From: Tabrizicola sp.
GTDB taxonomy: Bacteria > Pseudomonadota > Alphaproteobacteria > Rhodobacterales > Rhodobacteraceae
Reading direction: 5' to 3'
Assembly (NCBI RefSeq): GCF_030373185.1
Contig: NZ_JAUCZH010000008.1
Coordinates: 124,001 to 188,000 of the forward strand
DNA: 64,000 bases
The notes under the pieces are model-generated. The model was not told the origin of the DNA and made no database searches. It saw only the letters and a program-made list of their open reading frames with translations. Each line of letters starts with the position of its first letter. Position 1 is the stretch's first letter. Shown here one piece after another: positions 1 to 64,000 of this stretch. The position numbers and the translations under genes are program-made.

Positions 1-354
1 TACAGTGACGCGGTGCGGTTGCCGCTGAACATCCTTACCTCATCGGCCAATCTCTACGTTGTAACGAACAGGGATCTGCAGGACGGCTTTGACGATTTCA
101 CCGACATGATCCAGAGCCGTGGCATCACAAGACTGATCCGCGTTGTCATGGACGCCTGGTTTGAAAGCCCTGACCAGATCGTCGGCATTTACGAGACCAA
201 TCTGATGAAGGGCGAAGAACACGCTTTGCCGCGCTTCTATTCAAAGATGTGGCTCGGCCGGTTTGATGGCGTCTGGCAGACCACAAAGATCCACAACACA
301 ATCAACGATTCACGCTGGCCGATCCTGATGACGAACATCCAGCCTGTCCAATGA
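1..354 (+). CDS. Hypothetical protein, 3' part only
   Basis: The reading frame is open from base 1 to a TGA at 352-354, so the 5' end lies outside the window. About 117 residues are visible. I do not recognise the family with certainty. The C-terminal part (WQTTKIHN...) has the look of small NTF2/SnoaL-like folds, which often end in a similar beta strand, but this is a guess. It sits 20 bases upstream of the FadJ-type gene on the same strand and is probably co-transcribed with it. Confidence 0.6.
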   Translation, partial: YSDAVRLPLNILTSSANLYVVTNRDLQDGFDDFTDMIQSRGITRLIRVVMDAWFESPDQIVGIYETNLMKGEEHALPRFYSKMWLGRFDGVWQTTKIHNTINDSRWPILMTNIQPVQ

Positions 355-374
355 CCCCCGAAGGAGCTTCTGCA

Positions 375-2564
375 ATGACCGACTTCACCATGACCGCCGA
401 CGCAGACGGTGTCGCGACAATCACCTGGGACGTGAAGCAGAAGTCCATGAATGTCATGTCGACCGAGGCCTTTGCGCTGTTGTCGGACCTGATCGACGCG
501 GCGTTGGCTGATGTGGCGGTCAAGGGCATCATCCTGACCTCGGCCAAGAAGGATTTCGCCGGGGGGATGGATCTCAATGTCATCGCCCGGATGCGGGCGG
601 GGGGGGCGCAGGCGATCTTTGATGGCGTGATGCAGATGCACCATGTGCTGCGCAAGATCGAGCGCGCGGGGATGGACCCGAAGACACTGAAAGGCGGCAA
701 GCCGATTGTAGCGGCCTTGCCCGGCACCGCGCTGGGCATCGGGCTCGAACTGCCGCTGTCTTGCCACCGCATCATCGCCGCCGATAACCCCAAGGCGAAG
801 ATCGGCCTGCCCGAGATCATGGTCGGCATCTTCCCCGGCGCGGGCGGCACGACGCGGCTGTCGCGCAAGCTGGGCGCGATGATGGCGGCGCCCTTCCTTC
901 TGGAAGGCAAGCTGGTCGATCCGAAAGCCGCCAAGGCCGCTGGCCTGATTGACGAGGTCGTCGCCCCCGAAGACCTGCTGTCCCGGGCAAAGGAATGGGT
1001 GCTGTCGGCCACCGACGCCGATCTGGTGAAGCCGTGGGATGCCAAGGGCTACAAGATGCCCGGCGGCGCGCCCTATCATCCGGCGGGCTTCATGACCTTT
1101 GTCGGTGCCAGTGCCATGGTCCACGGCAAGACGATGGGCGTCTATCCGGCGGCCAAGGCCCTGCTTGCCGCCGTTTATGAAGGCGCGCTGGTGCCATTTG
1201 ATACCGCGCTGAAGATCGAGGCGCGGCACTTCACCTCTGTCCTGATGAACCCGTCCTCCGCCGCGATGATCCGCAGCCTGTTCATCAACAAGGAAGCGTT
1301 GGAGAAGGGCGCGAACCGCCCGGATGCGCCCGACCAGTCGGTGAAGAAACTTGGCGTGATCGGGGCGGGCATGATGGGCGCGGGGATCGCCTATGTGGCG
1401 GCCAATGCCGGGATCGAGGTCGTATTGATCGACGCGGCGCAGGACGCGGCGGATCGGGGGAAGGCCCACTCTGAAACCCTGCTCGACAAGGGGATGAAGC
1501 GCGGCAAGGTGACGGCGGACAAGAAGGCCGAGGTTCTGGCCCGGATCACCGCCACCACCGACTATGCGGCGCTGCACGGTGCCGACCTGATCGTGGAAGC
1601 CGTGTTCGAGGATCCGAAGATCAAGGCCGAGGTCACCCGCAAGGTCGAAGCGGTCACCGGCGCGGACTGCATCTATGCCACCAACACCTCGACCCTGCCG
1701 ATCTCGGGTCTTGCCGGGGCATCGTCCCGCCCGGAGCAGTTCATCGGGATCCACTTCTTCAGCCCGGTCGACAAGATGATGCTGGTCGAAATCATCAAGG
1801 GCGAAAAGACCGGGGCGGTTGCGGTGGCCAAGGCGCTGGATTTCGTTCGCCAGATCCGCAAGACGCCCATCGTCGTCAACGATGCGCGGTTCTTCTATGC
1901 CAACCGCTGCATCATCCCCTACATCAACGAAGGCATCCGCATGGTGGCCGAAGGGGTGGAACCGGCGCTGGTGGAAAACGCGGCCAAGCTTGTGGGCATG
2001 CCGCTTGGGCCGCTGCAACTGGTCGATGAAACCTCGATCGACCTTGGGGTGAAGATCGCCAAGGCCACAAAGGCCGCGATGGGTAGGGATTACCCGGATG
2101 AGGCGGTTGACAAGGTCCTGTTCTGGATGGCCGATGACGGCCGTCTGGGTAAAAAGGCCAATGCGGGCTTCTATGCCTATTCCGAAAAGGGCGAACGACT
2201 GGGCCTTTGGGACGGCTTGGCGGCGAAATACCCACTCGACAAGATGCAGCCCAGCCTTGCCGACGTGCAGCACCGCCTGCTTTTCGCGCAGGTGCTGGAG
2301 GCGGTCCGGGCGCTGGAAGAAGGCGTTCTGACCGACATCCGCGAAGGCGATGTGGGCGCGATCCTGGGCTGGGGCTTTGCGCCATGGTCGGGCGGTCCGT
2401 TCAGCTGGCTTGACATGCTGGGCGCGGCGCGGGCGGTGGAAATCTGCCGTGGTCTCACAGCTCAGTTCGGCCCGCGCTTTCATGCCCCGGCCCTCCTGCG
2501 CGAGATGGCCGAGAAGGGAGAAACCTTCTACGCCCGGTTCGCAGGCGAAAAGGCCGCAGCCTGA
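375..2564 (+). CDS. fadJ: Bifunctional enoyl-CoA hydratase / 3-hydroxyacyl-CoA dehydrogenase (FadJ/FadB alpha type)
   Basis: Cytoplasmic fatty-acid beta-oxidation enzyme of 729 aa, usual length for the alpha subunit. The N-terminal crotonase domain (about 1-310) shows the oxyanion segment FAGGMDL and two Glu-bearing segments (GLELPLSCH and LPEIMVGIFPGAGG). The Rossmann NAD site GAGMMGAGIA begins near residue 328, followed by the dehydrogenase His segment IHFFSP. The start at 375 is chosen because AAGGAG lies 8 bases upstream; the ATG at 351, overlapping the previous stop, lacks such a site. The thiolase partner is not in the window, so it is presumably encoded elsewhere or upstream. FadB and FadJ are not distinguished by what I can see. 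Confidence 0.93.
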   Translation: MTDFTMTADADGVATITWDVKQKSMNVMSTEAFALLSDLIDAALADVAVKGIILTSAKKDFAGGMDLNVIARMRAGGAQAIFDGVMQMHHVLRKIERAGMDPKTLKGGKPIVAALPGTALGIGLELPLSCHRIIAADNPKAKIGLPEIMVGIFPGAGGTTRLSRKLGAMMAAPFLLEGKLVDPKAAKAAGLIDEVVAPEDLLSRAKEWVLSATDADLVKPWDAKGYKMPGGAPYHPAGFMTFVGASAMVHGKTMGVYPAAKALLAAVYEGALVPFDTALKIEARHFTSVLMNPSSAAMIRSLFINKEALEKGANRPDAPDQSVKKLGVIGAGMMGAGIAYVAANAGIEVVLIDAAQDAADRGKAHSETLLDKGMKRGKVTADKKAEVLARITATTDYAALHGADLIVEAVFEDPKIKAEVTRKVEAVTGADCIYATNTSTLPISGLAGASSRPEQFIGIHFFSPVDKMMLVEIIKGEKTGAVAVAKALDFVRQIRKTPIVVNDARFFYANRCIIPYINEGIRMVAEGVEPALVENAAKLVGMPLGPLQLVDETSIDLGVKIAKATKAAMGRDYPDEAVDKVLFWMADDGRLGKKANAGFYAYSEKGERLGLWDGLAAKYPLDKMQPSLADVQHRLLFAQVLEAVRALEEGVLTDIREGDVGAILGWGFAPWSGGPFSWLDMLGAARAVEICRGLTAQFGPRFHAPALLREMAEKGETFYARFAGEKAAA

Positions 2565-2610
2565 TGCCCGGGCTGATCCTCTGCCAGAGGAAAGACCTTG
2601 CCTGAATTTG

Positions 2611-2634
2611 CCCCTCTCCCCTTATGGGGGAGGG
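2611..2634. terminator. GC-rich hairpin between convergent genes
   Basis: A C-rich arm (CCCTCTCCCC), the loop TTAT and a G-rich arm (GGGGGAGGG) form a strong hairpin in the 124-bp gap between the convergent FadJ and 2-hydroxyacid dehydrogenase genes. It probably ends transcription from one or both sides. There is no clear T tract. Confidence 0.5.
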
Positions 2635-2688
2635 TATGATCCCGACGCTTCCGGCTTGGCCGGACGGGCTTCGGGATCCTGGCCGGCC

Positions 2689-3645
2689 TCAGGGGTTCAC
2701 GAGGTTCGGCGGCACCTTCCCGTCGGCGAAGGCCATCAGGTTTGCCACTGCCATCAGTCCCATGTCCTCGCGCACCTCAAGGCAGGCGGTGCCAAGATGC
2801 GGCAAGAGGGTGACATTTTCCATTGCGACCAGCGCGGCCGGAACCTTGGGTTCGAACTCGTAGACGTCCAGACCGGCCCCGGCGATCCGGCCTTGTTGCA
2901 GGGTGTCGATCAGCGCGGCTTCGTCCACCACATCGCCCCGGCTGATGTTCACGAAGATGCCCGAGGGTTTCATCATCGCCAGTGTCGCCTCGTTGATCAG
3001 ATGATGCGTCGCCTTCCCTCCGGGAACCGCGACCACCACGAAATCTGCCGCCATCGCCTCTGACATCTCCACCTGACGGGCGGGCAGGCCCGGGTCCGAG
3101 ACCGGCGAGCGGTTGTAGAACACCACCTCCATGTCAAAGCCATGGTGGCACCGCTTGGCAATCGCCTTGCCGATCCGGCCCATGCCGATGATCCCAAGAC
3201 GTTTGCCGGTCACATGGGTGCCAAGCATCTGCACCGGCCCCCAGCCTTCCCACTGGCCGGCGCGCAGCAGGCGTTCGCCTTCGCCAAGCCGGCGCGCGGT
3301 CATCAGGATGAGGGAAAGGGCAATGTCGGCGGTGGCATCCGTGACCGCACCGGGGGTGTTGGTCACGGCGATGCCGGCGGCGCGGGCCGCATCGACGTCG
3401 ATATGGTTGTAGCCCACGCCGAAGTTGGCAAGGATCTTCGCGCGCGGCTGCGGGACATCGTCGAAGACGTCGGGCTGGAAGCGGTCGCCCAGGGTGGGCA
3501 GGACCGCGTCATAGTCACGCAGCGCAATGCGCAGTTCCTGCGCGGACATCGGATCGGTCCGATCCCGCAAGGTGACGTCAAAGCGCGTGCGGGCGGTTTC
3601 CAGCACGCGGTCAGGCAGGCGTCGGGTGATGAGCAGCGTCTTCAT
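2689..3645 (-). CDS. D-isomer-specific 2-hydroxyacid dehydrogenase (glyoxylate/hydroxypyruvate reductase-like)
   Basis: Cytosolic NAD(P)-dependent reductase of 318 aa. The catalytic-domain segment ANFGVGYNHID and the helix NTPGAVTDATAD are typical of the family. The nucleotide site GIIGMGRIGKAIA follows in mid-protein, then the Arg region NISRGDVVDE, the Glu region GLDVYEFEP, and the catalytic His segment LLPHLGT. Likely substrates are glyoxylate or hydroxypyruvate; this is family knowledge and not proven here. The ATG at 3645 overlaps the stop of csaA by one base (TGATG), so it is translationally coupled and last in the operon ybjN-proC-csaA. Confidence 0.88.
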   Translation of the reverse strand: MKTLLITRRLPDRVLETARTRFDVTLRDRTDPMSAQELRIALRDYDAVLPTLGDRFQPDVFDDVPQPRAKILANFGVGYNHIDVDAARAAGIAVTNTPGAVTDATADIALSLILMTARRLGEGERLLRAGQWEGWGPVQMLGTHVTGKRLGIIGMGRIGKAIAKRCHHGFDMEVVFYNRSPVSDPGLPARQVEMSEAMAADFVVVAVPGGKATHHLINEATLAMMKPSGIFVNISRGDVVDEAALIDTLQQGRIAGAGLDVYEFEPKVPAALVAMENVTLLPHLGTACLEVREDMGLMAVANLMAFADGKVPPNLVNP

Positions 3646-3980
3646 CAGAAAAGTTTCCCCCCAAGTGGAACATCCTGTCTCGGGCCGATCAGCACGACCT
3701 GGCCATCTTCATCCGGCACGCCCAGAACCAGCACTTCGGACATCACCGGGCCGATCTGGCGGGGCGGAAAATTCACCACTGCCAGCACCTGCCGTCCGAC
3801 CAGCCCTTCCGGCGTATAGTGCCTTGTCAGCTGCGCCGACGACCGCTTTTCGCCAATTCCGGGACCGAAATCGACCCAAAGCCTGATCGCGGGCTTCCGC
3901 GCCTCGGGGAAGGGTTCGGCGCGGGTGATCAGCCCGACGCGGATGTCGACCTTTTCGAAATCTGCGTAGGTGATGGTCAT
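3645..3980 (-). CDS. csaA: CsaA-type tRNA-binding protein
   Basis: A small (111 aa) single-domain OB-fold tRNA-binding protein of the Trbp111/CsaA group. The family signature is visible in FEKVDIRVG near the N-terminus, the RSSAQLT segment, and VNFPPRQIGPVMSEVLVLG in the second half. CsaA has been described as an export-related chaperone in Bacillus; in other bacteria the physiological role is unclear. It overlaps proC by three bases (ATGA arrangement) and the next gene by one base, so it belongs to a tightly packed operon. Confidence 0.88.
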   Translation of the reverse strand: MTITYADFEKVDIRVGLITRAEPFPEARKPAIRLWVDFGPGIGEKRSSAQLTRHYTPEGLVGRQVLAVVNFPPRQIGPVMSEVLVLGVPDEDGQVVLIGPRQDVPLGGKLF

Positions 3981-4789
3981 TTGCCCAAATCTCGCCCACG
4001 GTTGGCGGCGGCCTTGACCGCGCGCCTCAGCAAGGCCGGAAAGCCGGTGTCCGCGTCCATCAGAACTGCCAGCGCGGCGGCCGTGGTGCCACCAGGCGAG
4101 GTGACGTTGATCCGAAGTTGGGCGGCAGTTTCAGGGCTTTTGTACGCCAGTTCCCCCGCCCCGCAGACAGTGGCACGCGCCAGTTGCATGGCGATTGGGT
4201 GGGGCAGGCCCTCGGCCTCGCCAGCGGCGGCCATCGCTTCGATCAGGTGAAACACATAGGCCGGACCGGAACCGGAAACAGCAGTCACCGCGTCGATCTG
4301 GTGTTCGTCGTCAAGGTCGACAACCTGACCGACGGCAGCCATCAACTCTCGCGCCAGGCCCAGATCTTCCTCGGACACAAAGGCGTTGCCACAGATGGCG
4401 GTGATGCCACGGCCAACCATTGCCGGGGTGTTTGGCATGGTCCGCACGATGGGCGTCTTGTCCCCAAGCGCCGCCTCGAAAGTGGCAATTGTGGTGCCTG
4501 CCGCGATGGAGATGAACAGCGTAGTCCCGTTCCCCAGCGCCTGAAGTGCCGGCAGTGCGGCCCCCATCATCTGCGGCTTTACCGCGAGTATCGCGACAGC
4601 GGGTGTCTGTGGCAGCCCTTCATTCAGATGCACGCCGGTCTGGATCAACCAGTCCGTCGGGTTGGGTTCTATCACCCAGACCGCTTCCACAGGAACCCCG
4701 GCGGCCAACCAGCCAGAAAGCAGCGCAGTCCCCATCTTGCCGCAACCAAGAAGCACCAGCCCATCCTGGGCTACCCGATCCAATGCCAT
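3977..4789 (-). CDS. proC: Pyrroline-5-carboxylate reductase
   Basis: Last step of proline synthesis: NAD(P)H-dependent reduction of 1-pyrroline-5-carboxylate. About 270 aa. The N-terminal Rossmann motif GLVLLGCGKMG is clear, followed by AVKPQMM, the VRTMPNTPAMVG segment and the C-terminal family signature (VSGSGPAYVFHLIEAM and TSPGGTTAAALAVL). I chose the ATG at 4789 because GGGGG lies a few bases upstream. The ATG at 4801 is in frame and would add four residues. Cytosolic enzyme, second in the ybjN-proC-csaA-dehydrogenase operon. Confidence 0.92.
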   Translation of the reverse strand: MALDRVAQDGLVLLGCGKMGTALLSGWLAAGVPVEAVWVIEPNPTDWLIQTGVHLNEGLPQTPAVAILAVKPQMMGAALPALQALGNGTTLFISIAAGTTIATFEAALGDKTPIVRTMPNTPAMVGRGITAICGNAFVSEEDLGLARELMAAVGQVVDLDDEHQIDAVTAVSGSGPAYVFHLIEAMAAAGEAEGLPHPIAMQLARATVCGAGELAYKSPETAAQLRINVTSPGGTTAAALAVLMDADTGFPALLRRAVKAAANRGRDLGK

Positions 4790-4816
4790 GTAATCCCCCA
4801 TTTTCCGGGGGACAGG

Positions 4817-5320
4817 TTAGGCGCGGCCGTAAGCCTCGGCAATGGCGACTTTCATCGCCTCGGCCGGAGTCTGGTCACCCCATGCCACCATCTGGAAGGC
4901 CGGGTAGAAGCGTTCCGAGGCCATCACCGCCGAGGCAATCAGCCGGTCGATCTGTTCCGGCCCGACCATCTGACCGCCCGCCAGCAACAGGCCATAGCGC
5001 CAGACCATCAGTTTCTGTTCCGCCCACCAGGTGAAGGCGCCGGTCCAGACCATGTCATTGCAGCGGTTCAGCACGTCGTAAAGTCCGGAAATCTTGTCTT
5101 CCGGCGGCTCCATCTCGAAGGTGCAGATCAGCCGGAGGGTTTCGTCCTGCGGGCTCCACGCCAAGGTCAGGGAATAGGTCCGCCACTGGCCTTCGACCGC
5201 CATTGCGATCTGGTCTTCTGTAACACGGTCGAATTCCCAGGCGTGGTGTTCGGCCAGCGTCTCGACGAGGTCGATCGGGTGAAGATCGTCCATCGTTGCG
5301 TAGTCCTCGGAAAGCGACAT
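4817..5320 (-). CDS. YbjN domain-containing protein
   Basis: 167 aa, no signal peptide or membrane segment. The sequence fits the YbjN (DUF1790) family, whose members resemble type III secretion chaperones. The pattern of a small alpha/beta domain with WRTYSLTLAWSP, then a helix (LYDVLNRCND) and the final helix after RFYPAFQMVAWG is typical. Function is not established in alphaproteobacteria. It is the first gene of the operon leading to proC, 27 bases ahead of it, and this pairing is common in Rhodobacteraceae. Confidence 0.8.
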   Translation of the reverse strand: MSLSEDYATMDDLHPIDLVETLAEHHAWEFDRVTEDQIAMAVEGQWRTYSLTLAWSPQDETLRLICTFEMEPPEDKISGLYDVLNRCNDMVWTGAFTWWAEQKLMVWRYGLLLAGGQMVGPEQIDRLIASAVMASERFYPAFQMVAWGDQTPAEAMKVAIAEAYGRA

Positions 5321-5707
5321 TGCCCGGCCTCATTATAAGGCTTCCGGAGGGCCGAAACCCACTAGAAGCTGGGTGTCTGGCAAGGGTCTGCGTTTGCCTG
5401 ACGCCTCCCTTACTAGATATGGTGTGTGCAAAGCGGAAGCCTGTAAAGCGATTTCTTCATCAATAAGCTGTGGACAACCGCTTTTTCGGTGTGGCCCGCC
5501 TCAAGATGCGGCAGGGCTGCGGGGCCAGGGCCGCAGGTCTGTCGACCGGCGATGCCGGGACATGATGCCAGCGCTTGGCATATGGCCTGAAGGCCACCGC
5601 CCTGCAACCGCTACATCCGCAAGGCGGCACGGGCGGCGCAGAACGCCGTCCCGGGGGGCAGGGCAAACCAGCGAGCAAAGCAGAAAGGTTCGCGCGGCAG
5701 GCCGCCG
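5321..5707. other. 387-bp intergenic region without a recognised gene
   Basis: This gap lies upstream of the minus-strand ybjN operon and downstream of yghU. I see no reading frame with convincing codon use. Two hairpins sit close together: ATGCCA/TGGCAT at 5565-5581 and TGGCC/GGCCA with the loop TGAA at 5583-5596. I looked for SRP RNA, RNase P RNA and tRNA signatures on both strands and found none. 6S RNA or an unknown small RNA remains possible, but I cannot support either. Confidence 0.4.
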
Positions 5708-6541
5708 TCAATCGAAGTCCGACGCCGAGTGGCGTTCGGGAAGCTGTTCGTGGGCTTCGCCCCAACTGCGGTTGACCTTGCGACCCCGGATGACCGCAGG
5801 CCGCGCGTCGATCTTCTGCGCCCAGGCGAGGACATGGGTGTAGCTGGTCACATCCAGAAATTCGGCGGCGTCATAGGCGCGGCCCAGAACCAGATTGCCA
5901 TACCAGGCATAGATCGCCATGTCGGCCAACGAATAGTCCCCCGACATCCAGTCATGTTCCGCCAGATGCCGGTCCAGCACGTCAAGCTGCCGCTTGGTTT
6001 CCATCGCATAGCGGTTGATGGGGTATTCCATCTTCGATGGCGCGTAGGCGTAGAAATGGCCAAAGCCGCCGCCCACAAAGGGGGCGCTGCCCATCTGCCA
6101 GAACAGCCACGAAAACATCTCGGTCCGGGCGCGGGGGTCTTTCGGGATGAAGGCGCCGCCAAACTTTTCGGCCAGATAAAGCATGATCGACGCGGACTCG
6201 AACACCCGCTGCGGCGGGGTTACGGAATGATCCATCAGCGCCGGGATCTTGGAATTCGGGTTCACCTCGACGAAGCCCGACCCGAACTGGTCGCCCTTGC
6301 CAATGTCGATCAGCCAGGCATCGTATTCGGCGTCATGGCCGGCTTCCAGCAGCTCCTCCAGCAGGATCGTGACCTTCACCCCGTTCGGCGTGGCCAGCGA
6401 GTAAAGCTGCAAGGGATGCGCCCCGACCGGCAGCGCCTTGTCATGCGTCGCCCCGGCGGTAGGGCGGTTGATATTGGCGAACTGGCCGCCGTTTGCCTGA
6501 TCCCAGGTCCAGACCTTCGGGGGGACGTAGTCGTTCGACAT
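5708..6541 (-). CDS. yghU: Glutathione-dependent disulfide-bond oxidoreductase, YghU-like
   Basis: 277-aa cytosolic glutathione transferase-fold protein of the nu class (YghU/YfcG), which reduces disulfides such as 2-hydroxyethyl disulfide using glutathione. The characteristic N-terminal extension (YVPPKVW then NRPTAGATHDKALPVG) precedes the thioredoxin domain LQLYSLATPNGVKV, with NPNSKIPAL and ESASIMLYLAEKFGG forming the glutathione-binding part. The helical C-terminal domain follows. It is a single gene; the next gene on the same strand (gabD) ends 69 bases upstream. Confidence 0.9.
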   Translation of the reverse strand: MSNDYVPPKVWTWDQANGGQFANINRPTAGATHDKALPVGAHPLQLYSLATPNGVKVTILLEELLEAGHDAEYDAWLIDIGKGDQFGSGFVEVNPNSKIPALMDHSVTPPQRVFESASIMLYLAEKFGGAFIPKDPRARTEMFSWLFWQMGSAPFVGGGFGHFYAYAPSKMEYPINRYAMETKRQLDVLDRHLAEHDWMSGDYSLADMAIYAWYGNLVLGRAYDAAEFLDVTSYTHVLAWAQKIDARPAVIRGRKVNRSWGEAHEQLPERHSASDFD

Positions 6542-6610
6542 CGCGCGCGCCTTTCATGCAAAGGGGCGGCACCGCCGCCCCTGTTTCGTGATGATATAGC
6601 GCAGTCTGGG

Positions 6611-8089
6611 TCAGATCGACAGACACACGTACTTGAGTTCCATGTAATCATCCAGTCCGTGGCGGCTGCCTTCACGACCAAGGCCGGATTGCTTGACCCC
6701 GCCGAACGGTGCCATCTCGTTGGAGATCAGGCCGGTGTTGACCCCCACCATCCCGTATTCCAGCGCCTCTTGCACGCGGGTGATGCGGCCAATGTCACGG
6801 GCGTAGAAATAGCTGGCAAGGCCAAAGATCGTGTCGTTGGCGCGGGCAATCACTTCTTCCTCGGTGTCGAACTTGAACAGCGGGGCGAGAGGGCCGAAGG
6901 TTTCCTCCTGCGTGACCTTCATCGTCGAGGTGACACCCGTCACCACCGTTGGTTCAAAGAACGTGCCGCCCAGTTCGTGCCGCTTGCCGCCGGTGACAAC
7001 CTTGCCGCCGCCCGCCAGAACGTCGGCGATGTGTTCTTCAACCTTCTCGACCGCGCTTTCGTTGATCAGGGGGCCAGTGGTGATGCCCGCCTTCAGCCCG
7101 TCGCCGATGGACAGCTTCTTCACCGCCGCCGCCAGCTTTTCGGCGAAAGCATCATAGACCCCGGCCTGCACATAGATCCGGTTGGCGCAGACGCAGGTCT
7201 GACCGTTGTTGCGGAACTTGGAGATCATCGCGCCATCGACGGCGGCATCCAGATCGGCGTCATCGAACACGATGAACGGGGCATTGCCGCCAAGCTCCAT
7301 CGAGCATTTCAGGATCTGGTCGGCGGCCTGTTTCAGAAGGATGCGGCCAACTTCCGTTGATCCGGTGAAGGTCAGCTTGCGGATCAGAGGGTTCTCGCAG
7401 AATTCCTTGCCGATGTCCGACGACCGCTTCGAGGTGATGACCGAAAACAGTCCGCCCGGAACCCCGGCCCGTTCCGCCAACACCGCCAGCGCCAGTGCCG
7501 ACAGGGGCGTTTCCGCCGCAGGTCGGGCGACAAAACCACAGCCAGCCGCCAGCGCGGGGGCTACCTTCCGCGCGATCATCGCGTTCGGAAAGTTCCACGG
7601 CGTGATCGAGGCGGCCACCCCGATGGGCTGCTTCAGCACATGGATGCGCTTGTCACGCTGGTGGCCGGGGATAATGTCGCCGTAGGTGCGCTTGGCTTCC
7701 TCGCCATAGAACTCGATGTAGGAGGAGCCATAGGCGATTTCGCCCTTCGCTTCGGCCAGTGGCTTGCCCATTTCGGCGGTCAGGATCGTTGCAAGGTCAT
7801 CCTGATTTGCCATGCACAGGTCAAACCACTTGCGCATCACCTGCGCGCGTTCCTTTGCCGTGCGTCCCGCCCATTCGCGGTGGGCAGCGTGCGCAGCCTT
7901 GATCGCGCGGTCCGTCTCGGCCCGGCCAAGGTTCGGCAGGTGGCAGATCACATCGCCGCGCGCCGGATTGGTGACGGGGAAGCTGGACCCGTCATCGGCG
8001 TCCACCCAATCACCGGCGACATAGGCCTTGGTCGCCAGAAGCGAGGGATCTTTCAGCAAGGATGCAAGGTCGGTCACGGAATCGAGCAT
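6611..8089 (-). CDS. gabD: NAD(P)-dependent succinate-semialdehyde dehydrogenase
   Basis: 492-aa aldehyde dehydrogenase; oxidises succinate semialdehyde to succinate in GABA and related degradation. The segment ITPWNFPNAMIARK, the catalytic Glu segment MELGGNAPFIVF, the catalytic Cys segment NNGQTCVCANR and the C-terminal EMAPFGGVKQSGLGREG match the GabD branch. The frame is open further upstream, but the ATG at 8089 is preceded by GGAGG five bases away, so I start there. Transaminase partner gabT is not in the window, so the physiological substrate is inferred from family resemblance. Confidence 0.9.
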   Translation of the reverse strand: MLDSVTDLASLLKDPSLLATKAYVAGDWVDADDGSSFPVTNPARGDVICHLPNLGRAETDRAIKAAHAAHREWAGRTAKERAQVMRKWFDLCMANQDDLATILTAEMGKPLAEAKGEIAYGSSYIEFYGEEAKRTYGDIIPGHQRDKRIHVLKQPIGVAASITPWNFPNAMIARKVAPALAAGCGFVARPAAETPLSALALAVLAERAGVPGGLFSVITSKRSSDIGKEFCENPLIRKLTFTGSTEVGRILLKQAADQILKCSMELGGNAPFIVFDDADLDAAVDGAMISKFRNNGQTCVCANRIYVQAGVYDAFAEKLAAAVKKLSIGDGLKAGITTGPLINESAVEKVEEHIADVLAGGGKVVTGGKRHELGGTFFEPTVVTGVTSTMKVTQEETFGPLAPLFKFDTEEEVIARANDTIFGLASYFYARDIGRITRVQEALEYGMVGVNTGLISNEMAPFGGVKQSGLGREGSRHGLDDYMELKYVCLSI

Positions 8090-8223
8090 GGGGGCCTCCA
8101 TTAGCGTTGCGCAAAGAGGTGCCACTTTGGGGGGGGCTTGTCCAGTTGTCCGGGCCGTATCGGGCCAGAGTTTGATCAAAACAGCCAGCGTCTGGACTGG
8201 TGCCGGCGGCAGGGGCGGGACAA

Positions 8224-8264
8224 ATCTTTTCGAAAAGATCTGCAAATTCCTTGCAAGGAATTTG
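8224..8264. terminator. Two adjacent perfect palindromes
   Basis: ATCTTTTCGAAAAGAT occupies 8224-8239, and a 22-bp perfect palindrome centred on TTGCAA occupies 8243-8264. They lie just 3' of the minus-strand OmpA/coiled-coil gene pair and upstream of gabD. They are best read as transcription terminators or repetitive palindromes for the minus-strand operon. A related A/T-rich palindrome is found at 42662-42686. Confidence 0.55.
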
Positions 8265-8284
8265 ATGTGTCCCGATCAGGGCGG

Positions 8285-8614
8285 TCAGCCGTTGGCGTGC
8301 ATCCGTTCGATATAGGCGCGCATTTCTTCAGCCTCGTGCCGTGCGTCGCGCAGGCCTTCCATTGCGGCTTTCAGTTCCGCCTCGGTCTGGCTGAGCTGGT
8401 TTGTCAGTTCCGCCTCGCGTTGGTCCATGTAGGCAAGTGCCTGATCGCGCAGTTCTTCGGCCTCATGCAGCGACTGGGCAAGTCGGTCCATTTCCGCCAT
8501 GTCGCCGCCTGCCACCCGGGTAAAGCGGTGCAAGAGCCAATGGGTGAACCAGCCCATCGCAAAGGCGACAAGCAGGATGATGGCCGTGGCGATGACAAAT
8601 TCGGTGCGGTTCAT
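8285..8614 (-). CDS. Small membrane-anchored coiled-coil protein
   Basis: 109 aa. One N-terminal membrane helix (residues about 6-30, VIATAIILLVAFAMGWF) is followed by a strongly charged alpha-helical stretch rich in E, A, R and L that looks like a coiled coil. I do not recognise a named family. The start ATG at 8614 overlaps the stop of the OmpA-family gene (ATGA), so the two are translationally coupled. This suggests a shared envelope role, perhaps as an inner-membrane partner of the OmpA-like protein; that is inference. Confidence 0.75.
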   Translation of the reverse strand: MNRTEFVIATAIILLVAFAMGWFTHWLLHRFTRVAGGDMAEMDRLAQSLHEAEELRDQALAYMDQREAELTNQLSQTEAELKAAMEGLRDARHEAEEMRAYIERMHANG

Positions 8615-10764
8615 GGGGTGTCCTGAGCCTTCAGTCCGGCAGGGCGCGGCAAGGCGCGGATGGTCTTCTCGGTTGGCGCGACCGAAGGGCTGGTGTCGGC
8701 CGAGAAATCGGGGGCGCCGTCATTCCCGCCCTCATTCCCGCCCTCATTCCCGCCCTCATTCCCGGCGTCGGTTGACGGGTTCGAGGTGGTGGTCCCGGCG
8801 GGTTCAGCCTCTGTTTCGGCTTGCGCCCCGCCTGCACCTGCACTGGCCGTGAAGCCGGAGCCCGGCTCTTGCCGAACTGCCGGATCCAATCCGGCGTCGG
8901 CAGCCAGCGGGGCGCCTTGCAGGACAAATTCGATCCGGCGATTGGCCTCGCGTCCTTCTTCGGTGGCATTGTCGGCAATCGGGGTTGCCTCGCCAAAGCC
9001 AACGGCGGTCATGCCCGAAACATCAACCCGGCGCCCCTGAAGCGCCAGCAGAACGGCTTCGGCCCGCGCCTGGCTCAGCGCCTGATTGCCGCCTTCAGAG
9101 CCTTGGCTGTCGGTATGGCCTCCGATTTCAAGCGCCATCGGCGGGCAGGCCACAAGGATGCCGGCAAGCTCATCCAGAACCGGGCGCGCAGTCGTCGCAA
9201 TCTCGGCCGAGGCGGGGGTGAAGGTGATTTTCGTGCGCCCGATCACAGCGTTGACGTCCGCCGCGCATTCTTCGGGCGTGGGCAGAGAGGCGATTGGGTC
9301 CAGCGCCTCGTCATAGCGGACGTTGACGCGGAACGTCTGGCCCTGGCCCAGCTTGCCCGACAGGATCTGGGTGATCCGCCCCCGTGTTTCCTGCGACCCG
9401 GTAACGCCTGTCACCTCGACCGTGTCAGCGCGGACCAGCAGGGTGCCATGATTCAACTCGGCCAGCGCTTCCAGGCCGGCCAGAACGCGGATCGGCCAGC
9501 CATCGGGCAGCGTATCGTCAAGCCGGGTAGCAGTCAGCACCTCGGCCCCCTCGAAGGTTGCGCGGGCAAAGGCATCAACGGCGCTGCGCTGGACCTCGTC
9601 CGTCAGGCGCCCGCGCTGAACCAAGGCGCCATCTTCCGACAGGCTGGCGGTGAATTCTGCCGGGCCTTGGGTGGAGGTTTCCTTCTTTTCCAGCGTCGAG
9701 GTCAGGGAAAAGGCATCCGGCAGACCGGTTTCCAATTCGCCCACCACCTTGTCAAAGGTGGCCTGTGTCACATCGCTGCCCGCAAGCAAGGTGATATCGG
9801 CGTCCGAAAAGGTGACAGATGCGGATCCCAGTTCGGCTACCGCCTTGATCGCGCGAACCACGGCCTCGGACCAGCGGGGGGTCGGCGTGCCGAGGCCAAC
9901 AGTGCAAAGCTGCCCGCCGGTCAGCCCGGCTGCGGAGGCGGCGGCAAGGATCTGGCTGCGGGCGCGGTCACTGTCGGCCGAACAGCTGTCAAAGCGCGCG
10001 CCCTCGGCGTCGACGATGAAGCGCAGGGTGAACGGCGTGATCACCGGGCGCGGGGCCGAAATGTCCAGCACCAGCCGCACACCAGCCGGGGCCAGCGTGC
10101 GCAAGTCGCCCTCCAGACGGCGCTTCTGAGCCGCACTGTCGGAGATCGCCGTCACCTGCACCAGATCGGCGGCGACCGAGATTTTCGACCGTTCAAGACG
10201 CTTCAGCGCCTCCAGCCCGAAGGCCAGCGCCGCCCCCCAGGTTTCCGGGGCGGGGTAATCGGCGGATTCCAGCAGGTTGGTCAGATCAACCCCGGGGGTC
10301 AACGCAGCGGCGGCTTCGGCAAGGACATCTTCACTCATCGCGCCTTCGCCGGGGGTCTGGGGCATGAGGCCGATCAACTGGATGCCGTCTTCCGTGCGCA
10401 ACATCTGGACCGAAAAGTCCGGCGCCTCGATCGCCGAGGCGGGAGCGACGTCCAGCCCGTCACGGATGCGAGAGCTGTCGACCAGCGAGCCAACCATGTT
10501 GACGGCGCGAAACCGCGCGGCCTCGTTCGGGGCGGTGCCGGACAGATGCACCTGCAAGCCGTCTGGCTGCACGCTGATCCAGTCGATCTTCGCCCCGGTC
10601 AGATGCGACGTGACAACCTTCCCGGTCCGTGCCTCGATCACCAAGACGGCGGCATAGGCCACACCCGCCATCAAGAGCGCGGCAAGCAGAAAGGCCAGCA
10701 GCGCAAGGGTGGTCTGGGACAACTGGCGAAGGCGTTGGGGCAAGGTGGCAGACTTCCGGGGCAA
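8611..10764 (-). CDS. OmpA-family cell-envelope protein with long periplasmic region
   Basis: About 717 aa. A single N-terminal membrane helix (ALLAFLLAALLMAGVAYAAVLV) is followed by a long periplasmic part with BON-like repeats. The peptidoglycan-binding OmpA C-terminal domain is visible in LEIGGHTDSQGSEGGNQALS, then AVGFGEATPIADN and EGREANRRIEFVL. A low-complexity tail carries repeated Asn-Glu-Gly-Gly units. The only start that keeps the full membrane helix is a TTG at 10764, since a stop lies just upstream. This start is uncertain. Downstream of ubiA on the same strand and coupled to the small coiled-coil gene. Confidence 0.85.
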   Translation of the reverse strand: MPRKSATLPQRLRQLSQTTLALLAFLLAALLMAGVAYAAVLVIEARTGKVVTSHLTGAKIDWISVQPDGLQVHLSGTAPNEAARFRAVNMVGSLVDSSRIRDGLDVAPASAIEAPDFSVQMLRTEDGIQLIGLMPQTPGEGAMSEDVLAEAAAALTPGVDLTNLLESADYPAPETWGAALAFGLEALKRLERSKISVAADLVQVTAISDSAAQKRRLEGDLRTLAPAGVRLVLDISAPRPVITPFTLRFIVDAEGARFDSCSADSDRARSQILAAASAAGLTGGQLCTVGLGTPTPRWSEAVVRAIKAVAELGSASVTFSDADITLLAGSDVTQATFDKVVGELETGLPDAFSLTSTLEKKETSTQGPAEFTASLSEDGALVQRGRLTDEVQRSAVDAFARATFEGAEVLTATRLDDTLPDGWPIRVLAGLEALAELNHGTLLVRADTVEVTGVTGSQETRGRITQILSGKLGQGQTFRVNVRYDEALDPIASLPTPEECAADVNAVIGRTKITFTPASAEIATTARPVLDELAGILVACPPMALEIGGHTDSQGSEGGNQALSQARAEAVLLALQGRRVDVSGMTAVGFGEATPIADNATEEGREANRRIEFVLQGAPLAADAGLDPAVRQEPGSGFTASAGAGGAQAETEAEPAGTTTSNPSTDAGNEGGNEGGNEGGNDGAPDFSADTSPSVAPTEKTIRALPRPAGLKAQDTP
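8721..8764. repeat. 12-bp tandem repeat encoding (NEGG)n
   Basis: The 12-base unit CATTCCCGCCCT is repeated 3.7 times inside the OmpA-family gene, giving the protein repeat N-E-G-G on the minus strand. A unit that is a multiple of three can change number without breaking the frame, so its length may vary between strains. Confidence 0.85.
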
Positions 10765-10817
10765 GACTCAGGTCGGGCAGTTCACCCGATGCTTCCTAGG
10801 GCTTCGGGCGGGCAGGT

Positions 10818-11801
10818 TCAACCAAGCCAGGCCGCGACGGCAAGAAACGGCACAGGGATCAGCCCGGTGTCGCGGTTTGACCGGAATACCACAAGGCATG
10901 AGGCGGGGTCATCAAGATCAAGCCGCCGCATCTGCCAGGCAATGTGCCAGCCCATTGCCCAGATGCCTGCCAGCGCGGTGACCATCGCCAGCACCCGGCC
11001 CGATGGTGCATGGGCCAGCACCACGGCCGCGCCCATCAACAGGATGGTCAGCACGAAAAAGCCCCACAGCCATTTGCGGCTGTTGTCGCCAAACAGCCGC
11101 GCAGTGGATTTGACGCCGATCAGCGCGTCATCCTCGCGGTCCTGATGGGCATAGATCGTGTCGTAATACAGCGTCCAGGCGATCCCTCCGGCATAAAGCA
11201 GCAGTGCTGCGGGTGGCACTTGCCCGGCATGGGCCGCCCAGGCCAGCAGCGCGCCCCAGTTGAAGGCCAGCCCCAGAAACACCTGCGGCCACCAGGTAAA
11301 GCGCTTGGCAAACGGATAGACCGCCACCAGCGCCAGCGAGGCAACACCAAGGGCAATCGCTAGGCCGTTGTAGGTGAACAGGATTGCCGCCGCGACCAGC
11401 GCCTGCGCCACCATCCAGACAAGCGCCTGCCGCACGGAAACCTGACCCGAGGGCAGGGGCCGGCTTTGGGTGCGCGCAACGGCGGCGTCGATCTTTCGGT
11501 CGGTGATGTCGTTCCAGGTGCAACCTGCTCCGCGCATGAGGAAAGCCCCCACCCCACAGGACAGCACAAGCCACAGATCCCAGGGCCGGAACGCCCCGTC
11601 AGCCCCGCCCGCCAGTGCAATGGCCCAAAGGCAGGGGATCAAGAGCAGCCAGGTTCCAATTGGCCGGTCGGCGCGTGACAGCCGCAGGTAAGGCCGCGCA
11701 GGGCCGGGGGCGAAACGGTCCACCCAATTGCCCTTTGGCGCATCGGCAACGCTGCCTTTGGCGGGCATGTCGGCCTCTGGCATTTGCGGCAGTTGAGACA
11801 T
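10818..11801 (-). CDS. ubiA: 4-hydroxybenzoate polyprenyltransferase
   Basis: 327-aa integral membrane prenyltransferase of ubiquinone synthesis; attaches the polyprenyl tail to 4-hydroxybenzoate. Both Asp-rich motifs are present: NDITDRKID near residue 100 and YDTIYAHQDREDD near residue 215. Eight or nine hydrophobic helices are apparent. Its start is 12 bases from that of the divergent rsmE, so the two promoters must overlap each other's 5' ends. The downstream gene on the same strand is the OmpA-family protein. Confidence 0.93.
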   Translation of the reverse strand: MSQLPQMPEADMPAKGSVADAPKGNWVDRFAPGPARPYLRLSRADRPIGTWLLLIPCLWAIALAGGADGAFRPWDLWLVLSCGVGAFLMRGAGCTWNDITDRKIDAAVARTQSRPLPSGQVSVRQALVWMVAQALVAAAILFTYNGLAIALGVASLALVAVYPFAKRFTWWPQVFLGLAFNWGALLAWAAHAGQVPPAALLLYAGGIAWTLYYDTIYAHQDREDDALIGVKSTARLFGDNSRKWLWGFFVLTILLMGAAVVLAHAPSGRVLAMVTALAGIWAMGWHIAWQMRRLDLDDPASCLVVFRSNRDTGLIPVPFLAVAAWLG

Positions 11802-11813
11802 AGGGTCACGCTC

Positions 11814-12536
11814 ATGTCAGAGGCAAAGATCAGGCTTTATGTAGACCACCCGTTGTCTCAGGGGCAAGCCGTACCCCTGTCGCAGGATCAGGCGCATTAT
11901 CTGGTGGGGGTCATGCGCCTTGCTCCCGGCGCGCCAATCCTTGTGTTCAACGGGCAGGATGGCGAATGGCGCGCGACCTTGACCACCGCAGCCAAGCGCG
12001 GCGCCATTGCCACTTGCCAGACGCAGACCCGGCCCTTGCAGATGCCGCCCGACCTGTGGCTTCTGTTCGCGCCGATCAAGAAGGCCCGCACCGATTTCAT
12101 CGTGGAAAAGGCGGTCGAACTGGGCGCGCGCCGCATCTTGCCGGTGCAGACTCGCCACACCAATTCCGAACGCATCCGGCAAGACCGACTGCAAGCCCAC
12201 GCGCTTGAGGCGGCCGAGCAATGCGGCGCGACCTATGTTCCAGAGGTGGCCGATCTGCAACCGCTGGACCGCTTGCTGGCCAATTGGCCTGACGGACGCC
12301 GCCTGTTCTGGTGTGACGAGAAGGCACTGGCCCAGCCCGCGACGCTGACGGGTGATCCCGGCCCGGCGGCCATCCTGATCGGCCCCGAGGGTGGATTTTC
12401 CGCCGACGAAGCCAAGCGGCTGCGTGGCCTACCGGGGGTGACCCCCCTTGGCCTTGGCCCGCGCATCCTGCGGGCCGATACGGCGGCGGTGGCTGCGATT
12501 ACCCTGTGGCAAGCCCGGTTCGGGGACTGGAAATGA
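11814..12536 (+). CDS. rsmE: 16S rRNA (uracil-1498-N3)-methyltransferase
   Basis: 240-aa SPOUT methyltransferase; modifies U1498 of 16S rRNA using S-adenosylmethionine. Family segments seen are the N-terminal PUA-like part (VRLYV-like KIRLYVDHPL), EKAVELGARRILPVQT, the NSERI region, and the knot LIGPEGGFSADE followed by LGPRILRADTAAVAA. The ATG at 11814 fits the usual N-terminus (MSEAKIRLYVDH). The stop overlaps the next gene in an ATGA arrangement. Confidence 0.93.
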   Translation: MSEAKIRLYVDHPLSQGQAVPLSQDQAHYLVGVMRLAPGAPILVFNGQDGEWRATLTTAAKRGAIATCQTQTRPLQMPPDLWLLFAPIKKARTDFIVEKAVELGARRILPVQTRHTNSERIRQDRLQAHALEAAEQCGATYVPEVADLQPLDRLLANWPDGRRLFWCDEKALAQPATLTGDPGPAAILIGPEGGFSADEAKRLRGLPGVTPLGLGPRILRADTAAVAAITLWQARFGDWK

Positions 12537-13081
12537 GCTTCATCCGCCCTGAAGTCGCTGTAACCCTGCACCGCTGGCGTGAGGTGTTTGCCGCCGCCGC
12601 TCTGGCGGCGCTGGGCGGCTGGGTTGGCCTTTGGGGCGGGTATTTCTTTTTGGCTCTGGGGCTTGTCCTCTTGGGTCTTGGCCTTGGCTGGCTGGTTCTT
12701 GGCCTGCGCCGGATGCGGTTTCAGCAAGGCGGTGAAGCCCCGGGCATGGTCCGCGTGACCGAGGCGCAGATTGCCTATCTTGGCCCCCGTGTCGGTGGCT
12801 TTGTCGGCCTGCCCGAGCTGGCCGAAATCCGGCTTCTGACCCTACGCGGGCGGCGGATCTGGAAGCTGCGGCAGGCCGATGGCGAGACGCTGCATATCCC
12901 GGTCGAGGCGGCAGGGGCCGAGGCACTTTTTGACGCCTTTGCTGCCCTTCCCGGCATGGACACCGCCGCCCTTGTTTCGGCGTTGGCGGCTGAGGGTGCG
13001 ACGGATAGCCGGGTCGTGGCGCTGAACGCGGTAGACCGGTTGATCTGGGCGCGCAGCGGCGTTGGGGTGGTTGTCAGATAG
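12533..13081 (+). CDS. Hypothetical two-helix membrane protein
   Basis: 182 aa starting at the ATG that overlaps the rsmE stop (ATGA). Residues about 20-62 form two hydrophobic helices separated by a short glycine-rich turn (LGGWVGLWGGYFFLALGL). The remainder is a soluble domain, probably cytosolic, with an alternating beta pattern (AEIRLLTLRGRRIWKLRQ, then GETLHIPVEAAG). The arrangement resembles proteins with a bacterial PH-like domain. I do not recognise a named function. Coupling to rsmE suggests co-expression. Confidence 0.75.
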   Translation: MSFIRPEVAVTLHRWREVFAAAALAALGGWVGLWGGYFFLALGLVLLGLGLGWLVLGLRRMRFQQGGEAPGMVRVTEAQIAYLGPRVGGFVGLPELAEIRLLTLRGRRIWKLRQADGETLHIPVEAAGAEALFDAFAALPGMDTAALVSALAAEGATDSRVVALNAVDRLIWARSGVGVVVR

Positions 13082-13239
13082 TCTCTGCCCACGTACTGAC
13101 AGGCCCGGAATGTTTCACGAAAAGTTTTGTAGACCGCGCGCCCTCCCTCGACCCCTTGACTTGGCCTCTGGCAGTTGACACCCATGGCACCGGTCCAGAC
13201 GTTTGGGGCCGCCCTTCCAGCCAGCCCCGGAGCGCTGCC

Positions 13240-14586
13240 ATGTCCATTCCTCAATCCGGCGGCGGGCCGATCGAAGATTTTGCGCAACTTGCGGAATACA
13301 TGGAATCGGGCAGCAAGCCGCAGGATGAATGGCGCATTGGTGCCGAGCATGAAAAATTCGGCTGGCTGACCGACACCCGCCAGCCCTTGCCCTATGCCGG
13401 GGCGCGGTCGATTTCGGCCATCTTTGACGGGCTGATCGCCCGGCATGGCTGGACCCCGGTGCGCGAGGGGGGAAACATCATCGGCCTGACCCGCGATGGC
13501 GCGAATGTCAGCCTTGAACCGGGCGGGCAGTTTGAACTGTCCGGCGCGCCCTTGGTGTCAACGCTGGAGGTCGCGGCGGAATTGCAGACCCACCTTGATG
13601 AGGTGCGCGGCATCGCAGAGCCCCTAGGCATCCGCTTCATGGGAATCGGGGCCGCGCCGGAATGGCGGCATGAAGACATGCCGGTCATGCCGAAAGGCCG
13701 CTACCGGCTGATGACCGATTACATGGGCCGCGTCGGCACCCATGGCACGCAGATGATGTATCGCACCTCGACCGTGCAAGTGAACCTCGACTACGCGTCC
13801 GAGGCGGACATGGTCAAGAAGCTGCGTGTGGCGCTGGCGCTTCAGCCGGTCGCGACGGCGCTGTTCGCCTCGTCGCCCTTCTTCGACGGCAAACCGAACG
13901 GCCACCGCAGCTGGCGCAGCCGGATCTGGCGGGGGCTGGACGATACCCGCACGGGCATGCTGCCCTTTGCCTTTGACGACGGCATGGGCTTTCAGCGCTA
14001 TGTCGACTGGGTTCTGGATGTGCCGATGTATTTCGTCTACCGCGACGGGAAATACATCAACGCGCTGGGCCAGTCGTTCCGCGATTTTCTTGCTGGCAAG
14101 CTGCCCGCCCTGCCGGGGGAAAAGCCCACGCTTTCCGATTGGGCCGATCACATGACCACCGTCTTCCCCGAAGCGCGGGTCAAGAAATACATCGAAATGC
14201 GCGGCGCTGACTGTGGCGATCAGGCGCATATCGCGGCCCTTCCGGCCTTCTGGGTTGGCCTTATGTATGATCAGACCGCGCTTGATGCAGCGTGGGATCT
14301 GGTCAAGGGCCTGAACGCTGTAACGCGTGAGGGGCTGCGGGTCGCGGCCTCGGTCTCGGCGCTTCAGGGCGAGGCGGACGGGGTCAAGCTGATCGACCTT
14401 GCCCGTGCCGCCGTCGGGCTAAGTCACGCGGGCCTTGTGGCGCGGGGCTATGGTGAAGAGGTCCAGCTTCAGCCCTTGGTCGAAAGCCTGAAGACCGGCC
14501 GGGTGCAGGCCGACAAATGGCTTCAGCTTTACGAAGGCGAATGGGGCGGCAGCCTTGCCCCGCTTTATGAGGCGGCATCGCTTTAG
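13240..14586 (+). CDS. gshA: Glutamate-cysteine ligase, plant/alphaproteobacterial type
   Basis: First step of glutathione synthesis: ATP-dependent joining of L-glutamate and L-cysteine. 448 aa, as expected for class 3 (plant-like) GshA. Key segments are EWRIGAEHEKFGW near the N-terminus, LEPGGQFELSGAP, the TSTVQVNLDY region and YIEMRGADCGDQ. I start at 13240, where a weak GGAG precedes, although the frame is open further upstream. It is convergent with plsY. Glutathione use elsewhere in the window (YghU) is consistent. Confidence 0.92.
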   Translation: MSIPQSGGGPIEDFAQLAEYMESGSKPQDEWRIGAEHEKFGWLTDTRQPLPYAGARSISAIFDGLIARHGWTPVREGGNIIGLTRDGANVSLEPGGQFELSGAPLVSTLEVAAELQTHLDEVRGIAEPLGIRFMGIGAAPEWRHEDMPVMPKGRYRLMTDYMGRVGTHGTQMMYRTSTVQVNLDYASEADMVKKLRVALALQPVATALFASSPFFDGKPNGHRSWRSRIWRGLDDTRTGMLPFAFDDGMGFQRYVDWVLDVPMYFVYRDGKYINALGQSFRDFLAGKLPALPGEKPTLSDWADHMTTVFPEARVKKYIEMRGADCGDQAHIAALPAFWVGLMYDQTALDAAWDLVKGLNAVTREGLRVAASVSALQGEADGVKLIDLARAAVGLSHAGLVARGYGEEVQLQPLVESLKTGRVQADKWLQLYEGEWGGSLAPLYEAASL

Positions 14587-14644
14587 GATTGGCCTGCAAG
14601 GTGGGGCAGTTGCCCGTTCGGCCCTTGCTGGGCGGGCATTCCTC

Positions 14645-15262
14645 TCAGGCGGTCGGTTTCTTCTGGCCGATCTTCGGTTCGGTTCCAGCCTTGATCCGCT
14701 TCAGGTTCTCGGCGTGGCGGATGTAGACGAGGATCGTCAGCAGCACGGTCAGCACCAGCATCCGGCCCTGACCGAAGTAGACCAGCCAGCCCGAGGCGCT
14801 TGCCGCCGCCATCAGGGCCGCGATGGACGAGGTGCGGCTGACCAGCGCCACCAAAAGCCAGGTTGCGCAGACGGCAAGACCCACCTGCCAATCCAGCGCC
14901 AGCAGCGTGCCAAGGAAGGTCGCCACCCCCTTGCCGCCCCGAAAGCCAAGCCAGACCGGAAAGAGATGGCCGACAAAGGCCGCCAGTCCCGCCAGTTGCG
15001 CCGCATCCTCGGCCAGTACTGCGCGGGCGATCAGCACCGCGATCCCGCCCTTGGCCGCATCAAGCACCAGCGTGGCCAGCGCCGCGCCCTTGTTGCCGGT
15101 CCGCAAGACGTTGGTCGCACCGATGTTGCCCGACCCGATCTTGCGCAGATCACCCAGACCAAGCGCACGAGTGATCACGATCCCGAAGGGAACAGAGCCA
15201 AGCAGATAGGCCAGCACCGCCGTCAGGATCAACAGGCTGGGGTCGGTGACAATTACCGGCAT
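14645..15262 (-). CDS. plsY: Glycerol-3-phosphate acyltransferase PlsY
   Basis: 205-aa polytopic inner-membrane enzyme that transfers acyl groups from acyl-phosphate to glycerol-3-phosphate, starting phospholipid synthesis. Motifs: YLLGSVPFGIVI, the GSGNIGATNVLRTG phosphate-binding loop, DAAKGG, and GHLFPVWLGFRGGKGVATFLG. It starts three bases after the stop of the dihydroorotase-like gene and is the last gene of the pyrB operon. Confidence 0.94.
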   Translation of the reverse strand: MPVIVTDPSLLILTAVLAYLLGSVPFGIVITRALGLGDLRKIGSGNIGATNVLRTGNKGAALATLVLDAAKGGIAVLIARAVLAEDAAQLAGLAAFVGHLFPVWLGFRGGKGVATFLGTLLALDWQVGLAVCATWLLVALVSRTSSIAALMAAASASGWLVYFGQGRMLVLTVLLTILVYIRHAENLKRIKAGTEPKIGQKKPTA

Positions 15263-15265
15263 GGG

Positions 15266-16537
15266 CTATTCTTCCGCACGAAAGACCTGCGTCCCGCCGA
15301 CGAAGGTTGCCAGCACCTTACCCTCCATCCGCGCGCCGTCAAACGGGGTGTTCTTCGACTTGGAGCGCAACTTGAAACGGTCCATAAGGAAGGGTGCGTC
15401 GGGGTCAAACAGCACCAGATCGGCCGGCGCGCCGACCGAAAGCCGGCCTTGTGGCAGGCCAAGGCGGGTGGCCGGGTTCAGCGCCATGGCGCGAAACAGC
15501 GCGGGCAGGGTGATGTGGCCGGCATGGTAAAGCCGCATCGCGGCGGGCAGGAACGTCTCCAGCGCAACCGCACCGGGGGCGGCTTCCTCGAAGGGCAGGC
15601 GCTTGGATTCCTCATCCGCCGGGGTGTGCATTGAACTGATGATGTCGATCGACCCATCCGCGACAGCGGCGACAATGGCCAACCGGTCCACCTCGGACCG
15701 CAGCGGCGGGGTGAACTTGAAGAAGGTGCGATAGTCGCCTACGTCGAATTCGTTCAGCGTCAGGTGGTGGATCGAGGTGCCTGCTGTCACATCCAGCCCC
15801 GCCGCCTTGGCGCGGGCCAGTGCGGGCAGGGATTTGGCAGTGGTGATCTGGTCGGCGTGGTAGGCCACGCCCGTCATCTCGACCAGCGCCAGATCACGTT
15901 CCAGCCCCATCCGTTCGGCCATCGGTGACACGGCGGGAATACCGCGCAGGCTGGCGAATTTGCCCGAAGTGGCCGAAGCACCCGCCGAAAGACCGGGATC
16001 CTGCGGATGGCCCACCACCAGAGCGCCAAGCGACCGGGCATAGCTCATCGCGCGGGTCAGGGCCTTGGCCTCCATCGAGACCTTGAAGACATCGGTAAAC
16101 GCCACGGCCCCCGCGTCGCGCAGAAAGCCGATTTCCACCATCTCGCGGCCGTCGCGGCCTTTGGTCAGCGCGGCCATATGGCGGATGCGGACCGGGCTTT
16201 CGGCCGCCCGGCGGGTGACGAATTCCAGCGTCTCGGGCGTGTCGATGGCGGGATGGGTGTCTGGCCGGGCGATGACTGTGGTCACTCCGCCCGCCGCCGC
16301 CGCCAGCCCCGCCGAGCGGAAACTTTCGCGGTGCCGTTCGCCCGGTTCGCCGATCTTGACGCCGATATCCACGATACCGGGGGCCAGGCATTTGCCGTTG
16401 CAATCGATAACCGTCGCTCCCTTCGGCGCAGAGCCGTCACGCGACAGGATCAGCCCGCCCTTCACTGTCAGGCTGCCGGGCTCATCGGTTCCCGCCTCGG
16501 GGTCGATCAGGCGCGCGTTCTGGAAATGCAGGATCAT
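15266..16537 (-). CDS. pyrC': Dihydroorotase homologue lacking the catalytic metal site (PyrC'/PyrX type)
   Basis: 423 aa, full-length amidohydrolase fold related to dihydroorotase. Active enzymes carry D-x-H-x-H-x-R-E-P-G after the first strands; here the segment is DIGVKIGEPG, so both metal-binding His and the substrate Arg are replaced. The region that normally reads DHAPH is SMHTPAD. It is therefore probably non-catalytic. In Pseudomonas a comparable inactive homologue is encoded beside pyrB and is needed to assemble aspartate carbamoyltransferase. Its location in the pyrB operon here supports the same structural role. A true PyrC would have to be encoded elsewhere. Confidence 0.88.
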   Translation of the reverse strand: MILHFQNARLIDPEAGTDEPGSLTVKGGLILSRDGSAPKGATVIDCNGKCLAPGIVDIGVKIGEPGERHRESFRSAGLAAAAGGVTTVIARPDTHPAIDTPETLEFVTRRAAESPVRIRHMAALTKGRDGREMVEIGFLRDAGAVAFTDVFKVSMEAKALTRAMSYARSLGALVVGHPQDPGLSAGASATSGKFASLRGIPAVSPMAERMGLERDLALVEMTGVAYHADQITTAKSLPALARAKAAGLDVTAGTSIHHLTLNEFDVGDYRTFFKFTPPLRSEVDRLAIVAAVADGSIDIISSMHTPADEESKRLPFEEAAPGAVALETFLPAAMRLYHAGHITLPALFRAMALNPATRLGLPQGRLSVGAPADLVLFDPDAPFLMDRFKLRSKSKNTPFDGARMEGKVLATFVGGTQVFRAEE

Positions 16538-17088
16538 GCGGTGTCCATCTGGATGCTGCGAAGAAGACGATAGACGTGATCCCCGTCGGCGATATTGTCA
16601 AAACCAACGCGGGTCGTGGATCGGTCGCCATCCGAATCCTTCTGATCGCGCACATGAAACCAGACCGTGTCGGACCGCCTGCCCTTATCAAGCCCCATCG
16701 CCGTGCCGGGCAGTATCGGATAGCTTTCGATGCTCTGGGTCCACCAGGCTTTCGCGATATATGCACAGCGGCTGCTGAGTGCGTAGCGGATGCGCTGGTG
16801 CGCCTGTGTAGCGGCGATCCACAGGCCGAACACAAGGAACGCGCCCACCCCCATGAAGGGCAGCGAGAACAGTGTCAGGAACAGGCCAAGGCCCGTGTCC
16901 GCCCAGCTTTTCGCGCCGAAAAACATCGTCAGTCCGGTGATAAAGACTCCGGTGCCGATCACAAGGAAAGGCATGCCAAACAGCGTAAGCCCGATGAGTT
17001 TGGCCCGCTCATGCACACCCGGCCGGGGCGCGCCTTCCCAAAGCAGTGTCTCACCGGGCTGGAAGTAATCTTCCCATGCGTCAGCCAT
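16534..17088 (-). CDS. Membrane protein of PH-like type in the pyrB operon (first)
   Basis: 184 aa. Begins with a conserved-looking FQPGETLLWEGAP segment, typical of bacterial PH/YdbT-like membrane proteins. Two hydrophobic helices follow (about 32-55 and 68-90), then a soluble C-terminal domain (RIRYALSSRCAYIA onward). Overlaps the pyrC' start by four bases and the upstream gene by eight. Homologues next to pyrB have often been labelled aspartate carbamoyltransferase-related only by position; I see no enzymatic motif. Confidence 0.75.
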   Translation of the reverse strand: MADAWEDYFQPGETLLWEGAPRPGVHERAKLIGLTLFGMPFLVIGTGVFITGLTMFFGAKSWADTGLGLFLTLFSLPFMGVGAFLVFGLWIAATQAHQRIRYALSSRCAYIAKAWWTQSIESYPILPGTAMGLDKGRRSDTVWFHVRDQKDSDGDRSTTRVGFDNIADGDHVYRLLRSIQMDTA

Positions 17089-17539
17089 GCCGCCCCCCTT
17101 TGGGTGTCGCCAGCAGCCGGGCTGCTGTGGCGGCGGGGTCGGCCTGATACTTGATCAGATGCTTGTCGCCACCAAGGGTGACGACCTGCACCGCGCCAAG
17201 AAACGGGCGGGCGCCCTGCAACTGCGCCAACGGGATCGCGCGGCCAGCGGGACCAAGCAGGCGGCGGTTGGTCAGGCGCCAGACTTCAGCCAAAGCCTCG
17301 GAGGCGACATAGGCCGCCCGGATGCCGATTGCCAGAACGGCCGCCACCGGGCCGACAACGGGGTAGGGATTGCCCTGCCACAAAAGGACCAGCCCGGCGA
17401 GCGCGCCAAGGACGACGGCCATGATGAGATGCGCCCGCCAATAGACCGCGCGGTCGGGGCGGAACTCATGCATAACCTTTTCGCCGTCCAGAAGTGGGGC
17501 GGCGTGGCTCATCACGCTGTCAGGCTCGATCCGGGCCAT
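17081..17539 (-). CDS. Membrane protein of PH-like type in the pyrB operon (second)
   Basis: About 152 aa from the ATG at 17539; in-frame ATGs also occur at 17554 and 17512 and none has a strong ribosome-binding site. The N-terminus carries LLDGEKVMHEFRP, echoing the GETLLWEG start of its neighbour. Two membrane helices (AHLIMAVVLGALAGLVLLW and VVGPVAAVLAIGIRAAYV) follow, then EVWRLTNRRLLG, a hallmark-like segment of bacterial PH domains. Probably a paralogous partner of the downstream gene, with which it overlaps by eight bases. Confidence 0.72.
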   Translation of the reverse strand: MARIEPDSVMSHAAPLLDGEKVMHEFRPDRAVYWRAHLIMAVVLGALAGLVLLWQGNPYPVVGPVAAVLAIGIRAAYVASEALAEVWRLTNRRLLGPAGRAIPLAQLQGARPFLGAVQVVTLGGDKHLIKYQADPAATAARLLATPKGGRHG

Positions 17540-17541
17540 GG

Positions 17542-17661
17542 TCAGGCGATCCACACGATGACGGTGGTGAAGACGGCAAGGAAAACGAGGACGGCCGCCG
17601 CCACCATCCCGGTCTGGCGCATTTCTTGCTTGGTCGGTTTGCGGTCGGGGTCAGGGTTCAT
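17542..17661 (-). CDS. 39-aa single-helix membrane peptide between pyrB and the PH-like genes
   Basis: A short frame of 39 codons starting ATG at 17661, which overlaps the pyrB stop in an ATGA arrangement, and ending TGA at 17544-17542, two bases before the next ATG. It has a charged N-terminus ([16 protein letters not shown]) followed by one hydrophobic helix ([20 protein letters not shown]). The exact packing between two overlapping genes and clean topology argue that it is a real gene. Function unknown. Confidence 0.7.
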
Positions 17662-18620
17662 GCCATCATCCCCACGATCTTGCGCCCGCGCTCCGCCCGC
17701 AGGTTGCGGGCCAGCAGGTCCATGCAGGCCATCCGCACTGCCACCCCCATTTCGACCTGATCCTGAATCACGGAACGGTTGATGTCATCTGCCAGTTCGC
17801 CGTCGATCTCTACCCCCCGGTTCATCGGGCCGGGGTGCATGACGATGGCATCGGGCGCGGCATAGGCCAGCTTTTCCGCATCCAGCCCGTAGCGGTGGTA
17901 ATATTCGCGTTCCGATGGGATGAAGCCGCCGTCCATCCGTTCCTTTTGCAGCCGCAGCATCATCACCACATCCGCGCCCTTCAACCCTTCGCGCATGTCG
18001 TCAAACAGCTCGCAGCCGAAGTCTTCAACGCCGGACGGCATCAGGGTCGGCGGGGCGATCAGCCGCAAGCGGTTTTCCATCTTGCCCAGCAGGATCAGGT
18101 TTGACCGGGCCACCCGGCTGTGCGCGATGTCGCCGCAGATGGCAATCGTCAGACGTTGCAGCCTCCCCTTGGCGCGGCGGATGGTCAGCGCGTCCAAAAG
18201 GGCCTGCGTCGGGTGTTCGTGGCGTCCGTCGCCCGCGTTCAGGACCGCGCAATCCACCTTTTGCGCCAAAAGGTTCACCGCCCCGGAAGACCCGTGCCGC
18301 ACGACCAGAAGATCGGGGTGCATCGCGTTCAGCGTCATTGCCGTGTCGATCAGGGTTTCGCCCTTCTTCACCGACGAATTGGCCACCGACATGTTCATCA
18401 CATCCGCGCCCAGCCGTTTGCCGGCAAGCTCAAAGCTGGACTGCGTGCGGGTCGAGGCCTCGAAGAACAGATTTATCTGCGTCATCCCGGCCAGGACGTC
18501 GGATTGCTTGACCGTGCGGCGGTTCATCTCGACATAGCGGTCGGCAAGATCAAGGACCGTGGTGATCTCCAGCGGGCCAAGCTGTTCGATCCCAAGAAGA
18601 TGGCGGGCGCGGAAGGCCAT
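17658..18620 (-). CDS. pyrB: Aspartate carbamoyltransferase catalytic subunit
   Basis: Second step of pyrimidine synthesis: carbamoyl phosphate plus L-aspartate gives N-carbamoyl-aspartate. 320 aa. Carbamoyl-phosphate motif [12 protein letters not shown], then [22 protein letters not shown], the [11 protein letters not shown] segment and [13 protein letters not shown] near the C-terminus. Start at 18620 follows AAGGGG by about eight bases; the open frame upstream is ignored. First gene of a six-gene overlapping operon that includes the inactive dihydroorotase homologue, its probable assembly partner. Divergent from the uracil-DNA glycosylase. Confidence 0.94.
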
Positions 18621-18738
18621 GGGCGGATCCCCTTCGATTTGGTTCTCTATGTCAAACCCGGGGCAAGGGGGCAAGCGTCAGGGTGGTGTCTTGGGGTTCA
18701 CTCTGGCCCCCGGCGCTGCAACCGCCTACCTTTCGCGC

Positions 18739-19560
18739 ATGGGAATCGCTGCGAACATCACCGACGATTGGCACGCGTCACTTGCCGCCCTTGCCTGGCA
18801 GGTCGAGGCGGGCGCGGATGAGGCTTGCGGTGACGCGCCCGTCAACCGCTATGACCTTGCAGCCGAAGCCCCGCGCGCGGCGGTTCCGGCGCGGGTTGCT
18901 GGGGGGCAGTCCACCCTGCCTGCCAATCCCGCCGCAGCTTTGGCCATTGGTCCGGCGACCGATCCGGTCGCTGTGGCCCGCTCGTTGGCGGCAACGGCGC
19001 AGACGCTTGTGGAATTGCACAAGGCGGTAGCGGGGTTCGATCTGTGCGAGTTGAAACGCGGCGCCCGGAATACGGTCTTTTCCGACGGCAATCCGGCAGC
19101 GCGGGTGCTGGTTCTGGGTGAGGCGCCGGGCCGTGAAGAAGACCTTGAAGGACGTCCCTTCGTCGGTCAGGCCGGGCAGCTTCTGGACCGGATGTTTGCC
19201 GCGATCGGTCTGTCGCGGACCTCGGCCGATCCGGCCACGGGGCTTTACATCACCAATGTCATGCCATGGCGGCCCCCGGCCAACCGTGACCCGGACGCTT
19301 CGGAAATCGCCATGATGCGCCCCTTTGTCGAACGCCACATCGCGCTGGCCGACCCAGAGGTGATCGTGGTCATGGGCAACACGCCGCTGGAGGCGATGAC
19401 CGGCAGTCGCGGCATTCTGCGGGCGCGGGGGAACTGGTCGCAGGCCTTGGGCAAGCCGCTCCTGCCGATGACGCATCCGGCATATCTCTTGCGCAACCCG
19501 GCCGCCAAGCGCGAGGCATGGGCCGACCTTCTGGCCTTGCAGGCAAGGCTTCGCGGATGA
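18739..19560 (+). CDS. Family-4-like uracil-DNA glycosylase without the iron-sulfur cysteines
   Basis: 273 aa. Motif A GEAPGREEDLEGRPFVG and motif B HPAYLLRN identify the family-4 uracil-DNA glycosylase fold, which removes uracil from DNA. Family-4 enzymes use four Cys to hold a 4Fe-4S cluster. Here the CxxC position reads FDLC, KCRPP reads PWRPP, and the last Cys (before the P-F/L segment) is Met, so three of four ligands are gone. An extra Ala/Pro-rich N-terminal part of about 90 residues precedes the domain. Its stop overlaps the LysE gene (ATGA). Confidence 0.88.
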   Translation: MGIAANITDDWHASLAALAWQVEAGADEACGDAPVNRYDLAAEAPRAAVPARVAGGQSTLPANPAAALAIGPATDPVAVARSLAATAQTLVELHKAVAGFDLCELKRGARNTVFSDGNPAARVLVLGEAPGREEDLEGRPFVGQAGQLLDRMFAAIGLSRTSADPATGLYITNVMPWRPPANRDPDASEIAMMRPFVERHIALADPEVIVVMGNTPLEAMTGSRGILRARGNWSQALGKPLLPMTHPAYLLRNPAAKREAWADLLALQARLRG

Positions 19561-20189
19561 TGTTGCCGGTTGAAACCCTGACCCTTCTGGCCTTCATCCC
19601 CGCCGGGCTGGCACTGAACCTGACGCCGGGGGCGGACATGATGTTCTGCCTTGGGCAAGGGCTGAAAGGGGGGCGTCGCGCGGCGATGGCGGCGAATTTC
19701 GGTATTGCGGCGGGCGGTATGGTGCATGTCACCCTTGCCGCCCTTGGCCTTGGCGCGCTGGTCGCCGCGCATCCGGCAGCGTTTGAGCTGATCCGCTGGC
19801 TTGGGGTCGGGTATCTTCTGTGGCTTGCCCAGTCGGCGCTGCGGTCGCCCTTGCCCGTGGTCGGGGTCGATGTCGTGCCGCTTCCGGCCTTGCGCGTCTT
19901 TGGTCAGGCGCTGATGGTCAACCTCTTGAACCCCAAGGTGATCCTGTTCATCCTTGCCTTCCTGCCGCAATTCGTGAACCCCGCCCGCCCGATCCTGCCG
20001 CAGTTCCTGACGCTGGGGGTGGTCTTTGCCATTGGTGGGCTGATCGTGAACGGTGCCGTCGGCCTGTTTGCAGGCTCCATCGGCCAGCGACTTGCGCGGT
20101 CTGCCGGGTTTGCCCGCTGGCTTGGCCGGATCAGCGCGGGGATATTCGGCATGCTGGCCCTGCGGCTGGCGCTGCTGCAACGCAATTGA
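19557..20189 (+). CDS. LysE/RhtB-family amino-acid exporter
   Basis: 210-aa inner-membrane protein with about six helices. The family signature is clear: an N-terminal FIPAGLALNLTPGADMMFCL segment followed by GLKGGRRAAMAANFGIAAG, and in the middle GQALMVNLLNPKVILFILAFLPQFV. Such proteins export amino acids or related metabolites; the substrate cannot be told from sequence. The start ATG overlaps the uracil-DNA glycosylase stop, and moaB follows after 21 bases, so the three probably share a transcript. Confidence 0.88.
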   Translation: MMLPVETLTLLAFIPAGLALNLTPGADMMFCLGQGLKGGRRAAMAANFGIAAGGMVHVTLAALGLGALVAAHPAAFELIRWLGVGYLLWLAQSALRSPLPVVGVDVVPLPALRVFGQALMVNLLNPKVILFILAFLPQFVNPARPILPQFLTLGVVFAIGGLIVNGAVGLFAGSIGQRLARSAGFARWLGRISAGIFGMLALRLALLQRN

Positions 20190-20210
20190 CCCCCGAAAGA
20201 GGCCCCAGCA

Positions 20211-20753
20211 ATGTCCCGGATCGACGAAAGCCTGCCCTTCCACCCTGTCCGCATTGCGGTGCTGACGGTCAGTGACACCCGCACCCCCGAGACCGACCGT
20301 TCCGGTGACACGCTGGTCGAACGGCTGACCGGGGCAGGGCATCTCTTGATGGCCCGCGGGATCGTTCAGGATGACCGCGCCACCATTGCCGCCCGGCTGC
20401 GCGCCTGGATCGCCGATCCGGAGGTGGACGCAATCCTGACCACCGGCGGCACCGGCCTGACCGGGCGCGATGTGACAGTCGAGGCGCATCGGGACGTCTA
20501 TGAGAAAGAGATCGAGGCATTCGGCACGGTCTTCACCATCGTCAGCATGCAAAAGATCGGCACCAGTGCCGTTCAAAGCCGGGCCTGTGGCGGGGTGGCG
20601 GGGGGAACCTACCTTTTCGCGCTGCCCGGCAGCCCCGGTGCCTGTCGCGATGCCTGGGATGATATCCTGCAGTTCCAGTTCGACAGCCGACACCGGCCCT
20701 GCAACTTTGTCGAGATCATGCCGCGTCTGGAAGAACATTTGCGACGGAAATAA
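20211..20753 (+). CDS. moaB: Molybdenum cofactor biosynthesis protein B
   Basis: 180-aa MoaB/MogA-fold protein of molybdopterin synthesis, thought to adenylylate molybdopterin. Motifs: VLTVSDTRTPETDRSGDTL near the N-terminus, TTGGTGLTGRDVTVEA, and LFALPGSPGACRDAWDDIL. A purine-rich AAAGAGG precedes the ATG. Third gene of the glycosylase-lysE-moaB plus-strand run. Confidence 0.92.
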   Translation: MSRIDESLPFHPVRIAVLTVSDTRTPETDRSGDTLVERLTGAGHLLMARGIVQDDRATIAARLRAWIADPEVDAILTTGGTGLTGRDVTVEAHRDVYEKEIEAFGTVFTIVSMQKIGTSAVQSRACGGVAGGTYLFALPGSPGACRDAWDDILQFQFDSRHRPCNFVEIMPRLEEHLRRK

Positions 20754-20848
20754 GGGCGGGCGGCGTAACATCTGCGTGGTCCGGGTGCCGCATGGCTGGA
20801 AGATTCCGCTGTTCGCGCTAGGCTCCATTGTCCGGACAAGGGGTGGTC

Positions 20849-22321
20849 ATGCGATTTCTAGCGCGAAGTCTGACGGGTTTGCTGCTTTTTGCGGTGACGC
20901 TGGCCCTTCTGGGGCTGGCGGCGATGACGGTGGGCAATGCCCTGCGCCAAAGCCAGGAGCCGGGCGGCCCGGGCCGTCCGGCGCAGGAACGGGTGGTCGC
21001 GGCCAATGTGGTGACGCTGACGCCCCAGACGATCACCCCGCAGTTGACCGCCTTTGGCAAGGTCGAGGCGCGCCGGTCACTGGACCTGCGCACCAAGGCA
21101 TCCGGGACGGTGATCTGGGTGGCTGACAGCTTCCGCAACGGGCTTGCTGTCACGGAAGGTGAGGTGCTGGTGCGCCTTGACCCGGCCCCGGCAACCGAGG
21201 CGCTGTCCCTCGCCGAGGCCGGCTTGACCGAAGCCCGGGCCAATGCTGCCGAGGCGGTGGCGGCGGTGACGCTTGCCGAAGATGATCTGGCGGCAGCCGA
21301 GGCTCAGGCCAGTCTCAGGCGGCAGGCGTTGACCCGGCAGCAGGATATCGCGGCGCGGGGGGCAGGGTCGTCGCAGGCGGTTGAAACGGCTGAACTGGCG
21401 GCCTCGGCGGCGGATCAGGCGGTCTTGTCGCGCCGGCAGGCGCTGGCCTCGGCGCGGGCGCGGGTGGATCAGACGGCGGTCGCGGTGACACGGGCCGACA
21501 TTGCGCTGGGCGAAGCGGCGCGCGCGCTGGCGGAAACCGAATTGCGCGCCGGTATTTCGGGCCGCGTCGAAGGCGTGTCGCTGGTGGCGGGTGCCGTGGT
21601 CAGCGGGAATGAGGTCTTGGGTCGGGTGGTCGACCCGTCCGCGCTCGACGTGGCGGTGCGCCTGTCCACGGCGCAGTTCGGGCTCTTGCTTGATCCGGCG
21701 GGCAGTCTGCGGGGCGGGGTGGTGACCATCTTGCTGAACGGCATTGGTGCCGGGCCGCTTACGGGCCGTCTGGACCGTGTGGGCGCAACTGTAGGCGAAG
21801 GGCAGACGGGCCGTCTGGTCTATGTCGCGCTGGACGAAGGACCGGGCATGGAAGCCCGGGTGCAGCCGGGTGATTTCGTCACCGTCCGCATCGAGGAGGC
21901 CCCGCTGGCCGATGCGGCACTGCTGCCTGCCACGGCGGTCGGGCGCAATGGAACGGTGCTGGCGCTTGGGCCGGATGACCGGCTTGAGGAAACCCCGGTT
22001 GATGTGCTGCGGCGGCAGGGTGATGACGTGATCCTGCGCGTCGGCAGCCTTGCCGGGCGCGAGATCGTTCTGGAACGATCAGTCTTTCTGGGCGAAGGCA
22101 TCCGCATCCGCCCGATCCGCCCCGGCGCTGATGCGACCGAAGATGACGCGACTGAAGACGAGGTCAACCTGACCCCCGAACGCCGCGCCGCGCTGATCGC
22201 GCTGGTCGAGGCCAGCGACAGCATGCCGGATGAAATGAAGGCCCGCCTGCTGCAACAGCTTCAGGCCGATACCGTCCCCGCCGAGGTGATCAACCGGCTT
22301 GAGCGGCGGATGGACGGCTGA
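20849..22321 (+). CDS. RND efflux periplasmic adaptor (membrane fusion protein)
   Basis: 490 aa. N-terminal membrane anchor (about residues 8-30), then the biotinyl-lipoyl half FGKVEARRSLDLRTKASGTV, a long alpha-helical hairpin region rich in Ala/Glu (residues about 110-220), and the beta-barrel part. The start at 20849 has AAGGGG upstream. An in-frame TTG at 20828 is less likely. It is separated by a single base from the RND pump gene, so the two form a classic adaptor-pump operon. The outer-membrane channel is not encoded nearby. Confidence 0.88.
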   Translation: MRFLARSLTGLLLFAVTLALLGLAAMTVGNALRQSQEPGGPGRPAQERVVAANVVTLTPQTITPQLTAFGKVEARRSLDLRTKASGTVIWVADSFRNGLAVTEGEVLVRLDPAPATEALSLAEAGLTEARANAAEAVAAVTLAEDDLAAAEAQASLRRQALTRQQDIAARGAGSSQAVETAELAASAADQAVLSRRQALASARARVDQTAVAVTRADIALGEAARALAETELRAGISGRVEGVSLVAGAVVSGNEVLGRVVDPSALDVAVRLSTAQFGLLLDPAGSLRGGVVTILLNGIGAGPLTGRLDRVGATVGEGQTGRLVYVALDEGPGMEARVQPGDFVTVRIEEAPLADAALLPATAVGRNGTVLALGPDDRLEETPVDVLRRQGDDVILRVGSLAGREIVLERSVFLGEGIRIRPIRPGADATEDDATEDEVNLTPERRAALIALVEASDSMPDEMKARLLQQLQADTVPAEVINRLERRMDG

Positions 22322-22322
22322 G

Positions 22323-25300
22323 ATGGGCCTGATAACCTACTTCGCCCGCCACCGCACCATCGCAAACCTGCTTTTGGTCATTCTGGTGGTCGCCGGGGTC
22401 ATAGCGGCCAGTAACATGCGGGCGCAATATTTCCCCGACGTGATCCTGAATGAGGTCAATGTTACTGTCACCTGGGACGGGGCCGGGGCCGAGGATGTTG
22501 ACCGCGCCATTGTGCAGGTGCTGGAGCCGGTTTTCCTGACCATCGACGGGGTGGCAGAGGTCAGCTCACGCGCCAGTGAGGGCCGCGCGAACATAACGCT
22601 TGAATTTGAACCCAACGTCGCCCTCACCGCCGCCGAGGATGAGGTGCAGTCCGCCGTCGATGCGGTCAACACGCTGCCCGATGGCGCGGATGACCCGGTT
22701 GTCGCTTCGGCTGCATGGCGCGACCGGGTGACGGATGTGCTGATCAGCGGGCCGGTCGGGGTGGACCAGCTTGCTCGCTTTGCCGACGAATTCACCGGCC
22801 GTTTGTTTGCCGCCGGAATCACCCGTGCCACGATCAGCGGCCTTGCCGCCCCCGAAACCGTGGTCGAGGTCTCCTCGAACCGCTTGATGCAGCATGACAT
22901 CACCATGTCCGAGGTGGCATCGGCCATCGGCGCGGCCGTCACGGATGCCCCGGCGGGTGAGTTGGGCGAAGGCGCGCGGCTGCGGACCGGAAGCCAGCGC
23001 CGGACCGTGGCCGAGATTGCCGCGATTCCGCTGCGATCCCTGCCCGACGGCAGCACGCTGACCGTGGGCGATATCGCCACGATCCGCGCCAACTCGGTCA
23101 ACTCGGTGCGTGCGGCCTTTGTGGGCGACAACCCGGCAATGACGATCCGGGTGGACCGGGTCGATGACGGAGACGCGATCCGCATGCAGGCCACCGTGGC
23201 CGAAGTGGCCGCCGAGATGCAGACCGGCCTGCCTCCGGGGGTGACGGTCGATCTGGTCCGCACCCGGGCAGAGCAGATCAGCGACCGGCTGGTTCTTCTG
23301 ATCGACAACGGGCTGACCGGGCTGGCACTGGTGCTGGCCCTCTTGTTCCTGTTCTTGAACGCACGCATCGCCTTTTGGGTCGCTGCGGGGATTCCGGTGG
23401 CGATGATCGCCTCACTTGCCGGGATGTGGGCGTTGGGCCTGACGCTGAACATGATGTCGCTGTTTGCCCTGATCATCATGCTGGGGATCGTGGTTGATGA
23501 TGCTATCGTCGTCGGTGAACACGCCGATTTCCGGGTGCGCAAGCTGGGCGAAACGCCTGCGGTCGCGGCGGAAAACGCCGCGCGCTGGATGGCGGCACCG
23601 GTCTTTGCGTCATCCATCACCACGATCATCGCGTTCCTTGGGCTGCTGGCGGTGGGCGGGCGGTTTGGTGACCTGATCCTTGCCATTCCGATCACCGTGG
23701 TGATCGTGCTGATCGCATCCCTGATCGAGTGTTTCCTGATCCTGCCGAACCACCTGAAACATGCGCTGCGCCCGTCCGGCCAGGAAAACTGGTATGACTG
23801 GCCCTCGACCCAAGTGAACCGGGGGATGGTCTGGCTGGGTGCAAATGTTGTCCGCCCGGTGACCCACTTCGTGATCGTCGCGCGCTATCCGGTGCTGGCG
23901 GCGGCGGTTCTGGCGCTGGCAGTGCAGGCGGCGATGTTCCTGCGCGGCGATGTGCAGTTTCGCTTTTTCGCGCCGCCGGAACAGGCCTCGGTCAGCGGCA
24001 GTTTCGCCATGCTGCCGGGTGCGGCGCGCGAGGATACCCTTGCCATGTTGCGCGAATTGCAGCGCGCTGCTGATGTTGTGACAGCGCGGTTCGAGGCCGA
24101 ACATGGTCGGAACCCTGCCACCTTCATGTTGGCCGAGATCGGCGGCGGTGCGGGCCGCAGCCTTTCGGGGGCCGATACCAAGGGGCCGGACCAGTTGGGT
24201 TCGATCTCGATGGAACTGATCAGCCCGGACCTGCGGCCCTATCCGACCTCGGCCTTCATCGCGGCCCTGAACGAAGAGGTCGTGCCGCATCCGCTGCTGG
24301 AAGAGCTCAGCTTCCGCAACGCCTTTTTCGGGCCGGGCGGCGCGTCGCTGTCGGTTGATCTTTACGGTGGCGAAGCGGAAACCCTGAAAGCCGCAGCCGA
24401 GGCGTTGAAGGCCGCCCTTGCCGTCTACCCCGAGGTTTCGGGGCTTGAAGATACCCTGTCTTACGACAAGGAAGAACTGATCCTGACCCTGACCCCACAG
24501 GGCGAAAGCCTTGGCTTTGACACCGCAACTCTGGCCCGCGCGCTACGCGAACGGCTGGGCGGAATCGAGGCGGCCACCTACCCCGACGGGCCGCGACAGG
24601 CCTCGATCCGGGTGGAACTGCCGGACGATGAGCTGACGGCGGATTTTCTGAACCGCAGCCTGATCCGCGCGGCGGCGGGGGTTTATGTGCCGCTGTCCGA
24701 TATCGTGGCGGTCGAAAGCCGGTCCGGCTTTTCCACGGTGCGGCGGGAAAACGGCTTGCGGCTGGTGTCTGTCACCGGCGACCTTGCCGAAGATGACCCC
24801 GCCCGCGCAACCGAGGTTCAGCGCGCCTTGAAGGAAGACATCCTGCCCCGCATCGCGCAGGATTTCGGGCTTGGCTGGCAGTTGTCCGGTCAGGCGGCGA
24901 ACGAGCGGGAATTCATGGGCGGCGCCGCCGTCGCACTCGTTCTGTGCCTGTTGGGGATCTATCTGGCGCTGGCGTGGATCTTTGCCCACTGGACCCGGCC
25001 TTTGGTGGTTATGGCCGTCATTCCCTTTGGTCTGGTCGGCGCGATCTTCGGGCATTGGTTCTGGGGCATGCCGCTGTCGATGTTCTCGATTGTCGGGTTG
25101 ATCGGGATGGTGGGGATCATCATCAACGATTCCATCGTGCTGGTCAGCACGATCGACCAGTATTCCGAACGCCGTGGCCTGCGCCCGGCCATCATCGACG
25201 GGGTGGTTGACCGGTTCCGCCCGGTGCTGCTGACCACGCTGACGACGGTGCTTGGCCTGACCCCGCTGCTGTATGAACGGTCTTCGCAAGCGGAATTCCT

Positions 25301-25682
25301 GAAGCCCACGGTTATCACGCTGGTCTTTGGCCTTGCCTTCGGGATGGTGCTGGTCCTGATCGTGGTGCCTGCACTGATGGCCGCGCAGGCAGACATCGCG
25401 CGGACCTTCCGGACCCTGAAGCGCGCCTTGCGTGCCGGGCCGCGAGGCTTGCGTATGGCCATGATCCCGGCGGTTGCCGGCATGGCGGCACTGGCCGTGG
25501 CTTTGCCGTTCTGGTCGGCGCTGACTGGTGGGCTGCCGGGTTGGATCCTGGCAATTTCGCCTGGCCTGGCCGAGGTAAACCCGGGGGTCGCAGCCGTAGG
25601 CCTGTTCCTTCTGGGGGCGCTGGTGCTGTGGCTTGCCGCAGTGATCGCGTCTCTGGTGGGGGTGCGGCCAAGGCGCGGCTGA
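22323..25682 (+). CDS. RND-family efflux permease (AcrB-like)
   Basis: 1119-aa inner-membrane proton-driven pump. N-terminal helix after FARHRTIANLLLVILVVAGV, the porter-domain segment YFPDVILNEVNVTVTW, and the membrane motif LGIVVDDAIVVGEH (the Asp pair used for proton relay in helix 4) are clear, as is the second half with IVGLIGMVGIIINDSIVLV. The C-terminus carries two extra hydrophobic segments (about residues 1050-1115). Substrate unknown. Overall type is closer to the alphaproteobacterial AcrB/MdtB-like group than to heavy-metal CusA pumps. Confidence 0.9.
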   Translation: MGLITYFARHRTIANLLLVILVVAGVIAASNMRAQYFPDVILNEVNVTVTWDGAGAEDVDRAIVQVLEPVFLTIDGVAEVSSRASEGRANITLEFEPNVALTAAEDEVQSAVDAVNTLPDGADDPVVASAAWRDRVTDVLISGPVGVDQLARFADEFTGRLFAAGITRATISGLAAPETVVEVSSNRLMQHDITMSEVASAIGAAVTDAPAGELGEGARLRTGSQRRTVAEIAAIPLRSLPDGSTLTVGDIATIRANSVNSVRAAFVGDNPAMTIRVDRVDDGDAIRMQATVAEVAAEMQTGLPPGVTVDLVRTRAEQISDRLVLLIDNGLTGLALVLALLFLFLNARIAFWVAAGIPVAMIASLAGMWALGLTLNMMSLFALIIMLGIVVDDAIVVGEHADFRVRKLGETPAVAAENAARWMAAPVFASSITTIIAFLGLLAVGGRFGDLILAIPITVVIVLIASLIECFLILPNHLKHALRPSGQENWYDWPSTQVNRGMVWLGANVVRPVTHFVIVARYPVLAAAVLALAVQAAMFLRGDVQFRFFAPPEQASVSGSFAMLPGAAREDTLAMLRELQRAADVVTARFEAEHGRNPATFMLAEIGGGAGRSLSGADTKGPDQLGSISMELISPDLRPYPTSAFIAALNEEVVPHPLLEELSFRNAFFGPGGASLSVDLYGGEAETLKAAAEALKAALAVYPEVSGLEDTLSYDKEELILTLTPQGESLGFDTATLARALRERLGGIEAATYPDGPRQASIRVELPDDELTADFLNRSLIRAAAGVYVPLSDIVAVESRSGFSTVRRENGLRLVSVTGDLAEDDPARATEVQRALKEDILPRIAQDFGLGWQLSGQAANEREFMGGAAVALVLCLLGIYLALAWIFAHWTRPLVVMAVIPFGLVGAIFGHWFWGMPLSMFSIVGLIGMVGIIINDSIVLVSTIDQYSERRGLRPAIIDGVVDRFRPVLLTTLTTVLGLTPLLYERSSQAEFLKPTVITLVFGLAFGMVLVLIVVPALMAAQADIARTFRTLKRALRAGPRGLRMAMIPAVAGMAALAVALPFWSALTGGLPGWILAISPGLAEVNPGVAAVGLFLLGALVLWLAAVIASLVGVRPRRG

Positions 25683-25705
25683 TCCCCCTCGGCGGCGGTC
25701 ACGAA

Positions 25706-25828
25706 GGGCAGCAGCCTTGGAGGGGCAGCAGCCTTGGGGGGCATGAAGCTGGTGCCGGATCAGCGCCCGCCTTGCTGGGTTCCGACGCCCAATACTCGCA
25801 CCCAATGTACTCGCACCCAATCCTCGCG
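25706..25828. repeat. Two sets of short direct repeats downstream of the RND pump
   Basis: GGGCAGCAGCCTTGG occurs at 25706-25720 and 25723-25737. A second set with the core CCCAAT...CTCGC occurs three times between 25788 and 25828. Both lie in the 167-bp gap between the convergent RND pump and the DsbD-like gene. Such arrays can arise by slippage. No function is apparent. Confidence 0.7.
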
Positions 25829-25849
25829 CCAGTTTTCAGCGCCTGGCGT

Positions 25850-26653
25850 TCAGGGCGAGGGGCAGCCCCGAACCTCAACAGCACTGCCTTTCGACAGGAC
25901 CGTCATGGTTACTTCTGATCGGTCAAGCGCAAAGGGGACACCATCAGGAGCCACCATTTCGGTCATCGAAACCAGATCACCGCCTTCGCGCTGGGTTATG
26001 GCCTCGGCCACCCAGACGGCGGGATCCGATGTCTCGAAAGCCACGACTTCGGGTGTGCCGGGGTCTGGCAGGCGCAAACGGGCAGTCAGCCGCAATCCGT
26101 CGGCAATCGGGTCAATGGTGCAGGTGACCCGCGTCACCCCGGCTTCACCCGCCGTCTCTGCCCGCTGGGCCAGAGCGTTGGAAATACTGTCATCCGGCGC
26201 GCCGGGTGTCGTCAGTTCGGAAGCAAGCGTCAGGCTGGCCGGAAGACAAATGTCGTCGCAGACGCCAAGCTCCACCTGCACCGCAAGCAGGACAGGACGC
26301 GCCGGGTCGATCGCCGTCACCTCCAGCGGCAGCACCAGCCGATTGTGGTAGCCGATCGTTTGCAGACCGTTGACCTCGAAGACCGACGGTCTTGGCCAGT
26401 GGATGCGCACGGACTTCACGTTGCTTGAGGCCGACCAGTCGAACCTGGGGGGAATCCCCGCGTCGCCCGGGCTGCGCCAGTAGGTCTTCCAGCCGGGCGC
26501 AAGGCTTAGATCCATCGCGGCCATATGGGCGCCGCTGTCCATCTGCCAGCCGGGCCGCAGGGTTGCGCCAAGGACGTCATCTTGCGTTGTTGCGCCGACC
26601 GGAACGGCCGCCAGCGCAAGAATGAGGGCGAGGGGAGTGTGGAAACCAGACAT
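25850..26653 (-). CDS. DsbD N-terminal (alpha) domain-containing periplasmic protein
   Basis: 267 aa beginning with a signal peptide (HTPLALILALAAVPVGA). The rest matches the DsbD-alpha thiol:disulfide interchange domain only: WKTYWRSPGDAGIPPRF, then QTIGYHNRLVLPLEV and a VCDDICLPA segment with two Cys that would form the redox pair. Without the DsbD membrane and gamma domains it probably acts as a stand-alone periplasmic redox or copper/cytochrome-related protein. Start at 26653 is the ATG giving the signal peptide; the long open frame upstream is not coding. Divergent from yqgE. Confidence 0.85.
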   Translation of the reverse strand: MSGFHTPLALILALAAVPVGATTQDDVLGATLRPGWQMDSGAHMAAMDLSLAPGWKTYWRSPGDAGIPPRFDWSASSNVKSVRIHWPRPSVFEVNGLQTIGYHNRLVLPLEVTAIDPARPVLLAVQVELGVCDDICLPASLTLASELTTPGAPDDSISNALAQRAETAGEAGVTRVTCTIDPIADGLRLTARLRLPDPGTPEVVAFETSDPAVWVAEAITQREGGDLVSMTEMVAPDGVPFALDRSEVTMTVLSKGSAVEVRGCPSP

Positions 26654-26776
26654 GCCCCCAACATAGGCAGGGATGCGCGGCAGGGAAATCACTTTGCGGC
26701 GACATGCCGTGAGCGTGACATTCTGGCCCAAGGGGCTTGAGAGAGGCGGTTCCTCAGCCCATGTTGGACAGCAGGC

Positions 26777-27358
26777 ATGGAGGACCGAGACAAGATGGAC
26801 CTGGCCGGACAGATTCTGATCGCGATGCCGGGGATGGCGGACCCGCGCTTTGACCGCAGCGTCATCCTGATCTGCGCCCATTCCGCTGAGGGGGCAATGG
26901 GGTTGATCATCAACAAGCCCTTGGAAGACATGAGTTTTTCGGGGCTTCTGGAGCATCTGAACATCCCGCGCGCCCCGGACGGCCGCGACATCCGCGTCCA
27001 TCTTGGCGGGCCGGTGGAGCGGGGGCGGGGGTTTGTGCTGCACTCGGCCGACTGGCGCCGGACGCGGCCCGATGGCGCGACAATGGCGGTGCCGGGCGGC
27101 TATGGGATGACCGCGACGCTGGATATTCTGGAGGCGCTCGCCAAGGGCGGGGGGCCGGCTAACGCCTTGCTGGCGCTGGGTTATTCCGGCTGGGGGCCGG
27201 GGCAGCTGGAGGCCGAGATCGCGCGCAACGACTGGCTGACCTGCGATGCAGCCGATGGGCTGGTGTTCGGGGCGGATGACCGGGCGAAATGGTCGGCGGC
27301 GCTGCGGGGGATGGGGATTGATCCTTTGACCTTGAGCGCGGCGGCGGGGCGGGCGTAG
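26777..27358 (+). CDS. yqgE: YqgE/AlgH family protein
   Basis: 193 aa, or 187 if translation starts at the second ATG (26795), which is preceded by GGAGG at a longish distance. Family segments: GQILIAMPGMADPRFDRSV, AHSAEGAMGLIINKPL, GGPVERGRGFVLHS and the closing GYSGWGPGQLEAEIARNDWL. The fold is known but the biochemical role is not; in Pseudomonas AlgH is linked to alginate regulation. The 76-bp repeat element begins 63 bases downstream. Confidence 0.9.
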   Translation: MEDRDKMDLAGQILIAMPGMADPRFDRSVILICAHSAEGAMGLIINKPLEDMSFSGLLEHLNIPRAPDGRDIRVHLGGPVERGRGFVLHSADWRRTRPDGATMAVPGGYGMTATLDILEALAKGGGPANALLALGYSGWGPGQLEAEIARNDWLTCDAADGLVFGADDRAKWSAALRGMGIDPLTLSAAAGRA

Positions 27359-27421
27359 CGGCCGCAAGGGATTCCGTTCGCTGTGTTAGATCAAGGGGTT
27401 GGCGGGAGGTTTGGGGTCTTT

Positions 27422-27497
27422 TTCCCGTCTTCTTTCTGTCTTCCTTCCGTCTCTACGCGCGGGGAGAGGGGAGGGCGTTAACCATTGGGGGCGAATC
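27422..27497 (+). repeat. Intergenic element, copy 1 (second copy at 62178-62253)
   Basis: Aligned without gaps to the copy at 62178-62253, I count 56 of 76 identical bases. Invariant blocks are TTCCCGTCTT (27422), CTTCCGTCTCT (27444), GGGCGTTAACCA (27473) and GGCGAATC (27490), with the same spacing in both copies. GTCT recurs at 27427, 27438 and 27449, an exact 11-bp period. It lies 3' of yqgE and 24 bases from the end of a low-GC gene on the other strand. GTTAAC and the GANTC (CcrM) site are within it. Confidence 0.8.
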
Positions 27498-27520
27498 GGG
27501 GGTTGAGCGCTCGCCGAACG

Positions 27521-28393
27521 TCATGCTGACGGTTTGGAGAACCGATCTGCGACTCCCTTTATTGCGGCTATCAAACCGGTCCCACGATACTCGAACTCGT
27601 TTCCGACAAAATTCTTCATGTGCTCTCGAAGCAACTCCATCTTGAGTTTAGTTTCACGGTCAAAGATATCATCATCAGAAAGTTCGCCAGCAACGGATGC
27701 GGCCGCAATTGAAACTTCTTTTGCAATAATGCTCAACTTGGCAAACTCGAGTCTTTGCCGGTTAATCCTGATGATCTCAAACACAAGTCGCCCAACAATG
27801 TAACCACATGCTTCAACAAGTGCCAAGGCAACAATCACAAAGGGAAGCCTAGTAAGGAAGATCGTCCAGATATCAATATCAGGCGTTGTTTTGTAAAGTT
27901 GTGTCAAATCAACGGCATTTGAGAAAAGCTTAAGCAGGATGATCGCCAAGATCGCCGCGAACGGTGCCCCAATGCCGAGATACCATTTAATGCTCCGGTT
28001 CCCTTCCTTCACAAATCCCGCAATTTCGCTTGGAAAAAGCCGGACCTCGCGTATGAGAGCATCCCGCTTTGTGGTCTCACGTTCGACTTCGGAAACGACA
28101 TTGGACAATCGTTCATTTGCATCTGAAACCGACTTCTGAAGTTGCGCTTCTTGCTCCTTCTGCCTTGTCATCCGTTCGGTACCGGACGATATCGACTTTT
28201 GAAGTTGATCTAGTTCAGCCCTTGCGCGACCAACTGCGCCCTCAAGTTCGACTCGTTCTGCTGTTAGTTTTTCAAACTCTTCGGTTGATTCCGCTAGTTT
28301 AGTCTCACGTGCAGTTTGCTCTGCTGCCTTCTTTTCGTATTCTTTGACGGCCCATTCTAGGGTCAGGACCCATTGAACTTGCGCTTGCGGCAT
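27521..28393 (-). CDS. Low-GC coiled-coil membrane protein, 5' end replaced by IS sequence
   Basis: 290 aa as it stands. Residues 1-12 (MPQAQVQWVLTL) are encoded by the end of the IS element; the resident gene begins at about residue 13. Residues 14-105 form a long coiled coil rich in E, K, Q and R. Two membrane helices follow (about 133-153 and 180-207) and a soluble tail. Base composition is clearly lower in GC than the neighbours, suggesting transfer. GGAG eight bases before the ATG at 28393 lies inside the IS, so the element may now supply the start. No family recognised; possibly a defence- or phage-related accessory protein, unproven. Confidence 0.7.
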   Translation of the reverse strand: MPQAQVQWVLTLEWAVKEYEKKAAEQTARETKLAESTEEFEKLTAERVELEGAVGRARAELDQLQKSISSGTERMTRQKEQEAQLQKSVSDANERLSNVVSEVERETTKRDALIREVRLFPSEIAGFVKEGNRSIKWYLGIGAPFAAILAIILLKLFSNAVDLTQLYKTTPDIDIWTIFLTRLPFVIVALALVEACGYIVGRLVFEIIRINRQRLEFAKLSIIAKEVSIAAASVAGELSDDDIFDRETKLKMELLREHMKNFVGNEFEYRGTGLIAAIKGVADRFSKPSA

Positions 28394-29212
28394 GATTCAG
28401 GCTCCGCAAGGAGACCGATCAATGAGCAACCTTTTCTGGCTGACGGACGCACAGATGGCGCGTCTGGAACCCTTCTTTCCCAAGAGCCATGGCAAGCCAC
28501 GCGTCGATGACCGTCGCGTGCTGAGTGGCATTATCTTTATCAATCGCAATGGCTTGCGCTGGTGCGATGCACCCCGGGAGTATGGCCCGCCGAAGACCCT
28601 CTACAACCGTTGGAAGCGATGGGGCGACAAGGGCGTCTTCGCCCGGATGATGGAAGGTCTGGCGGCAGAGGCGGCCGTTCCGAAGACAGTGATGATCGAT
28701 GCCACCTATCTGAAGGCACACCGCACGGCGACCAGCCTGCGGTCGAAAAAGGGGGTGCTGACGATCAAAAGGGCCGCCTGATCGGCCGGACCAAGGGCGG
28801 CATGAACACAAAGCTGCATGCCGTCACCGATGCCGAGGGTCGCCCGATCCGCTTCTTCATGACGGCAGGCCAGATCAGCGACTACACGGGTGCGGCGGCC
28901 CTTCTGGACAGTCTGCCAAAGGCGGATTGGCTGCTGGCCGACCGCGGCTATGACGCCGACTGGTTCAGAGAAGCGTTGAAAGACAAGGGGATAAAGCCCT
29001 GCATCCCTGGCCGGAAGTCACGCGGCAAGCCCATCAAGCACGACAAGCGCCGCTACAAACGCCGCAACCGGATCGAGATCATGTTCGGGCGGCTCAAGGA
29101 TTGGCGGCGGGTTGCCACCCGCTACGACCGGTGCCCGAAGGTCTTCCTCTCCGCCGTCGCGCTCGCCGCAACCGTCATGTTCTGGCTATGAAACAAGAAC
29201 GAGTCCTGACCC
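28360..29212 (+). mobile_element. IS5-family insertion sequence (IS427-like), 853 bp
   Basis: The left end GGGTCAGGACC (28360-28370) is mirrored by GTCCTGACCC at 29203-29212. The element is flanked by TA on both sides (28358-28359 and 29213-29214), the expected target duplication for this group. It carries a DDE transposase in two overlapping frames. It has inserted into the 5' part of the low-GC coiled-coil gene. The reading frames look intact, so the element may be active. Confidence 0.88.
28422..29191 (+). CDS. IS5-family DDE transposase, two frames joined by -1 frameshift
   Basis: The first frame (28422-28781) begins MSNLFWLTDAQMARLEPFFP and contains the first catalytic Asp in MIDATYLKAH. 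The second frame, one base back, carries the TKLHAVTDAEGRPIRF segment, the second Asp in LLADRGYDADWF and the Glu in YKRRNRIEIMFGRLKDWRRV, ending at 29191. The overlap contains AAAAGGG near 28767, a likely slippery site for programmed -1 frameshifting typical of this group. AAGGAG lies eight bases ahead of the start. Confidence 0.87.
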
Positions 29213-29510
29213 TAAGAAATATCTATATAACAGATATTCAACCGGAGAATGTCAGTGTGACTCTGGGGCCGCCAAATCAAGATCGATCAGCGCCCGACGC
29301 ATTGCACAAATGCAGGCTCGTGCGTTGGCGCTCTTGGCTTGGAATCAGATGTGGTCAACCTTCGCCGGGAAGCGGACATTCGCTTGGAGGCATCGGGTTG
29401 GCAGCTCTGGCCGGTTCTGGCGCTTGGGGCATGCAGACCCCGGTCATTGCGGCGTGGATGCCGGAAAGTGTCGCCTTGCCCTGCGGGACTTCGCCGCTAC
29501 GTTCTTGACC

Positions 29511-30233
29511 ATGCGCGGTGTCTTGGCCCTTTGTCTTCTTGGCTTCCCTCTCCAGGCACAGGAGGTGGACCTGGAGCTTGTGCTTCTGGCGGATGCCTCC
29601 GGATCGATCACCCAGTCCGAGATCATTTTCCAAAGGCAAGGCTATGCGGCGGCGATCACTGATCCGGCGGTTCTGGCGGCGATCCGTAGCAACCTGACCG
29701 GGACGATTGCGGTGATCTATGTCGAATGGGCGGCCAATCAGGTGGCGGTGGTCGACTGGACGGTGATCGACGGAGAGCCTGCGGCCCGTGCCTTTGCCGA
29801 AGCTTTGCTGGGGCCGCCACGGCTGGCAACCGGGCGCAATGCGATTGGCGATGCATTGCTGGAAGGCAAGCGGCTGATCGAAACGAACCGGATCACCGGT
29901 CTGCGCCGGGTGATCGACTTTTCCAGCGACAGTCTGGGCAATTTCAGCGGCGTCGGCATCGCCGCCGCCCGGGCCGAGGTGCTGGCCGCCGGGATCACCA
30001 TCAACGGCCTGCCGATCCTTGATGACGGCGAGGGCGACCCGCTGGCCGACCTGTACCAGGCCGAGATCATCGGCGGCCCCGGGGCTTTTGTGCTGCCCGC
30101 CTACGGGCGTGAAGGCTTTGTGACGGCGGTGCGCCGCAAGCTGATTCTGGAAATCGCGGGCAAGCTTCCCGACCCCGGTGAAGGGCTTGCGGTGGTGGTA
30201 GCCGGCGATGTTTCCCCGCCGACAAAGCCCTGA
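29511..30233 (+). CDS. DUF1194 (von Willebrand A-like) secreted protein
   Basis: 240 aa. Signal peptide MRGVLALCLLGFPLQAQ, then a VWA-like domain: VDLELVLLADASGSI contains the DxSxS metal-ion-dependent adhesion motif, and later FSSDSLGNFSG and the INGLPILDD strand match DUF1194. Likely periplasmic or secreted. Function unknown. The 297 bases between the IS element and this gene hold a hairpin (AATATCT/AGATATT, 29218-29238) and no convincing gene. Confidence 0.88.
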   Translation: MRGVLALCLLGFPLQAQEVDLELVLLADASGSITQSEIIFQRQGYAAAITDPAVLAAIRSNLTGTIAVIYVEWAANQVAVVDWTVIDGEPAARAFAEALLGPPRLATGRNAIGDALLEGKRLIETNRITGLRRVIDFSSDSLGNFSGVGIAAARAEVLAAGITINGLPILDDGEGDPLADLYQAEIIGGPGAFVLPAYGREGFVTAVRRKLILEIAGKLPDPGEGLAVVVAGDVSPPTKP

Positions 30234-30291
30234 CCTTGCGGCCAGTGCAGAAGGCTGCGCGCGCCCAGCCGGATTGTCGCGAAAGGCGCGG

Positions 30292-31848
30292 TCAGAAATC
30301 CGTGGGCGCGCCACCTTCCTGTTTGCGCTTGGCCACGAAGCGGCGCAGCTCTTCCTGATGGTCGCCGTTCATGGCCGGGGCCTCGAACTCCGCGATGATC
30401 TGTTTGTAGATCCGGTGCGCGCGTTCCTGCGTCCAGACCCCGCCGTCGATCTGCCATGCCTCATAGTTGCGCCAGTCCGAACAGATCGGCGCGTAGAAGG
30501 CCTGCTGATAGCGGTCCTGGGTGTGCTGGACGCCAAAGTAATGCCCGTTCGGCCCCACCTCCTTGATCGTGTCGAAGGCAAGGTCGTCTTCGGTGGTGGC
30601 GAAGGTGGCTTCTTCGAAATAGCGCTGGATCATCTGCAGGACTTCGCAATCCATGATGAACTTTTCCGGGCTGGCGATCAGCCCGCCTTCAAGCCAGCCT
30701 GCCGCGTGATAGACCATGTTGGTCCCCGACTGGACAGCCGACCAAAGCGAGTTCGAGGTTTCCCACATCGCCTGTCCATCCGGCACGTTGGCCGCACAGA
30801 CGCCGCTGGCGCGCATCGGCACGCCGTAAAACCGCACCAGTTGCCCGGTCATCTGCGTGGCGCGCATGTATTCGGGTGTCCCGAAGGCAGGTGCGCCGGA
30901 TTTCATGTCGACGTTTGAGGTGAAGGTGCCGATTGCCACCGGGCAGCCGGGGTTGATGTATTGCAGCAGCACGACCGCCGCCAGCGCCTCGGCGATCGAC
31001 AGGGCGACCGCGCCCGACATCGTCACCGGGGCCATCGCCCCAGCCAGCGTGAAGGGCGTCACCACGACCGGTTGCCCGCGTCGCGCCATTCGCATGGCAC
31101 CGTCCAGCATCGGAAAGTCATGCTTCAGGGGCGAAACCGAGTTGATGTTGGTATACATCCGCGGCTTGGCCTGAAACTCTTCTTCCGTCAGCCCACCCGC
31201 GATGCGGACCATTTCCATCACGTCTTCGACCCGCTCTACGCCCAGCGAATAGGCGTGGACGACCTTGTCGGTCAGGGTCAGCTTTTCATACAGGCAGTCG
31301 AGGTGGCGGACCGAAGGGTGGATGTCGATCGGTTCGACCGGATAGCCGCCCGCCACATGGATGCAGTTGAAATACTGCGTCAGCTTCATGAATTCCCTGA
31401 ACGTCTCGAAGTCGCCTGACCGTTTGCCCCGCTCCATATCCCAGGCGTTTGGCGGCGATGAGACGTTGACGAAGACCATGTGCTTGCCGCCCATGATGAT
31501 TTCGCGGTCCGGGTTGCGCGGGGTGATGGTGAAGGTTGACGGCGCGCGGGCCACCATTTCCATCACGAAATCCTCGTCCATGCGGACGTTGGTGCCGTTC
31601 ACGATGCAACCGGCCTGTTTCAGGATTGCCGCCGCCTCGGGGTTCAGAAACTCGATCCCGATGTCACGCAGGATGCGCATTGCGGTCTTGTGGACGCGCT
31701 GCACACCGTCGGCGTCCAGGGGTTCTGTGGGCCGGTCGGGGTTGACCGGAATGCGCCAGGGCATCTGGTCGATCACCGCCGTGCCGGCACGAACCTGCAT
31801 GCCCGCCCGCCCGCCAGCGCGCTTTCTTCGGGTTGGCTCTTCGGTCAT
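30292..31848 (-). CDS. MttB-family (trimethylamine methyltransferase-like) protein, non-pyrrolysine
   Basis: 518 aa. Matches the COG5598 MttB superfamily, with the N-terminal region KTAMRILRDIGIEFLNPEAA, TPRNPDREIIMGG, and the barrel segments TNINSVSPLKHDFPMLDGA and TPFTLAGAMAPVTMSGA. True trimethylamine methyltransferases read an in-frame amber codon as pyrrolysine; this gene has none, so it belongs to the non-Pyl branch, whose characterised members demethylate betaines such as glycine betaine. No corrinoid protein is encoded nearby. Start at 31848 has CGGAGAG upstream. Confidence 0.87.
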   Translation of the reverse strand: MTEEPTRRKRAGGRAGMQVRAGTAVIDQMPWRIPVNPDRPTEPLDADGVQRVHKTAMRILRDIGIEFLNPEAAAILKQAGCIVNGTNVRMDEDFVMEMVARAPSTFTITPRNPDREIIMGGKHMVFVNVSSPPNAWDMERGKRSGDFETFREFMKLTQYFNCIHVAGGYPVEPIDIHPSVRHLDCLYEKLTLTDKVVHAYSLGVERVEDVMEMVRIAGGLTEEEFQAKPRMYTNINSVSPLKHDFPMLDGAMRMARRGQPVVVTPFTLAGAMAPVTMSGAVALSIAEALAAVVLLQYINPGCPVAIGTFTSNVDMKSGAPAFGTPEYMRATQMTGQLVRFYGVPMRASGVCAANVPDGQAMWETSNSLWSAVQSGTNMVYHAAGWLEGGLIASPEKFIMDCEVLQMIQRYFEEATFATTEDDLAFDTIKEVGPNGHYFGVQHTQDRYQQAFYAPICSDWRNYEAWQIDGGVWTQERAHRIYKQIIAEFEAPAMNGDHQEELRRFVAKRKQEGGAPTDF

Positions 31849-31952
31849 CGTCGCTCTCCGTTGTGCTTGAAGCGAAGATGACGGATGCAGTCGGAAAATG
31901 GACACCGTAGCAGCGACGCAAAAGCGTCGTTTTCATGCCATCGGCCTTATAC

Positions 31953-32645
31953 TCAGCTGCGCAGACCGACCAGCCAGCCGGGAATGGCCCCGATATCGGC
32001 CAGAACCACATCGGCATGCGGGGCCAGATCGGCGGCTTTGGCAACCCCGGTCAGCACCGCGATGGTCCGCATCCCGGCGGCCCTTCCCGCCTCCAGATCG
32101 TGCCGGCTGTCGCCCACCATTGCGACCCGCGCCGGGTCAAGGCCAAGTGTTGCGGCAAAGGCAAGGCACATGCCGGGGCCGGGCTTTGCGCCATGGCCGG
32201 AATCATAGCCCGCGATGAAGTCGAAGCAATCGGTGATCCCGTGTGCGGCCAGATGCTGGCGCGCGGGGGCTTCGCTGTCATTGGTGGCAACACCAAGCTT
32301 GAGACCCGCAGCCCGAAAGCCGGACAGAAGCGGTCGAAGCGGCACCGCCTCGGACATCGGTGCAGCACCCGCGGTTTCATCAATCCGGGCCGTCAGGGCT
32401 GCGACCGACTGCCCCGGAAGATGGGGTGCCAGAGCTGCCGCGATGTCGGCGGCTGTGGCGGCGATCACCGGGCTGTCAGGGGCGAAGGCAAGACTTTCGG
32501 CGTCAAAGCCGATGGCACGGCCCAGCCGGTCGGCGTGGCCCGGATCTTCCGCGACCGAGGACAGAAACCCCGCCGCCCAGCGACCCCAACTGATGCGGAA
32601 GTCGAACAGCGTTCCATCCTTGTCGAAAAGCAGTCCGTCGATCAT
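31953..32645 (-). CDS. HAD-family hydrolase, phosphoglycolate phosphatase-like
   Basis: 230 aa. HAD motif I DKDGTLFD sits right at the N-terminus, motif II is GVATNDS, and motifs III/IV include AKPGPGM and MVGDSRHDLEAGRAAGM. The cap domain between I and II is helical, as in Gph-like enzymes. Substrate is not determinable; phosphoglycolate is the nearest guess. Starting at the ATG at 32645 puts motif I in its usual place. Followed by the MttB-like gene after 104 bases. Confidence 0.87.
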   Translation of the reverse strand: MIDGLLFDKDGTLFDFRISWGRWAAGFLSSVAEDPGHADRLGRAIGFDAESLAFAPDSPVIAATAADIAAALAPHLPGQSVAALTARIDETAGAAPMSEAVPLRPLLSGFRAAGLKLGVATNDSEAPARQHLAAHGITDCFDFIAGYDSGHGAKPGPGMCLAFAATLGLDPARVAMVGDSRHDLEAGRAAGMRTIAVLTGVAKAADLAPHADVVLADIGAIPGWLVGLRS

Positions 32646-32712
32646 GTCTTGGCAATCCTTGAGGTTGCGGGCTTGGAGTTTGCCCAGAAAATGGGGGGCT
32701 GGGATCCGGGGT

Positions 32713-32991
32713 TCAAGTCCAGTGGACGGGTGCGCCCCCCGGCAGGGCGGCGCGGGCCGCCAAAGGCGCAGTATAGGGCAGGGCATGCTGGTCACAGAAA
32801 GCGATGACCCAGTGATCGTCCATCATCAGGAAATCGAGAATCGCCCCCTGAAAGTCAACATCCCCGGCGCGATCCCGCAGATCTCCGATGCTCGCGCCGG
32901 TTGCGTTAAGGAATGTCGGGAACAACTCGTCATCCGCTGCAAGCCAAGCCAAAGCCTGAAGCGCGAGGACATGAGCGGATTCTTGCTGCAT
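32713..32991 (-). CDS. DUF3572 domain-containing protein
   Basis: 92 aa, the usual length. Family sequence ESAHVLALQALAWLAADDELF, then FLNATGASIGDLRDRAG, and the C-terminal FLMMDDHWVIAFCDQHALPY and ALPGG. No known function. It is commonly encoded next to the PleD-type response regulator in alphaproteobacteria, and here it is divergent from it, 135 bases away. The ATG at 32991 gives the normal N-terminus; the longer frame is not used. Confidence 0.88.
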   Translation of the reverse strand: MQQESAHVLALQALAWLAADDELFPTFLNATGASIGDLRDRAGDVDFQGAILDFLMMDDHWVIAFCDQHALPYTAPLAARAALPGGAPVHWT

Positions 32992-33126
32992 TTCTTGGGT
33001 TTCCTGCGCTTCTGCCGTCTGATCCTCCCGGCAATATGACGATTGGCAGGAATTCGGAAAGGATTTCTTAACCAACTCGGTAACACACTGTTCAGCATCC
33101 CGGTCCTGGGTTGATGAAGGCGAAAG

Positions 33127-34512
33127 ATGAACGGTCGGATCCTCATTGTTGACGACGTGGCGACAAACCGGATCGTTTATCGGGCGCGTCTGTCGGCAGC
33201 CTTTTACGAGCCGGTCATGGTCAATGATGGCGCAAGCTGTCTTGCCGTGGCGCAGTCGCATGCGGACCAGCGGCCTGATCTTATCTTGCTGGATCTCAGC
33301 CTGCCCGACATGCCGGGTCAGGAAGTGCTGCGCCGTTTGCGGGCCGATCCGCGAAGCCGCGATATCCCGGTGATCGTGCTGACCGCAGCGCAGGATCCGG
33401 GCGCGCGGCTGGCGGCCTTTGCGGCGGGCGCGGATGATGTGATCGTCAAACCGGCGGCGGACCGGCTGTTGCTGGCTCGGGTCCGCAACCTGTTGCGGGC
33501 GCGCGTCGGGCTGGAATTCGCCGCCGGCGGAGCGTTGCCGGTTACGGGGCTTTCTGAAGCGGCGGTTGCGTTCGAACCTTCTGGAACCGTTGCCGTCGTC
33601 TCACCGCAGCAGGATCTGGCCCGGCGGCTCACGCAGGATCTTTCCGAGCATTTGCGGGACCGCCTTGTGGTGCTGTCTCGTACCCAGGCCCTTGCCGAGG
33701 CGGCGGCTTCCGCCGGCCCGGATATCTTCATCGTTCAAGATGACGACAGCGATGATGCCGGGGCGCTGCATCTGCTTTCCGAATTGAAAAGTCATCAGGC
33801 GACGCATCATGCGGCGGTCTGCGTGCTGTCTCGCAGTTGCAAGGGCGATGCGGCGGCGATGGCCTTTGACCTTGGTGCCGATGATGTGGCGGGGCCGGGG
33901 GTGACGGCCACCGAACTTGCGGTGCGCCTGCGCAGCCTGCTGCGCCGCAAGCGCGCGGGTGACCGGCAACGCGCGCGGATGCAGGACAGCCTGCGGCTGG
34001 CGCTGGTCGACCCGCTGACCGGCCTTTACAATCGGCGCTATGCGGTGCCGCAACTGACGGCCATTGCCGCCCGCGCCGCAGAAACGGCAACCGATTTCGC
34101 GGTGATGGTGGTGGATCTGGACCGCTTCAAGTTGGTCAATGACCAGCATGGCCACGCTGCCGGCGATCAGGTGCTGGTGGAAGTGGCGCGCCGCTTGACG
34201 GCGAACATGCGCGATACGGATCTTCTGGCGCGGATCGGGGGCGAGGAATTCCTGGTCGTGTCGCCGGACAGCAGCATGGCAGACGCCCGCCGCGTGGCCG
34301 AAAGGTTGTGCCAGGCGGTCGACGAATACCCGGTCCACCTTGCCTCGGGGCAAGCGCTGAGCGTTACGGTGTCGATCGGGGTGGCTGTGTCGAACGGCCT
34401 TTCGGGCAGGGCGATGGCGATGGACGCGGTTGTGGAACAGGCGGATCTGGCACTGCTTGAGTCAAAGGTTGCCGGGCGCAATCAGGTGACCTTTCGGTCA
34501 AGCGCTGCCTAG
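33127..34512 (+). CDS. pleD: PleD-like response regulator with diguanylate cyclase domain
   Basis: 461 aa: receiver domain (1-120; acidic pair DD9-10, phospho-acceptor Asp56 in LILLDLSLPD, Lys in VIVKP), a second degenerate receiver domain (about 150-270), and a GGDEF domain (about 290-455). The active-site loop is GGEEF at residues 371-375. An RxxD inhibitory site (RDTD, 362-365) lies five residues ahead. It should synthesise cyclic di-GMP after phosphorylation and be subject to product inhibition. In Caulobacter PleD controls the swarmer-to-stalked transition; the role here is inferred. Confidence 0.92.
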   Translation: MNGRILIVDDVATNRIVYRARLSAAFYEPVMVNDGASCLAVAQSHADQRPDLILLDLSLPDMPGQEVLRRLRADPRSRDIPVIVLTAAQDPGARLAAFAAGADDVIVKPAADRLLLARVRNLLRARVGLEFAAGGALPVTGLSEAAVAFEPSGTVAVVSPQQDLARRLTQDLSEHLRDRLVVLSRTQALAEAAASAGPDIFIVQDDDSDDAGALHLLSELKSHQATHHAAVCVLSRSCKGDAAAMAFDLGADDVAGPGVTATELAVRLRSLLRRKRAGDRQRARMQDSLRLALVDPLTGLYNRRYAVPQLTAIAARAAETATDFAVMVVDLDRFKLVNDQHGHAAGDQVLVEVARRLTANMRDTDLLARIGGEEFLVVSPDSSMADARRVAERLCQAVDEYPVHLASGQALSVTVSIGVAVSNGLSGRAMAMDAVVEQADLALLESKVAGRNQVTFRSSAA

Positions 34513-34530
34513 CCCCCGTTTGCGGTGCCT

Positions 34531-35046
34531 TCAGTCTCGCTTGGTGCGGCGCAGGCCTTTCTCTAGCCGGTCGGCAAAGGCCAGCCGGTCGGCGTCTGAC
34601 ATCTGCGCGATCCGCGCCTCGATCAGGCCGCGACCCAGTTCCAGCCGCCCGGCGTTGCGAGCCTCGATGGCGGCAAGGGCCGACTGGACGGCGCCCGGGT
34701 CAAACGGGCTGGCGCGCAAGGCGTCAAGAAGGGCGGCGAATTCGGCCTGGGCGGCCTGACGCGTCTCGCGAAAGCCGGGGGCGCGGTCGATCAGGGACTT
34801 GCGCAGCGCGCGTCGGTCCTCAAGGCTCAGGGCCTCGCTGAACGGGCCAAAGGACAGATCCCGCGGCATCCCGCGGCTGGGTCCGTCCTTCAGCCAGGCA
34901 CCGGCAACCATCCCGGCCACGGCAAGGTTCAGGGCGACCGAGATGGCAAGCGCAATCTTCAGCCCGCGCGCCGAAGGGGTCGGCGGCGTGGGAACTGGTG
35001 CCGTGGGGGGGGCAGGAGGCGTGGGGTCCGGCCTGGTGTCAGTCAT
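34531..35046 (-). CDS. Periplasmic heavy-metal sensor-like membrane protein
   Basis: 171 aa. Pro-rich cytosolic N-terminus (1-27), one membrane helix (GLKIALAISVALNLAVAGMVAGAWL), then a helical periplasmic domain with SFGPFSEALSLEDRRALRKSL and two long helices. This fits the periplasmic heavy-metal sensor (CnrX/ZraP-like) family, although I see no cluster of metal-binding His or Met. It follows the ECF sigma factor and the short membrane protein on the same strand, so it may take part in an envelope-sensing circuit. Confidence 0.78.
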   Translation of the reverse strand: MTDTRPDPTPPAPPTAPVPTPPTPSARGLKIALAISVALNLAVAGMVAGAWLKDGPSRGMPRDLSFGPFSEALSLEDRRALRKSLIDRAPGFRETRQAAQAEFAALLDALRASPFDPGAVQSALAAIEARNAGRLELGRGLIEARIAQMSDADRLAFADRLEKGLRRTKRD

Positions 35047-35050
35047 GAGA

Positions 35051-35398
35051 TCAGCCTTCCGTCATCAGAAAATCGGCCGAAGGAAAAAGGTCCAGCACCT
35101 CGGCCCCCGCTCCCAGCCCACCCGTCAGCAAGTCGGTTGTCGCCGGGCTGAAATAGCCAACGGCTACCCCCGCCATCGCCGCGCTCAACACACCGGCGAC
35201 CACCGGCGCGCCACCGAACAGCGCGGCAAGCCGGGCCAGAAGTCCCACCGGAGCCGGTGCCGCCGGTGCCGCAATCCCTTCCGGCCTTGGTTGCAGGGCC
35301 ATGGCATCCGCCAAAACCCGGTCCATCAAGCCATCCGACGGCCTTGGCGCCCGACTTGCGGCCATGGAGAGCAGCCCGTCCAGATCCTTATCCTGCAT
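35051..35398 (-). CDS. Short membrane protein downstream of ECF sigma factor, possible anti-sigma
   Basis: 115 aa from the ATG at 35398, which has GAGG eight bases upstream; another ATG at 35407 sits directly on the GAGG. The cytosolic part (1-60) includes DLDGLLSMAASRAPRPSDGLMDRVLADA, followed by one hydrophobic segment (PVVAGVLSAAMAGVAVGYFS) and a short tail. The gene overlaps the sigma factor end by 11 bases. Position and topology suggest an anti-sigma factor, but I see no zinc-binding HxxxCxxC motif. Confidence 0.65.
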   Translation of the reverse strand: MQDKDLDGLLSMAASRAPRPSDGLMDRVLADAMALQPRPEGIAAPAAPAPVGLLARLAALFGGAPVVAGVLSAAMAGVAVGYFSPATTDLLTGGLGAGAEVLDLFPSADFLMTEG

Positions 35399-35996
35399 GT
35401 CCGTCATCCTCATATCCAAGTGCGCCACGCTGGCCTGAAAGAACCGCCGCAAGGGAGCGTTTGCCCCGCGCAGTCAGACTTTCCACGGCTTCGACCCCGA
35501 TTTCCATTACCGCCGCGATCTCGGGGTTCGACAACCCTTCGATATGGCGCAGCACCACGGCCTGTCGCTGGCGGTCTGGCAGTTCGGCCAAGGCCGCCTC
35601 AAGTGCTGCGACCCGGTGGTTGTCCTGCAAGCGCTGGTCGGCGGTCGGGCCTCCGTCTGCCAGATCCGGCGCATCGTCCAGTGCCATCTGCCCCTTGCGC
35701 CGCCGCGACCTTTGCCGGTCGATGCAAAGGTTGGTGGCAACGCGGTAGGCCCAGGTCGTCACCTTTGTCTCACCCTGCCGCCACTCGGGCGCCATGCGCC
35801 AAAGCCGCAACATGGTTTCCTGTGCCACATCCTCGGCCTCGGCCCGGTCGCCAGCAAGCATCCGTGCCGCATAAGCCAGGACGCGCGGCGTGACCCTTTG
35901 GGTCAGCGCCAACGCCGCATGACGGTCTCCATTGGCATAGAGTACCATCAGCGCCTCATCCGAGGGTCCGGCTTCTGCGTCGTAGGCCATGGTCAT
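35388..35996 (-). CDS. ECF RNA polymerase sigma factor
   Basis: 202 aa with sigma-2 (AEDVAQETMLRLWRMAPEW, then WAYRVATNLCIDRQR) and sigma-4 (ALAELPDRQRQAVVLRHIEGLSNPEIAAVM...VESLTARGKRSL). The linker is acidic. It directs RNA polymerase to a specific regulon, with the target likely to include the neighbouring EF-hand and metal-sensor genes; this is inference. The likely start is the ATG at 35996 (or 35990 two codons later). Upstream on the same strand is the EF-hand gene. Confidence 0.9.
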   Translation of the reverse strand: MTMAYDAEAGPSDEALMVLYANGDRHAALALTQRVTPRVLAYAARMLAGDRAEAEDVAQETMLRLWRMAPEWRQGETKVTTWAYRVATNLCIDRQRSRRRKGQMALDDAPDLADGGPTADQRLQDNHRVAALEAALAELPDRQRQAVVLRHIEGLSNPEIAAVMEIGVEAVESLTARGKRSLAAVLSGQRGALGYEDDGHAG

Positions 35997-36037
35997 ACTC
36001 AGATGGGTCTACCCGTTCCTGTCCCTTCGGCAAAGGG

Positions 36038-36577
36038 TCAGTCGTTCCAGCCCCACATCGCGCCCTTGCGGTGCTTGCGCTGCTCGCCCATGCGTTTACC
36101 CATCCGTTCACCTGCCTCCTGCGCCTCGGCTTTCGAGATGGCGCCGTCGTTGTCAGTGTCGATCCGGGCAAAGCCGCGCTGGCCCGGGCCTGCGTCCATT
36201 TCTGCAAGCGACAGGCTGCCGTCGCCGTTGTTGTCACGGTTTTCGATCATGCGGGCGGTGCGTTCGGCCAGGGTCTCGCTGAAGCGGGCCAACTGGCGGG
36301 CGGCGAGTTCTTCGGCATCCAGCAACCCGTCGCCGTTTGCGTCGAACGCGGTGAACATCGCGGTGCGGTGTGCTTCAAGTTCGGCTTCGGTCAGTTTGCC
36401 GTCAGAATCGGTGTCGATGCCATCGAACATTTCCAGAAGCATGGCGCCCCGACCGTCTGGTCCGCCCGGTCCGCGTTGGCCCATTTCTGCCAAGGCCCCG
36501 GTGCCAGTCAATGCCCCCAGAAGTGCAAGGGTCGCGACGGTGACTTTCAGTTTCGTGGCTTTCAGTTTCACAGACAT
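36038..36577 (-). CDS. Secreted protein with four EF-hands
   Basis: 179 aa with a signal peptide (about 1-30, ending GTGALAEM). Four EF-hand loops follow: DTDSDGKLTEAE, DANGDGLLDAEE, DNNGDGSLSLAE and DTDNDGAISKAE, each with the right acidic positions for calcium. The last 15 residues are basic. It is probably a periplasmic or exported calcium-binding protein. It lies 41 bases upstream of the ECF sigma gene on the same strand and may be part of its operon. Confidence 0.88.
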   Translation of the reverse strand: MSVKLKATKLKVTVATLALLGALTGTGALAEMGQRGPGGPDGRGAMLLEMFDGIDTDSDGKLTEAELEAHRTAMFTAFDANGDGLLDAEELAARQLARFSETLAERTARMIENRDNNGDGSLSLAEMDAGPGQRGFARIDTDNDGAISKAEAQEAGERMGKRMGEQRKHRKGAMWGWND

Positions 36578-36785
36578 CTTCTTCTCCTTCGCCGGGCCTC
36601 ATGTCTGGCCCTTGTGAATGGTCAAACGCCGGGGCCACGGCTTTCCGTCGCAGATTTTTGCGACATCGGGACACAGGGTCGGCCTGCCCCCTGTTTTCTG
36701 GCCGGATGAAGGTCTATTGTCCCGGCTGGCGAAGAATTAGCCGCTTCGAATGCCATCTGAATGCGTCCAGCCGAAAGCCCAGCCG

Positions 36786-37211
36786 ATGAGCCTTGCCGAA
36801 CCGACCGAAGCCATCTCCAGCCTGCCCGATGACTTTGCAGAGGACCGTCCGCTGCGCCCGGCGCTGCTGCGCGGCTGGCGGCGGCGTTGCCCGAACTGCG
36901 GTGGCGGGCCGATGATGCGCGGCTTTCTGACGGTGCGTGACGCCTGCCCGGTCTGCGGCGAGGCGCTGCATCACCAGCGTGCTGATGATGGCCCGGCCTA
37001 TATGACGATCCTGATTGTCGGTCATGTACTGGCCCCGGTGCTGCTGTTTGTCTATTCGAACTGGCGGCCGGAGCCATTGCCGATGGCCATTCTGTTCTCG
37101 GTCGGGACGGTGGCGCTTTCGTTGTATCTGCTGCCCCGGCTGAAAGGTGGGCTGGTGGCATTTCAGTGGGCCAAGCGGATGCATGGTTTCGGGGCTGCCC
37201 CGGATGTCTGA
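36786..37211 (+). CDS. DUF983 membrane protein with zinc ribbon
   Basis: 141 aa. A CPNCGGG...CPVCGEAL zinc-ribbon pair lies in the N-terminal cytosolic part, followed by ADDGPAYMTILIVGHVL, a hallmark of DUF983, and two membrane helices. Function unknown. In alphaproteobacteria DUF983 proteins are often encoded near cytochrome oxidase assembly or Nudix genes. The stop overlaps the start of the Nudix gene by eight bases. Confidence 0.87.
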   Translation: MSLAEPTEAISSLPDDFAEDRPLRPALLRGWRRRCPNCGGGPMMRGFLTVRDACPVCGEALHHQRADDGPAYMTILIVGHVLAPVLLFVYSNWRPEPLPMAILFSVGTVALSLYLLPRLKGGLVAFQWAKRMHGFGAAPDV

Positions 37212-37812
37212 ACCGATCCGCCCCGCCGCAACCGTGATCCTGTGGCGCGGGGGTGACGCTGGCCCCGAGGTGTTGATGGGCCAGCGCGGGGCAGGGGCGG
37301 TATTCATGCCGTCGAAATTCGTCTTTCCCGGCGGCGCGGTTGACCCCGAAGATCACGCGGCCCCGCTGGAGGGCCACTTGTCCGACCTTTGCGCCCGCCG
37401 TCTTGCCACCATGGCAGACCCGGACGCGCCGGCGCCGCAGGTTCTGGTTGCCGCCGCCCTGCGCGAGTTGGAGGAAGAAACCGGCCTTCGCCTTTTGCCC
37501 GCCACTTGCCCGGCGCTGCGGTTTGTCTTTCGCGCAATCACGCCCCCCGGGCGCAGCCGCCGCTTTGATGCGCGCTTCCTGCTGGCCGATGCCGCCTGTC
37601 TTGCCGGTGATCCGCAGGACTTCGCCGCCGCCTCGGGCGAGCTTGCGCATCTGCGCTGGCTGCCGCTGCCGGACGCGCGCGCGCTTGACCTGCCCTTCAT
37701 CACCGAAGTCGTGCTGGCCGAAGTTTCGGCGTTAGTGACGGGCGGTGACCAGCCCGGCGTGCCGTTCTTCGACAATTCCGGCACCACCCCGCAATTCCGC
37801 CGCATCCTCTGA
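37204..37812 (+). CDS. NUDIX hydrolase
   Basis: 202 aa. The Nudix helix core RELEEETGL is present after the VAAALRE lead-in, and an N-terminal PAATVILWRGG strand is followed by MPSKFVFPGGAVDPEDHA. This branch resembles CoA- or ADP-ribose-directed Nudix enzymes; the substrate is unknown. The 3' end overlaps that of the convergent desaturase gene by 81 bases, an unusually long convergent overlap. Both frames look genuine up to their stops. Confidence 0.86.
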   Translation: MSEPIRPAATVILWRGGDAGPEVLMGQRGAGAVFMPSKFVFPGGAVDPEDHAAPLEGHLSDLCARRLATMADPDAPAPQVLVAAALRELEEETGLRLLPATCPALRFVFRAITPPGRSRRFDARFLLADAACLAGDPQDFAAASGELAHLRWLPLPDARALDLPFITEVVLAEVSALVTGGDQPGVPFFDNSGTTPQFRRIL

Positions 37813-38742
37813 GACGGTCACAGCCCCCCCCTTGTTCACCGGAAAGATCGGGTGCGGCACGGGGTCTTTGGCGCGAAACAGGAACTGGCGGAAAATCTCC
37901 AGATAGTTGCGGTAAAGATAGCTGTCGTTGCGGCGCAGGTAATGGTCCCGGTTGCTGAAATAAAGATCTGGCAGTTGATACCACGCAACGCCGGGATGCA
38001 TGTGGTGAACAACGTGGAAGTTGTTGTTCAGAAACAGCAATGACAGCGGCCCCCGGCTTTCGATCACCACGGTGCGCGCCCGTGCCGCCTCATGCGCGCG
38101 GTGTTCAAGGTAGGTGCGGATCTTCAAAAGGCTCCAGCCCAGATAGGCCGCCACCAGCCAGCCCCAGACCGGCATCGACCCGACCGCCGCCAGCCACCAC
38201 AGGACCAGCGCCACCCCCGCGAGATGCAGCGCCCAGGCCAGCATGACACGCCGGTCGCCTTTCAGGATCAGCCGCAGATCGCCCGTGACCAGCGCCCAGC
38301 AGGAAATCGCCGGGCCAAGCACCATCCGCCCGGCAAGCGTGTTGTTGAACCGCAAGACCGACCGCATCGGTGCCGGCAGCCGCGCCCAGACGGCGGGGTC
38401 AAGATAGTTTGACTCCGGGTCGTCATAGGGGTCGGTCAGGGCCGGGTCGAAGTGGTGTTGCAGGTGCAGATCCTTGAAGCGCAGGTAGGGGACAAAGATC
38501 GTCAGACCGGGAAAGACCAGCGCCTCGGACAGGGTCTGGTGGTGGAACGGGTGGCCGTGCAAGACCTCATGCGTCAGCGACGAATATTGCCCGATCGCCA
38601 GCGCCGCGGCGATGATGGCAAGGGTCGGAGAGATCTGCCACAGCTGGGTGGTGGCCAGCGCCCAAAGGGCATAGGTCGCCGCGAACATGGCCAGAGTTGG
38701 CCATTCGATGACTTGGCGGTCGATCCGAAGGTTGGTCTGCAA
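37732..38742 (-). CDS. Membrane fatty acid desaturase-family protein
   Basis: 336 aa with several membrane helices and three His boxes: HEVLHGHPFHH (about residue 58), HLQHH (about 92) and HVVHHMHP (about 247), typical of di-iron membrane desaturases and related hydroxylases. Substrate not determinable. The last 27 codons overlap the Nudix gene on the other strand. It is divergent from a helix-turn-helix regulator gene 108 bases away, which may control it. Confidence 0.87.
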   Translation of the reverse strand: MQTNLRIDRQVIEWPTLAMFAATYALWALATTQLWQISPTLAIIAAALAIGQYSSLTHEVLHGHPFHHQTLSEALVFPGLTIFVPYLRFKDLHLQHHFDPALTDPYDDPESNYLDPAVWARLPAPMRSVLRFNNTLAGRMVLGPAISCWALVTGDLRLILKGDRRVMLAWALHLAGVALVLWWLAAVGSMPVWGWLVAAYLGWSLLKIRTYLEHRAHEAARARTVVIESRGPLSLLFLNNNFHVVHHMHPGVAWYQLPDLYFSNRDHYLRRNDSYLYRNYLEIFRQFLFRAKDPVPHPIFPVNKGGAVTVSEDAAELRGGAGIVEERHAGLVTARH

Positions 38743-38850
38743 GATGGTTCCCGATCCTGTAACGTCACCGTGACGCTATCAGCGGGTGCCTTGCGGCGGA
38801 ATTCAGGATAATGTCAACGAAATCTCTCCCATGTTTTGTATAATGAACGC

Positions 38851-39708
38851 ATGATGGAAAAAATCGACAAACGTGATCGCGCCCCGGTCTTTCGCGCCCG
38901 ACTGGCCGAAGCCATGGTTGAACGCAAGGTCAGTCAGGCGGCGCTGGCGCGGTTGACGGGGGTGGACCGGTCCACGATCTCGGCGCTGTTGCAGCCGGGA
39001 ACGCGGTTGCCGAATGCCCAGCTTGCCGCCGATTGCGCGCGGGCGCTTGGCATCAGCGCTGACTGGCTACTGGGCCTGTCGGGCCGCCCCGAACCGATTG
39101 CCGACCTCCTCGCCGCCTCGCTTTCGCTGACGGAAGCGCCGCGCGCGCTGATCGACGAACGGATTTTCGGCTGGCATCAGGAAGCGGCGGGCTACAAGAT
39201 CCGCCATGTCCCGGCGACGCTGCCCGACATGCTGAAGACGCGGGCGGTCGTGGAATGGGAATATGCCCCGCAACTGGGCCGCACAGAAGAGCAGGCGATT
39301 GGCGCTTTCGAGGATCGGCTGAAATGGATGCGCGGCGCCGGGTCGGATTATGAGATTGCGTTGCCCCTGCATGAACTGACCGCCTTTGCCACTGGAACCG
39401 GCTATTACGAAGGCTTGGCCGCCGATCTGCGATTGCAGCAGTTGCAGCACCTGATGACGCTCTGTGACCAGCTCTACCCGTCGCTGCGGCTGTGCCTGTT
39501 TGATGCCCGGCGGCTGTTTTCTGCCCCGATCACCGTCTTCGGCCCGCTTCTGGCGGTGATCTATATGGGTCGGCACTATCTTGCCTTCCGCGATAGCGCG
39601 CGGGTGGAAACCATCACCCAGCATTTTGATTTTCTGGTGCGCGAGGCCGAGGTGGGCGCGCGGGACATGGTGGCCCATCTGCAAGGGCTGTGCGACCGGG
39701 TGCGGTGA
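38851..39708 (+). CDS. XRE-type transcriptional regulator next to the desaturase
   Basis: About 285 aa. A helix-turn-helix lies near residues 30-75 (KVSQAALARLTGVDRSTISALL), followed by a larger ligand-binding or sensor region without an obvious named domain. A TATAAT ends only a few bases ahead of the start codon and no ribosome-binding site is visible, so the mRNA may be leaderless. Because the gene is divergent from the desaturase it is a natural candidate regulator of that gene. Confidence 0.8.
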   Translation: MMEKIDKRDRAPVFRARLAEAMVERKVSQAALARLTGVDRSTISALLQPGTRLPNAQLAADCARALGISADWLLGLSGRPEPIADLLAASLSLTEAPRALIDERIFGWHQEAAGYKIRHVPATLPDMLKTRAVVEWEYAPQLGRTEEQAIGAFEDRLKWMRGAGSDYEIALPLHELTAFATGTGYYEGLAADLRLQQLQHLMTLCDQLYPSLRLCLFDARRLFSAPITVFGPLLAVIYMGRHYLAFRDSARVETITQHFDFLVREAEVGARDMVAHLQGLCDRVR

Positions 39709-39727
39709 CGCGGCGCTTGGCTTTCCC

Positions 39728-40228
39728 TTAGAACGGGCGGAAGGCTGCCGGGGCGTAGCCGTTGAAATCAAGGATTTCGCGGGCGGCTGCCAGACGGTCG
39801 GGTGCCGCCGCGCCCCGGTCCAGCACAAAGCCGAAGCGGCCCGAGGGTGTCCCGATGGCAAGTGTCCGGTAGTCGGTGTCGACCCAGAGGATCCACCAAT
39901 CCTCTTGCCCCGGCAACGCAAGGCGGCCCGGCCCGACTGGTTGGGCCAACCCCGATACCTTGCGCGCATTGCCGTTCAGGCACAGCACACCATCGACCGC
40001 AAGGCCGCCGCTGGCTGGGCGAAACTCTACCGTCCCGCTGCGGCAGGTGCCGGTTGGCGCAAGCTGATAGGTCGCAACCTGTTGCCAGCGTCCCTCGATC
40101 CGGGCGGGCATGAAGGCGGCGGCAGACCAGATCGGCGTCCCGGCGCTGCGAAACACGGCATCGCCCTTCGGGACCGCACCGACGCAGGCCGACAAGAGCA
40201 ACGCAAGGGCAAGGATCACTCGATGCAC
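39728..40228 (-). CDS. Lipoprotein with lipocalin-like features
   Basis: 166 aa. Lipoprotein signal peptide (ALALLLSAC, Cys near residue 15). The remainder has lipocalin-like elements: an N-terminal IEGRWQQVATYQ strand that resembles the G-x-W motif, and WILWVDTDYRTLAIGTPSG, similar to the second conserved region. A role in binding a small hydrophobic ligand in the outer membrane, as for Blc, is plausible. Its start overlaps the end of the Cys-rich lipoprotein gene by 13 bases. Confidence 0.75.
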   Translation of the reverse strand: MHRVILALALLLSACVGAVPKGDAVFRSAGTPIWSAAAFMPARIEGRWQQVATYQLAPTGTCRSGTVEFRPASGGLAVDGVLCLNGNARKVSGLAQPVGPGRLALPGQEDWWILWVDTDYRTLAIGTPSGRFGFVLDRGAAAPDRLAAAREILDFNGYAPAAFRPF

Positions 40229-40767
40229 AAGGTCACCCGCGCGCCATCGTCTTGCAGGATCTCATTGCAGCCCAGAAGCGGGTTGAACGGGGCGCAGGTG
40301 CCGGACCGGGCAAGGCAATGGCTTTCGCACTGGCTTTCCCGGCTGCATTGCTTGCCCGCATCCCGGGTCGGAAAGACGCAGGCGCGGAGCGAGCCCTTGC
40401 CGGCGGGGGACCAGTATCCGCCCTTCTTCTCGCAGGCCAGTTGCAGTTCCGACTTGGGCGGCGGGGCAATCCCGGCGGCAAGGTCTGCCTGTGGTGCGGC
40501 TTGCGTTTCGGCGGCGGCAGGTGCCGGGTCTGCCGGCGTTGGGGTGGCCTCCCCTTGGTCAGGGGCGGGCTCGGCTTCCGACAACTCTGTTGGTGAACCC
40601 GCAATCGGGGCTGCGTCCAGCACCGTAACCTCGATCGCGTCGCCGGTGATGGCGTTGGGCGTCACGCCATCGGCCGACCCAGCGCCCGCGCCCGGTGCGG
40701 CCAACTGGCACCCAGCAACCAGCACAGGCAGACAAATGGCAATGAAAAACCGGGTCAGGCGTGGCAT
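40216..40767 (-). CDS. Cysteine-rich lipoprotein
   Basis: 183 aa. Signal peptide with lipobox (ICLPVLVAGC), then a Pro/Ala/Glu-rich linker of about 80 residues, and a C-terminal domain of about 75 residues with eight Cys (ACEKKGGYW, ACVFP, QCSRESQCESHC, TCAPF, GCNEI, LCIE). The Cys are probably paired in disulfides in the periplasm. I do not recognise a named family. Overlapping gene order suggests co-translation with the lipocalin-like lipoprotein. Confidence 0.78.
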   Translation of the reverse strand: MPRLTRFFIAICLPVLVAGCQLAAPGAGAGSADGVTPNAITGDAIEVTVLDAAPIAGSPTELSEAEPAPDQGEATPTPADPAPAAAETQAAPQADLAAGIAPPPKSELQLACEKKGGYWSPAGKGSLRACVFPTRDAGKQCSRESQCESHCLARSGTCAPFNPLLGCNEILQDDGARVTLCIE

Positions 40768-40824
40768 CAGACACTCCGAAGGTTGGTCAGGAGTGCCTTG
40801 ATCCGCACCCCGTCGCAAGCCCTG

Positions 40825-41865
40825 TCAGTAGGGCGCGGGAAAGGCCCGGTGGGTTTCCGCTATCTCGTCCAGCACCTCGGGTGCAAGGCTCAGCGAAACC
40901 GCACCGATGTTGGTGGCAAGCTGGTCCAGTGTGGTGGCCCCGATGATCGGGATCGTGTGGAACGGACGCGACAGGCAAAAGGCAATCGCCATCTGGCAGG
41001 GGTCAAGCCCATGGCGCCCGGCGATCCCCAGATAGGCCGCCACTGCCGGAAACACCTGCGGCGTGATCCTGCCGCCAAGGTCGGGCGTATGCATCCGCCG
41101 GGTGCCATCGGGTATCACGTCGCCCGCGTATTTGCCTGACAGAAGCCCCACGGCAAGCGGCGAAAACGCCAGAAGCGGCATGTCCTCGATCAGGCTGAAC
41201 TCGGCCCAGTCGGTGTCGAACTGGCGGCAGAGAAGCGAGTATTCGTTCTGCACCGTCGCCATGCGCGGCAGGCCCAGTGTATCGGCCAGATGCAACCAGC
41301 GCGCCGCCCCCCAGACGCTTTCGTTGGACAGCCCGATGGCGCGGATCTTGCCTTCGGTGACCAATGCCTGCGCGGTGGTCAGCACATCGGTCATATGCGC
41401 GGTCTCATGCGCCTTGTCGGTGCCGGTCGGCGCATAGCGCCACATCTGGCGAAAGTGATAGCTGCCCCGGTTCGGCCAGTGCAGCTGGTAAAGGTCGATG
41501 TAATCCGTTCCCATCCGGCGCAACGATCCTTCCACCGCCGCGCGCATGGTGGCGCCGCTGATCGGCTGACCGGGGCGCACCATCTGGCCCTTGCCGGTGA
41601 TCTTGGTCGCGATCTGCACCCGGTCGCGCCCGCCCCGCGCGGCCAGCCATGAGCCGATGATTTCTTCCGTCCGGCCCATCGTTTCGGCGCGGACGGGGTT
41701 GGTCGGATACATTTCGGCCGTGTCCCAGAAGGTCACGCCCCGTTCCAGCGCCATGTCGGCCTGCGCATGACCTTCGGCTTCGCTGTTCTGGGTTCCCCAG
41801 GTCATCGTGCCAAGGCAAAGTTCGGAAACCGTCAGGCCGGTCTTACCAAGGGTCAGGGTCTTCAT
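40825..41865 (-). CDS. Aldo/keto reductase (Tas-like)
   Basis: 346 aa. NADP(H)-dependent TIM-barrel oxidoreductase. Visible motifs are LTVSELCLGTMTWG, FWDTAEMYP with the catalytic Asp and Tyr, ATKITG with the catalytic Lys, YIDLYQLHWPNR with the catalytic His, and GLSNESVWG. The closest well-known type is E. coli Tas. GGAGG lies four bases before the ATG at 41865. Physiological substrate unknown. Confidence 0.88.
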   Translation of the reverse strand: MKTLTLGKTGLTVSELCLGTMTWGTQNSEAEGHAQADMALERGVTFWDTAEMYPTNPVRAETMGRTEEIIGSWLAARGGRDRVQIATKITGKGQMVRPGQPISGATMRAAVEGSLRRMGTDYIDLYQLHWPNRGSYHFRQMWRYAPTGTDKAHETAHMTDVLTTAQALVTEGKIRAIGLSNESVWGAARWLHLADTLGLPRMATVQNEYSLLCRQFDTDWAEFSLIEDMPLLAFSPLAVGLLSGKYAGDVIPDGTRRMHTPDLGGRITPQVFPAVAAYLGIAGRHGLDPCQMAIAFCLSRPFHTIPIIGATTLDQLATNIGAVSLSLAPEVLDEIAETHRAFPAPY

Positions 41866-41956
41866 CATGCCTCCGCCGCCATGCGGCAAATCTTTTGTGC
41901 TGCTCTGTGGTGCAAGCTAGGCCGGATCGCCGCCGGGGCAAAGGGTCACGCTTGAG

Positions 41957-41971
41957 AACGTAAAGCGAACG
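41957..41971. promoter_or_regulatory. LexA (SOS) box GAAC-N7-GAAC
   Basis: The sequence GAACGTAAAGCGAAC is a perfect match to the alphaproteobacterial LexA consensus GTTC-N7-GTTC read on the other strand. It ends about 16 bases ahead of the ImuA-like gene, in a position where bound LexA would block its promoter. Confidence 0.85.
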
Positions 41972-41987
41972 CGCTACTCTTTTCACT

Positions 41988-42626
41988 ATGAGTCTGCCGA
42001 TCCGGAATGACAGCGCCCGGCACCGGGACGCAGGGCAAACGCTTGTGGGCGATCTTGCCCTGCGGCGGGCGCGGCTGCATGAGTTGTGCGGTCCGGCACG
42101 GGTGATGCTGGCGGCGCTGGTCATGGCGAAATCCCGTGGCCCGGTGGTCTGGATCAGGCCCGGCTGGTGGCCCGAACGGCTGAACGCGGCGGGGCTGCAA
42201 CCCCTGGCCAACCCCGCGCGGCTGCTGCTGGTCCGGGCTGACCGGGATGAGGCAGCCCTTTGGGCCGCGGAAGAGGCGCTGCGGTCCGGTGCTGTGCCGC
42301 TGGTCATCGCGGAAACCGCCGCCCCCCCCGGCCTGACCCCAATCCGCCGCCTGCATCTTGCCGCCGAAGCCGGGGCCGAGACCGCGCGGCGCGATGGTGG
42401 CACCGCGCCCTTGGGGCTGCTTCTGTTGCCGGGGCAGGGGGGGGCGCCGGGGGTGGAAAGCCGCTGGCATCTGACCCCTGCGCCGAGCCGCAGCCTGCTG
42501 TGGTCGGGCGGCGAGATCTGGACCCTGACCCGCCTGCGCGCCCGGCTGGCCCCGCCGGCCCGCTGGCACCTGACGCATGAGCCGCAAGGGACCGAGCGGC
42601 TGGAATCGATTGCCGCGCCCGACTAG
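41988..42626 (+). CDS. imuA: ImuA-like SOS mutagenesis protein, orphan
   Basis: 212 aa. Resembles ImuA/SulA-like RecA-fold proteins of the imuA-imuB-dnaE2 translesion cassette: [51 protein letters not shown], and the closing [11 protein letters not shown]. In most alphaproteobacteria this gene is followed directly by imuB and dnaE2. Here the next gene is metG, so this is either a stand-alone ImuA or a paralogue. The LexA box upstream supports SOS induction. No Walker A motif is seen. Confidence 0.8.
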
Positions 42627-42661
42627 ATGGCAGTCTGCCCGCCGCTCACCCTGCGCTTGCA

Positions 42662-42686
42662 GAAGAATTTTCGTCGAAAATTCTTC
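42662..42686. terminator. A/T-rich 12-bp stem palindrome upstream of metG
   Basis: The arms GAAGAATTTTCG and CGAAAATTCTTC flank a single T and form a near-perfect palindrome in the gap between imuA and metG. Probably the terminator of imuA or a repetitive palindrome of the genome. Confidence 0.55.
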
Positions 42687-42759
42687 GTCACCCCGCCGCT
42701 GGCCCTTTGTCGCGGCATCGGCTAAACCGACGCCGGACTCATGGACCAAAGGGGCGCAC

Positions 42760-44478
42760 ATGGCTCGGATTCTCATCACCTCCGCCATTCCCTATATCAA
42801 CGGGATCAAGCACTTGGGCAACCTCGTGGGCAGCCAGCTGCCCGCTGACCTTTTCGCCCGCTTCAACCGGGCGATGGGGCATGAGGTGATGTTCATCTGC
42901 GCCACCGACGAACACGGCACCCCGGCTGAACTTGCCGCCGCCAAGGCTGGCAAGCCGGTTGAGGAATACTGCGCCGAAATGCACGCCGTTCAGGCCGAAA
43001 TCGCGCGCGGATTTCGCCTCTCCTTCGATCATTTCGGCCGGTCCTCCAGCCAGAGGAACCACCGCCTGACCCAGCATTTCGCGGGCAAGCTGGCCGAGAA
43101 TGGGTTGATCGAGGAGGTCAGCGAAAAGCAGGTCTATTCGATCGACGATGGCCGCTTCCTGCCTGACCGCTACATCACCGGCACCTGCCCGAATTGCGGC
43201 TATGAGGCCGCGCGCGGCGACCAGTGCGAAAACTGCACCAAGCAGCTTGACCCGACCGACCTGATCAACCCGCGTTCATCGATCAGCGGCTCCACCAATC
43301 TTGAGGTGCGCGAGACGAAGCACCTTTACCTGCGGCAGCGCAGCTTGCGCGACAAGCTGGAAGCCTGGATCGACAGCAAGCATGACTGGCCAATCCTCAC
43401 CACCTCGATCGCCAAGAAATGGCTGAACGACGGTGACGGGTTGCAAGATCGCGGCATCACGCGTGATCTGCACTGGGGCATCCCGGTGAAAAAGGGCGAC
43501 CAGCCGTGGCCGGGGATGGAAGGCAAGGTCTTCTACGTCTGGTTCGACGCCCCCATCGAATACATCGCCGGCACCGCCGAATGGGCCGATGCGAACGGGC
43601 TGGACGATGCTGCGTGGGAACGCTGGTGGCGCACCGACAAGGGCGCCCAAGACGTCACCTATTACCAGTTCATGGGCAAGGACAACGTCCCCTTCCACAC
43701 CCTGTCGTTCCCAGCCACGATCCTTGGGTCGGGTGAGCCGTGGAAGCTGGTGGATTACCTCAAGTCCTTCAATTACCTCAATTATGACGGTGGCCAGTTC
43801 TCCACCAGCCAGGGCCGTGGCGTCTTCATGGATCAGGCCCTGTCGATCCTGCCCGCCGACTACTGGCGCTGGTGGCTTCTGTCGCATGCCCCCGAAAGCG
43901 CGGACAGCGAGTTTACCTGGGAGAATTTCCAGGTATCGGTGAACAAGGATCTTGCCGATGTGCTGGGCAACCTTGTCTCCCGCGTCACCAAGTTCGCCGT
44001 CTCGAAATTCGGCAATGATATCCCTGCCGGCGGCCAGTTCGGCCCGCTTGAAACCGCCCTCATCGCCGATCTTGGCGCAAGGATCACCGACTACACCGCC
44101 CATATGCAGGCGATGGAGGTTCGCAAGGCCGCCGCCGAATTGCGCGCCATCTGGGTGATTGGCAACGAATACCTGCAAGCCGCAGCGCCGTGGTCCGTGG
44201 TCAAGACCGACCCCGAACAGGCCGAGGCGATCATCCGCCTCGCGCTGAACCTGATCCGCGTCTACGCCATCCTCTCCGCCCCCTTCATCCCCGACGCCGC
44301 CGCGACGATGATGAAGGCGATGGGGTCCGATGACTGGGCCTGGCCGCATGACATCTCGGCTGCGATGCGCACGCTGCCGGCAGGCCACGCCTTCACCGTG
44401 CCGGAAAACCTGTTCCGCAAGATCACCGATGAAGAGCGTGCCGACTGGCAGGCCCGCTTTTCCGGTGTTCGCGCCTGA
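42760..44478 (+). CDS. metG: Methionyl-tRNA synthetase
   Basis: 572-aa class I aminoacyl-tRNA synthetase. The N-terminus has [20 protein letters not shown], a variant of the HIGH motif. The zinc-binding region contains [17 protein letters not shown], and [10 protein letters not shown] and [15 protein letters not shown] (KMSKS-loop equivalent, here FSTSQ) follow. No C-terminal tRNA-binding extension is present. The start at 42760 has AAAGGGG just upstream. Confidence 0.94.
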
Positions 44479-44715
44479 AGGTTCTTTCGCGGTCCGTCGG
44501 CCGCGTCGGGCCAGCGGTTGGCCCATCGCCGCGCTGCGGAAAAAATCCTTGCGCAGGCGCAGAAACGCCCGGATAGTGCGCGGATGTCCGCCTGTTTGAT
44601 GGTTTGTAGGGAAGAAATTCCGCCTTTGGCACAATCTATGGAAATCACGCCACGCCCTCCGGTGGTATTGTCTGCGCATCGGACCCGAGTCGCTGCCATA
44701 TGAGGAGAGCCCGAG

Positions 44716-44874
44716 ATGCCCGAAGTTCTGCCTTCGCGCGCCAGATCCAGACGGACCTATGCCGCGATAGTAATGTTCCTTGTTGTCTATCTGGGTGTGC
44801 TGGTGCTGGTCTTTGCCCCACGGGACATGATCGCCGCCCAATCAGGTGCCGCCTTCTACGGCGCCGACAACTGA
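44716..44874 (+). CDS. 52-aa small membrane protein
   Basis: Start ATG at 44716 preceded by AGGAGA at normal spacing, stop TGA at 44872-44874. Basic N-terminus (PSRARSRRTYA), one hydrophobic helix (IVMFLVVYLGVLVLVFAP) and a short tail (FYGADN). A perfect terminator hairpin follows 24 bases after the stop, so the gene looks like a complete single-gene unit. Family and function not recognised. Confidence 0.72.
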   Translation: MPEVLPSRARSRRTYAAIVMFLVVYLGVLVLVFAPRDMIAAQSGAAFYGADN

Positions 44875-44898
44875 ACCTGTAGCCCCATAAAATCAGAA

Positions 44899-44930
44899 CG
44901 GCCCGGGCGAATAGCCCGGGCCGTGTCTTT
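44899..44930. terminator. Perfect 10-bp stem terminator
   Basis: CGGCCCGGGC and GCCCGGGCCG flank the loop GAATA, followed by TGTCTTT. It lies between the small membrane-protein gene (plus) and katG (minus), 20 bases before the katG stop, and could serve both. Confidence 0.8.
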
Positions 44931-44949
44931 TGCGTCACCGCAAGCCCGA

Positions 44950-47281
<2,332 letters not shown>

Positions 47282-48199
47282 ATGACTCAGTTGACCATGA
47301 AGCACCTGCGCTATTTCGAGGCACTTGCCCGCAATCGCCATTTCGGTCGTGCTGCCGAGGCTTCGTCAATCTCGCAACCGGCGCTGTCGTTGCAGATCAA
47401 GGAGCTTGAGACCATCCTCGGCGCCCCGCTTGTGGAACGCGGCCCGCGTCAGATCCGGCTGACCGCGCTGGGCGAGGATTTTGCGCTGCGGGCCAGGGCT
47501 GTCTTGCGTTCTGTAGACGAGTTGGCTGCCCTTGCCCGCGCGTCTACCGGGCCGTTGGTCGGCCAGTTGCGGCTTGGGATCATCCCCACGGTTGCGCCCT
47601 ATTTCCTGCCGCAACTTCTACATCGCCTGTCGCGCGATTTCCCCGGTCTCGACCTGCGCCCGAGAGAGGCGGTTACCCAGCGGCTTCTGCGTGATCTGGC
47701 CGAAGGCAGGCTGGACCTTGCGCTTGTGGCATTGCCGGTCTCAGAACCCTCGCTGGTGGAATACCCCCTGTTCGAGGAAGAGTTCCTTCTGGTCCGCCCG
47801 ATTGCGCAGGCAGATGCCGTGGTGCCTCGGCTGGAGGATCTGTCTGCCCTGCCATTGCTACTGCTGGAAGAGGGGCATTGTTTCCGCGATCAGGCCATCG
47901 CGGCCTGCAAGTTGCCCCGCGCACCGGCGGGTGAGATCATGGAAGGCTCGTCGTTGTCCACGTTGGTCCAGATGGTCGGCGCCGGGATCGGGGTGACGTT
48001 GATCCCGGAAATGGCGGCCAAGGTAGAGGCGCGTTCGGCACCGGTGGCGGTTCAGCGGCTTGCGGTGCCACGCCCGGGCCGCAGCATCGGTCTTGTCTGG
48101 CGGCGGACGAACCCGCTGGCCGACAGGCTTGCCGATCTAGCCTGCGCGCTTGCCGATCACGACCCGATGTCGCAGGCCGATGCGCCCAAGCGCAGTTGA
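47282..48199 (+). CDS. oxyR: Hydrogen peroxide-inducible LysR-type activator
   Basis: 305 aa. LysR helix-turn-helix at the N-terminus (YFEALARNRHFGRAAEASSISQPALSLQIKELE). The peroxide-sensing Cys pair is visible in LLEEGHCFRDQAIAACKL, matching the GHCLRDQ segment of E. coli OxyR, and the C-terminus has the usual ligand-domain ending. Position opposite katG is typical. The ATG at 47282 is used; another in-frame ATG is five codons on. Confidence 0.93.
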   Translation: MTQLTMKHLRYFEALARNRHFGRAAEASSISQPALSLQIKELETILGAPLVERGPRQIRLTALGEDFALRARAVLRSVDELAALARASTGPLVGQLRLGIIPTVAPYFLPQLLHRLSRDFPGLDLRPREAVTQRLLRDLAEGRLDLALVALPVSEPSLVEYPLFEEEFLLVRPIAQADAVVPRLEDLSALPLLLLEEGHCFRDQAIAACKLPRAPAGEIMEGSSLSTLVQMVGAGIGVTLIPEMAAKVEARSAPVAVQRLAVPRPGRSIGLVWRRTNPLADRLADLACALADHDPMSQADAPKRS

Positions 48200-48230
48200 C
48201 CACGCCAACACTTTGCGGCATTCCCTGCCC

Positions 48231-48608
48231 ATGCTTATGCGGGTTTTGTCAGGTCTGCGGAAGATGGCGCTTCTGGCCCTACTCACGGTCGCCTTGACCG
48301 CGACCGGCTTTGCGCATCGCATGCCTGCCGTGACTGATCAGGCTCAGGCCGAGGCGGTAGCCTTCTTGCTGGCCAACGGTGGCGGCATTGCCGATATCTG
48401 CGGCAACGGATTTCCCGGCAGCGAAACCAAGACCCCCAGCTGCCTTGCCTGTCAGATTGCCGGAACGGCCGATCTTCCTGCGCCGGCACAGGGGCTGATT
48501 GATGCTGACCTTGCCTTCATTGCCCGGGTAGTAGCACCCCGTGAAAGCCGCGCCCTTCTGCGCGTGCTGGACGTGGCGAATACCCCACAGGGTCCGCCGG
48601 TCGCCTGA
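48231..48608 (+). CDS. Small secreted protein with Cys-containing motif
   Basis: 125 aa, starting at the ATG that gives a signal peptide (MLMRVLSGLRKMALLALLTV...). The mature part has ADICGNG and SCLACQIAGTADLP with three Cys. It may belong to the DUF2946-type family, in which Cys and His probably bind metal; this is uncertain. Encoded upstream of the PCu(A)C copper chaperone on the same strand, which would fit a metal-related role. The long upstream frame overlapping oxyR is not coding. Confidence 0.65.
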   Translation: MLMRVLSGLRKMALLALLTVALTATGFAHRMPAVTDQAQAEAVAFLLANGGGIADICGNGFPGSETKTPSCLACQIAGTADLPAPAQGLIDADLAFIARVVAPRESRALLRVLDVANTPQGPPVA

Positions 48609-48833
48609 CCGGCGGCGCAGACACTCTCGCTGCCTTTCCGTGCCATTCCACAGACCCCCGGTCTGCGGTCATCGCTGCGCATACTCAAAGGCATCCCCAT
48701 GTTCACCGATACCCAAGCTCAGACTCGCCTTTGTTGCGCCCGGCGTCGGCACGTCGTTGACGGGCCGAACCCCCGCCCTTTCCGGCACCTTGCCGGCAGG
48801 GGCCTTTTCCTCACCATGACAAGGAACTCCCTC

Positions 48834-49319
48834 ATGAAACGTATCCTCGCCCTTGTGGCATCGCTTTTCCTTACCGTGCCGGCTTTTGCACATGACTTCA
48901 CCGCGGGGAATTTGCGGATCATCCACCCCCACATTCCCCAGCCCTTTGCCAGCGCCAAGGCCGCCGGGGGCTTCATGGCCATCGTCAACAATGGCACCGA
49001 GCCCGATCGTCTGATTGGCGTGGAAAGTGATATCGCGATGAAATCCGACGTCCACGAAAGCAAGGTCGACGCCAACGGTGTCGGCACCATGGAACACGTC
49101 GATTTCATCGAGATTCCGCCGGGCGGCACGGTCAGTCTGGAACATGGCGGCTATCACATCATGTTTATGGGCCTGAAAGGAACCCTGACCGAAGGCGAGA
49201 CGCACAAGGGTGTCTTGATCTTTGAACGTGCGGGCCGGGTAGAGATCGATTTCAGCATCGATCCGCCGACAGGTCAGGGCAGCACGGGGCAGATGGATCA
49301 TTCCACGATGGACCATTGA
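48834..49319 (+). CDS. PCu(A)C copper chaperone
   Basis: 161 aa with a signal peptide (LVASLFLTVPAFA). The copper-binding pattern H/M-x10-M-x21-H-x-M is recognisable: the MKSDVHESK segment, then MEHVD and HGGYHIMFMGLK. Such periplasmic proteins deliver copper(I) to cytochrome c oxidase. The tail (MDHSTMDH) has extra His/Met. Start at 48834 has AAGGA eight bases upstream; an in-frame ATG at 48816 lacks it. A terminator hairpin follows. Confidence 0.9.
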   Translation: MKRILALVASLFLTVPAFAHDFTAGNLRIIHPHIPQPFASAKAAGGFMAIVNNGTEPDRLIGVESDIAMKSDVHESKVDANGVGTMEHVDFIEIPPGGTVSLEHGGYHIMFMGLKGTLTEGETHKGVLIFERAGRVEIDFSIDPPTGQGSTGQMDHSTMDH

Positions 49320-49334
49320 TCTACCGATCATAGA

Positions 49335-49374
49335 AACGGGGGGCGGGATGCACATCGCATGCAGGCCCCCCGTT
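49335..49374. terminator. Hairpin after the copper chaperone gene
   Basis: AACGGGGGGC at 49335-49344 pairs with GCCCCCCGTT at 49365-49374 around a 20-base loop. It begins 15 bases after the PCu(A)C stop and separates it from the phosphonate locus. No T tract. Confidence 0.55.
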
Positions 49375-49423
49375 CATGAATGCGGACCACCTTGTCGATG
49401 CGCCCTTGCCTGATCCGGGCAAC

Positions 49424-49463
49424 CCGTCACGGAACCTTCATCAGGCTGCGAAACTTGTGTCAT
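49424..49463. promoter_or_regulatory. Candidate double Pho box upstream of phnC
   Basis: Four heptamers spaced 11 bases apart resemble the PhoB half-site CTGTCAT: CCGTCAC (49424), CCTTCAT (49435), CTGCGAA (49446) and GTGTCAT (49457). The first pair reads CCGTCACGGAACCTTCAT. The array ends 43 bases before the phnC start. This fits activation by PhoB under phosphate limitation. Confidence 0.6.
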
Positions 49464-49506
49464 GAACGCCCGCTAATGCTCCCCCAGCAAAACGGGGGTT
49501 GTCGGC

Positions 49507-50325
49507 ATGCTTCAGGTTCAGACTGTGACGCGGATGTTCGGGCAAAAGGCCGCTGTCGACGCAGTCAGCTTTACCGTGGACGGCCCCGCCTTCGTCGGCA
49601 TCATCGGTCGGTCCGGTGCCGGGAAGTCCACTTTTCTGCGCCTGATGAACCGGCTGATCGATGCCACCTCGGGCGAGATCCTTGTCGATGGCCGCAATGT
49701 GCTTGCCCTCAAAGGCACCGAGGCCCGCGCCTGGCAAAGCCAGTGCGCGATGATCTTCCAGCAGTTCAATCTGGTGCCACGGATGGATGTGGCCTCGAAC
49801 GTTCTGCACGGCATCCTGAACCGCCGCTCCACGCTTCAGACCATGTTCAACCTCTGGCCCCGTGCCGACATTCTGCGTGCGCTGGATATCCTTGACCGTC
49901 TTGGCATCGTCGAACAGGCCCCGAAGCGGGCCGAGGCGCTGTCGGGTGGTCAGCAGCAGCGCGTCGCCATCGCCCGGGCGCTGATGCAGGATCCCAGGAT
50001 CATTCTGGCCGATGAGCCCATCGCCTCGCTTGACCCGATGAATGCGCAGGTGGTGATGGACACGCTCAAGCGGATCAACGTCGAAGACGGCCGCATGATC
50101 ATTGCCAACCTCCACACCCTTGATACCGCGCGCCGCTATTGCGACCGGGTGATCGGGATGCGCGACGGCCGCATCGTTTTTGACGGCACGCCCGATCAGC
50201 TTTCCACCTCTGTCGCGCGCGACATCTACGGCGCCGACGAGACCTTCAACGAGGCCGCCACCTCGACCTCGATCCCGACCGACACCGCAGCCGACCGGTC
50301 CTATGCGGACCTCATGCTGTCGTGA
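49507..50325 (+). CDS. phnC: Phosphonate ABC transporter ATP-binding protein
   Basis: 272 aa. Walker [10 protein letters not shown], signature [15 protein letters not shown], Walker [13 protein letters not shown] and the H-loop region [10 protein letters not shown]. Powers phosphonate import with PhnD and the two PhnE permeases. First gene of phnC-D-E1-E2; candidate Pho boxes lie upstream, and phnD follows after 32 bases. Confidence 0.94.
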
Positions 50326-50357
50326 CCCGTCATTGTCTGCCAACCCACGGAGATACC

Positions 50358-51254
50358 ATGCAAAAGCTGCTGACTGCTACCGCACTGACCGCCATCCTTG
50401 CCAGCTCTGCCACGGCGCAGGAGCTGACCGGTTTCAACATCGGCATCCTTGGCGGCGAAAACGCCCAGGACCGGATGACCAACCTCGAATGCTTCCGCGC
50501 CAAGGTGGAAGCCGAGCTTGGCGTGCCGACCAAGCTTTTCACCCCCGCCGACTATGACGGCGTGATCCAGGGCCTGCTCGGCGGCTCGCTCGACTTCGCC
50601 TGGCTGGGTGCCTCGGCCTATGCCAAGACCTACCTCACCAACCCCGAAGCCGTGGACGTGATGCTGACCAAGCAGAACACCGACGGCACCACCGGCTACT
50701 ATGCCATCGGCTTTGCCAAGGCTGACAGCGGCATCACGTCGATGGACGACGCCAAGGGCAAGACCTTCGCCTTTGCCGATCCGAACTCCACCTCCGGCTA
50801 CCTTGTCCCCGGTGCCGAACTGCGCGAGGCCTATGGCACGCTGGAAGACTATTTCGCCGAGGTGAAGATGTCCGGTGGCCACGAACAATCCATCGTCGGC
50901 GTGGCCAACGGTGACTTCGATGCCGCCGTCGCCTGGGCCGATGGTCTTGGTAACTGGGAAGACGGCTTCTCCTCGGGCGCGTTCCGCAAGGCAGCCGACT
51001 CGGGCCTTGTCGACATGACCACGCTGACGGAAATCTGGCGCTCGAAGCTGATCCCCGAAGGCCCGATGGTTGCCCGCAAGACCCTGCCGCAGGACGCCAA
51101 GGACAAGATGTTCGCCATGCTCGACACCATGTGGGAAACCGATCCGGAATGCGCCTATGCCGTCGCCGCCGGTGAGGCACAGGACTTCGTTCCGATCAGC
51201 CACGAGGATTACCTGGGCATCATCGCCGCCCGCAAGCTGCAAGAAGGCATGTAA
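50358..51254 (+). CDS. phnD: Phosphonate-binding periplasmic protein
   Basis: 298 aa. Signal peptide ending SSATAQ, then the PhnD pattern FNIGILGGENAQDRMTN, DGVIQGLLGGSLDFAWLG and FADPNSTSGYLVPG. It captures phosphonates for the ABC importer. ACGGAGAT precedes the ATG. A strong hairpin follows the gene, probably protecting this highly needed message from decay before the permease genes. Confidence 0.94.
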   Translation: MQKLLTATALTAILASSATAQELTGFNIGILGGENAQDRMTNLECFRAKVEAELGVPTKLFTPADYDGVIQGLLGGSLDFAWLGASAYAKTYLTNPEAVDVMLTKQNTDGTTGYYAIGFAKADSGITSMDDAKGKTFAFADPNSTSGYLVPGAELREAYGTLEDYFAEVKMSGGHEQSIVGVANGDFDAAVAWADGLGNWEDGFSSGAFRKAADSGLVDMTTLTEIWRSKLIPEGPMVARKTLPQDAKDKMFAMLDTMWETDPECAYAVAAGEAQDFVPISHEDYLGIIAARKLQEGM

Positions 51255-51271
51255 GATTTCAATGACGTGCC

Positions 51272-51297
51272 GCCGGGCCTCAGAGATGAGGCCCGGC
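51272..51297. terminator. Intra-operon hairpin between phnD and phnE
   Basis: GCCGGGCCTCA and TGAGGCCCGGC form an 11-bp perfect stem with the loop GAGA, 17 bases after the phnD stop. It is followed by GTATTCTTTC. It may be a partial terminator or an RNA-stabilising structure that raises binding-protein over permease expression. Confidence 0.65.
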
Positions 51298-51316
51298 GTA
51301 TTCTTTCGGGGGACAC

Positions 51317-52195
51317 ATGGTCGATATCGCTTTCGGACCAGAAAGGGGCAAGCGCCCTGATCTGGCAAACAACCGCGAAGCCTACATGGAAATGGTCCGC
51401 CGCAAGCGGATGTATGGCGGGCTCTTGCTTGTCATATTCGTGGCCCTCATGGCCTCGGGCTGGATGCTGGCCGATGACCGCAATGCTGGCGGCTTCTGGC
51501 AGGGCCTGCATCAGGTGTTCGAATTCCCCTCGGAAGTCTTCGCCGAGGCTTGGCAGAAAAGCGCCAACCTGCCCGCGCTGTTCTGGAAACACCTTCCGGC
51601 GCTGATCGAGACGCTCAACATCGCCGCCGTCGCCACCCTGATCGGCGCGCTTGCCGCCATGGCCTTGTCTCTGCTTGCCACCCGCGGCCTGGCCCGCTGG
51701 CCCCGGATGATCCCGGTCTTTCGCCGCACGATGGACGCCCTGCGCGCCGTGCCGGAAATCGTGATCGCACTGGTGCTGATCTACATCCTCGGCGGTGGCC
51801 CGGTCCCCGCCGTCATCGCCATCGCGCTTCATACCGGGGGCGCCTTGGGCAAGCTGTTCTCCGAGGTCGCCGAGAATGCCGACCTGAAGCCGGTCGAGGG
51901 TCTGGCCTCGGTCGGCGCCAACTGGTCGCAGCGGATGTGGCTGGGGGTGATCCCGCAGGTGGCCCCCAACTGGCTGAGCTATGCGCTCCTCCGGTTCGAA
52001 ATCAACGTCCGCGCTTCGGCCATTCTGGGCTTCGTCGGCGAAGGCGGTATTGGCCATGATCTGAAGCTGGCGATGCAATGGGGCCAGGGACGATACGATC
52101 AGGTGGTGGCGATCTTCCTTCTCCTCTTTCTCGCCATTGTCGCCATCGACCGCGTTTCCGACCACTACCGCCACAAGCTGGTAAAGGGGCATTAA
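51317..52195 (+). CDS. phnE: Phosphonate ABC transporter permease, first
   Basis: 292 aa, about six membrane helices. The ABC permease EAA-type loop is present in LKPVEGLASVGANWSQRMWLGVIPQ. The N-terminal cytosolic stretch (KRGKRPDLANNREAYMEMVRRKRM) is typical of the PhnE1 branch. GGGGGACAC precedes the ATG. It is paired with the next gene, whose start lies three bases beyond the stop, to make a heterodimeric channel. Confidence 0.93.
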   Translation: MVDIAFGPERGKRPDLANNREAYMEMVRRKRMYGGLLLVIFVALMASGWMLADDRNAGGFWQGLHQVFEFPSEVFAEAWQKSANLPALFWKHLPALIETLNIAAVATLIGALAAMALSLLATRGLARWPRMIPVFRRTMDALRAVPEIVIALVLIYILGGGPVPAVIAIALHTGGALGKLFSEVAENADLKPVEGLASVGANWSQRMWLGVIPQVAPNWLSYALLRFEINVRASAILGFVGEGGIGHDLKLAMQWGQGRYDQVVAIFLLLFLAIVAIDRVSDHYRHKLVKGH

Positions 52196-52198
52196 GCC

Positions 52199-53521
52199 AT
52201 GACCGCCACACTCGCCCCCACACTGGCCGATACCGTCACCCGCGGCTTTGCCCGCAAGCGCCGCATGGCCTTCGCCATCCCGGCCGCGATCCTTGCCTAT
52301 CTGGTCTACGCCGCGATCAGCTTTGACGTGGCCAGCCTTGTCCAGCGCGCCCGCTTCGACAATGCCGCGATCCTTCTGTCGGACTTCTGGTCGCACAAGA
52401 CCCATGTCACCCGCGACAACCGCACAGGCAAGCTGACCGTCGCGATCGAGGGCGAATCGAAAGGCACCTATCCGCCCGGGATGCTGCCCGACTGGGTGAG
52501 CGTTTCAGGCAATGTCACGACCATCGACCTTGGGACCGGGCATGTCGTGACCTATGACGACGCCGGCGCCAGGATGGTCGTGCCGGGCTACGGCACCATC
52601 GACATTCGCCCGGACGGTGACAAACCCGTCCTGACTGCGCCCGAACCGATCCCCGACTGGATTGCGGTCGCTGAAAACCGGATCGGCGTCACCACCCCGG
52701 CAGGCCGCTTCACCTACACCCGTTCCAAGGTTGAGACCTTCCGCTATCAGGCTGGGTGGGAATTGTGGTTCTTCACACTCGACAGCCCGTTCTACGGCAA
52801 GGGCTTTGGAGAACTGGTTGCACTCACCACCACCGGGGACCGGATCGATCCGTTGCGCTCCAACCTTGGTTACATGGTCAGCGAGTTCTGGACCAACCGC
52901 ATGTGGCGGCATGGCGATGTGGTCTGGGCAATCTTCGAGACCATCCTGATGGCCTTCCTTGGCACCATGGCCGCCGCGATCGTCGCGCTGCCCCTGTCCT
53001 TCCTTGCAGCGCGCAACTTCATGCCGCTTGGCCCCCTTCGCTTTGCCGCGCGCCGGGTCTTCGACTTCATCCGCGGCGTGGATGGTCTGATCTGGACCAT
53101 CATCCTTTCGCGTGCCTTCGGCCCTGGGCCGATGACCGGTGCCATTGCCATTGCCATCACCGACACCGGCACCTTCGGCAAGACCTTCTCCGAGGCGCTG
53201 GAAAACATCGACGAGAAGCAGGTCGAGGGCGTCCGGTCCACCGGAGCGAACGGCCTTTTGCGCGCCCGCTTCGGGGTCATCCCGCAGATCACGCCGGTCC
53301 TCCTTAGTCAGGTGCTTTACTACCTTGAGTCCAACACCCGCAGCGCCACCGTGATCGGGGCCATCGTCGGCGGCGGAATCGGCCTGCTGCTGACGCAGGC
53401 GATCATCACGCAGAAGGATTGGGAAGAGGTCGCCTATTACATGGTCCTGATCATCCTGATGGTCATGCTGATGGACAGCCTGTCCGGCTGGCTCCGCAAG
53501 AAACTGATCAAGGGAGAATAG
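52199..53521 (+). CDS. phnE2: Phosphonate ABC transporter permease, second, with periplasmic insert
   Basis: 440 aa, much longer than the usual 260-290. The first membrane helix (about 23-44) is followed by roughly 190 residues of mainly beta structure before the permease helices, presumably in the periplasm. The permease core with EKQVEGVRSTGANGLLRARFGVIPQ is intact. The insert is common in alphaproteobacterial PhnE2 and its role is not known; contact with PhnD is a natural guess. Last gene of phnCDEE. Confidence 0.92.
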   Translation: MTATLAPTLADTVTRGFARKRRMAFAIPAAILAYLVYAAISFDVASLVQRARFDNAAILLSDFWSHKTHVTRDNRTGKLTVAIEGESKGTYPPGMLPDWVSVSGNVTTIDLGTGHVVTYDDAGARMVVPGYGTIDIRPDGDKPVLTAPEPIPDWIAVAENRIGVTTPAGRFTYTRSKVETFRYQAGWELWFFTLDSPFYGKGFGELVALTTTGDRIDPLRSNLGYMVSEFWTNRMWRHGDVVWAIFETILMAFLGTMAAAIVALPLSFLAARNFMPLGPLRFAARRVFDFIRGVDGLIWTIILSRAFGPGPMTGAIAIAITDTGTFGKTFSEALENIDEKQVEGVRSTGANGLLRARFGVIPQITPVLLSQVLYYLESNTRSATVIGAIVGGGIGLLLTQAIITQKDWEEVAYYMVLIILMVMLMDSLSGWLRKKLIKGE

Positions 53522-53640
53522 TGCGTGGCATAGGACGGCGTCGCCAAGGTTTGTGCGGCGCATCCTGCCCCCCTGCTCCTTTCCGAGATACTCCCCGTGG
53601 GTCTGTTGGCAGGATGGTCCCCGGCGTTGAAAGGCGACCG

Positions 53641-53682
53641 CGCCCAGATCACCTCGCCCAGATCGCCGCGCCCAGATCGCCG
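53641..53682. repeat. 14-bp tandem repeat between phnE2 and the hexapeptide transferase
   Basis: CGCCCAGATCGCCG occurs in three tandem copies (53641-53654 with small changes, 53655-53668, 53669-53682). The 195-bp gap holds no gene that I can support. Confidence 0.75.
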
Positions 53683-53716
53683 CGCCCGGGCGGCCAGACC
53701 AGAAGGCAAGTTGACG

Positions 53717-54391
53717 ATGAATGCTCTGAACCAGCCGATTGATGAGCCGAAAACGGATCAGCCCGCCCGACCCGGGACACGCCTGTCACCGCATGGGGCG
53801 ATCATTCACCCCACTGCCCATGTCGCCGCGTCGCATTTCGAAGCCTGGACCGAGGTGGGCGAGGGCGCCCGCATCCTCAACTCCACCTTTGAGGCCTATG
53901 CCTATTGCGACCGTTTTGCCGACATCGCGAACACGACCGTGGGCCGTTTCTCCAACATCGCCGCAATGACCCGTATCGGGCCGACCGACCACCCCTTCAC
54001 CCATGCGGCCCAGCACCATTTCCTGTACCGGTCCAGCTACTATTGGGATGATGCCAGCGACGACCCCGCTTTTTTCGCGGCCCGCGCCGCCCGCCGCACC
54101 GTCCTTGGGGCTGACTGCTGGATCGGTCATGGCGCGATCATCAAGCCTGAAATCACGGTCGGCATCGGGGCCATCGTGGCCGCTGGCGCGGTGGTGACCA
54201 AGGACGTATCCCCCTTCATGATCGTGGCAGGTTGTCCGGCGCAACCGATCCGCGCCCGCTTTTCGCAACCGGTCATTGACCGTCTTCTGGCGCTCTCCTG
54301 GTGGAACTGGGACCATGCGCGCCTGCGGACGGCCCTTGAGGATTTCCGCAGCCTCAGTGCCGAAGCCTTCCTTGAAAAGCATGGCGCCTAG
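53717..54391 (+). CDS. Phosphonate-locus hexapeptide-repeat acetyltransferase
   Basis: 224 aa left-handed beta-helix protein. The turns of I/V-G-x-x-A type are visible: EVGEGARILNSTFEAYAY, VGRFSNIAAMTRIGPTDHP, VLGADCWIGHGAIIKPEITVGIGAIVAAGAVVTKDVSP. This group of xenobiotic-type acetyltransferases is repeatedly found in phn loci, but its substrate is not established. It could acetylate aminoalkylphosphonates, as PhnO does, or another small molecule. Placed after phnE2, convergent with phnF. Confidence 0.85.
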   Translation: MNALNQPIDEPKTDQPARPGTRLSPHGAIIHPTAHVAASHFEAWTEVGEGARILNSTFEAYAYCDRFADIANTTVGRFSNIAAMTRIGPTDHPFTHAAQHHFLYRSSYYWDDASDDPAFFAARAARRTVLGADCWIGHGAIIKPEITVGIGAIVAAGAVVTKDVSPFMIVAGCPAQPIRARFSQPVIDRLLALSWWNWDHARLRTALEDFRSLSAEAFLEKHGA

Positions 54392-54413
54392 TCCGGCTTA
54401 CTGATCCGGCTGC

Positions 54414-55139
54414 CTAATCCAGATTAACCGTCAACGTGATCCGGTCCCCGGCAAACCATGTCGTCCCATATTCCACCGGTACCCCCCCGCCGTCGAGGTT
54501 GACCGCCACGCTGCGCAGCACCGGCGCCCCGGGCTGGACCTGCAAGGCCAGCGCCAGCACCGGGTCCGCCAGCTTGGCGGTCAGCCGCGTTTCGGCCCGG
54601 GTGTAGTCTGTCACCCCGCAGGCCCGAAGGGCGGCGGTGACGGAAGCCTCGGCATCGATCGCCGTCAGCAGGCCCGGCACCCGTTCCGCTGGAAAGATTG
54701 ACTGGAAGGCTCCAAGCGGCTGGCCGTCGGCCAGCGAAACCCCCTCGACGACATGAACCATTGCCCCGTCCGCCAGTCGCAGCGCCTCTGCCTCGCGCGG
54801 GGCGGCGGGGCGGGTTTCGGCCCGGGTGATCCGGCGCGACGGGGTCTGGCCCGCCGCAAGAACGTTCTGGTGAAACCGGACCCGCCGCCCCAGCCGGTAT
54901 TCTGTCGGCCGCGCGGTCACATAGACGCCCGACCCCCGTCGCGAATGCACCACCCCACCCTCGGCCAAGGCCGCAAATGCGTGTCGGACGGTATGCCGGT
55001 TCACCCCGAAGCGCGCGGCCAGCGCCGCCTCGGTCGGCAACTTGTCACCCGGACGATAAAGCCCCTCGGCGATCTCTGCCGTCAGTGTCGCTGCGATCGT
55101 TGTCCAGAGGGCGGTTTTGGTCAAGCTGTTCCCCGTCAT
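54414..55139 (-). CDS. phnF: GntR-family phosphonate repressor
   Basis: 241 aa. N-terminal winged helix (YRPGDKLPTEAALAARFGVNRHTVRHAFAALAEGGVVHSRRGSGVYV) and a C-terminal UTRA ligand domain of the HutC/PhnF subfamily. The start at 55139 puts the helix-turn-helix at its normal distance from the N-terminus. Divergent from phnG across 99 bp that contain a fitting operator. It probably represses phnG-N until a phosphonate or a breakdown product binds. Confidence 0.92.
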   Translation of the reverse strand: MTGNSLTKTALWTTIAATLTAEIAEGLYRPGDKLPTEAALAARFGVNRHTVRHAFAALAEGGVVHSRRGSGVYVTARPTEYRLGRRVRFHQNVLAAGQTPSRRITRAETRPAAPREAEALRLADGAMVHVVEGVSLADGQPLGAFQSIFPAERVPGLLTAIDAEASVTAALRACGVTDYTRAETRLTAKLADPVLALALQVQPGAPVLRSVAVNLDGGGVPVEYGTTWFAGDRITLTVNLD

Positions 55140-55198
55140 GAAAAATTCACAACTCTCCGATTGGCCAAACCGACCAGAGACGCTATGATTTGTATAGT

Positions 55199-55216
55199 TG
55201 TATAGACGACTAGACA
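55199..55216. promoter_or_regulatory. Candidate PhnF operator
   Basis: TGTATAGACGACTAGACA is an imperfect 18-bp palindrome (14 of 18 positions symmetric) with TAGAC half-sites, the type recognised by HutC/PhnF-group GntR repressors. An additional TTGTATAG lies just upstream at 55190-55197. It sits between phnF and phnG. Confidence 0.65.
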
Positions 55217-55238
55217 ACCCGAAAAGAAGTGTAGACCG

Positions 55239-55682
55239 ATGACCGATGCTTCCCCCATTGCCCGCAAGGACTGGATGGCCGTTCTCGCCAAGGCGGCGCC
55301 CGCAAGGCTTGCCGCGCTGATGCCCGACCTGCCGCCCCACACGACTTTGCGCAACCCCGAGACGGGGGCGGTCATGGTCCGGGGGCGGGTCAGCGCGACC
55401 GGTGCGCCGTTCAATCTGGGGGAAATGACCGTCACCCGCTGTTCTGTCCGGCTGGAAGACGGCGCGGTCGGGCATGCCTGGGTGCAGGGCCGCGACAAGG
55501 CGCACGCCCGGCGCGCGGCGATTGTCGATGCGCTGATGCAGACCGGTGCCGCAGCGGCGATGCGGGCGCATATCATCGCCCCCCTTGCTGGCGAGGCCGC
55601 CGCTGCCCGCAGCCAGCGGGCCGAAAGGGCCGCCGCAACCAAGGTCGATTTCTTCACCATGGTCAGGGGGGAAGACCAATGA
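55239..55682 (+). CDS. phnG: C-P lyase core complex subunit PhnG
   Basis: 147 aa. Family sequence VMVRGRVSATGAPFNLGEMTVTRCSVRL and GHAWVQGRDKAHARRAAIVDAL. Part of the PhnGHIJ core that forms alkylphosphonate ribose triphosphate. First gene of phnG-H-I-J-K-L-N, with stop overlapping phnH by four bases. Confidence 0.93.
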   Translation: MTDASPIARKDWMAVLAKAAPARLAALMPDLPPHTTLRNPETGAVMVRGRVSATGAPFNLGEMTVTRCSVRLEDGAVGHAWVQGRDKAHARRAAIVDALMQTGAAAAMRAHIIAPLAGEAAAARSQRAERAAATKVDFFTMVRGEDQ

Positions 55683-56260
55683 CAGCCACGATCTCCGGCG
55701 ACACCCTTTCCGGCGGCTTCACCGAAGCCCCGATGCAATCTGCCCGTGCCTTCCGCGAAATCCTGGAGGTGCTGGCCCGGCCCGGCCTGATCCGCACGGT
55801 CACCGGGGCCGCGCCGCCGGCACCCCTGTCCATTGCCGCCGGTGTGGCGCTTCTGACGCTGACCGATCCGACCACGCCGCTGCACCTGGCCGGGGCGGCC
55901 GATTGCCAGCCGGTGCGCGACTGGGTGGCTTTCCACATCGGCGCCCCGCTGGTTGCGGCCGAAGAGGCGGACTTCGCCCTTGGCACCTGGGACGCGCTGC
56001 AACCGGTTGCCCGGTTCAGGATCGGCCAGCCGGATTATCCCGACCGGTCCGCCACGCTGATCGTGGAGCTTGACCGGCTGACGAACCACGGCCCGGCCCT
56101 GTCCGGCCCGGGGATTGCGCTGTCGACCTGGCTTTCCCTACCCGAAACCGCAGCCTTCCGGGCCAATCGGGCGCTGTTTCCGCTGGGCTATGACTGCCTC
56201 TTCACCTGCGGCGACCGGCTGGCCGGTCTGCCAAGATCCACCCGAGTGGAGAATATCTGA
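55679..56260 (+). CDS. phnH: C-P lyase core complex subunit PhnH
   Basis: 193 aa. PhnH segments: SARAFREILEVLARPG, the central ADFALGTWDAL, and the C-terminal FPLGYDCLFTCGDRLAGLPRSTRV. A structural subunit of the core complex with a pyridoxal-transferase-like fold but no active site. Overlaps phnG by four bases and phnI by one. Confidence 0.93.
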   Translation: MTATISGDTLSGGFTEAPMQSARAFREILEVLARPGLIRTVTGAAPPAPLSIAAGVALLTLTDPTTPLHLAGAADCQPVRDWVAFHIGAPLVAAEEADFALGTWDALQPVARFRIGQPDYPDRSATLIVELDRLTNHGPALSGPGIALSTWLSLPETAAFRANRALFPLGYDCLFTCGDRLAGLPRSTRVENI

Positions 56261-57345
56261 TGTATGTCGCCGTCAAGGGTGGCGAACGCGCCATCGACAA
56301 TGCCCATGCCTGGTTGGCCGAAGAACGCCGGGGTGATCCCGCCGTGCCAGAGCTGACCATTGCGCAGATCCGCGGACAGATGACTCTGGCGGTGAACCGG
56401 GTCATGGCCGAAGGCTCGCTTTATGATCCGGACCTTGCCGCCCTTGCCATCAAGCAGGCGCGCGGCGATCTGATCGAGGCGATCTTCCTGATCCGGGCCT
56501 ACCGGACGACGCTGCCACGTCTTGCGGGATCGAACCCGGTGGATACAGGGGCCATGACAGTCGACCGCCGGATCTCGGCCACGTTCAAGGACTTGCCTGG
56601 GGGGCAGGTGCTGGGGTCGACCTTTGACTACACTCACCGCCTCTTGGACTTTGCCCTGATGGCCGAAGGGTCCGAAGTGCCTTCCGGCGCCAGCGCTCCC
56701 GCCACTCCTGGCCCGATGCCGCATGTGACCAGCTTTCTGAACCGGGACGGGCTGATCGAAACCGCGCCGCCGTCCGACACCACACCGCCTGACCTGACGC
56801 GTGAGCCCCTGGAACTGCCGGCCGACCGGTCGCTGCGCCTTCAGGCGATCACCCGTGGGGATGAGGGGTTCATCCTGTCGATGGCTTATTCCACCCAGCG
56901 CGGCTACGGGCGCACCCATGCTTTCGTGGGTGAATTGCGGATCGGCACCGTCGCGGTGGAGGTCGACATCCCCGAGCTTGGTTTCGCTGTGGAGATCGGC
57001 GAGGTCGAACTGACCGAATGTGAGACCGTGAACCAGTTCAAGGGCAGCCGGACCGAGCCGCCGCAGTTCACGCGCGGCTATGGGCTGGTCTTCGGCCAAA
57101 GCGAACGCAAGTCCATCGCGATGAGCCTTGTCGACCGGTCGCTGCGCTGGAAAGAGCTTGGCGAGGACTTCACCGGCGCCCCGGCGCAGGATGAGGAATT
57201 CGTGCTTTACCACTGTGACAACATCCAGGCGACCGGGTTTCTGGAACATATCAAACTACCGCACTACGTTGATTTTCAGGCCGAGCTGGAACTGGTCCGG
57301 CGACTGCGGGCCGAGGCGCAGGCAATGCAGGAGGCCGCGGAATGA
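56260..57345 (+). CDS. phnI: C-P lyase core complex subunit PhnI
   Basis: 361 aa. Begins MYVAVKGGERAIDNAHAWL, the usual PhnI start, and contains DPDLAALAIKQARGDLIEAIFLIRAYRTTLPR. PhnI together with G, H and L displaces the base of a nucleoside triphosphate and attaches the phosphonate to the ribose 1-position. Overlaps phnJ by four bases. Confidence 0.95.
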   Translation: MYVAVKGGERAIDNAHAWLAEERRGDPAVPELTIAQIRGQMTLAVNRVMAEGSLYDPDLAALAIKQARGDLIEAIFLIRAYRTTLPRLAGSNPVDTGAMTVDRRISATFKDLPGGQVLGSTFDYTHRLLDFALMAEGSEVPSGASAPATPGPMPHVTSFLNRDGLIETAPPSDTTPPDLTREPLELPADRSLRLQAITRGDEGFILSMAYSTQRGYGRTHAFVGELRIGTVAVEVDIPELGFAVEIGEVELTECETVNQFKGSRTEPPQFTRGYGLVFGQSERKSIAMSLVDRSLRWKELGEDFTGAPAQDEEFVLYHCDNIQATGFLEHIKLPHYVDFQAELELVRRLRAEAQAMQEAAE

Positions 57346-58205
57346 CCGATCAGGCTTACAACTTCGCCTACCTAGACGAACAGACCAAGCGCATGATCCG
57401 CCGCGCGATCCTGAAGGGCATTGCGGTGCCGGGTTATCAGGTTCCCTTTGCCAGCCGCGAGATGCCGATGCCTTATGGCTGGGGGACGGGCGGCGTCCAG
57501 GTGACGGCCGCCTGCCTTGTGCCGGAAGACCTGCTGAAGGTCATCGACCAGGGCGCTGATGACACCACCAACGCGGTATCGATCCGCAAGTTCTTCCAGC
57601 GCACCGCAGGGGTTGCCACCACCGAGGCCACGGCCGAGGCGACCGTGATCCAGACCCGCCACCGCATCCCCGAGGTGCCGCTGACCGAGGGTCAGATCCT
57701 TGTCTATCAGGTGCCGATCCCGGAACCCCTGCGCTTTCTGGAACCACGCGAGACCGAGACGCGAAAGATGCACGAGCTGGAGGAATACGGGCTGATGCAT
57801 GTCAAGCTTTACGAAGACATCGCCCGACATGGCGAGATTGCCACCAGCTATGCCTATCCGGTCAAGGTCGAGGGGCGCTATGTGATGGACCCTTCGCCGA
57901 TCCCGAAATTCGACAACCCCAAGCTTGGCCAAAGCCCTGCGATCCAGCTGTTCGGCGCGGGGCGTGAGCAGCGCATCTACGCCCTGCCGCCCTATTCGGA
58001 TGTGGTCAGCCTTGATTTCGACGATCACCCGTTTCAGGCGTCGAAAGCGCCGCATGACTGCGACCTTTGCGGTGCGAAGGACAGCTATCTGGATGAGGTG
58101 ATCACCGATGACGCGGGTGGGCGGATGTTCGTCTGTTCCGACACCGATTTCTGCGCTGGACGCCGGGCCGAAGGCCATGTCGGACGGCTGGGAGAACCGG
58201 TATGA
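57342..58205 (+). CDS. phnJ: Radical SAM carbon-phosphorus lyase
   Basis: 287 aa, closely similar to E. coli PhnJ (MIRRAILKGIAVPGYQVPF near the N-terminus). Four Cys with the spacing of the E. coli enzyme are present at 240, 243, 265 and 271; three bind the 4Fe-4S cluster and the last corresponds to the thiyl-radical Cys272. Gly31 matches the catalytic Gly32. It breaks the C-P bond of alkylphosphonate ribose 5-phosphate, giving an alkane and a cyclic phosphate. Confidence 0.97.
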   Translation: MTDQAYNFAYLDEQTKRMIRRAILKGIAVPGYQVPFASREMPMPYGWGTGGVQVTAACLVPEDLLKVIDQGADDTTNAVSIRKFFQRTAGVATTEATAEATVIQTRHRIPEVPLTEGQILVYQVPIPEPLRFLEPRETETRKMHELEEYGLMHVKLYEDIARHGEIATSYAYPVKVEGRYVMDPSPIPKFDNPKLGQSPAIQLFGAGREQRIYALPPYSDVVSLDFDDHPFQASKAPHDCDLCGAKDSYLDEVITDDAGGRMFVCSDTDFCAGRRAEGHVGRLGEPV

Positions 58206-59008
58206 CCCTGCACCCGAGAAATCCCGAAATTTCGCATGGAACAGCGACGCCCGATCAGCCCTTGCTCAAGGTCGAGGGCCTGACCAAGCGCTACGGCCCC
58301 CGGATCGGCTGCCTTGATGTCAGCTTTGATCTTTACCCCGGCGAGGTGCTGGGAATCGTGGGCGAAAGCGGGTCGGGCAAGTCCACGCTTCTGTCCTGCC
58401 TCGCCGGACATCAGCGCGCCGATCTTGGCCGCATCGCCTATGATGGCCGCGATGTGCTCGCGATGTCCGAAACCGAACGCCGCCGCCTTGGCCGCACCGA
58501 TTGGGCCTATGTCCACCAGAACCCGCGCGACGGGTTGCGGATGGGGGTCAGCGCCGGTGGCAATGTCGGTGAACGGTTGATGGCCGTGGGCGCGCGCCAC
58601 TACGGTGACATCCGGGGCAAGGCCGCCGACTGGCTGGGCCGGGTGGAGATTGCGGGCGACCGGATCGACGACCGACCGTCAGCCTTTTCCGGCGGCATGC
58701 AACAGCGGCTCCAGATCGCGCGGAACCTTGTGACCTCGCCGCGCCTCGTGTTCATGGATGAACCCACGGGCGGGCTTGATGTGTCCGTTCAGGCCCGACT
58801 TCTGGACCTTTTGCGTGGGCTGGTGCGTGACCTTGGCCTTTCGGTCATCATCGTGACGCATGACCTTGCCGTGGTCCGGCTGCTGGCCCACCGCCTGATG
58901 GTGATGAAATCGGGCCGCGTGGTTGAACAGGGCCTGACCGATCAGGTTCTGGACGATCCGCAGCATGCCTATACGCAACTTCTCGTCTCTTCTGTCTTGC
59001 AGGTGTAA
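58202..59008 (+). CDS. phnK: C-P lyase ABC-type protein PhnK
   Basis: 268 aa. Walker A GESGSGKST, signature FSGGMQQRLQIARNL, Walker B LVFMDEPTGGLD. Not a transporter: PhnK binds the PhnGHIJ core and probably couples ATP hydrolysis to its working cycle. Overlaps phnJ by four bases; phnL follows after a gap of four. Confidence 0.93.
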   Translation: MTLHPRNPEISHGTATPDQPLLKVEGLTKRYGPRIGCLDVSFDLYPGEVLGIVGESGSGKSTLLSCLAGHQRADLGRIAYDGRDVLAMSETERRRLGRTDWAYVHQNPRDGLRMGVSAGGNVGERLMAVGARHYGDIRGKAADWLGRVEIAGDRIDDRPSAFSGGMQQRLQIARNLVTSPRLVFMDEPTGGLDVSVQARLLDLLRGLVRDLGLSVIIVTHDLAVVRLLAHRLMVMKSGRVVEQGLTDQVLDDPQHAYTQLLVSSVLQV

Positions 59009-59012
59009 CCCC

Positions 59013-59711
59013 ATGATCCGGATTGAAAACCTGTCGAAATCCTTCACGATGCACAATCAGGGCAGCGCCACGATCCCGGTCATGGTGGGGGCGCGCCTGA
59101 CCATTGCCCCCGGCGAATGTGTCGGCCTGACCGGCCAGTCCGGCGCGGGCAAATCCACTCTGATGCGGATGGTCTGGGGCAACTACCTTGCCGCCGGGGG
59201 CAGCATCATGGTTGGGGAAACCGACGTCGCCACCGCCCAACCGCGCCAGATCATTGCGCTCCGCCGGGAAACCCTTGGCTATGTCAGCCAGTTCCTCCGC
59301 GTCGTCCCGCGCGTGCCGACGCTGGACGTGGTGGCGGAACCACTTCTGGCCCTTGGTACCCCCTTGACCGAAGCCCGCGACCGCGCCGCCACCTTGCTCG
59401 CCCGCCTGAACATCCCCGAACGGCTCTGGTCCCTGTCGCCCACCACCTTTTCGGGGGGCGAACAGCAGCGTGTCAACATCGCGCGCGGCTTTGCCCATGC
59501 CTACCCGGCGCTTTTGCTGGACGAACCCACCGCCAGTCTTGATGCGGCGAACCGAGAGGTCGTCCTGTCCCTGATCGACGAGGCCAAGGCGCGCGGTGCC
59601 GCCATCCTTGGCATCTTCCACGACGAAGGCGCGCGGTCCCGCGTCTGCGACCGTCTGGTCGATGTGACGGGATTCACGCCGCCAAACATCAAAGCCGGGG
59701 CTGCCGCATGA
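59013..59711 (+). CDS. phnL: C-P lyase ABC-type protein PhnL
   Basis: 232 aa. Walker A GQSGAGKST, signature FSGGEQQRVNIARGF, Walker B LLLDEPTASLD. With PhnG, H and I it is required for the first step of phosphonate attachment. Start at 59013 is the ATG just after the phnK stop. Overlaps phnN by four bases. Confidence 0.93.
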   Translation: MIRIENLSKSFTMHNQGSATIPVMVGARLTIAPGECVGLTGQSGAGKSTLMRMVWGNYLAAGGSIMVGETDVATAQPRQIIALRRETLGYVSQFLRVVPRVPTLDVVAEPLLALGTPLTEARDRAATLLARLNIPERLWSLSPTTFSGGEQQRVNIARGFAHAYPALLLDEPTASLDAANREVVLSLIDEAKARGAAILGIFHDEGARSRVCDRLVDVTGFTPPNIKAGAAA

Positions 59712-60232
59712 TCTTCGCCATCGTCGGCCCCTCAGGTGCAGGCAAGGACACGCTGATCGAAGGCGCGCTGCGGCTGCGCCCTGACCTCCGACTGATCCGC
59801 CGCGTCATCACCCGGCCAACCGGGGCAGGCGGCGAGGATTTCGAGGGCGTGACCGAGACCGACTTCGCCACCCGGCTGTCGCGTGGCGAATTTGCCCTGC
59901 ACTGGCAGGCGCACGGCCTGTCCTACGGCATCCCGAAGGCGCAACTTGCAGCCCCCGGCGGCGTGATCTTCAACGGCAGCCGTGCCGCCTTGCCGCAGGC
60001 CGTTCAGGTCTTCCCCAACCTTCGCGTGATCCTTGTAACCGCGCCGGACACCATCCTTGCAGCACGCCTAGCCGCCCGAGGACGTGAGAGTGAGGCCGAC
60101 ATCCGCCAACGCCTGACCCGTGTCGCCTTCACCCTGCCCGCAGGGATCACAGCGGAAACGGTGGTCAATGACGGTGCGCTGGAAACCGGCATTGTCCGGC
60201 TTCTGGCCACCCTTCAGCCGGTCAGAGCGTAG
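59708..60232 (+). CDS. phnN: Ribose 1,5-bisphosphate phosphokinase
   Basis: 174 aa, guanylate-kinase-like fold with P-loop GPSGAGKDTLIEGA. It converts ribose 1,5-bisphosphate into PRPP so the ribose from C-P lyase can be reused. The 3' end overlaps the convergent DUF1045 gene by 19 bases. Last plus-strand gene of the G-to-N run. Confidence 0.93.
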   Translation: MIFAIVGPSGAGKDTLIEGALRLRPDLRLIRRVITRPTGAGGEDFEGVTETDFATRLSRGEFALHWQAHGLSYGIPKAQLAAPGGVIFNGSRAALPQAVQVFPNLRVILVTAPDTILAARLAARGRESEADIRQRLTRVAFTLPAGITAETVVNDGALETGIVRLLATLQPVRA

Positions 60233-60867
60233 CGGTGCAGAAGATGAAAAGCGCCCGCAGCATCTTCGCCGAACAGGCACAGATCCTTAATCACGAAGGG
60301 GCGGGGCAGCGCGTCGGCGAAATATGCCTGAAGGGCCACCAGCACCGGCAGAGCCTCTGCCTCGGGCAATCGGTCGGTCAGGGTCAGGTGGAACCGAAAC
60401 TCTTCCATTACATAGGGATAGCCCCACAGGTCCAGCAGCGCCCGCTGGCGCGAGGACAGGCTTTCGGGCCGGCGTCGCGCAATTTCAGCCGGGCCAAGCG
60501 GCGCGCGCAGGGGATTGGTCGCTTCGACGACTGCCGCGCCAAGCTCCAGCAGCGCCGCCTCGCAACCGCTTGGGGTCAGGGCCAGAAATCCGTGCAGGTT
60601 CTCCAGCACCAACCCGTCGCAGCGGACGGGTGCCAGCCGGGCGGCAAGGGCGGCAACGGCGTTTGCGATTGCGGCTTCATCCACGCCTTCACCGGGCCGG
60701 AATGGCGCGCGGATCGTGCCGTGAAAGCCGTATCGGCGCGGATCGGTGGTGATCTCTGCCGCTGGCCGGGGCAGGCCGGGAAGCGCTTGGCCGCCCGACA
60801 GCCACGCCTTTGCCCGGTCGGCGAAATCCCCGGGACGTGGGGCGAAATAGACAGCGTAGCGTTTCAT
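60214..60867 (-). CDS. DUF1045 2H-phosphoesterase of the phosphonate locus
   Basis: 217 aa from the ATG at 60867 (60876 is also possible). Two H-x-T motifs, HGTIRAPF near residue 50 and HLTLTD near residue 165, mark the 2H phosphoesterase fold, which opens cyclic phosphodiesters. The family (DUF1045) is repeatedly linked to phn operons. phnP, which opens the 5-phosphoribosyl 1,2-cyclic phosphate made by PhnJ, is missing from this window, so this protein is a reasonable substitute. Convergent overlap with phnN, divergent from phnM. Confidence 0.86.
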   Translation of the reverse strand: MKRYAVYFAPRPGDFADRAKAWLSGGQALPGLPRPAAEITTDPRRYGFHGTIRAPFRPGEGVDEAAIANAVAALAARLAPVRCDGLVLENLHGFLALTPSGCEAALLELGAAVVEATNPLRAPLGPAEIARRRPESLSSRQRALLDLWGYPYVMEEFRFHLTLTDRLPEAEALPVLVALQAYFADALPRPFVIKDLCLFGEDAAGAFHLLHRYALTG

Positions 60868-60898
60868 CTGGTCCATGGTCGGCGGCCTACAGGGTGCG

Positions 60899-60916
60899 TG
60901 TCACACGGGTGTGACA
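60899..60916. promoter_or_regulatory. Inverted repeat TGTCACA-N4-TGTGACA upstream of phnM
   Basis: A perfect 7-bp inverted repeat in the 104-bp gap between the divergent DUF1045 gene and phnM. It may be a regulator operator acting on both genes. It also resembles one PhoB half-site (TGTCAC), but the second half is not in direct orientation. Confidence 0.5.
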
Positions 60917-60971
60917 GGTCCATGGCAGTCAGCCTCTCCTCCGGGCCAGTTTCAAGACAGGATATGGGAAG

Positions 60972-62114
60972 ATGACCGAGACAATCCTAGCCAATGCCAC
61001 GCTGGTCCTTGAAGGCGAGGTTCTGCGCGGGCAGATCAGGCTGGCGGAAGGCCGCATTGCCGACATCGCCGAAGGCGGCGTGATCCCGCCGGGGGCCATT
61101 GATTGCGGCGGCGATCTGGTGATGCCGGGTCTGGTGGAGTTGCACACCGACAACCTCGAACGCCATATCGAGCCGCGCCCCAAGGTCAACTGGCCGCATC
61201 AGTCGGCCATCGTGGCGCATGACGCGGAACTGGCCAGCACCGGGATCACCACGGTGTTTGACGCGCTGCGGGTGGGATCCTTGGTGGCGGCGGGCAAGAC
61301 CAGCTACGGCGAATACGCCCGGGCGCTGGCCGACGAAATTCTGGAACTGCGCCGCGATGGGGCCTTGAAGATCAGCCACTTCCTGCATTTGCGGGCCGAG
61401 GTCTGCTCTGAAACGCTGGTGGCCGAGCTTGCCAAGTTCGGCCCCGAGGATCAGATCGGCATCGTCAGCCTGATGGACCATACCCCCGGTCAGCGCCAGT
61501 TCCGCGACATCTCGAAGCTCAAGGAATACTACACCGGCAAATATGGCCTGTCCGAGGCCGACTGGTCGGACCATGTGACCACGCAAAAGGCCCTGCGTGA
61601 CCGGGTGGGTGACGCGCATGAGGCGGCCGTTGTGGCCGAATCCCGCCGTTTTGGGGCCGTTTTGGCCAGCCATGACGACACCACGGCGGATCAGGTGGCC
61701 ACCAGCGCCAGCCACGGTGTCCACTTTGCCGAGTTTCCGACTACGACAGAGGCGGCGGCGGCCTGCCGCGCGCATGGCATCAAGGTGATGATGGGCGGGC
61801 CGAACCTGATCCGCGGTGGCAGCCACTCCGGCAATGTCGCCGCCAAGGAACTGGCCGAGGCGGGGCTGCTGGATATTCTGTCTTCGGATTATGTGCCGTC
61901 GTCGCTTTTGTCGGGTGCGCTGTTTCTGGGCGACCTGTGGGGCGATGTCGCGCGTGGGGTGGCGACAGTCACCACCGCGCCGGCCACCGCCACCGGGCTT
62001 GCCGACCGGGGCGCGCTGCGGCCCGGGTTGCGCGCCGATGTGATCCGCGTGGCCCGGGTGGGGCGCGCCGCCGCGCTGCGCGGGGTCTGGGTTGGAGGCG
62101 GTCGGGTTGGCTGA
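60972..62114 (+). CDS. phnM: Alpha-D-ribose 1-methylphosphonate 5-triphosphate diphosphatase
   Basis: 380 aa amidohydrolase-fold enzyme. It removes pyrophosphate from the ribose triphosphate intermediate before PhnJ acts. Visible: GDLVMPGLVELHTDNLERHIEPRP (metal-binding His and the acceptor segment), LMDHTPGQRQFRD, and SHDDTTADQV. A single gene separated from phnG-N by the DUF1045 gene. The 76-bp repeat element starts 64 bases after its stop. Confidence 0.94.
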   Translation: MTETILANATLVLEGEVLRGQIRLAEGRIADIAEGGVIPPGAIDCGGDLVMPGLVELHTDNLERHIEPRPKVNWPHQSAIVAHDAELASTGITTVFDALRVGSLVAAGKTSYGEYARALADEILELRRDGALKISHFLHLRAEVCSETLVAELAKFGPEDQIGIVSLMDHTPGQRQFRDISKLKEYYTGKYGLSEADWSDHVTTQKALRDRVGDAHEAAVVAESRRFGAVLASHDDTTADQVATSASHGVHFAEFPTTTEAAAACRAHGIKVMMGGPNLIRGGSHSGNVAAKELAEAGLLDILSSDYVPSSLLSGALFLGDLWGDVARGVATVTTAPATATGLADRGALRPGLRADVIRVARVGRAAALRGVWVGGGRVG

Positions 62115-62177
62115 CTTGGCCAAGCCCTTGCGAACGCTGGGGTAATCGGCCTTCCGCCGGGGTTGTCCGGCACCTTA

Positions 62178-62253
62178 TTCCCGTCTTGCACGCGTCTTTC
62201 TTCCGTCTCTGCGCACGGGGGAGTGGCGGGGCGTTAACCAGCCTTGGCGAATC
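62178..62253 (+). repeat. Intergenic element, copy 2 (first copy at 27422-27497)
   Basis: The same conserved blocks as copy 1 occur at identical offsets: TTCCCGTCTT (62178), CTTCCGTCTCT (62200), GGGCGTTAACCA (62229) and GGCGAATC (62246). GTCT recurs at 62183, 62194 and 62205, an exact 11-bp period as in copy 1. It lies 3' of phnM and 97 bases before the end of a low-GC minus-strand gene. The rest of the 236-bp gap contains a C-run/G-run hairpin-like stretch (62266-62299). Confidence 0.8.
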
Positions 62254-62350
62254 AGCTGTGCCGGGAGCCCCCCCACCCCATCCCTATGAGGGGGAGAGGA
62301 GGCAATTTGCGACGCGGGGGTGCAAAGCTGACGGGGTGCAAGCACGACCT

Positions 62351-62902
62351 CTATGTGCGAACTAGTCGCGAGATCTTTTCCATTAAGGCGCCTTTATTCA
62401 ACATCTCAAATTCCGGTATTCGGATTGTTGGAGAAAGGCCATTGCGCAAAGGAAGGATGTCGCGAAGCGTATCGAAGAATGCTCTCTGGAAATGCCTCCC
62501 GCCTACAAAAGGAAACTCTGCTGTAGGTCTGCGGTAGCCTGCCGCGCCTTTTTTCGCAGCTATGGTCCCATACCTTTTGCACAGAGAAATGTATGAGTCC
62601 CGCTCATATCCAAAACTAAGCCCGTCAGGATAAAGAGATAGTGCAATTTCTCTTTGAGAAGTAAAGTGTTGCACCTCATCGAATTCAATAAGGCAGTTCA
62701 AATCTGGAAGAAATGCATCCGGTCTCAATTTCATTTCCTTTTTGCCTGCAAGGCCTTGAAGATCCCCATTAAGCGCGGAAAAGACATTCTTGATCGGTAT
62801 GTCATCAGCCCCGAATTTATTTATAAGCCAGGGAAATGTGCGAGGTTCTACTCGCGTGAGTGAACGCAACAAATCAATGAAGATCTTCTCAGATTGCCCC
62901 AC
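62351..62902 (-). CDS. Low-GC PD-(D/E)XK-like nuclease, directly after parE
   Basis: 183 aa starting GTG at 62902, two bases after the parE stop. The segment RPDAFLPDLNCLIEFDEVQHF (Asp62, Glu73, Asp75, Gln78, His79) has the D-x(n)-E-x-D/K layout with a Q-H that resembles DUF559/Vsr-type PD-(D/E)XK nucleases. The rest is helical with no membrane segment. GC content is distinctly lower than in parE, suggesting acquisition. Its function is unknown; it might be a stand-alone restriction-like or repair nuclease. A true ribosome-binding site is not obvious, so it may be read by reinitiation after parE. Confidence 0.7.
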   Translation of the reverse strand: MGQSEKIFIDLLRSLTRVEPRTFPWLINKFGADDIPIKNVFSALNGDLQGLAGKKEMKLRPDAFLPDLNCLIEFDEVQHFTSQREIALSLYPDGLSFGYERDSYISLCKRYGTIAAKKGAAGYRRPTAEFPFVGGRHFQRAFFDTLRDILPLRNGLSPTIRIPEFEMLNKGALMEKISRLVRT

Positions 62903-62904
62903 GA

Positions 62905-64000
62905 CTAAACATCCAACTCCTCCACAAACCGCGCGTTCTCCTGAATATACTGAAACCGCAATTCCGGCTTCTTGCCCATCAGCCGCTCCACGAGGTCAGA
63001 CGTATCCCCCGGTTCGTCCTCGTCGATGCTCACCCGGATCAGCTTCCGCGTCGCGGGGTTCATCGTGGTGTCTTTCAGATCCTTGGCGTCCATCTCGCCC
63101 AGCCCCTTGAAGCGCTGGACGTCGATCTTGCCCTTGCCGCCCAACCCCTTGGCGAGCCAGACCTCTTTCTCGGCATCGTCGGATACATACATCCGGCGCG
63201 CGCCTTGGGTCAGGCGGTAAAGCGGCGGGCAGGCGAGGTAGAGGTGGCCCTTGTCGATCAGGGGGCGCATCTGGGTGAAGAAGAAGGTCATCAGGAGCGA
63301 AGCGATATGCGCGCCGTCGACGTCGGCGTCGGTCATGATGATGATCTTTTCATAGCGCAGGTCTTCGACGTTGAAGCGGGTTCCCATGGAAACCCCCAGC
63401 GCCTCGCAGATATCGCGGATTTCCGAGTTGTCGTTCAGCTTGGAAGACGCCGCACCCAGCACGTTCAGGATCTTGCCCTTGAGCGGCAAAAGCGCCTGCG
63501 TTTCACGGGACCGCGCACCTTTGGCGGAACCGCCGGCGCTGTCACCCTCGACGATGAACAATTCGGTGCCTTCGCGGGTTTTTGACGAACAGTCGGTCAA
63601 TTTGCCGGGCAGGCGCAGCTTCTTGGTGGCGGTCTTGCGCTGGGTTTCCTTTTCCTCACGCCGCTTCAGGCGTTCCTCGGCGCGCAGGACGAGGAAATCG
63701 AGGATGGAACCTGCGGATTTCGGATCGGCGGCAAGCCAGGTGTCGAAATGGTCGCGCACGGCGTTTTCGACGTATTTGGCGGCTTCCTCGGTGGCGAGGC
63801 GGTCCTTGGTCTGGCCGACGAATTGCGGCTCGCGGATGAAGACCGAGATCAGCGCGCAGCCCCCGGTGAGCATGTCGTCGCGGGTGATGAGGTCGGCCTT
63901 GCGGTTCTTGACGCGTTCGCCGTAGGCGCGGATGCCTTTCAGGATCGCGGCCCAGAATCCGGTCTCATGCGTGCCGCCCTCGGGGGTGGGGACGGTGTTG
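62905..64000 (-). CDS. parE: DNA topoisomerase IV subunit B, C-terminal part
   Basis: The frame runs off the end of the window at 64000, so the N-terminal ATPase part is missing. Visible: EGGTHETGFWAAILKGIRAYGE, the TOPRIM start ELFIVEGDSAGGSAKGARSR, LPLKGKILNV, the metal-binding MTDADVDGAHI, and QRFKGLGEMDAKDL near the C-terminus. The ParE rather than GyrB form is suggested by RSRETQALLPLKGKILNVLGA and the ending with QENARFVEELDV. It decatenates chromosomes with ParC. Confidence 0.9.
   Translation of the reverse strand, partial: NTVPTPEGGTHETGFWAAILKGIRAYGERVKNRKADLITRDDMLTGGCALISVFIREPQFVGQTKDRLATEEAAKYVENAVRDHFDTWLAADPKSAGSILDFLVLRAEERLKRREEKETQRKTATKKLRLPGKLTDCSSKTREGTELFIVEGDSAGGSAKGARSRETQALLPLKGKILNVLGAASSKLNDNSEIRDICEALGVSMGTRFNVEDLRYEKIIIMTDADVDGAHIASLLMTFFFTQMRPLIDKGHLYLACPPLYRLTQGARRMYVSDDAEKEVWLAKGLGGKGKIDVQRFKGLGEMDAKDLKDTTMNPATRKLIRVSIDEDEPGDTSDLVERLMGKKPELRFQYIQENARFVEELDV

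Follow-up and report, generated by a model that had tools for sequence, protein, structure and literature searches.

Why does a 76-bp intergenic sequence occur twice in one region of a Tabrizicola sp. genome, each time with GTCT repeated every 11 bp? The window, that is, the whole stretch of DNA analyzed, comprises 64,000 nucleotides of contig NZ_JAUCZH010000008.1 (contig 8). The gapless pair reported in the initial annotation (27422-27497 and 62178-62253) was recounted at 56 of 76 identical positions. Its four invariant blocks, at offsets 0, 22, 51, and 68, were present in both copies, as was GTCT at offsets 5, 16, and 27. By comparison, the next-best match to copy 1 on either strand of the window reached 40 of 76, none of 300 random 76-mers from the window reached 56 elsewhere (best, 45), and the maximum in 50 first-order Markov windows was 41.

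The repeated unit is an element of ~140 bp, and the two 76-bp copies form its middle. A left module, GAACGCTGnGTTAATCC (also written GTTAATCC), is followed by direct 11-bp units with a terminal unit and by a right module, GTTAACCAT-N4-GCGAATC. Copy 1 also has an additional GTCTT unit at 27416, one 11-bp step upstream; the corresponding unit of copy 2 is degenerate. Both copies have the neighbors first described for them: the left one is a plus-strand gene, the right one a minus-strand gene of low GC. The features are as follows.

26777-27358, plus strand: left neighbor of copy 1, an ORF whose product we take to be YqgE-like, with orthologous loci.
27365-27502, plus strand: copy 1 of the ~140-bp element (profile R1, E = 1.5e-29; contig 8 coordinates 151365-151502, window offset 124000).
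27416-27459, plus strand: core of copy 1, four 11-bp units, GTCTTTTTCCC GTCTTCTTTCT GTCTTCCTTCC GTCTCTACGCG (from sequence and dialect comparison).
27477-27497, plus strand: right module of copy 1, GTTAACCAT...GCGAATC (from sequence; conserved in A1 and A2).
27521-28393, minus strand: right neighbor of copy 1, a single low-GC (48%) gene of 290 aa, coiled-coil and membrane-like by eye, with no Pfam family over cut-off.
62118-62256, plus strand: copy 2 of the ~140-bp element (profile R1, E = 6.3e-24; contig 8 coordinates 186118-186256).
62172-62215, plus strand: core of copy 2, a degenerate first unit, ACCTTATTCCC, then GTCTTGCACGC GTCTTTCTTCC GTCTCTGCGCA (from sequence).
62233-62253, plus strand: right module of copy 2, GTTAACCAG...GCGAATC (from sequence).
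62351-62902, minus strand: right neighbor of copy 2, a single low-GC (46%) gene of 183 aa (Pfam DUF7255, E = 6.9e-8).

The element is not confined to the window. A pattern search of the genome returned 13 matches at ≤3 mismatches, two of which are one array in shifted register, versus none for a reversed-pattern control. The profile search found 15 strong copies in this genome (E ≤ 4e-10) and the element in 31 of 32 same-genus genomes (E ≤ 1e-6); the copies collected in this way lean to the TTCC dialect (see below), on which profile R1 was built. Across the family, 40 of 294 genera searched had matches, many of them weak. Many copies with conserved 11-bp phasing are best explained by a protein that reads the same face of the helix, as was first suggested from the two copies alone.

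Placement was counted at sites with both neighboring genes, which skipped 12 genus sites (one from this genome) and six from G205, a closed relative. Convergent gaps accounted for 45/122 sites in the genus and 13/24 in G205, against backgrounds of 50/306 gene pairs in this genome and 47/342 in G205; in this genome alone, convergent placement was not enriched (3/14 sites). For the yqgE locus, the search returned 30 loci, of which 28 were read and 18 parsed; reading by eye placed the element 3' of the yqgE orthologue in 20 of the 28, all from the same genus. Arrays without the right module were found at four gene starts in this genome.

At orthologous sites the flanks are kept, and the 11-bp core appears in species "dialects," namely TTCC, GGCA, GCAT, and GGAA. 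These were compared in 89 of 140 rows, from 23 genomes, after exclusion of duplicates, yqgE sites, and rows in which the array or GTTAA could not be recovered. Core identity was 0.714 within and 0.601 between genomes, a result reached by none of 2,000 label permutations; in the same test the right flank showed no genome effect (0.598 and 0.599). The order was reversed at the yqgE site, compared across 18 genomes, with identities of 0.745 (left), 0.655 (core), and 0.830 (right). Terminal motifs were likewise uniform in some genomes: TGCATACG in 10/10 G330 sites and a CTCTACG-type motif in 15/15 sites of the genome under study. Strict genome-wide uniformity of the core was rejected because at least two dialects coexist in G326, G327, and G008. 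The yqgE sites of G327 and G328 disagree with their genome's main dialect, and four of 13 G326 sites are of the TGCATACG type, for which no matching reader was found in that genome.

A likely reader is a BrnA-type protein, assigned to the ribbon-helix-helix (RHH) fold by family membership. An array lies immediately upstream of each of the 17 such genes found, 14 of them at loci in the genus and nearby genera and three in more distant genera; this linkage is partly ascertainment, because most of the loci were fetched for holding an array, and the 17 do not count as independent cases. The distance from array end to reader start codon was 46-69 bp in 14/14 loci measured. The reader of this genome matched Pfam BrnA_antitoxin (PF14384) at E = 7.2e-12 and 46 bits (cut-off, 26.1), and the domain was above cut-off in all 11 readers tested of the 17 (this one and 10 others, some of the latter given as domain letters only). 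In the predicted DNA-reading strand, residue 5 matched the dialect of the adjacent array in 17/17 readers. Next to arrays with T at unit base 5 (GTCTT), it was N in 8/8 readers; next to arrays with GG at bases 5-6, it was T in 7/7; and next to arrays ending in TGCATACG, it was C in 2/2.

Dialects are mixed genome-wide in G326, which carries two RHH genes, one with the strand KEKVTLRL beside GTCTGGC/GTCGGGC units and one with KVKVTLAL beside GTATGGA. The genome under study also retains a short remnant of an RHH gene; in the array next to it, the first unit is GTCTGGC. Units vary inside arrays: locus L081 (N reader, Xinfangfangia pollutisoli) has one GTCTGCC unit, and in the promoter arrays of both C readers the units are CTAC, ATCC, or ATTC, with TGC in the terminal motif only. 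Strand position 7 offers no simple code, since G107 combines R at this position with a TCCT core.

The upstream neighbor of this genome's reader is a divergent DUF484 gene, and the contig ends 219 bp after the reader gene. No obvious BrnT was seen by eye among the two longest ORFs in the 900 bp downstream of nine readers. In the stretches fetched, no reader was found for G205, G314, and G335, and reader and array were both absent from the xerC-side stretches of six relatives. The predicted structure of the reader was poor (AlphaFold, pLDDT 53), too poor to serve as a structure-search query. A PDB sequence search gave four matches, none relevant (E 0.24-0.88), and 0/5 readers matched NCBIfam. 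The reader had no phage match at E ≤ 1e-3, and neither it nor copy 1 matched any of 72,556 plasmid records.

Taken at the level of sequence, these observations make it likely that the element marks dispersed sites whose 11-bp units are bound by a solitary BrnA-family RHH protein, with the sites following the reader's specificity. The protein would bind the units head to tail, one RHH dimer per unit, an arrangement like that of ParR at the repeats of plasmid centromeres. The array just upstream of its own gene would probably mediate autorepression; the other arrays, at a few to some 36 places per genome, often lie at the 3' ends of genes. A change in the DNA-reading strand would let the units at these sites drift to a new spelling, while the flanking modules would stay, presumably read by something else.

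Several known systems share parts of this arrangement. REP/RAYT repeats and DNA-uptake sequences are likewise multicopy, with spelling that differs between species, but the element has conserved outer modules and an RHH candidate reader. As in BrnTA type II toxin-antitoxin systems, the reader carries a BrnA_antitoxin domain and its own gene is preceded by an array; unlike them, it has no BrnT-like neighbor noticed by eye and has many dispersed sites. The R1-type plasmid centromere ParR/parC also pairs an RHH protein with direct 11-bp repeats, binding to which is our reading for the element, but the element is chromosomal, has many sites per genome, often at gene ends, and has conserved outer modules. 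ParR proteins fall into families of specificities, and a given ParR fails to bind noncognate parC (PMC9426499). CenR of Rhodobacter sphaeroides, an OmpR-family protein, recognizes TGA-N8-TGA, direct repeats spaced one per helical turn as in the element; its consensus differs, its sites are promoter sites of a regulon, and the CenR motif does not fit the element (PMC9275681). No description of the element or its reader was found in the literature searched, which had most subscription papers outside its reach.

The low-GC genes raise a different explanation, in which the element is an attachment site and a recombinase inserts foreign single-gene cassettes at its right end. Low-GC single genes (GC < 0.56 in the first 400 bp) lay right of the element at 23 of 132 sites and left of it at none of 134 distinct sites (from 140 rows), never within 800 bp on that side. 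In this genome they adjoined 3/15 and 4/14 sites against 7/301 and 8/297 other 3' ends, an enrichment of ~9- to 11-fold. Forty low-GC ORFs were listed, from which hand-picked sets of 20 and 10 were submitted to Pfam and PADLOC, respectively. At the yqgE site, the single gene that follows the element varies between species and homology stops at GAATCG, but homology would end naturally where constraint ends. PF00589 proteins occurred in 11/11 genomes searched, yet by score only a XerC/XerD-like pair recurs, and no tyrosine recombinase dedicated to the element was seen. Cargo orientation was mixed, almost no free space separates the left stop codon from the element, and four aligned loci showed no shared right-border motif. 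The one-sided enrichment bears out part of the proposed integration hot spot, but among the PF00589 proteins none other than XerC/XerD-like ones recurs. We regard an attachment site as unlikely; insertion tolerance can explain part of the enrichment.

Less probable still is a cell-cycle site, with GTTAACCAT and GAATC as targets of CtrA and CcrM (or GcrA) and the array as an accessory. GTTAA and GAATC, which we take to be CtrA and CcrM motifs, are among the conserved columns. Both GTTAACC and GAATC are genuinely conserved, in the right module, but for the phased core there is a separate and better candidate reader, the RHH protein. A full CtrA site is TTAA-N7-TTAA; none was found in the element, whose right flank holds only a half-site, a single GTTAACC, with another GTTAAT ~92 bp away. 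The right module is also missing from the four gene-start arrays. A CtrA, replication, or cell-cycle role is not supported as the main reading: copies occur in both orientations all around the G205 chromosome, not in one orientation per replichore as in KOPS or Ter systems. The eight best G205 hits looked perfectly polar, but the full list was mixed, and replication polarity was rejected. The uniform orientation of strong hits within contigs of our genome is probably chance, because the full G205 list is mixed. CtrA or CcrM may nevertheless have a role at the right module.

An RNA element or terminator working in the transcript is highly improbable, even though the element prefers 3' ends of genes and some copies have a dyad around ACGCGCGT. 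RNAalifold on 32 class-A copies gave three pairs, none with double changes, and no covariation. The hairpin dyad TCTCTACGCGCGTAGAGA was pronounced in some copies but missing from others; across 38 copies, 62% of cells were paired, versus 46-57% when the partner was shifted by 1 to 4. It was rejected. In tandem genes the element lay in sense and antisense at 33 and 27 of 140 copies, respectively; a second count, in the genus set, leaned to sense (35 versus 22). Intrinsic terminators for the left and right gene of convergent pairs showed no clear trend, with 1 and 1 of 3 sites in this genome, 9 and 7 of 45 in the genus including it, and 0 and 0 of 13 in G205; background convergent pairs had 7 and 5 of 24 in this genome and 2 and 3 of 24 in G205. 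No Rfam family reached its gathering score in the window, and seven loci gave five weak matches at E ≤ 1, one to CcsR1 at 23.2 (cut-off, 65.3). Least credible is a functionless mobile repeat of the MITE or REP kind: the element is multicopy and intergenic, but its position at the yqgE site is kept across species, its drift is concentrated in the core, and no terminal inverted repeats were noticed in alignments. Viral contigs gave no match to two exact element patterns.

For sites bound by a solitary BrnA-family protein, our tentative preference is that, when bound, they act as a roadblock or boundary at the ends of genes; anchoring of the chromosome and service as an integration target rank below this. 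More speculatively, a domesticated, toxin-less BrnA antitoxin might serve as a chromosome-wide architectural protein in Rhodobacteraceae, coating phased arrays at gene ends and forming boundaries beside which single genes of foreign origin would be tolerated or retained. Its specificity would evolve through substitutions in one beta-strand, with dozens of sites following, and duplicated readers would run two dialects per cell. If the BrnA-family reader is right, part of the BrnA family would gain a role outside toxin-antitoxin pairs, and a widespread repeat would become a protein-DNA system open to test, its specificity code readable as strand residue 5 versus unit bases 5-6. It would also be a bacterial case, watchable across related species, of a reader co-evolving with tens of dispersed sites, and an architectural BrnA reader would be a bacterial counterpart of fast-evolving reader-site systems such as PRDM9 or centromere proteins.

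The two 76-bp copies in the Tabrizicola window lie where the initial annotation had placed them and align without gaps at 56 of 76 positions, and inspection of the sequence found the four blocks and the GTCT every 11 bp in both, as described there. The best other match within the window had 40/76 identities, 300 random 76-mers from the window reached at most 45 identities elsewhere, and 50 Markov windows gave at most 41. The resemblance of the two copies is not due to chance. The 76 bp form the middle of an element of ~140 bp (alignments A1 and A2), present in the window at:

27365-27502, copy 1, 3' of a YqgE-like gene (the orthologous place is called the yqgE site)
62118-62256, copy 2

The alignments resolve the following parts, from left to right:

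Left module: GAACGCTGnGTTAATCC, then ~30 variable bases
Core: 11-bp direct repeat units, each reading GT-M-T-four variable bases-T-S-C
Terminal unit: CGTCTCTACGCGCG in this genome, then some 13-25 variable bases
Right module: GTTAACCAT-N4-GCGAATC

The Tabrizicola genome has 13 pattern matches with at most three mismatches, two of which are a single array in shifted register; the reversed pattern gave none. Profile R1, built on the 32 copies of A1, found 15 places there at E<=4e-10, plus weaker ones. Of 32 genomes from the same genus, 31 had R1 matches at E<=1e-6, with 1 to 34 in each, including all 23 of good quality. An exact pattern occurred in 106 stretches of a named genome collection; the 80 listed belonged to Tabrizicola, Xinfangfangia, Rhodobacter, and Rhodobacteraceae or Rhodobacterales records without further name, some labeled only "Pseudomonadota." The broader profile R2 (63 diverse copies, A2) matched 41/295 family genomes, representing 40/294 genera, at E<=1e-3 with strict filters, many of these matches being weak. 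Most of 21 R2 loci inspected by eye had 11-bp-spaced runs, such as GCGTATGGCNN or GCGTCGGNNNN. At L402, L409, and L405, loci of the distant genera G311, G323, and G079, a GTTAACGCA-CGCGC-like sequence follows the array, possibly replacing GTTAACCAT-N4-GCGAATC as an alternative right module.

At orthologous sites of related genomes, the outer modules are kept and the unit spelling differs:

GTCTTCCTT: Tabrizicola genome under study, G003, G011, G012, G018, G107
GTCTTCCAT: G334
GTCTGGCA: G001
GTATGCAT with TGCATACG: G330, G015
GTATGGAA with CCATACG or CATACATACG: G008

"GT" at the 11-bp period is nearly invariant across these dialects. For 89 non-yqgE sites from 23 genomes, core identity was 0.714 within versus 0.601 between genomes (reached by 0/2000 label permutations), left flank identity 0.403 versus 0.370 (10/2000), and right flank identity 0.598 versus 0.599 (981/2000). 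The order was reversed at the yqgE site (18 genomes, 153 pairs), with 0.745 for the left flank, 0.655 for the core, and 0.830 for the right. By these identities, core spelling thus tracks the genome and flank spelling the site. Exceptions were G327 and G328, with a GGCA-type yqgE site and TTCC-type units at the other sites read, and, by crude motif classes, the mixed genomes G326 (eight CNGACG/CGGAC-, four TGCATACG-, and one CATACG-type sites) and G008 (10 CATACG, one CTCTACG, and one other). Several sites in G151 (L255, L259, L262) have a deviant T-rich core (GTCGTTTTTCC, GTATATACA) and a longer left spacer; no matching reader was found for this dialect.

We take the element to act as DNA and not as RNA; the consensus fold of 32 copies held three pairs, none with double changes. 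The terminal unit is an inverted unit copy in several dialects (GTATGC/GCATAC, GTATGG/CCATAC, GTCGGG/CCCGAC). At L440 and L449 the third unit is off-dialect and the terminal motif is unchanged, which favors a putative protein half-site over a stem. Arrays of a second class, located at gene starts, have the core but lack the outer modules (L004, L007, L009, and L012 in the Tabrizicola genome; also L015 and L020). Arrays of this class at L004, L020, L164, L243, and L438 share two further features: a second, TTGCGCAA-like palindrome, and a long dyad centered on ACGCGCGT. The dyad arms are spelled differently in Tabrizicola (CCTTCCGTCTCTACG) and G015 (CCGTCCATGCATACG) and keep near-complementarity. 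At the yqgE sites of several species (L332, L334, L337, L338, L347, L352), a REP-like palindrome around GGTGCGCTGTAGCGCACC lies shortly past GAATCG; the element-free yqgE site of G007 (L331) has a different one, GGTGGGTTGGCACCCACCCTACG.

The Tabrizicola element at 8338-8457 of contig C17 ends 19 bp short of a gene start; the gene encodes a 170-aa protein carrying a Pfam BrnA_antitoxin domain (E=7.2e-12), which we take to be a ribbon-helix-helix (RHH) family. This candidate reader gene and its neighbors, DUF484 and an XerC-like gene, are divergently oriented. Among all fetched loci, homologs adjoin arrays at 14 loci within the genus or genera close to it (46-69 bp from array end to start codon in 14/14) and in three more distant genera (some 65-76 bp, by eye). 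The latter three are the best R2 matches of their genomes, obtained without use of the protein, and represent 3 of 23 best-hit loci (L396-L418). Residue 5 of the predicted DNA-reading strand (KVKVNLGL in Tabrizicola) is N in the Tabrizicola reader, at L081, L108, L077 (the last two presumably of G011 and G012), L071, and L117, and in G334 and G107. The arrays of these readers have T at unit base 5, save in one GTCTGCC unit of L081. Readers with T at strand residue 5 are those of G008, G326 (both), G001, G135, G146, and G094, whose arrays mostly have GG at bases 5-6. The residue is C in the readers of G330 and G015, where arrays end in TGCATACG and promoter units read CTAC, ATCC, or ATTC. So clean a split has an exact chance of ~1e-6 if labels are exchangeable, related species being non-independent. 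No readers for G205 (a closed relative), G314, or G335 were found within the stretches fetched. The predicted structure of the reader was of low confidence (pLDDT 53). At the level of sequence comparison, we show dispersed conserved arrays, co-variation of their spelling with the genome, and linkage and residue match with a putative reader of the BrnA family.

G326 has a reader near xerC (strand KVKVTLAL, GTATGGA units, gene split over two frames) and a second paralog near what is presumably lepA (KEKVTLRL, upstream units GTCTGGC/GTCGGGC). The Tabrizicola genome has only a relic at the lepA-type site (37 residues beyond the strand, 54% identity, E=5.5e-5):

L163:1397-1507 (L179:9847-9957), contig C6, RHH reader-gene relic directly adjoining a mixed-dialect array

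The first unit of that array is GTCTGGC and the next two are TTC-type; derivation of the relic from the lepA-side paralog rests on shared context. At the lepA-type site, G330 and G008 keep an array without a detectable reader, spelled in the dialect that goes with their reader at the xerC site. In six relatives, neither a reader nor an array above the score limit occurred in the stretches obtained next to XerC-like genes. These patterns are those expected if arrays follow whichever reader a genome retains.

Single low-GC orphan genes lie to the right of elements, including (others at L310-L324):

27521-28393, right of copy 1
62351-62902, right of copy 2

Transposase-like ORFs, presumably IS5-like, in two overlapping frames (28392-29191) adjoin the former gene. 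GC was below 0.56 in the first 400 bp to the right at 23/132 distinct sites and in the next 400 bp at 24/130, versus 0/134 and 0/131 to the left; the left bin at 800-1200 bp was low in 1/140. Right-side low GC in these two bins exceeded that at other 3' ends both in the Tabrizicola genome (3/15 and 4/14 versus 7/301 and 8/297) and in G205 (1/30 and 3/30 versus 3/347 and 6/344). Since the element nearly fills the left gap, targeted integration is not proved by one-sidedness alone; more weight attaches to the excess over background. The islands examined are mostly single-gene (0.6-1.8 kb), and right-hand genes at the yqgE site differ from species to species. Pfam searches of 20 low-GC proteins placed four above a cut-off (DUF7255, CoiA_N, Asp_protease_2, YfbU) and left 14 without a match at E<=0.01. 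PADLOC, applied to 10, marked some as defense-like, namely an HNH endonuclease type beside the G205 element L249 (E=5.5e-25) and a TIR effector beside the G007 element L192 (1.8e-6). It also gave a weak AbiJ match (7.9e-4) and, for the copy 1 neighbor, weak coiled-coil matches only.

Genes were called by a simple codon-usage scorer made for this analysis. Among 140 copies, a set that includes orthologs and duplicates, the flanking genes were arranged +- at 55, ++ at 33, -- at 27, and -+ at 13, with seven copies within a predicted gene and five undetermined. Convergent gaps held 45/122 genus sites versus 50/306 background gene pairs of the Tabrizicola genome, and 13/24 G205 sites versus 47/342 G205 pairs; the Tabrizicola genome alone had 3/14. 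Tandem genus sites were ++ at 35 and -- at 22. A count of intrinsic terminators at convergent pairs spoke neither for nor against a roadblock or boundary at these sites.

ParR binds 10-11-bp repeats cooperatively, one RHH dimer per repeat (PMC9426499). By analogy with ParR, RHH dimers of the reader would bind cooperatively, one per 11-bp unit. The promoter array would mediate autorepression of the reader gene. The dispersed putative binding sites often lie at 3' ends and between convergent genes and show little preference for either strand, a pattern that fits a possible role as a two-way roadblock or boundary.
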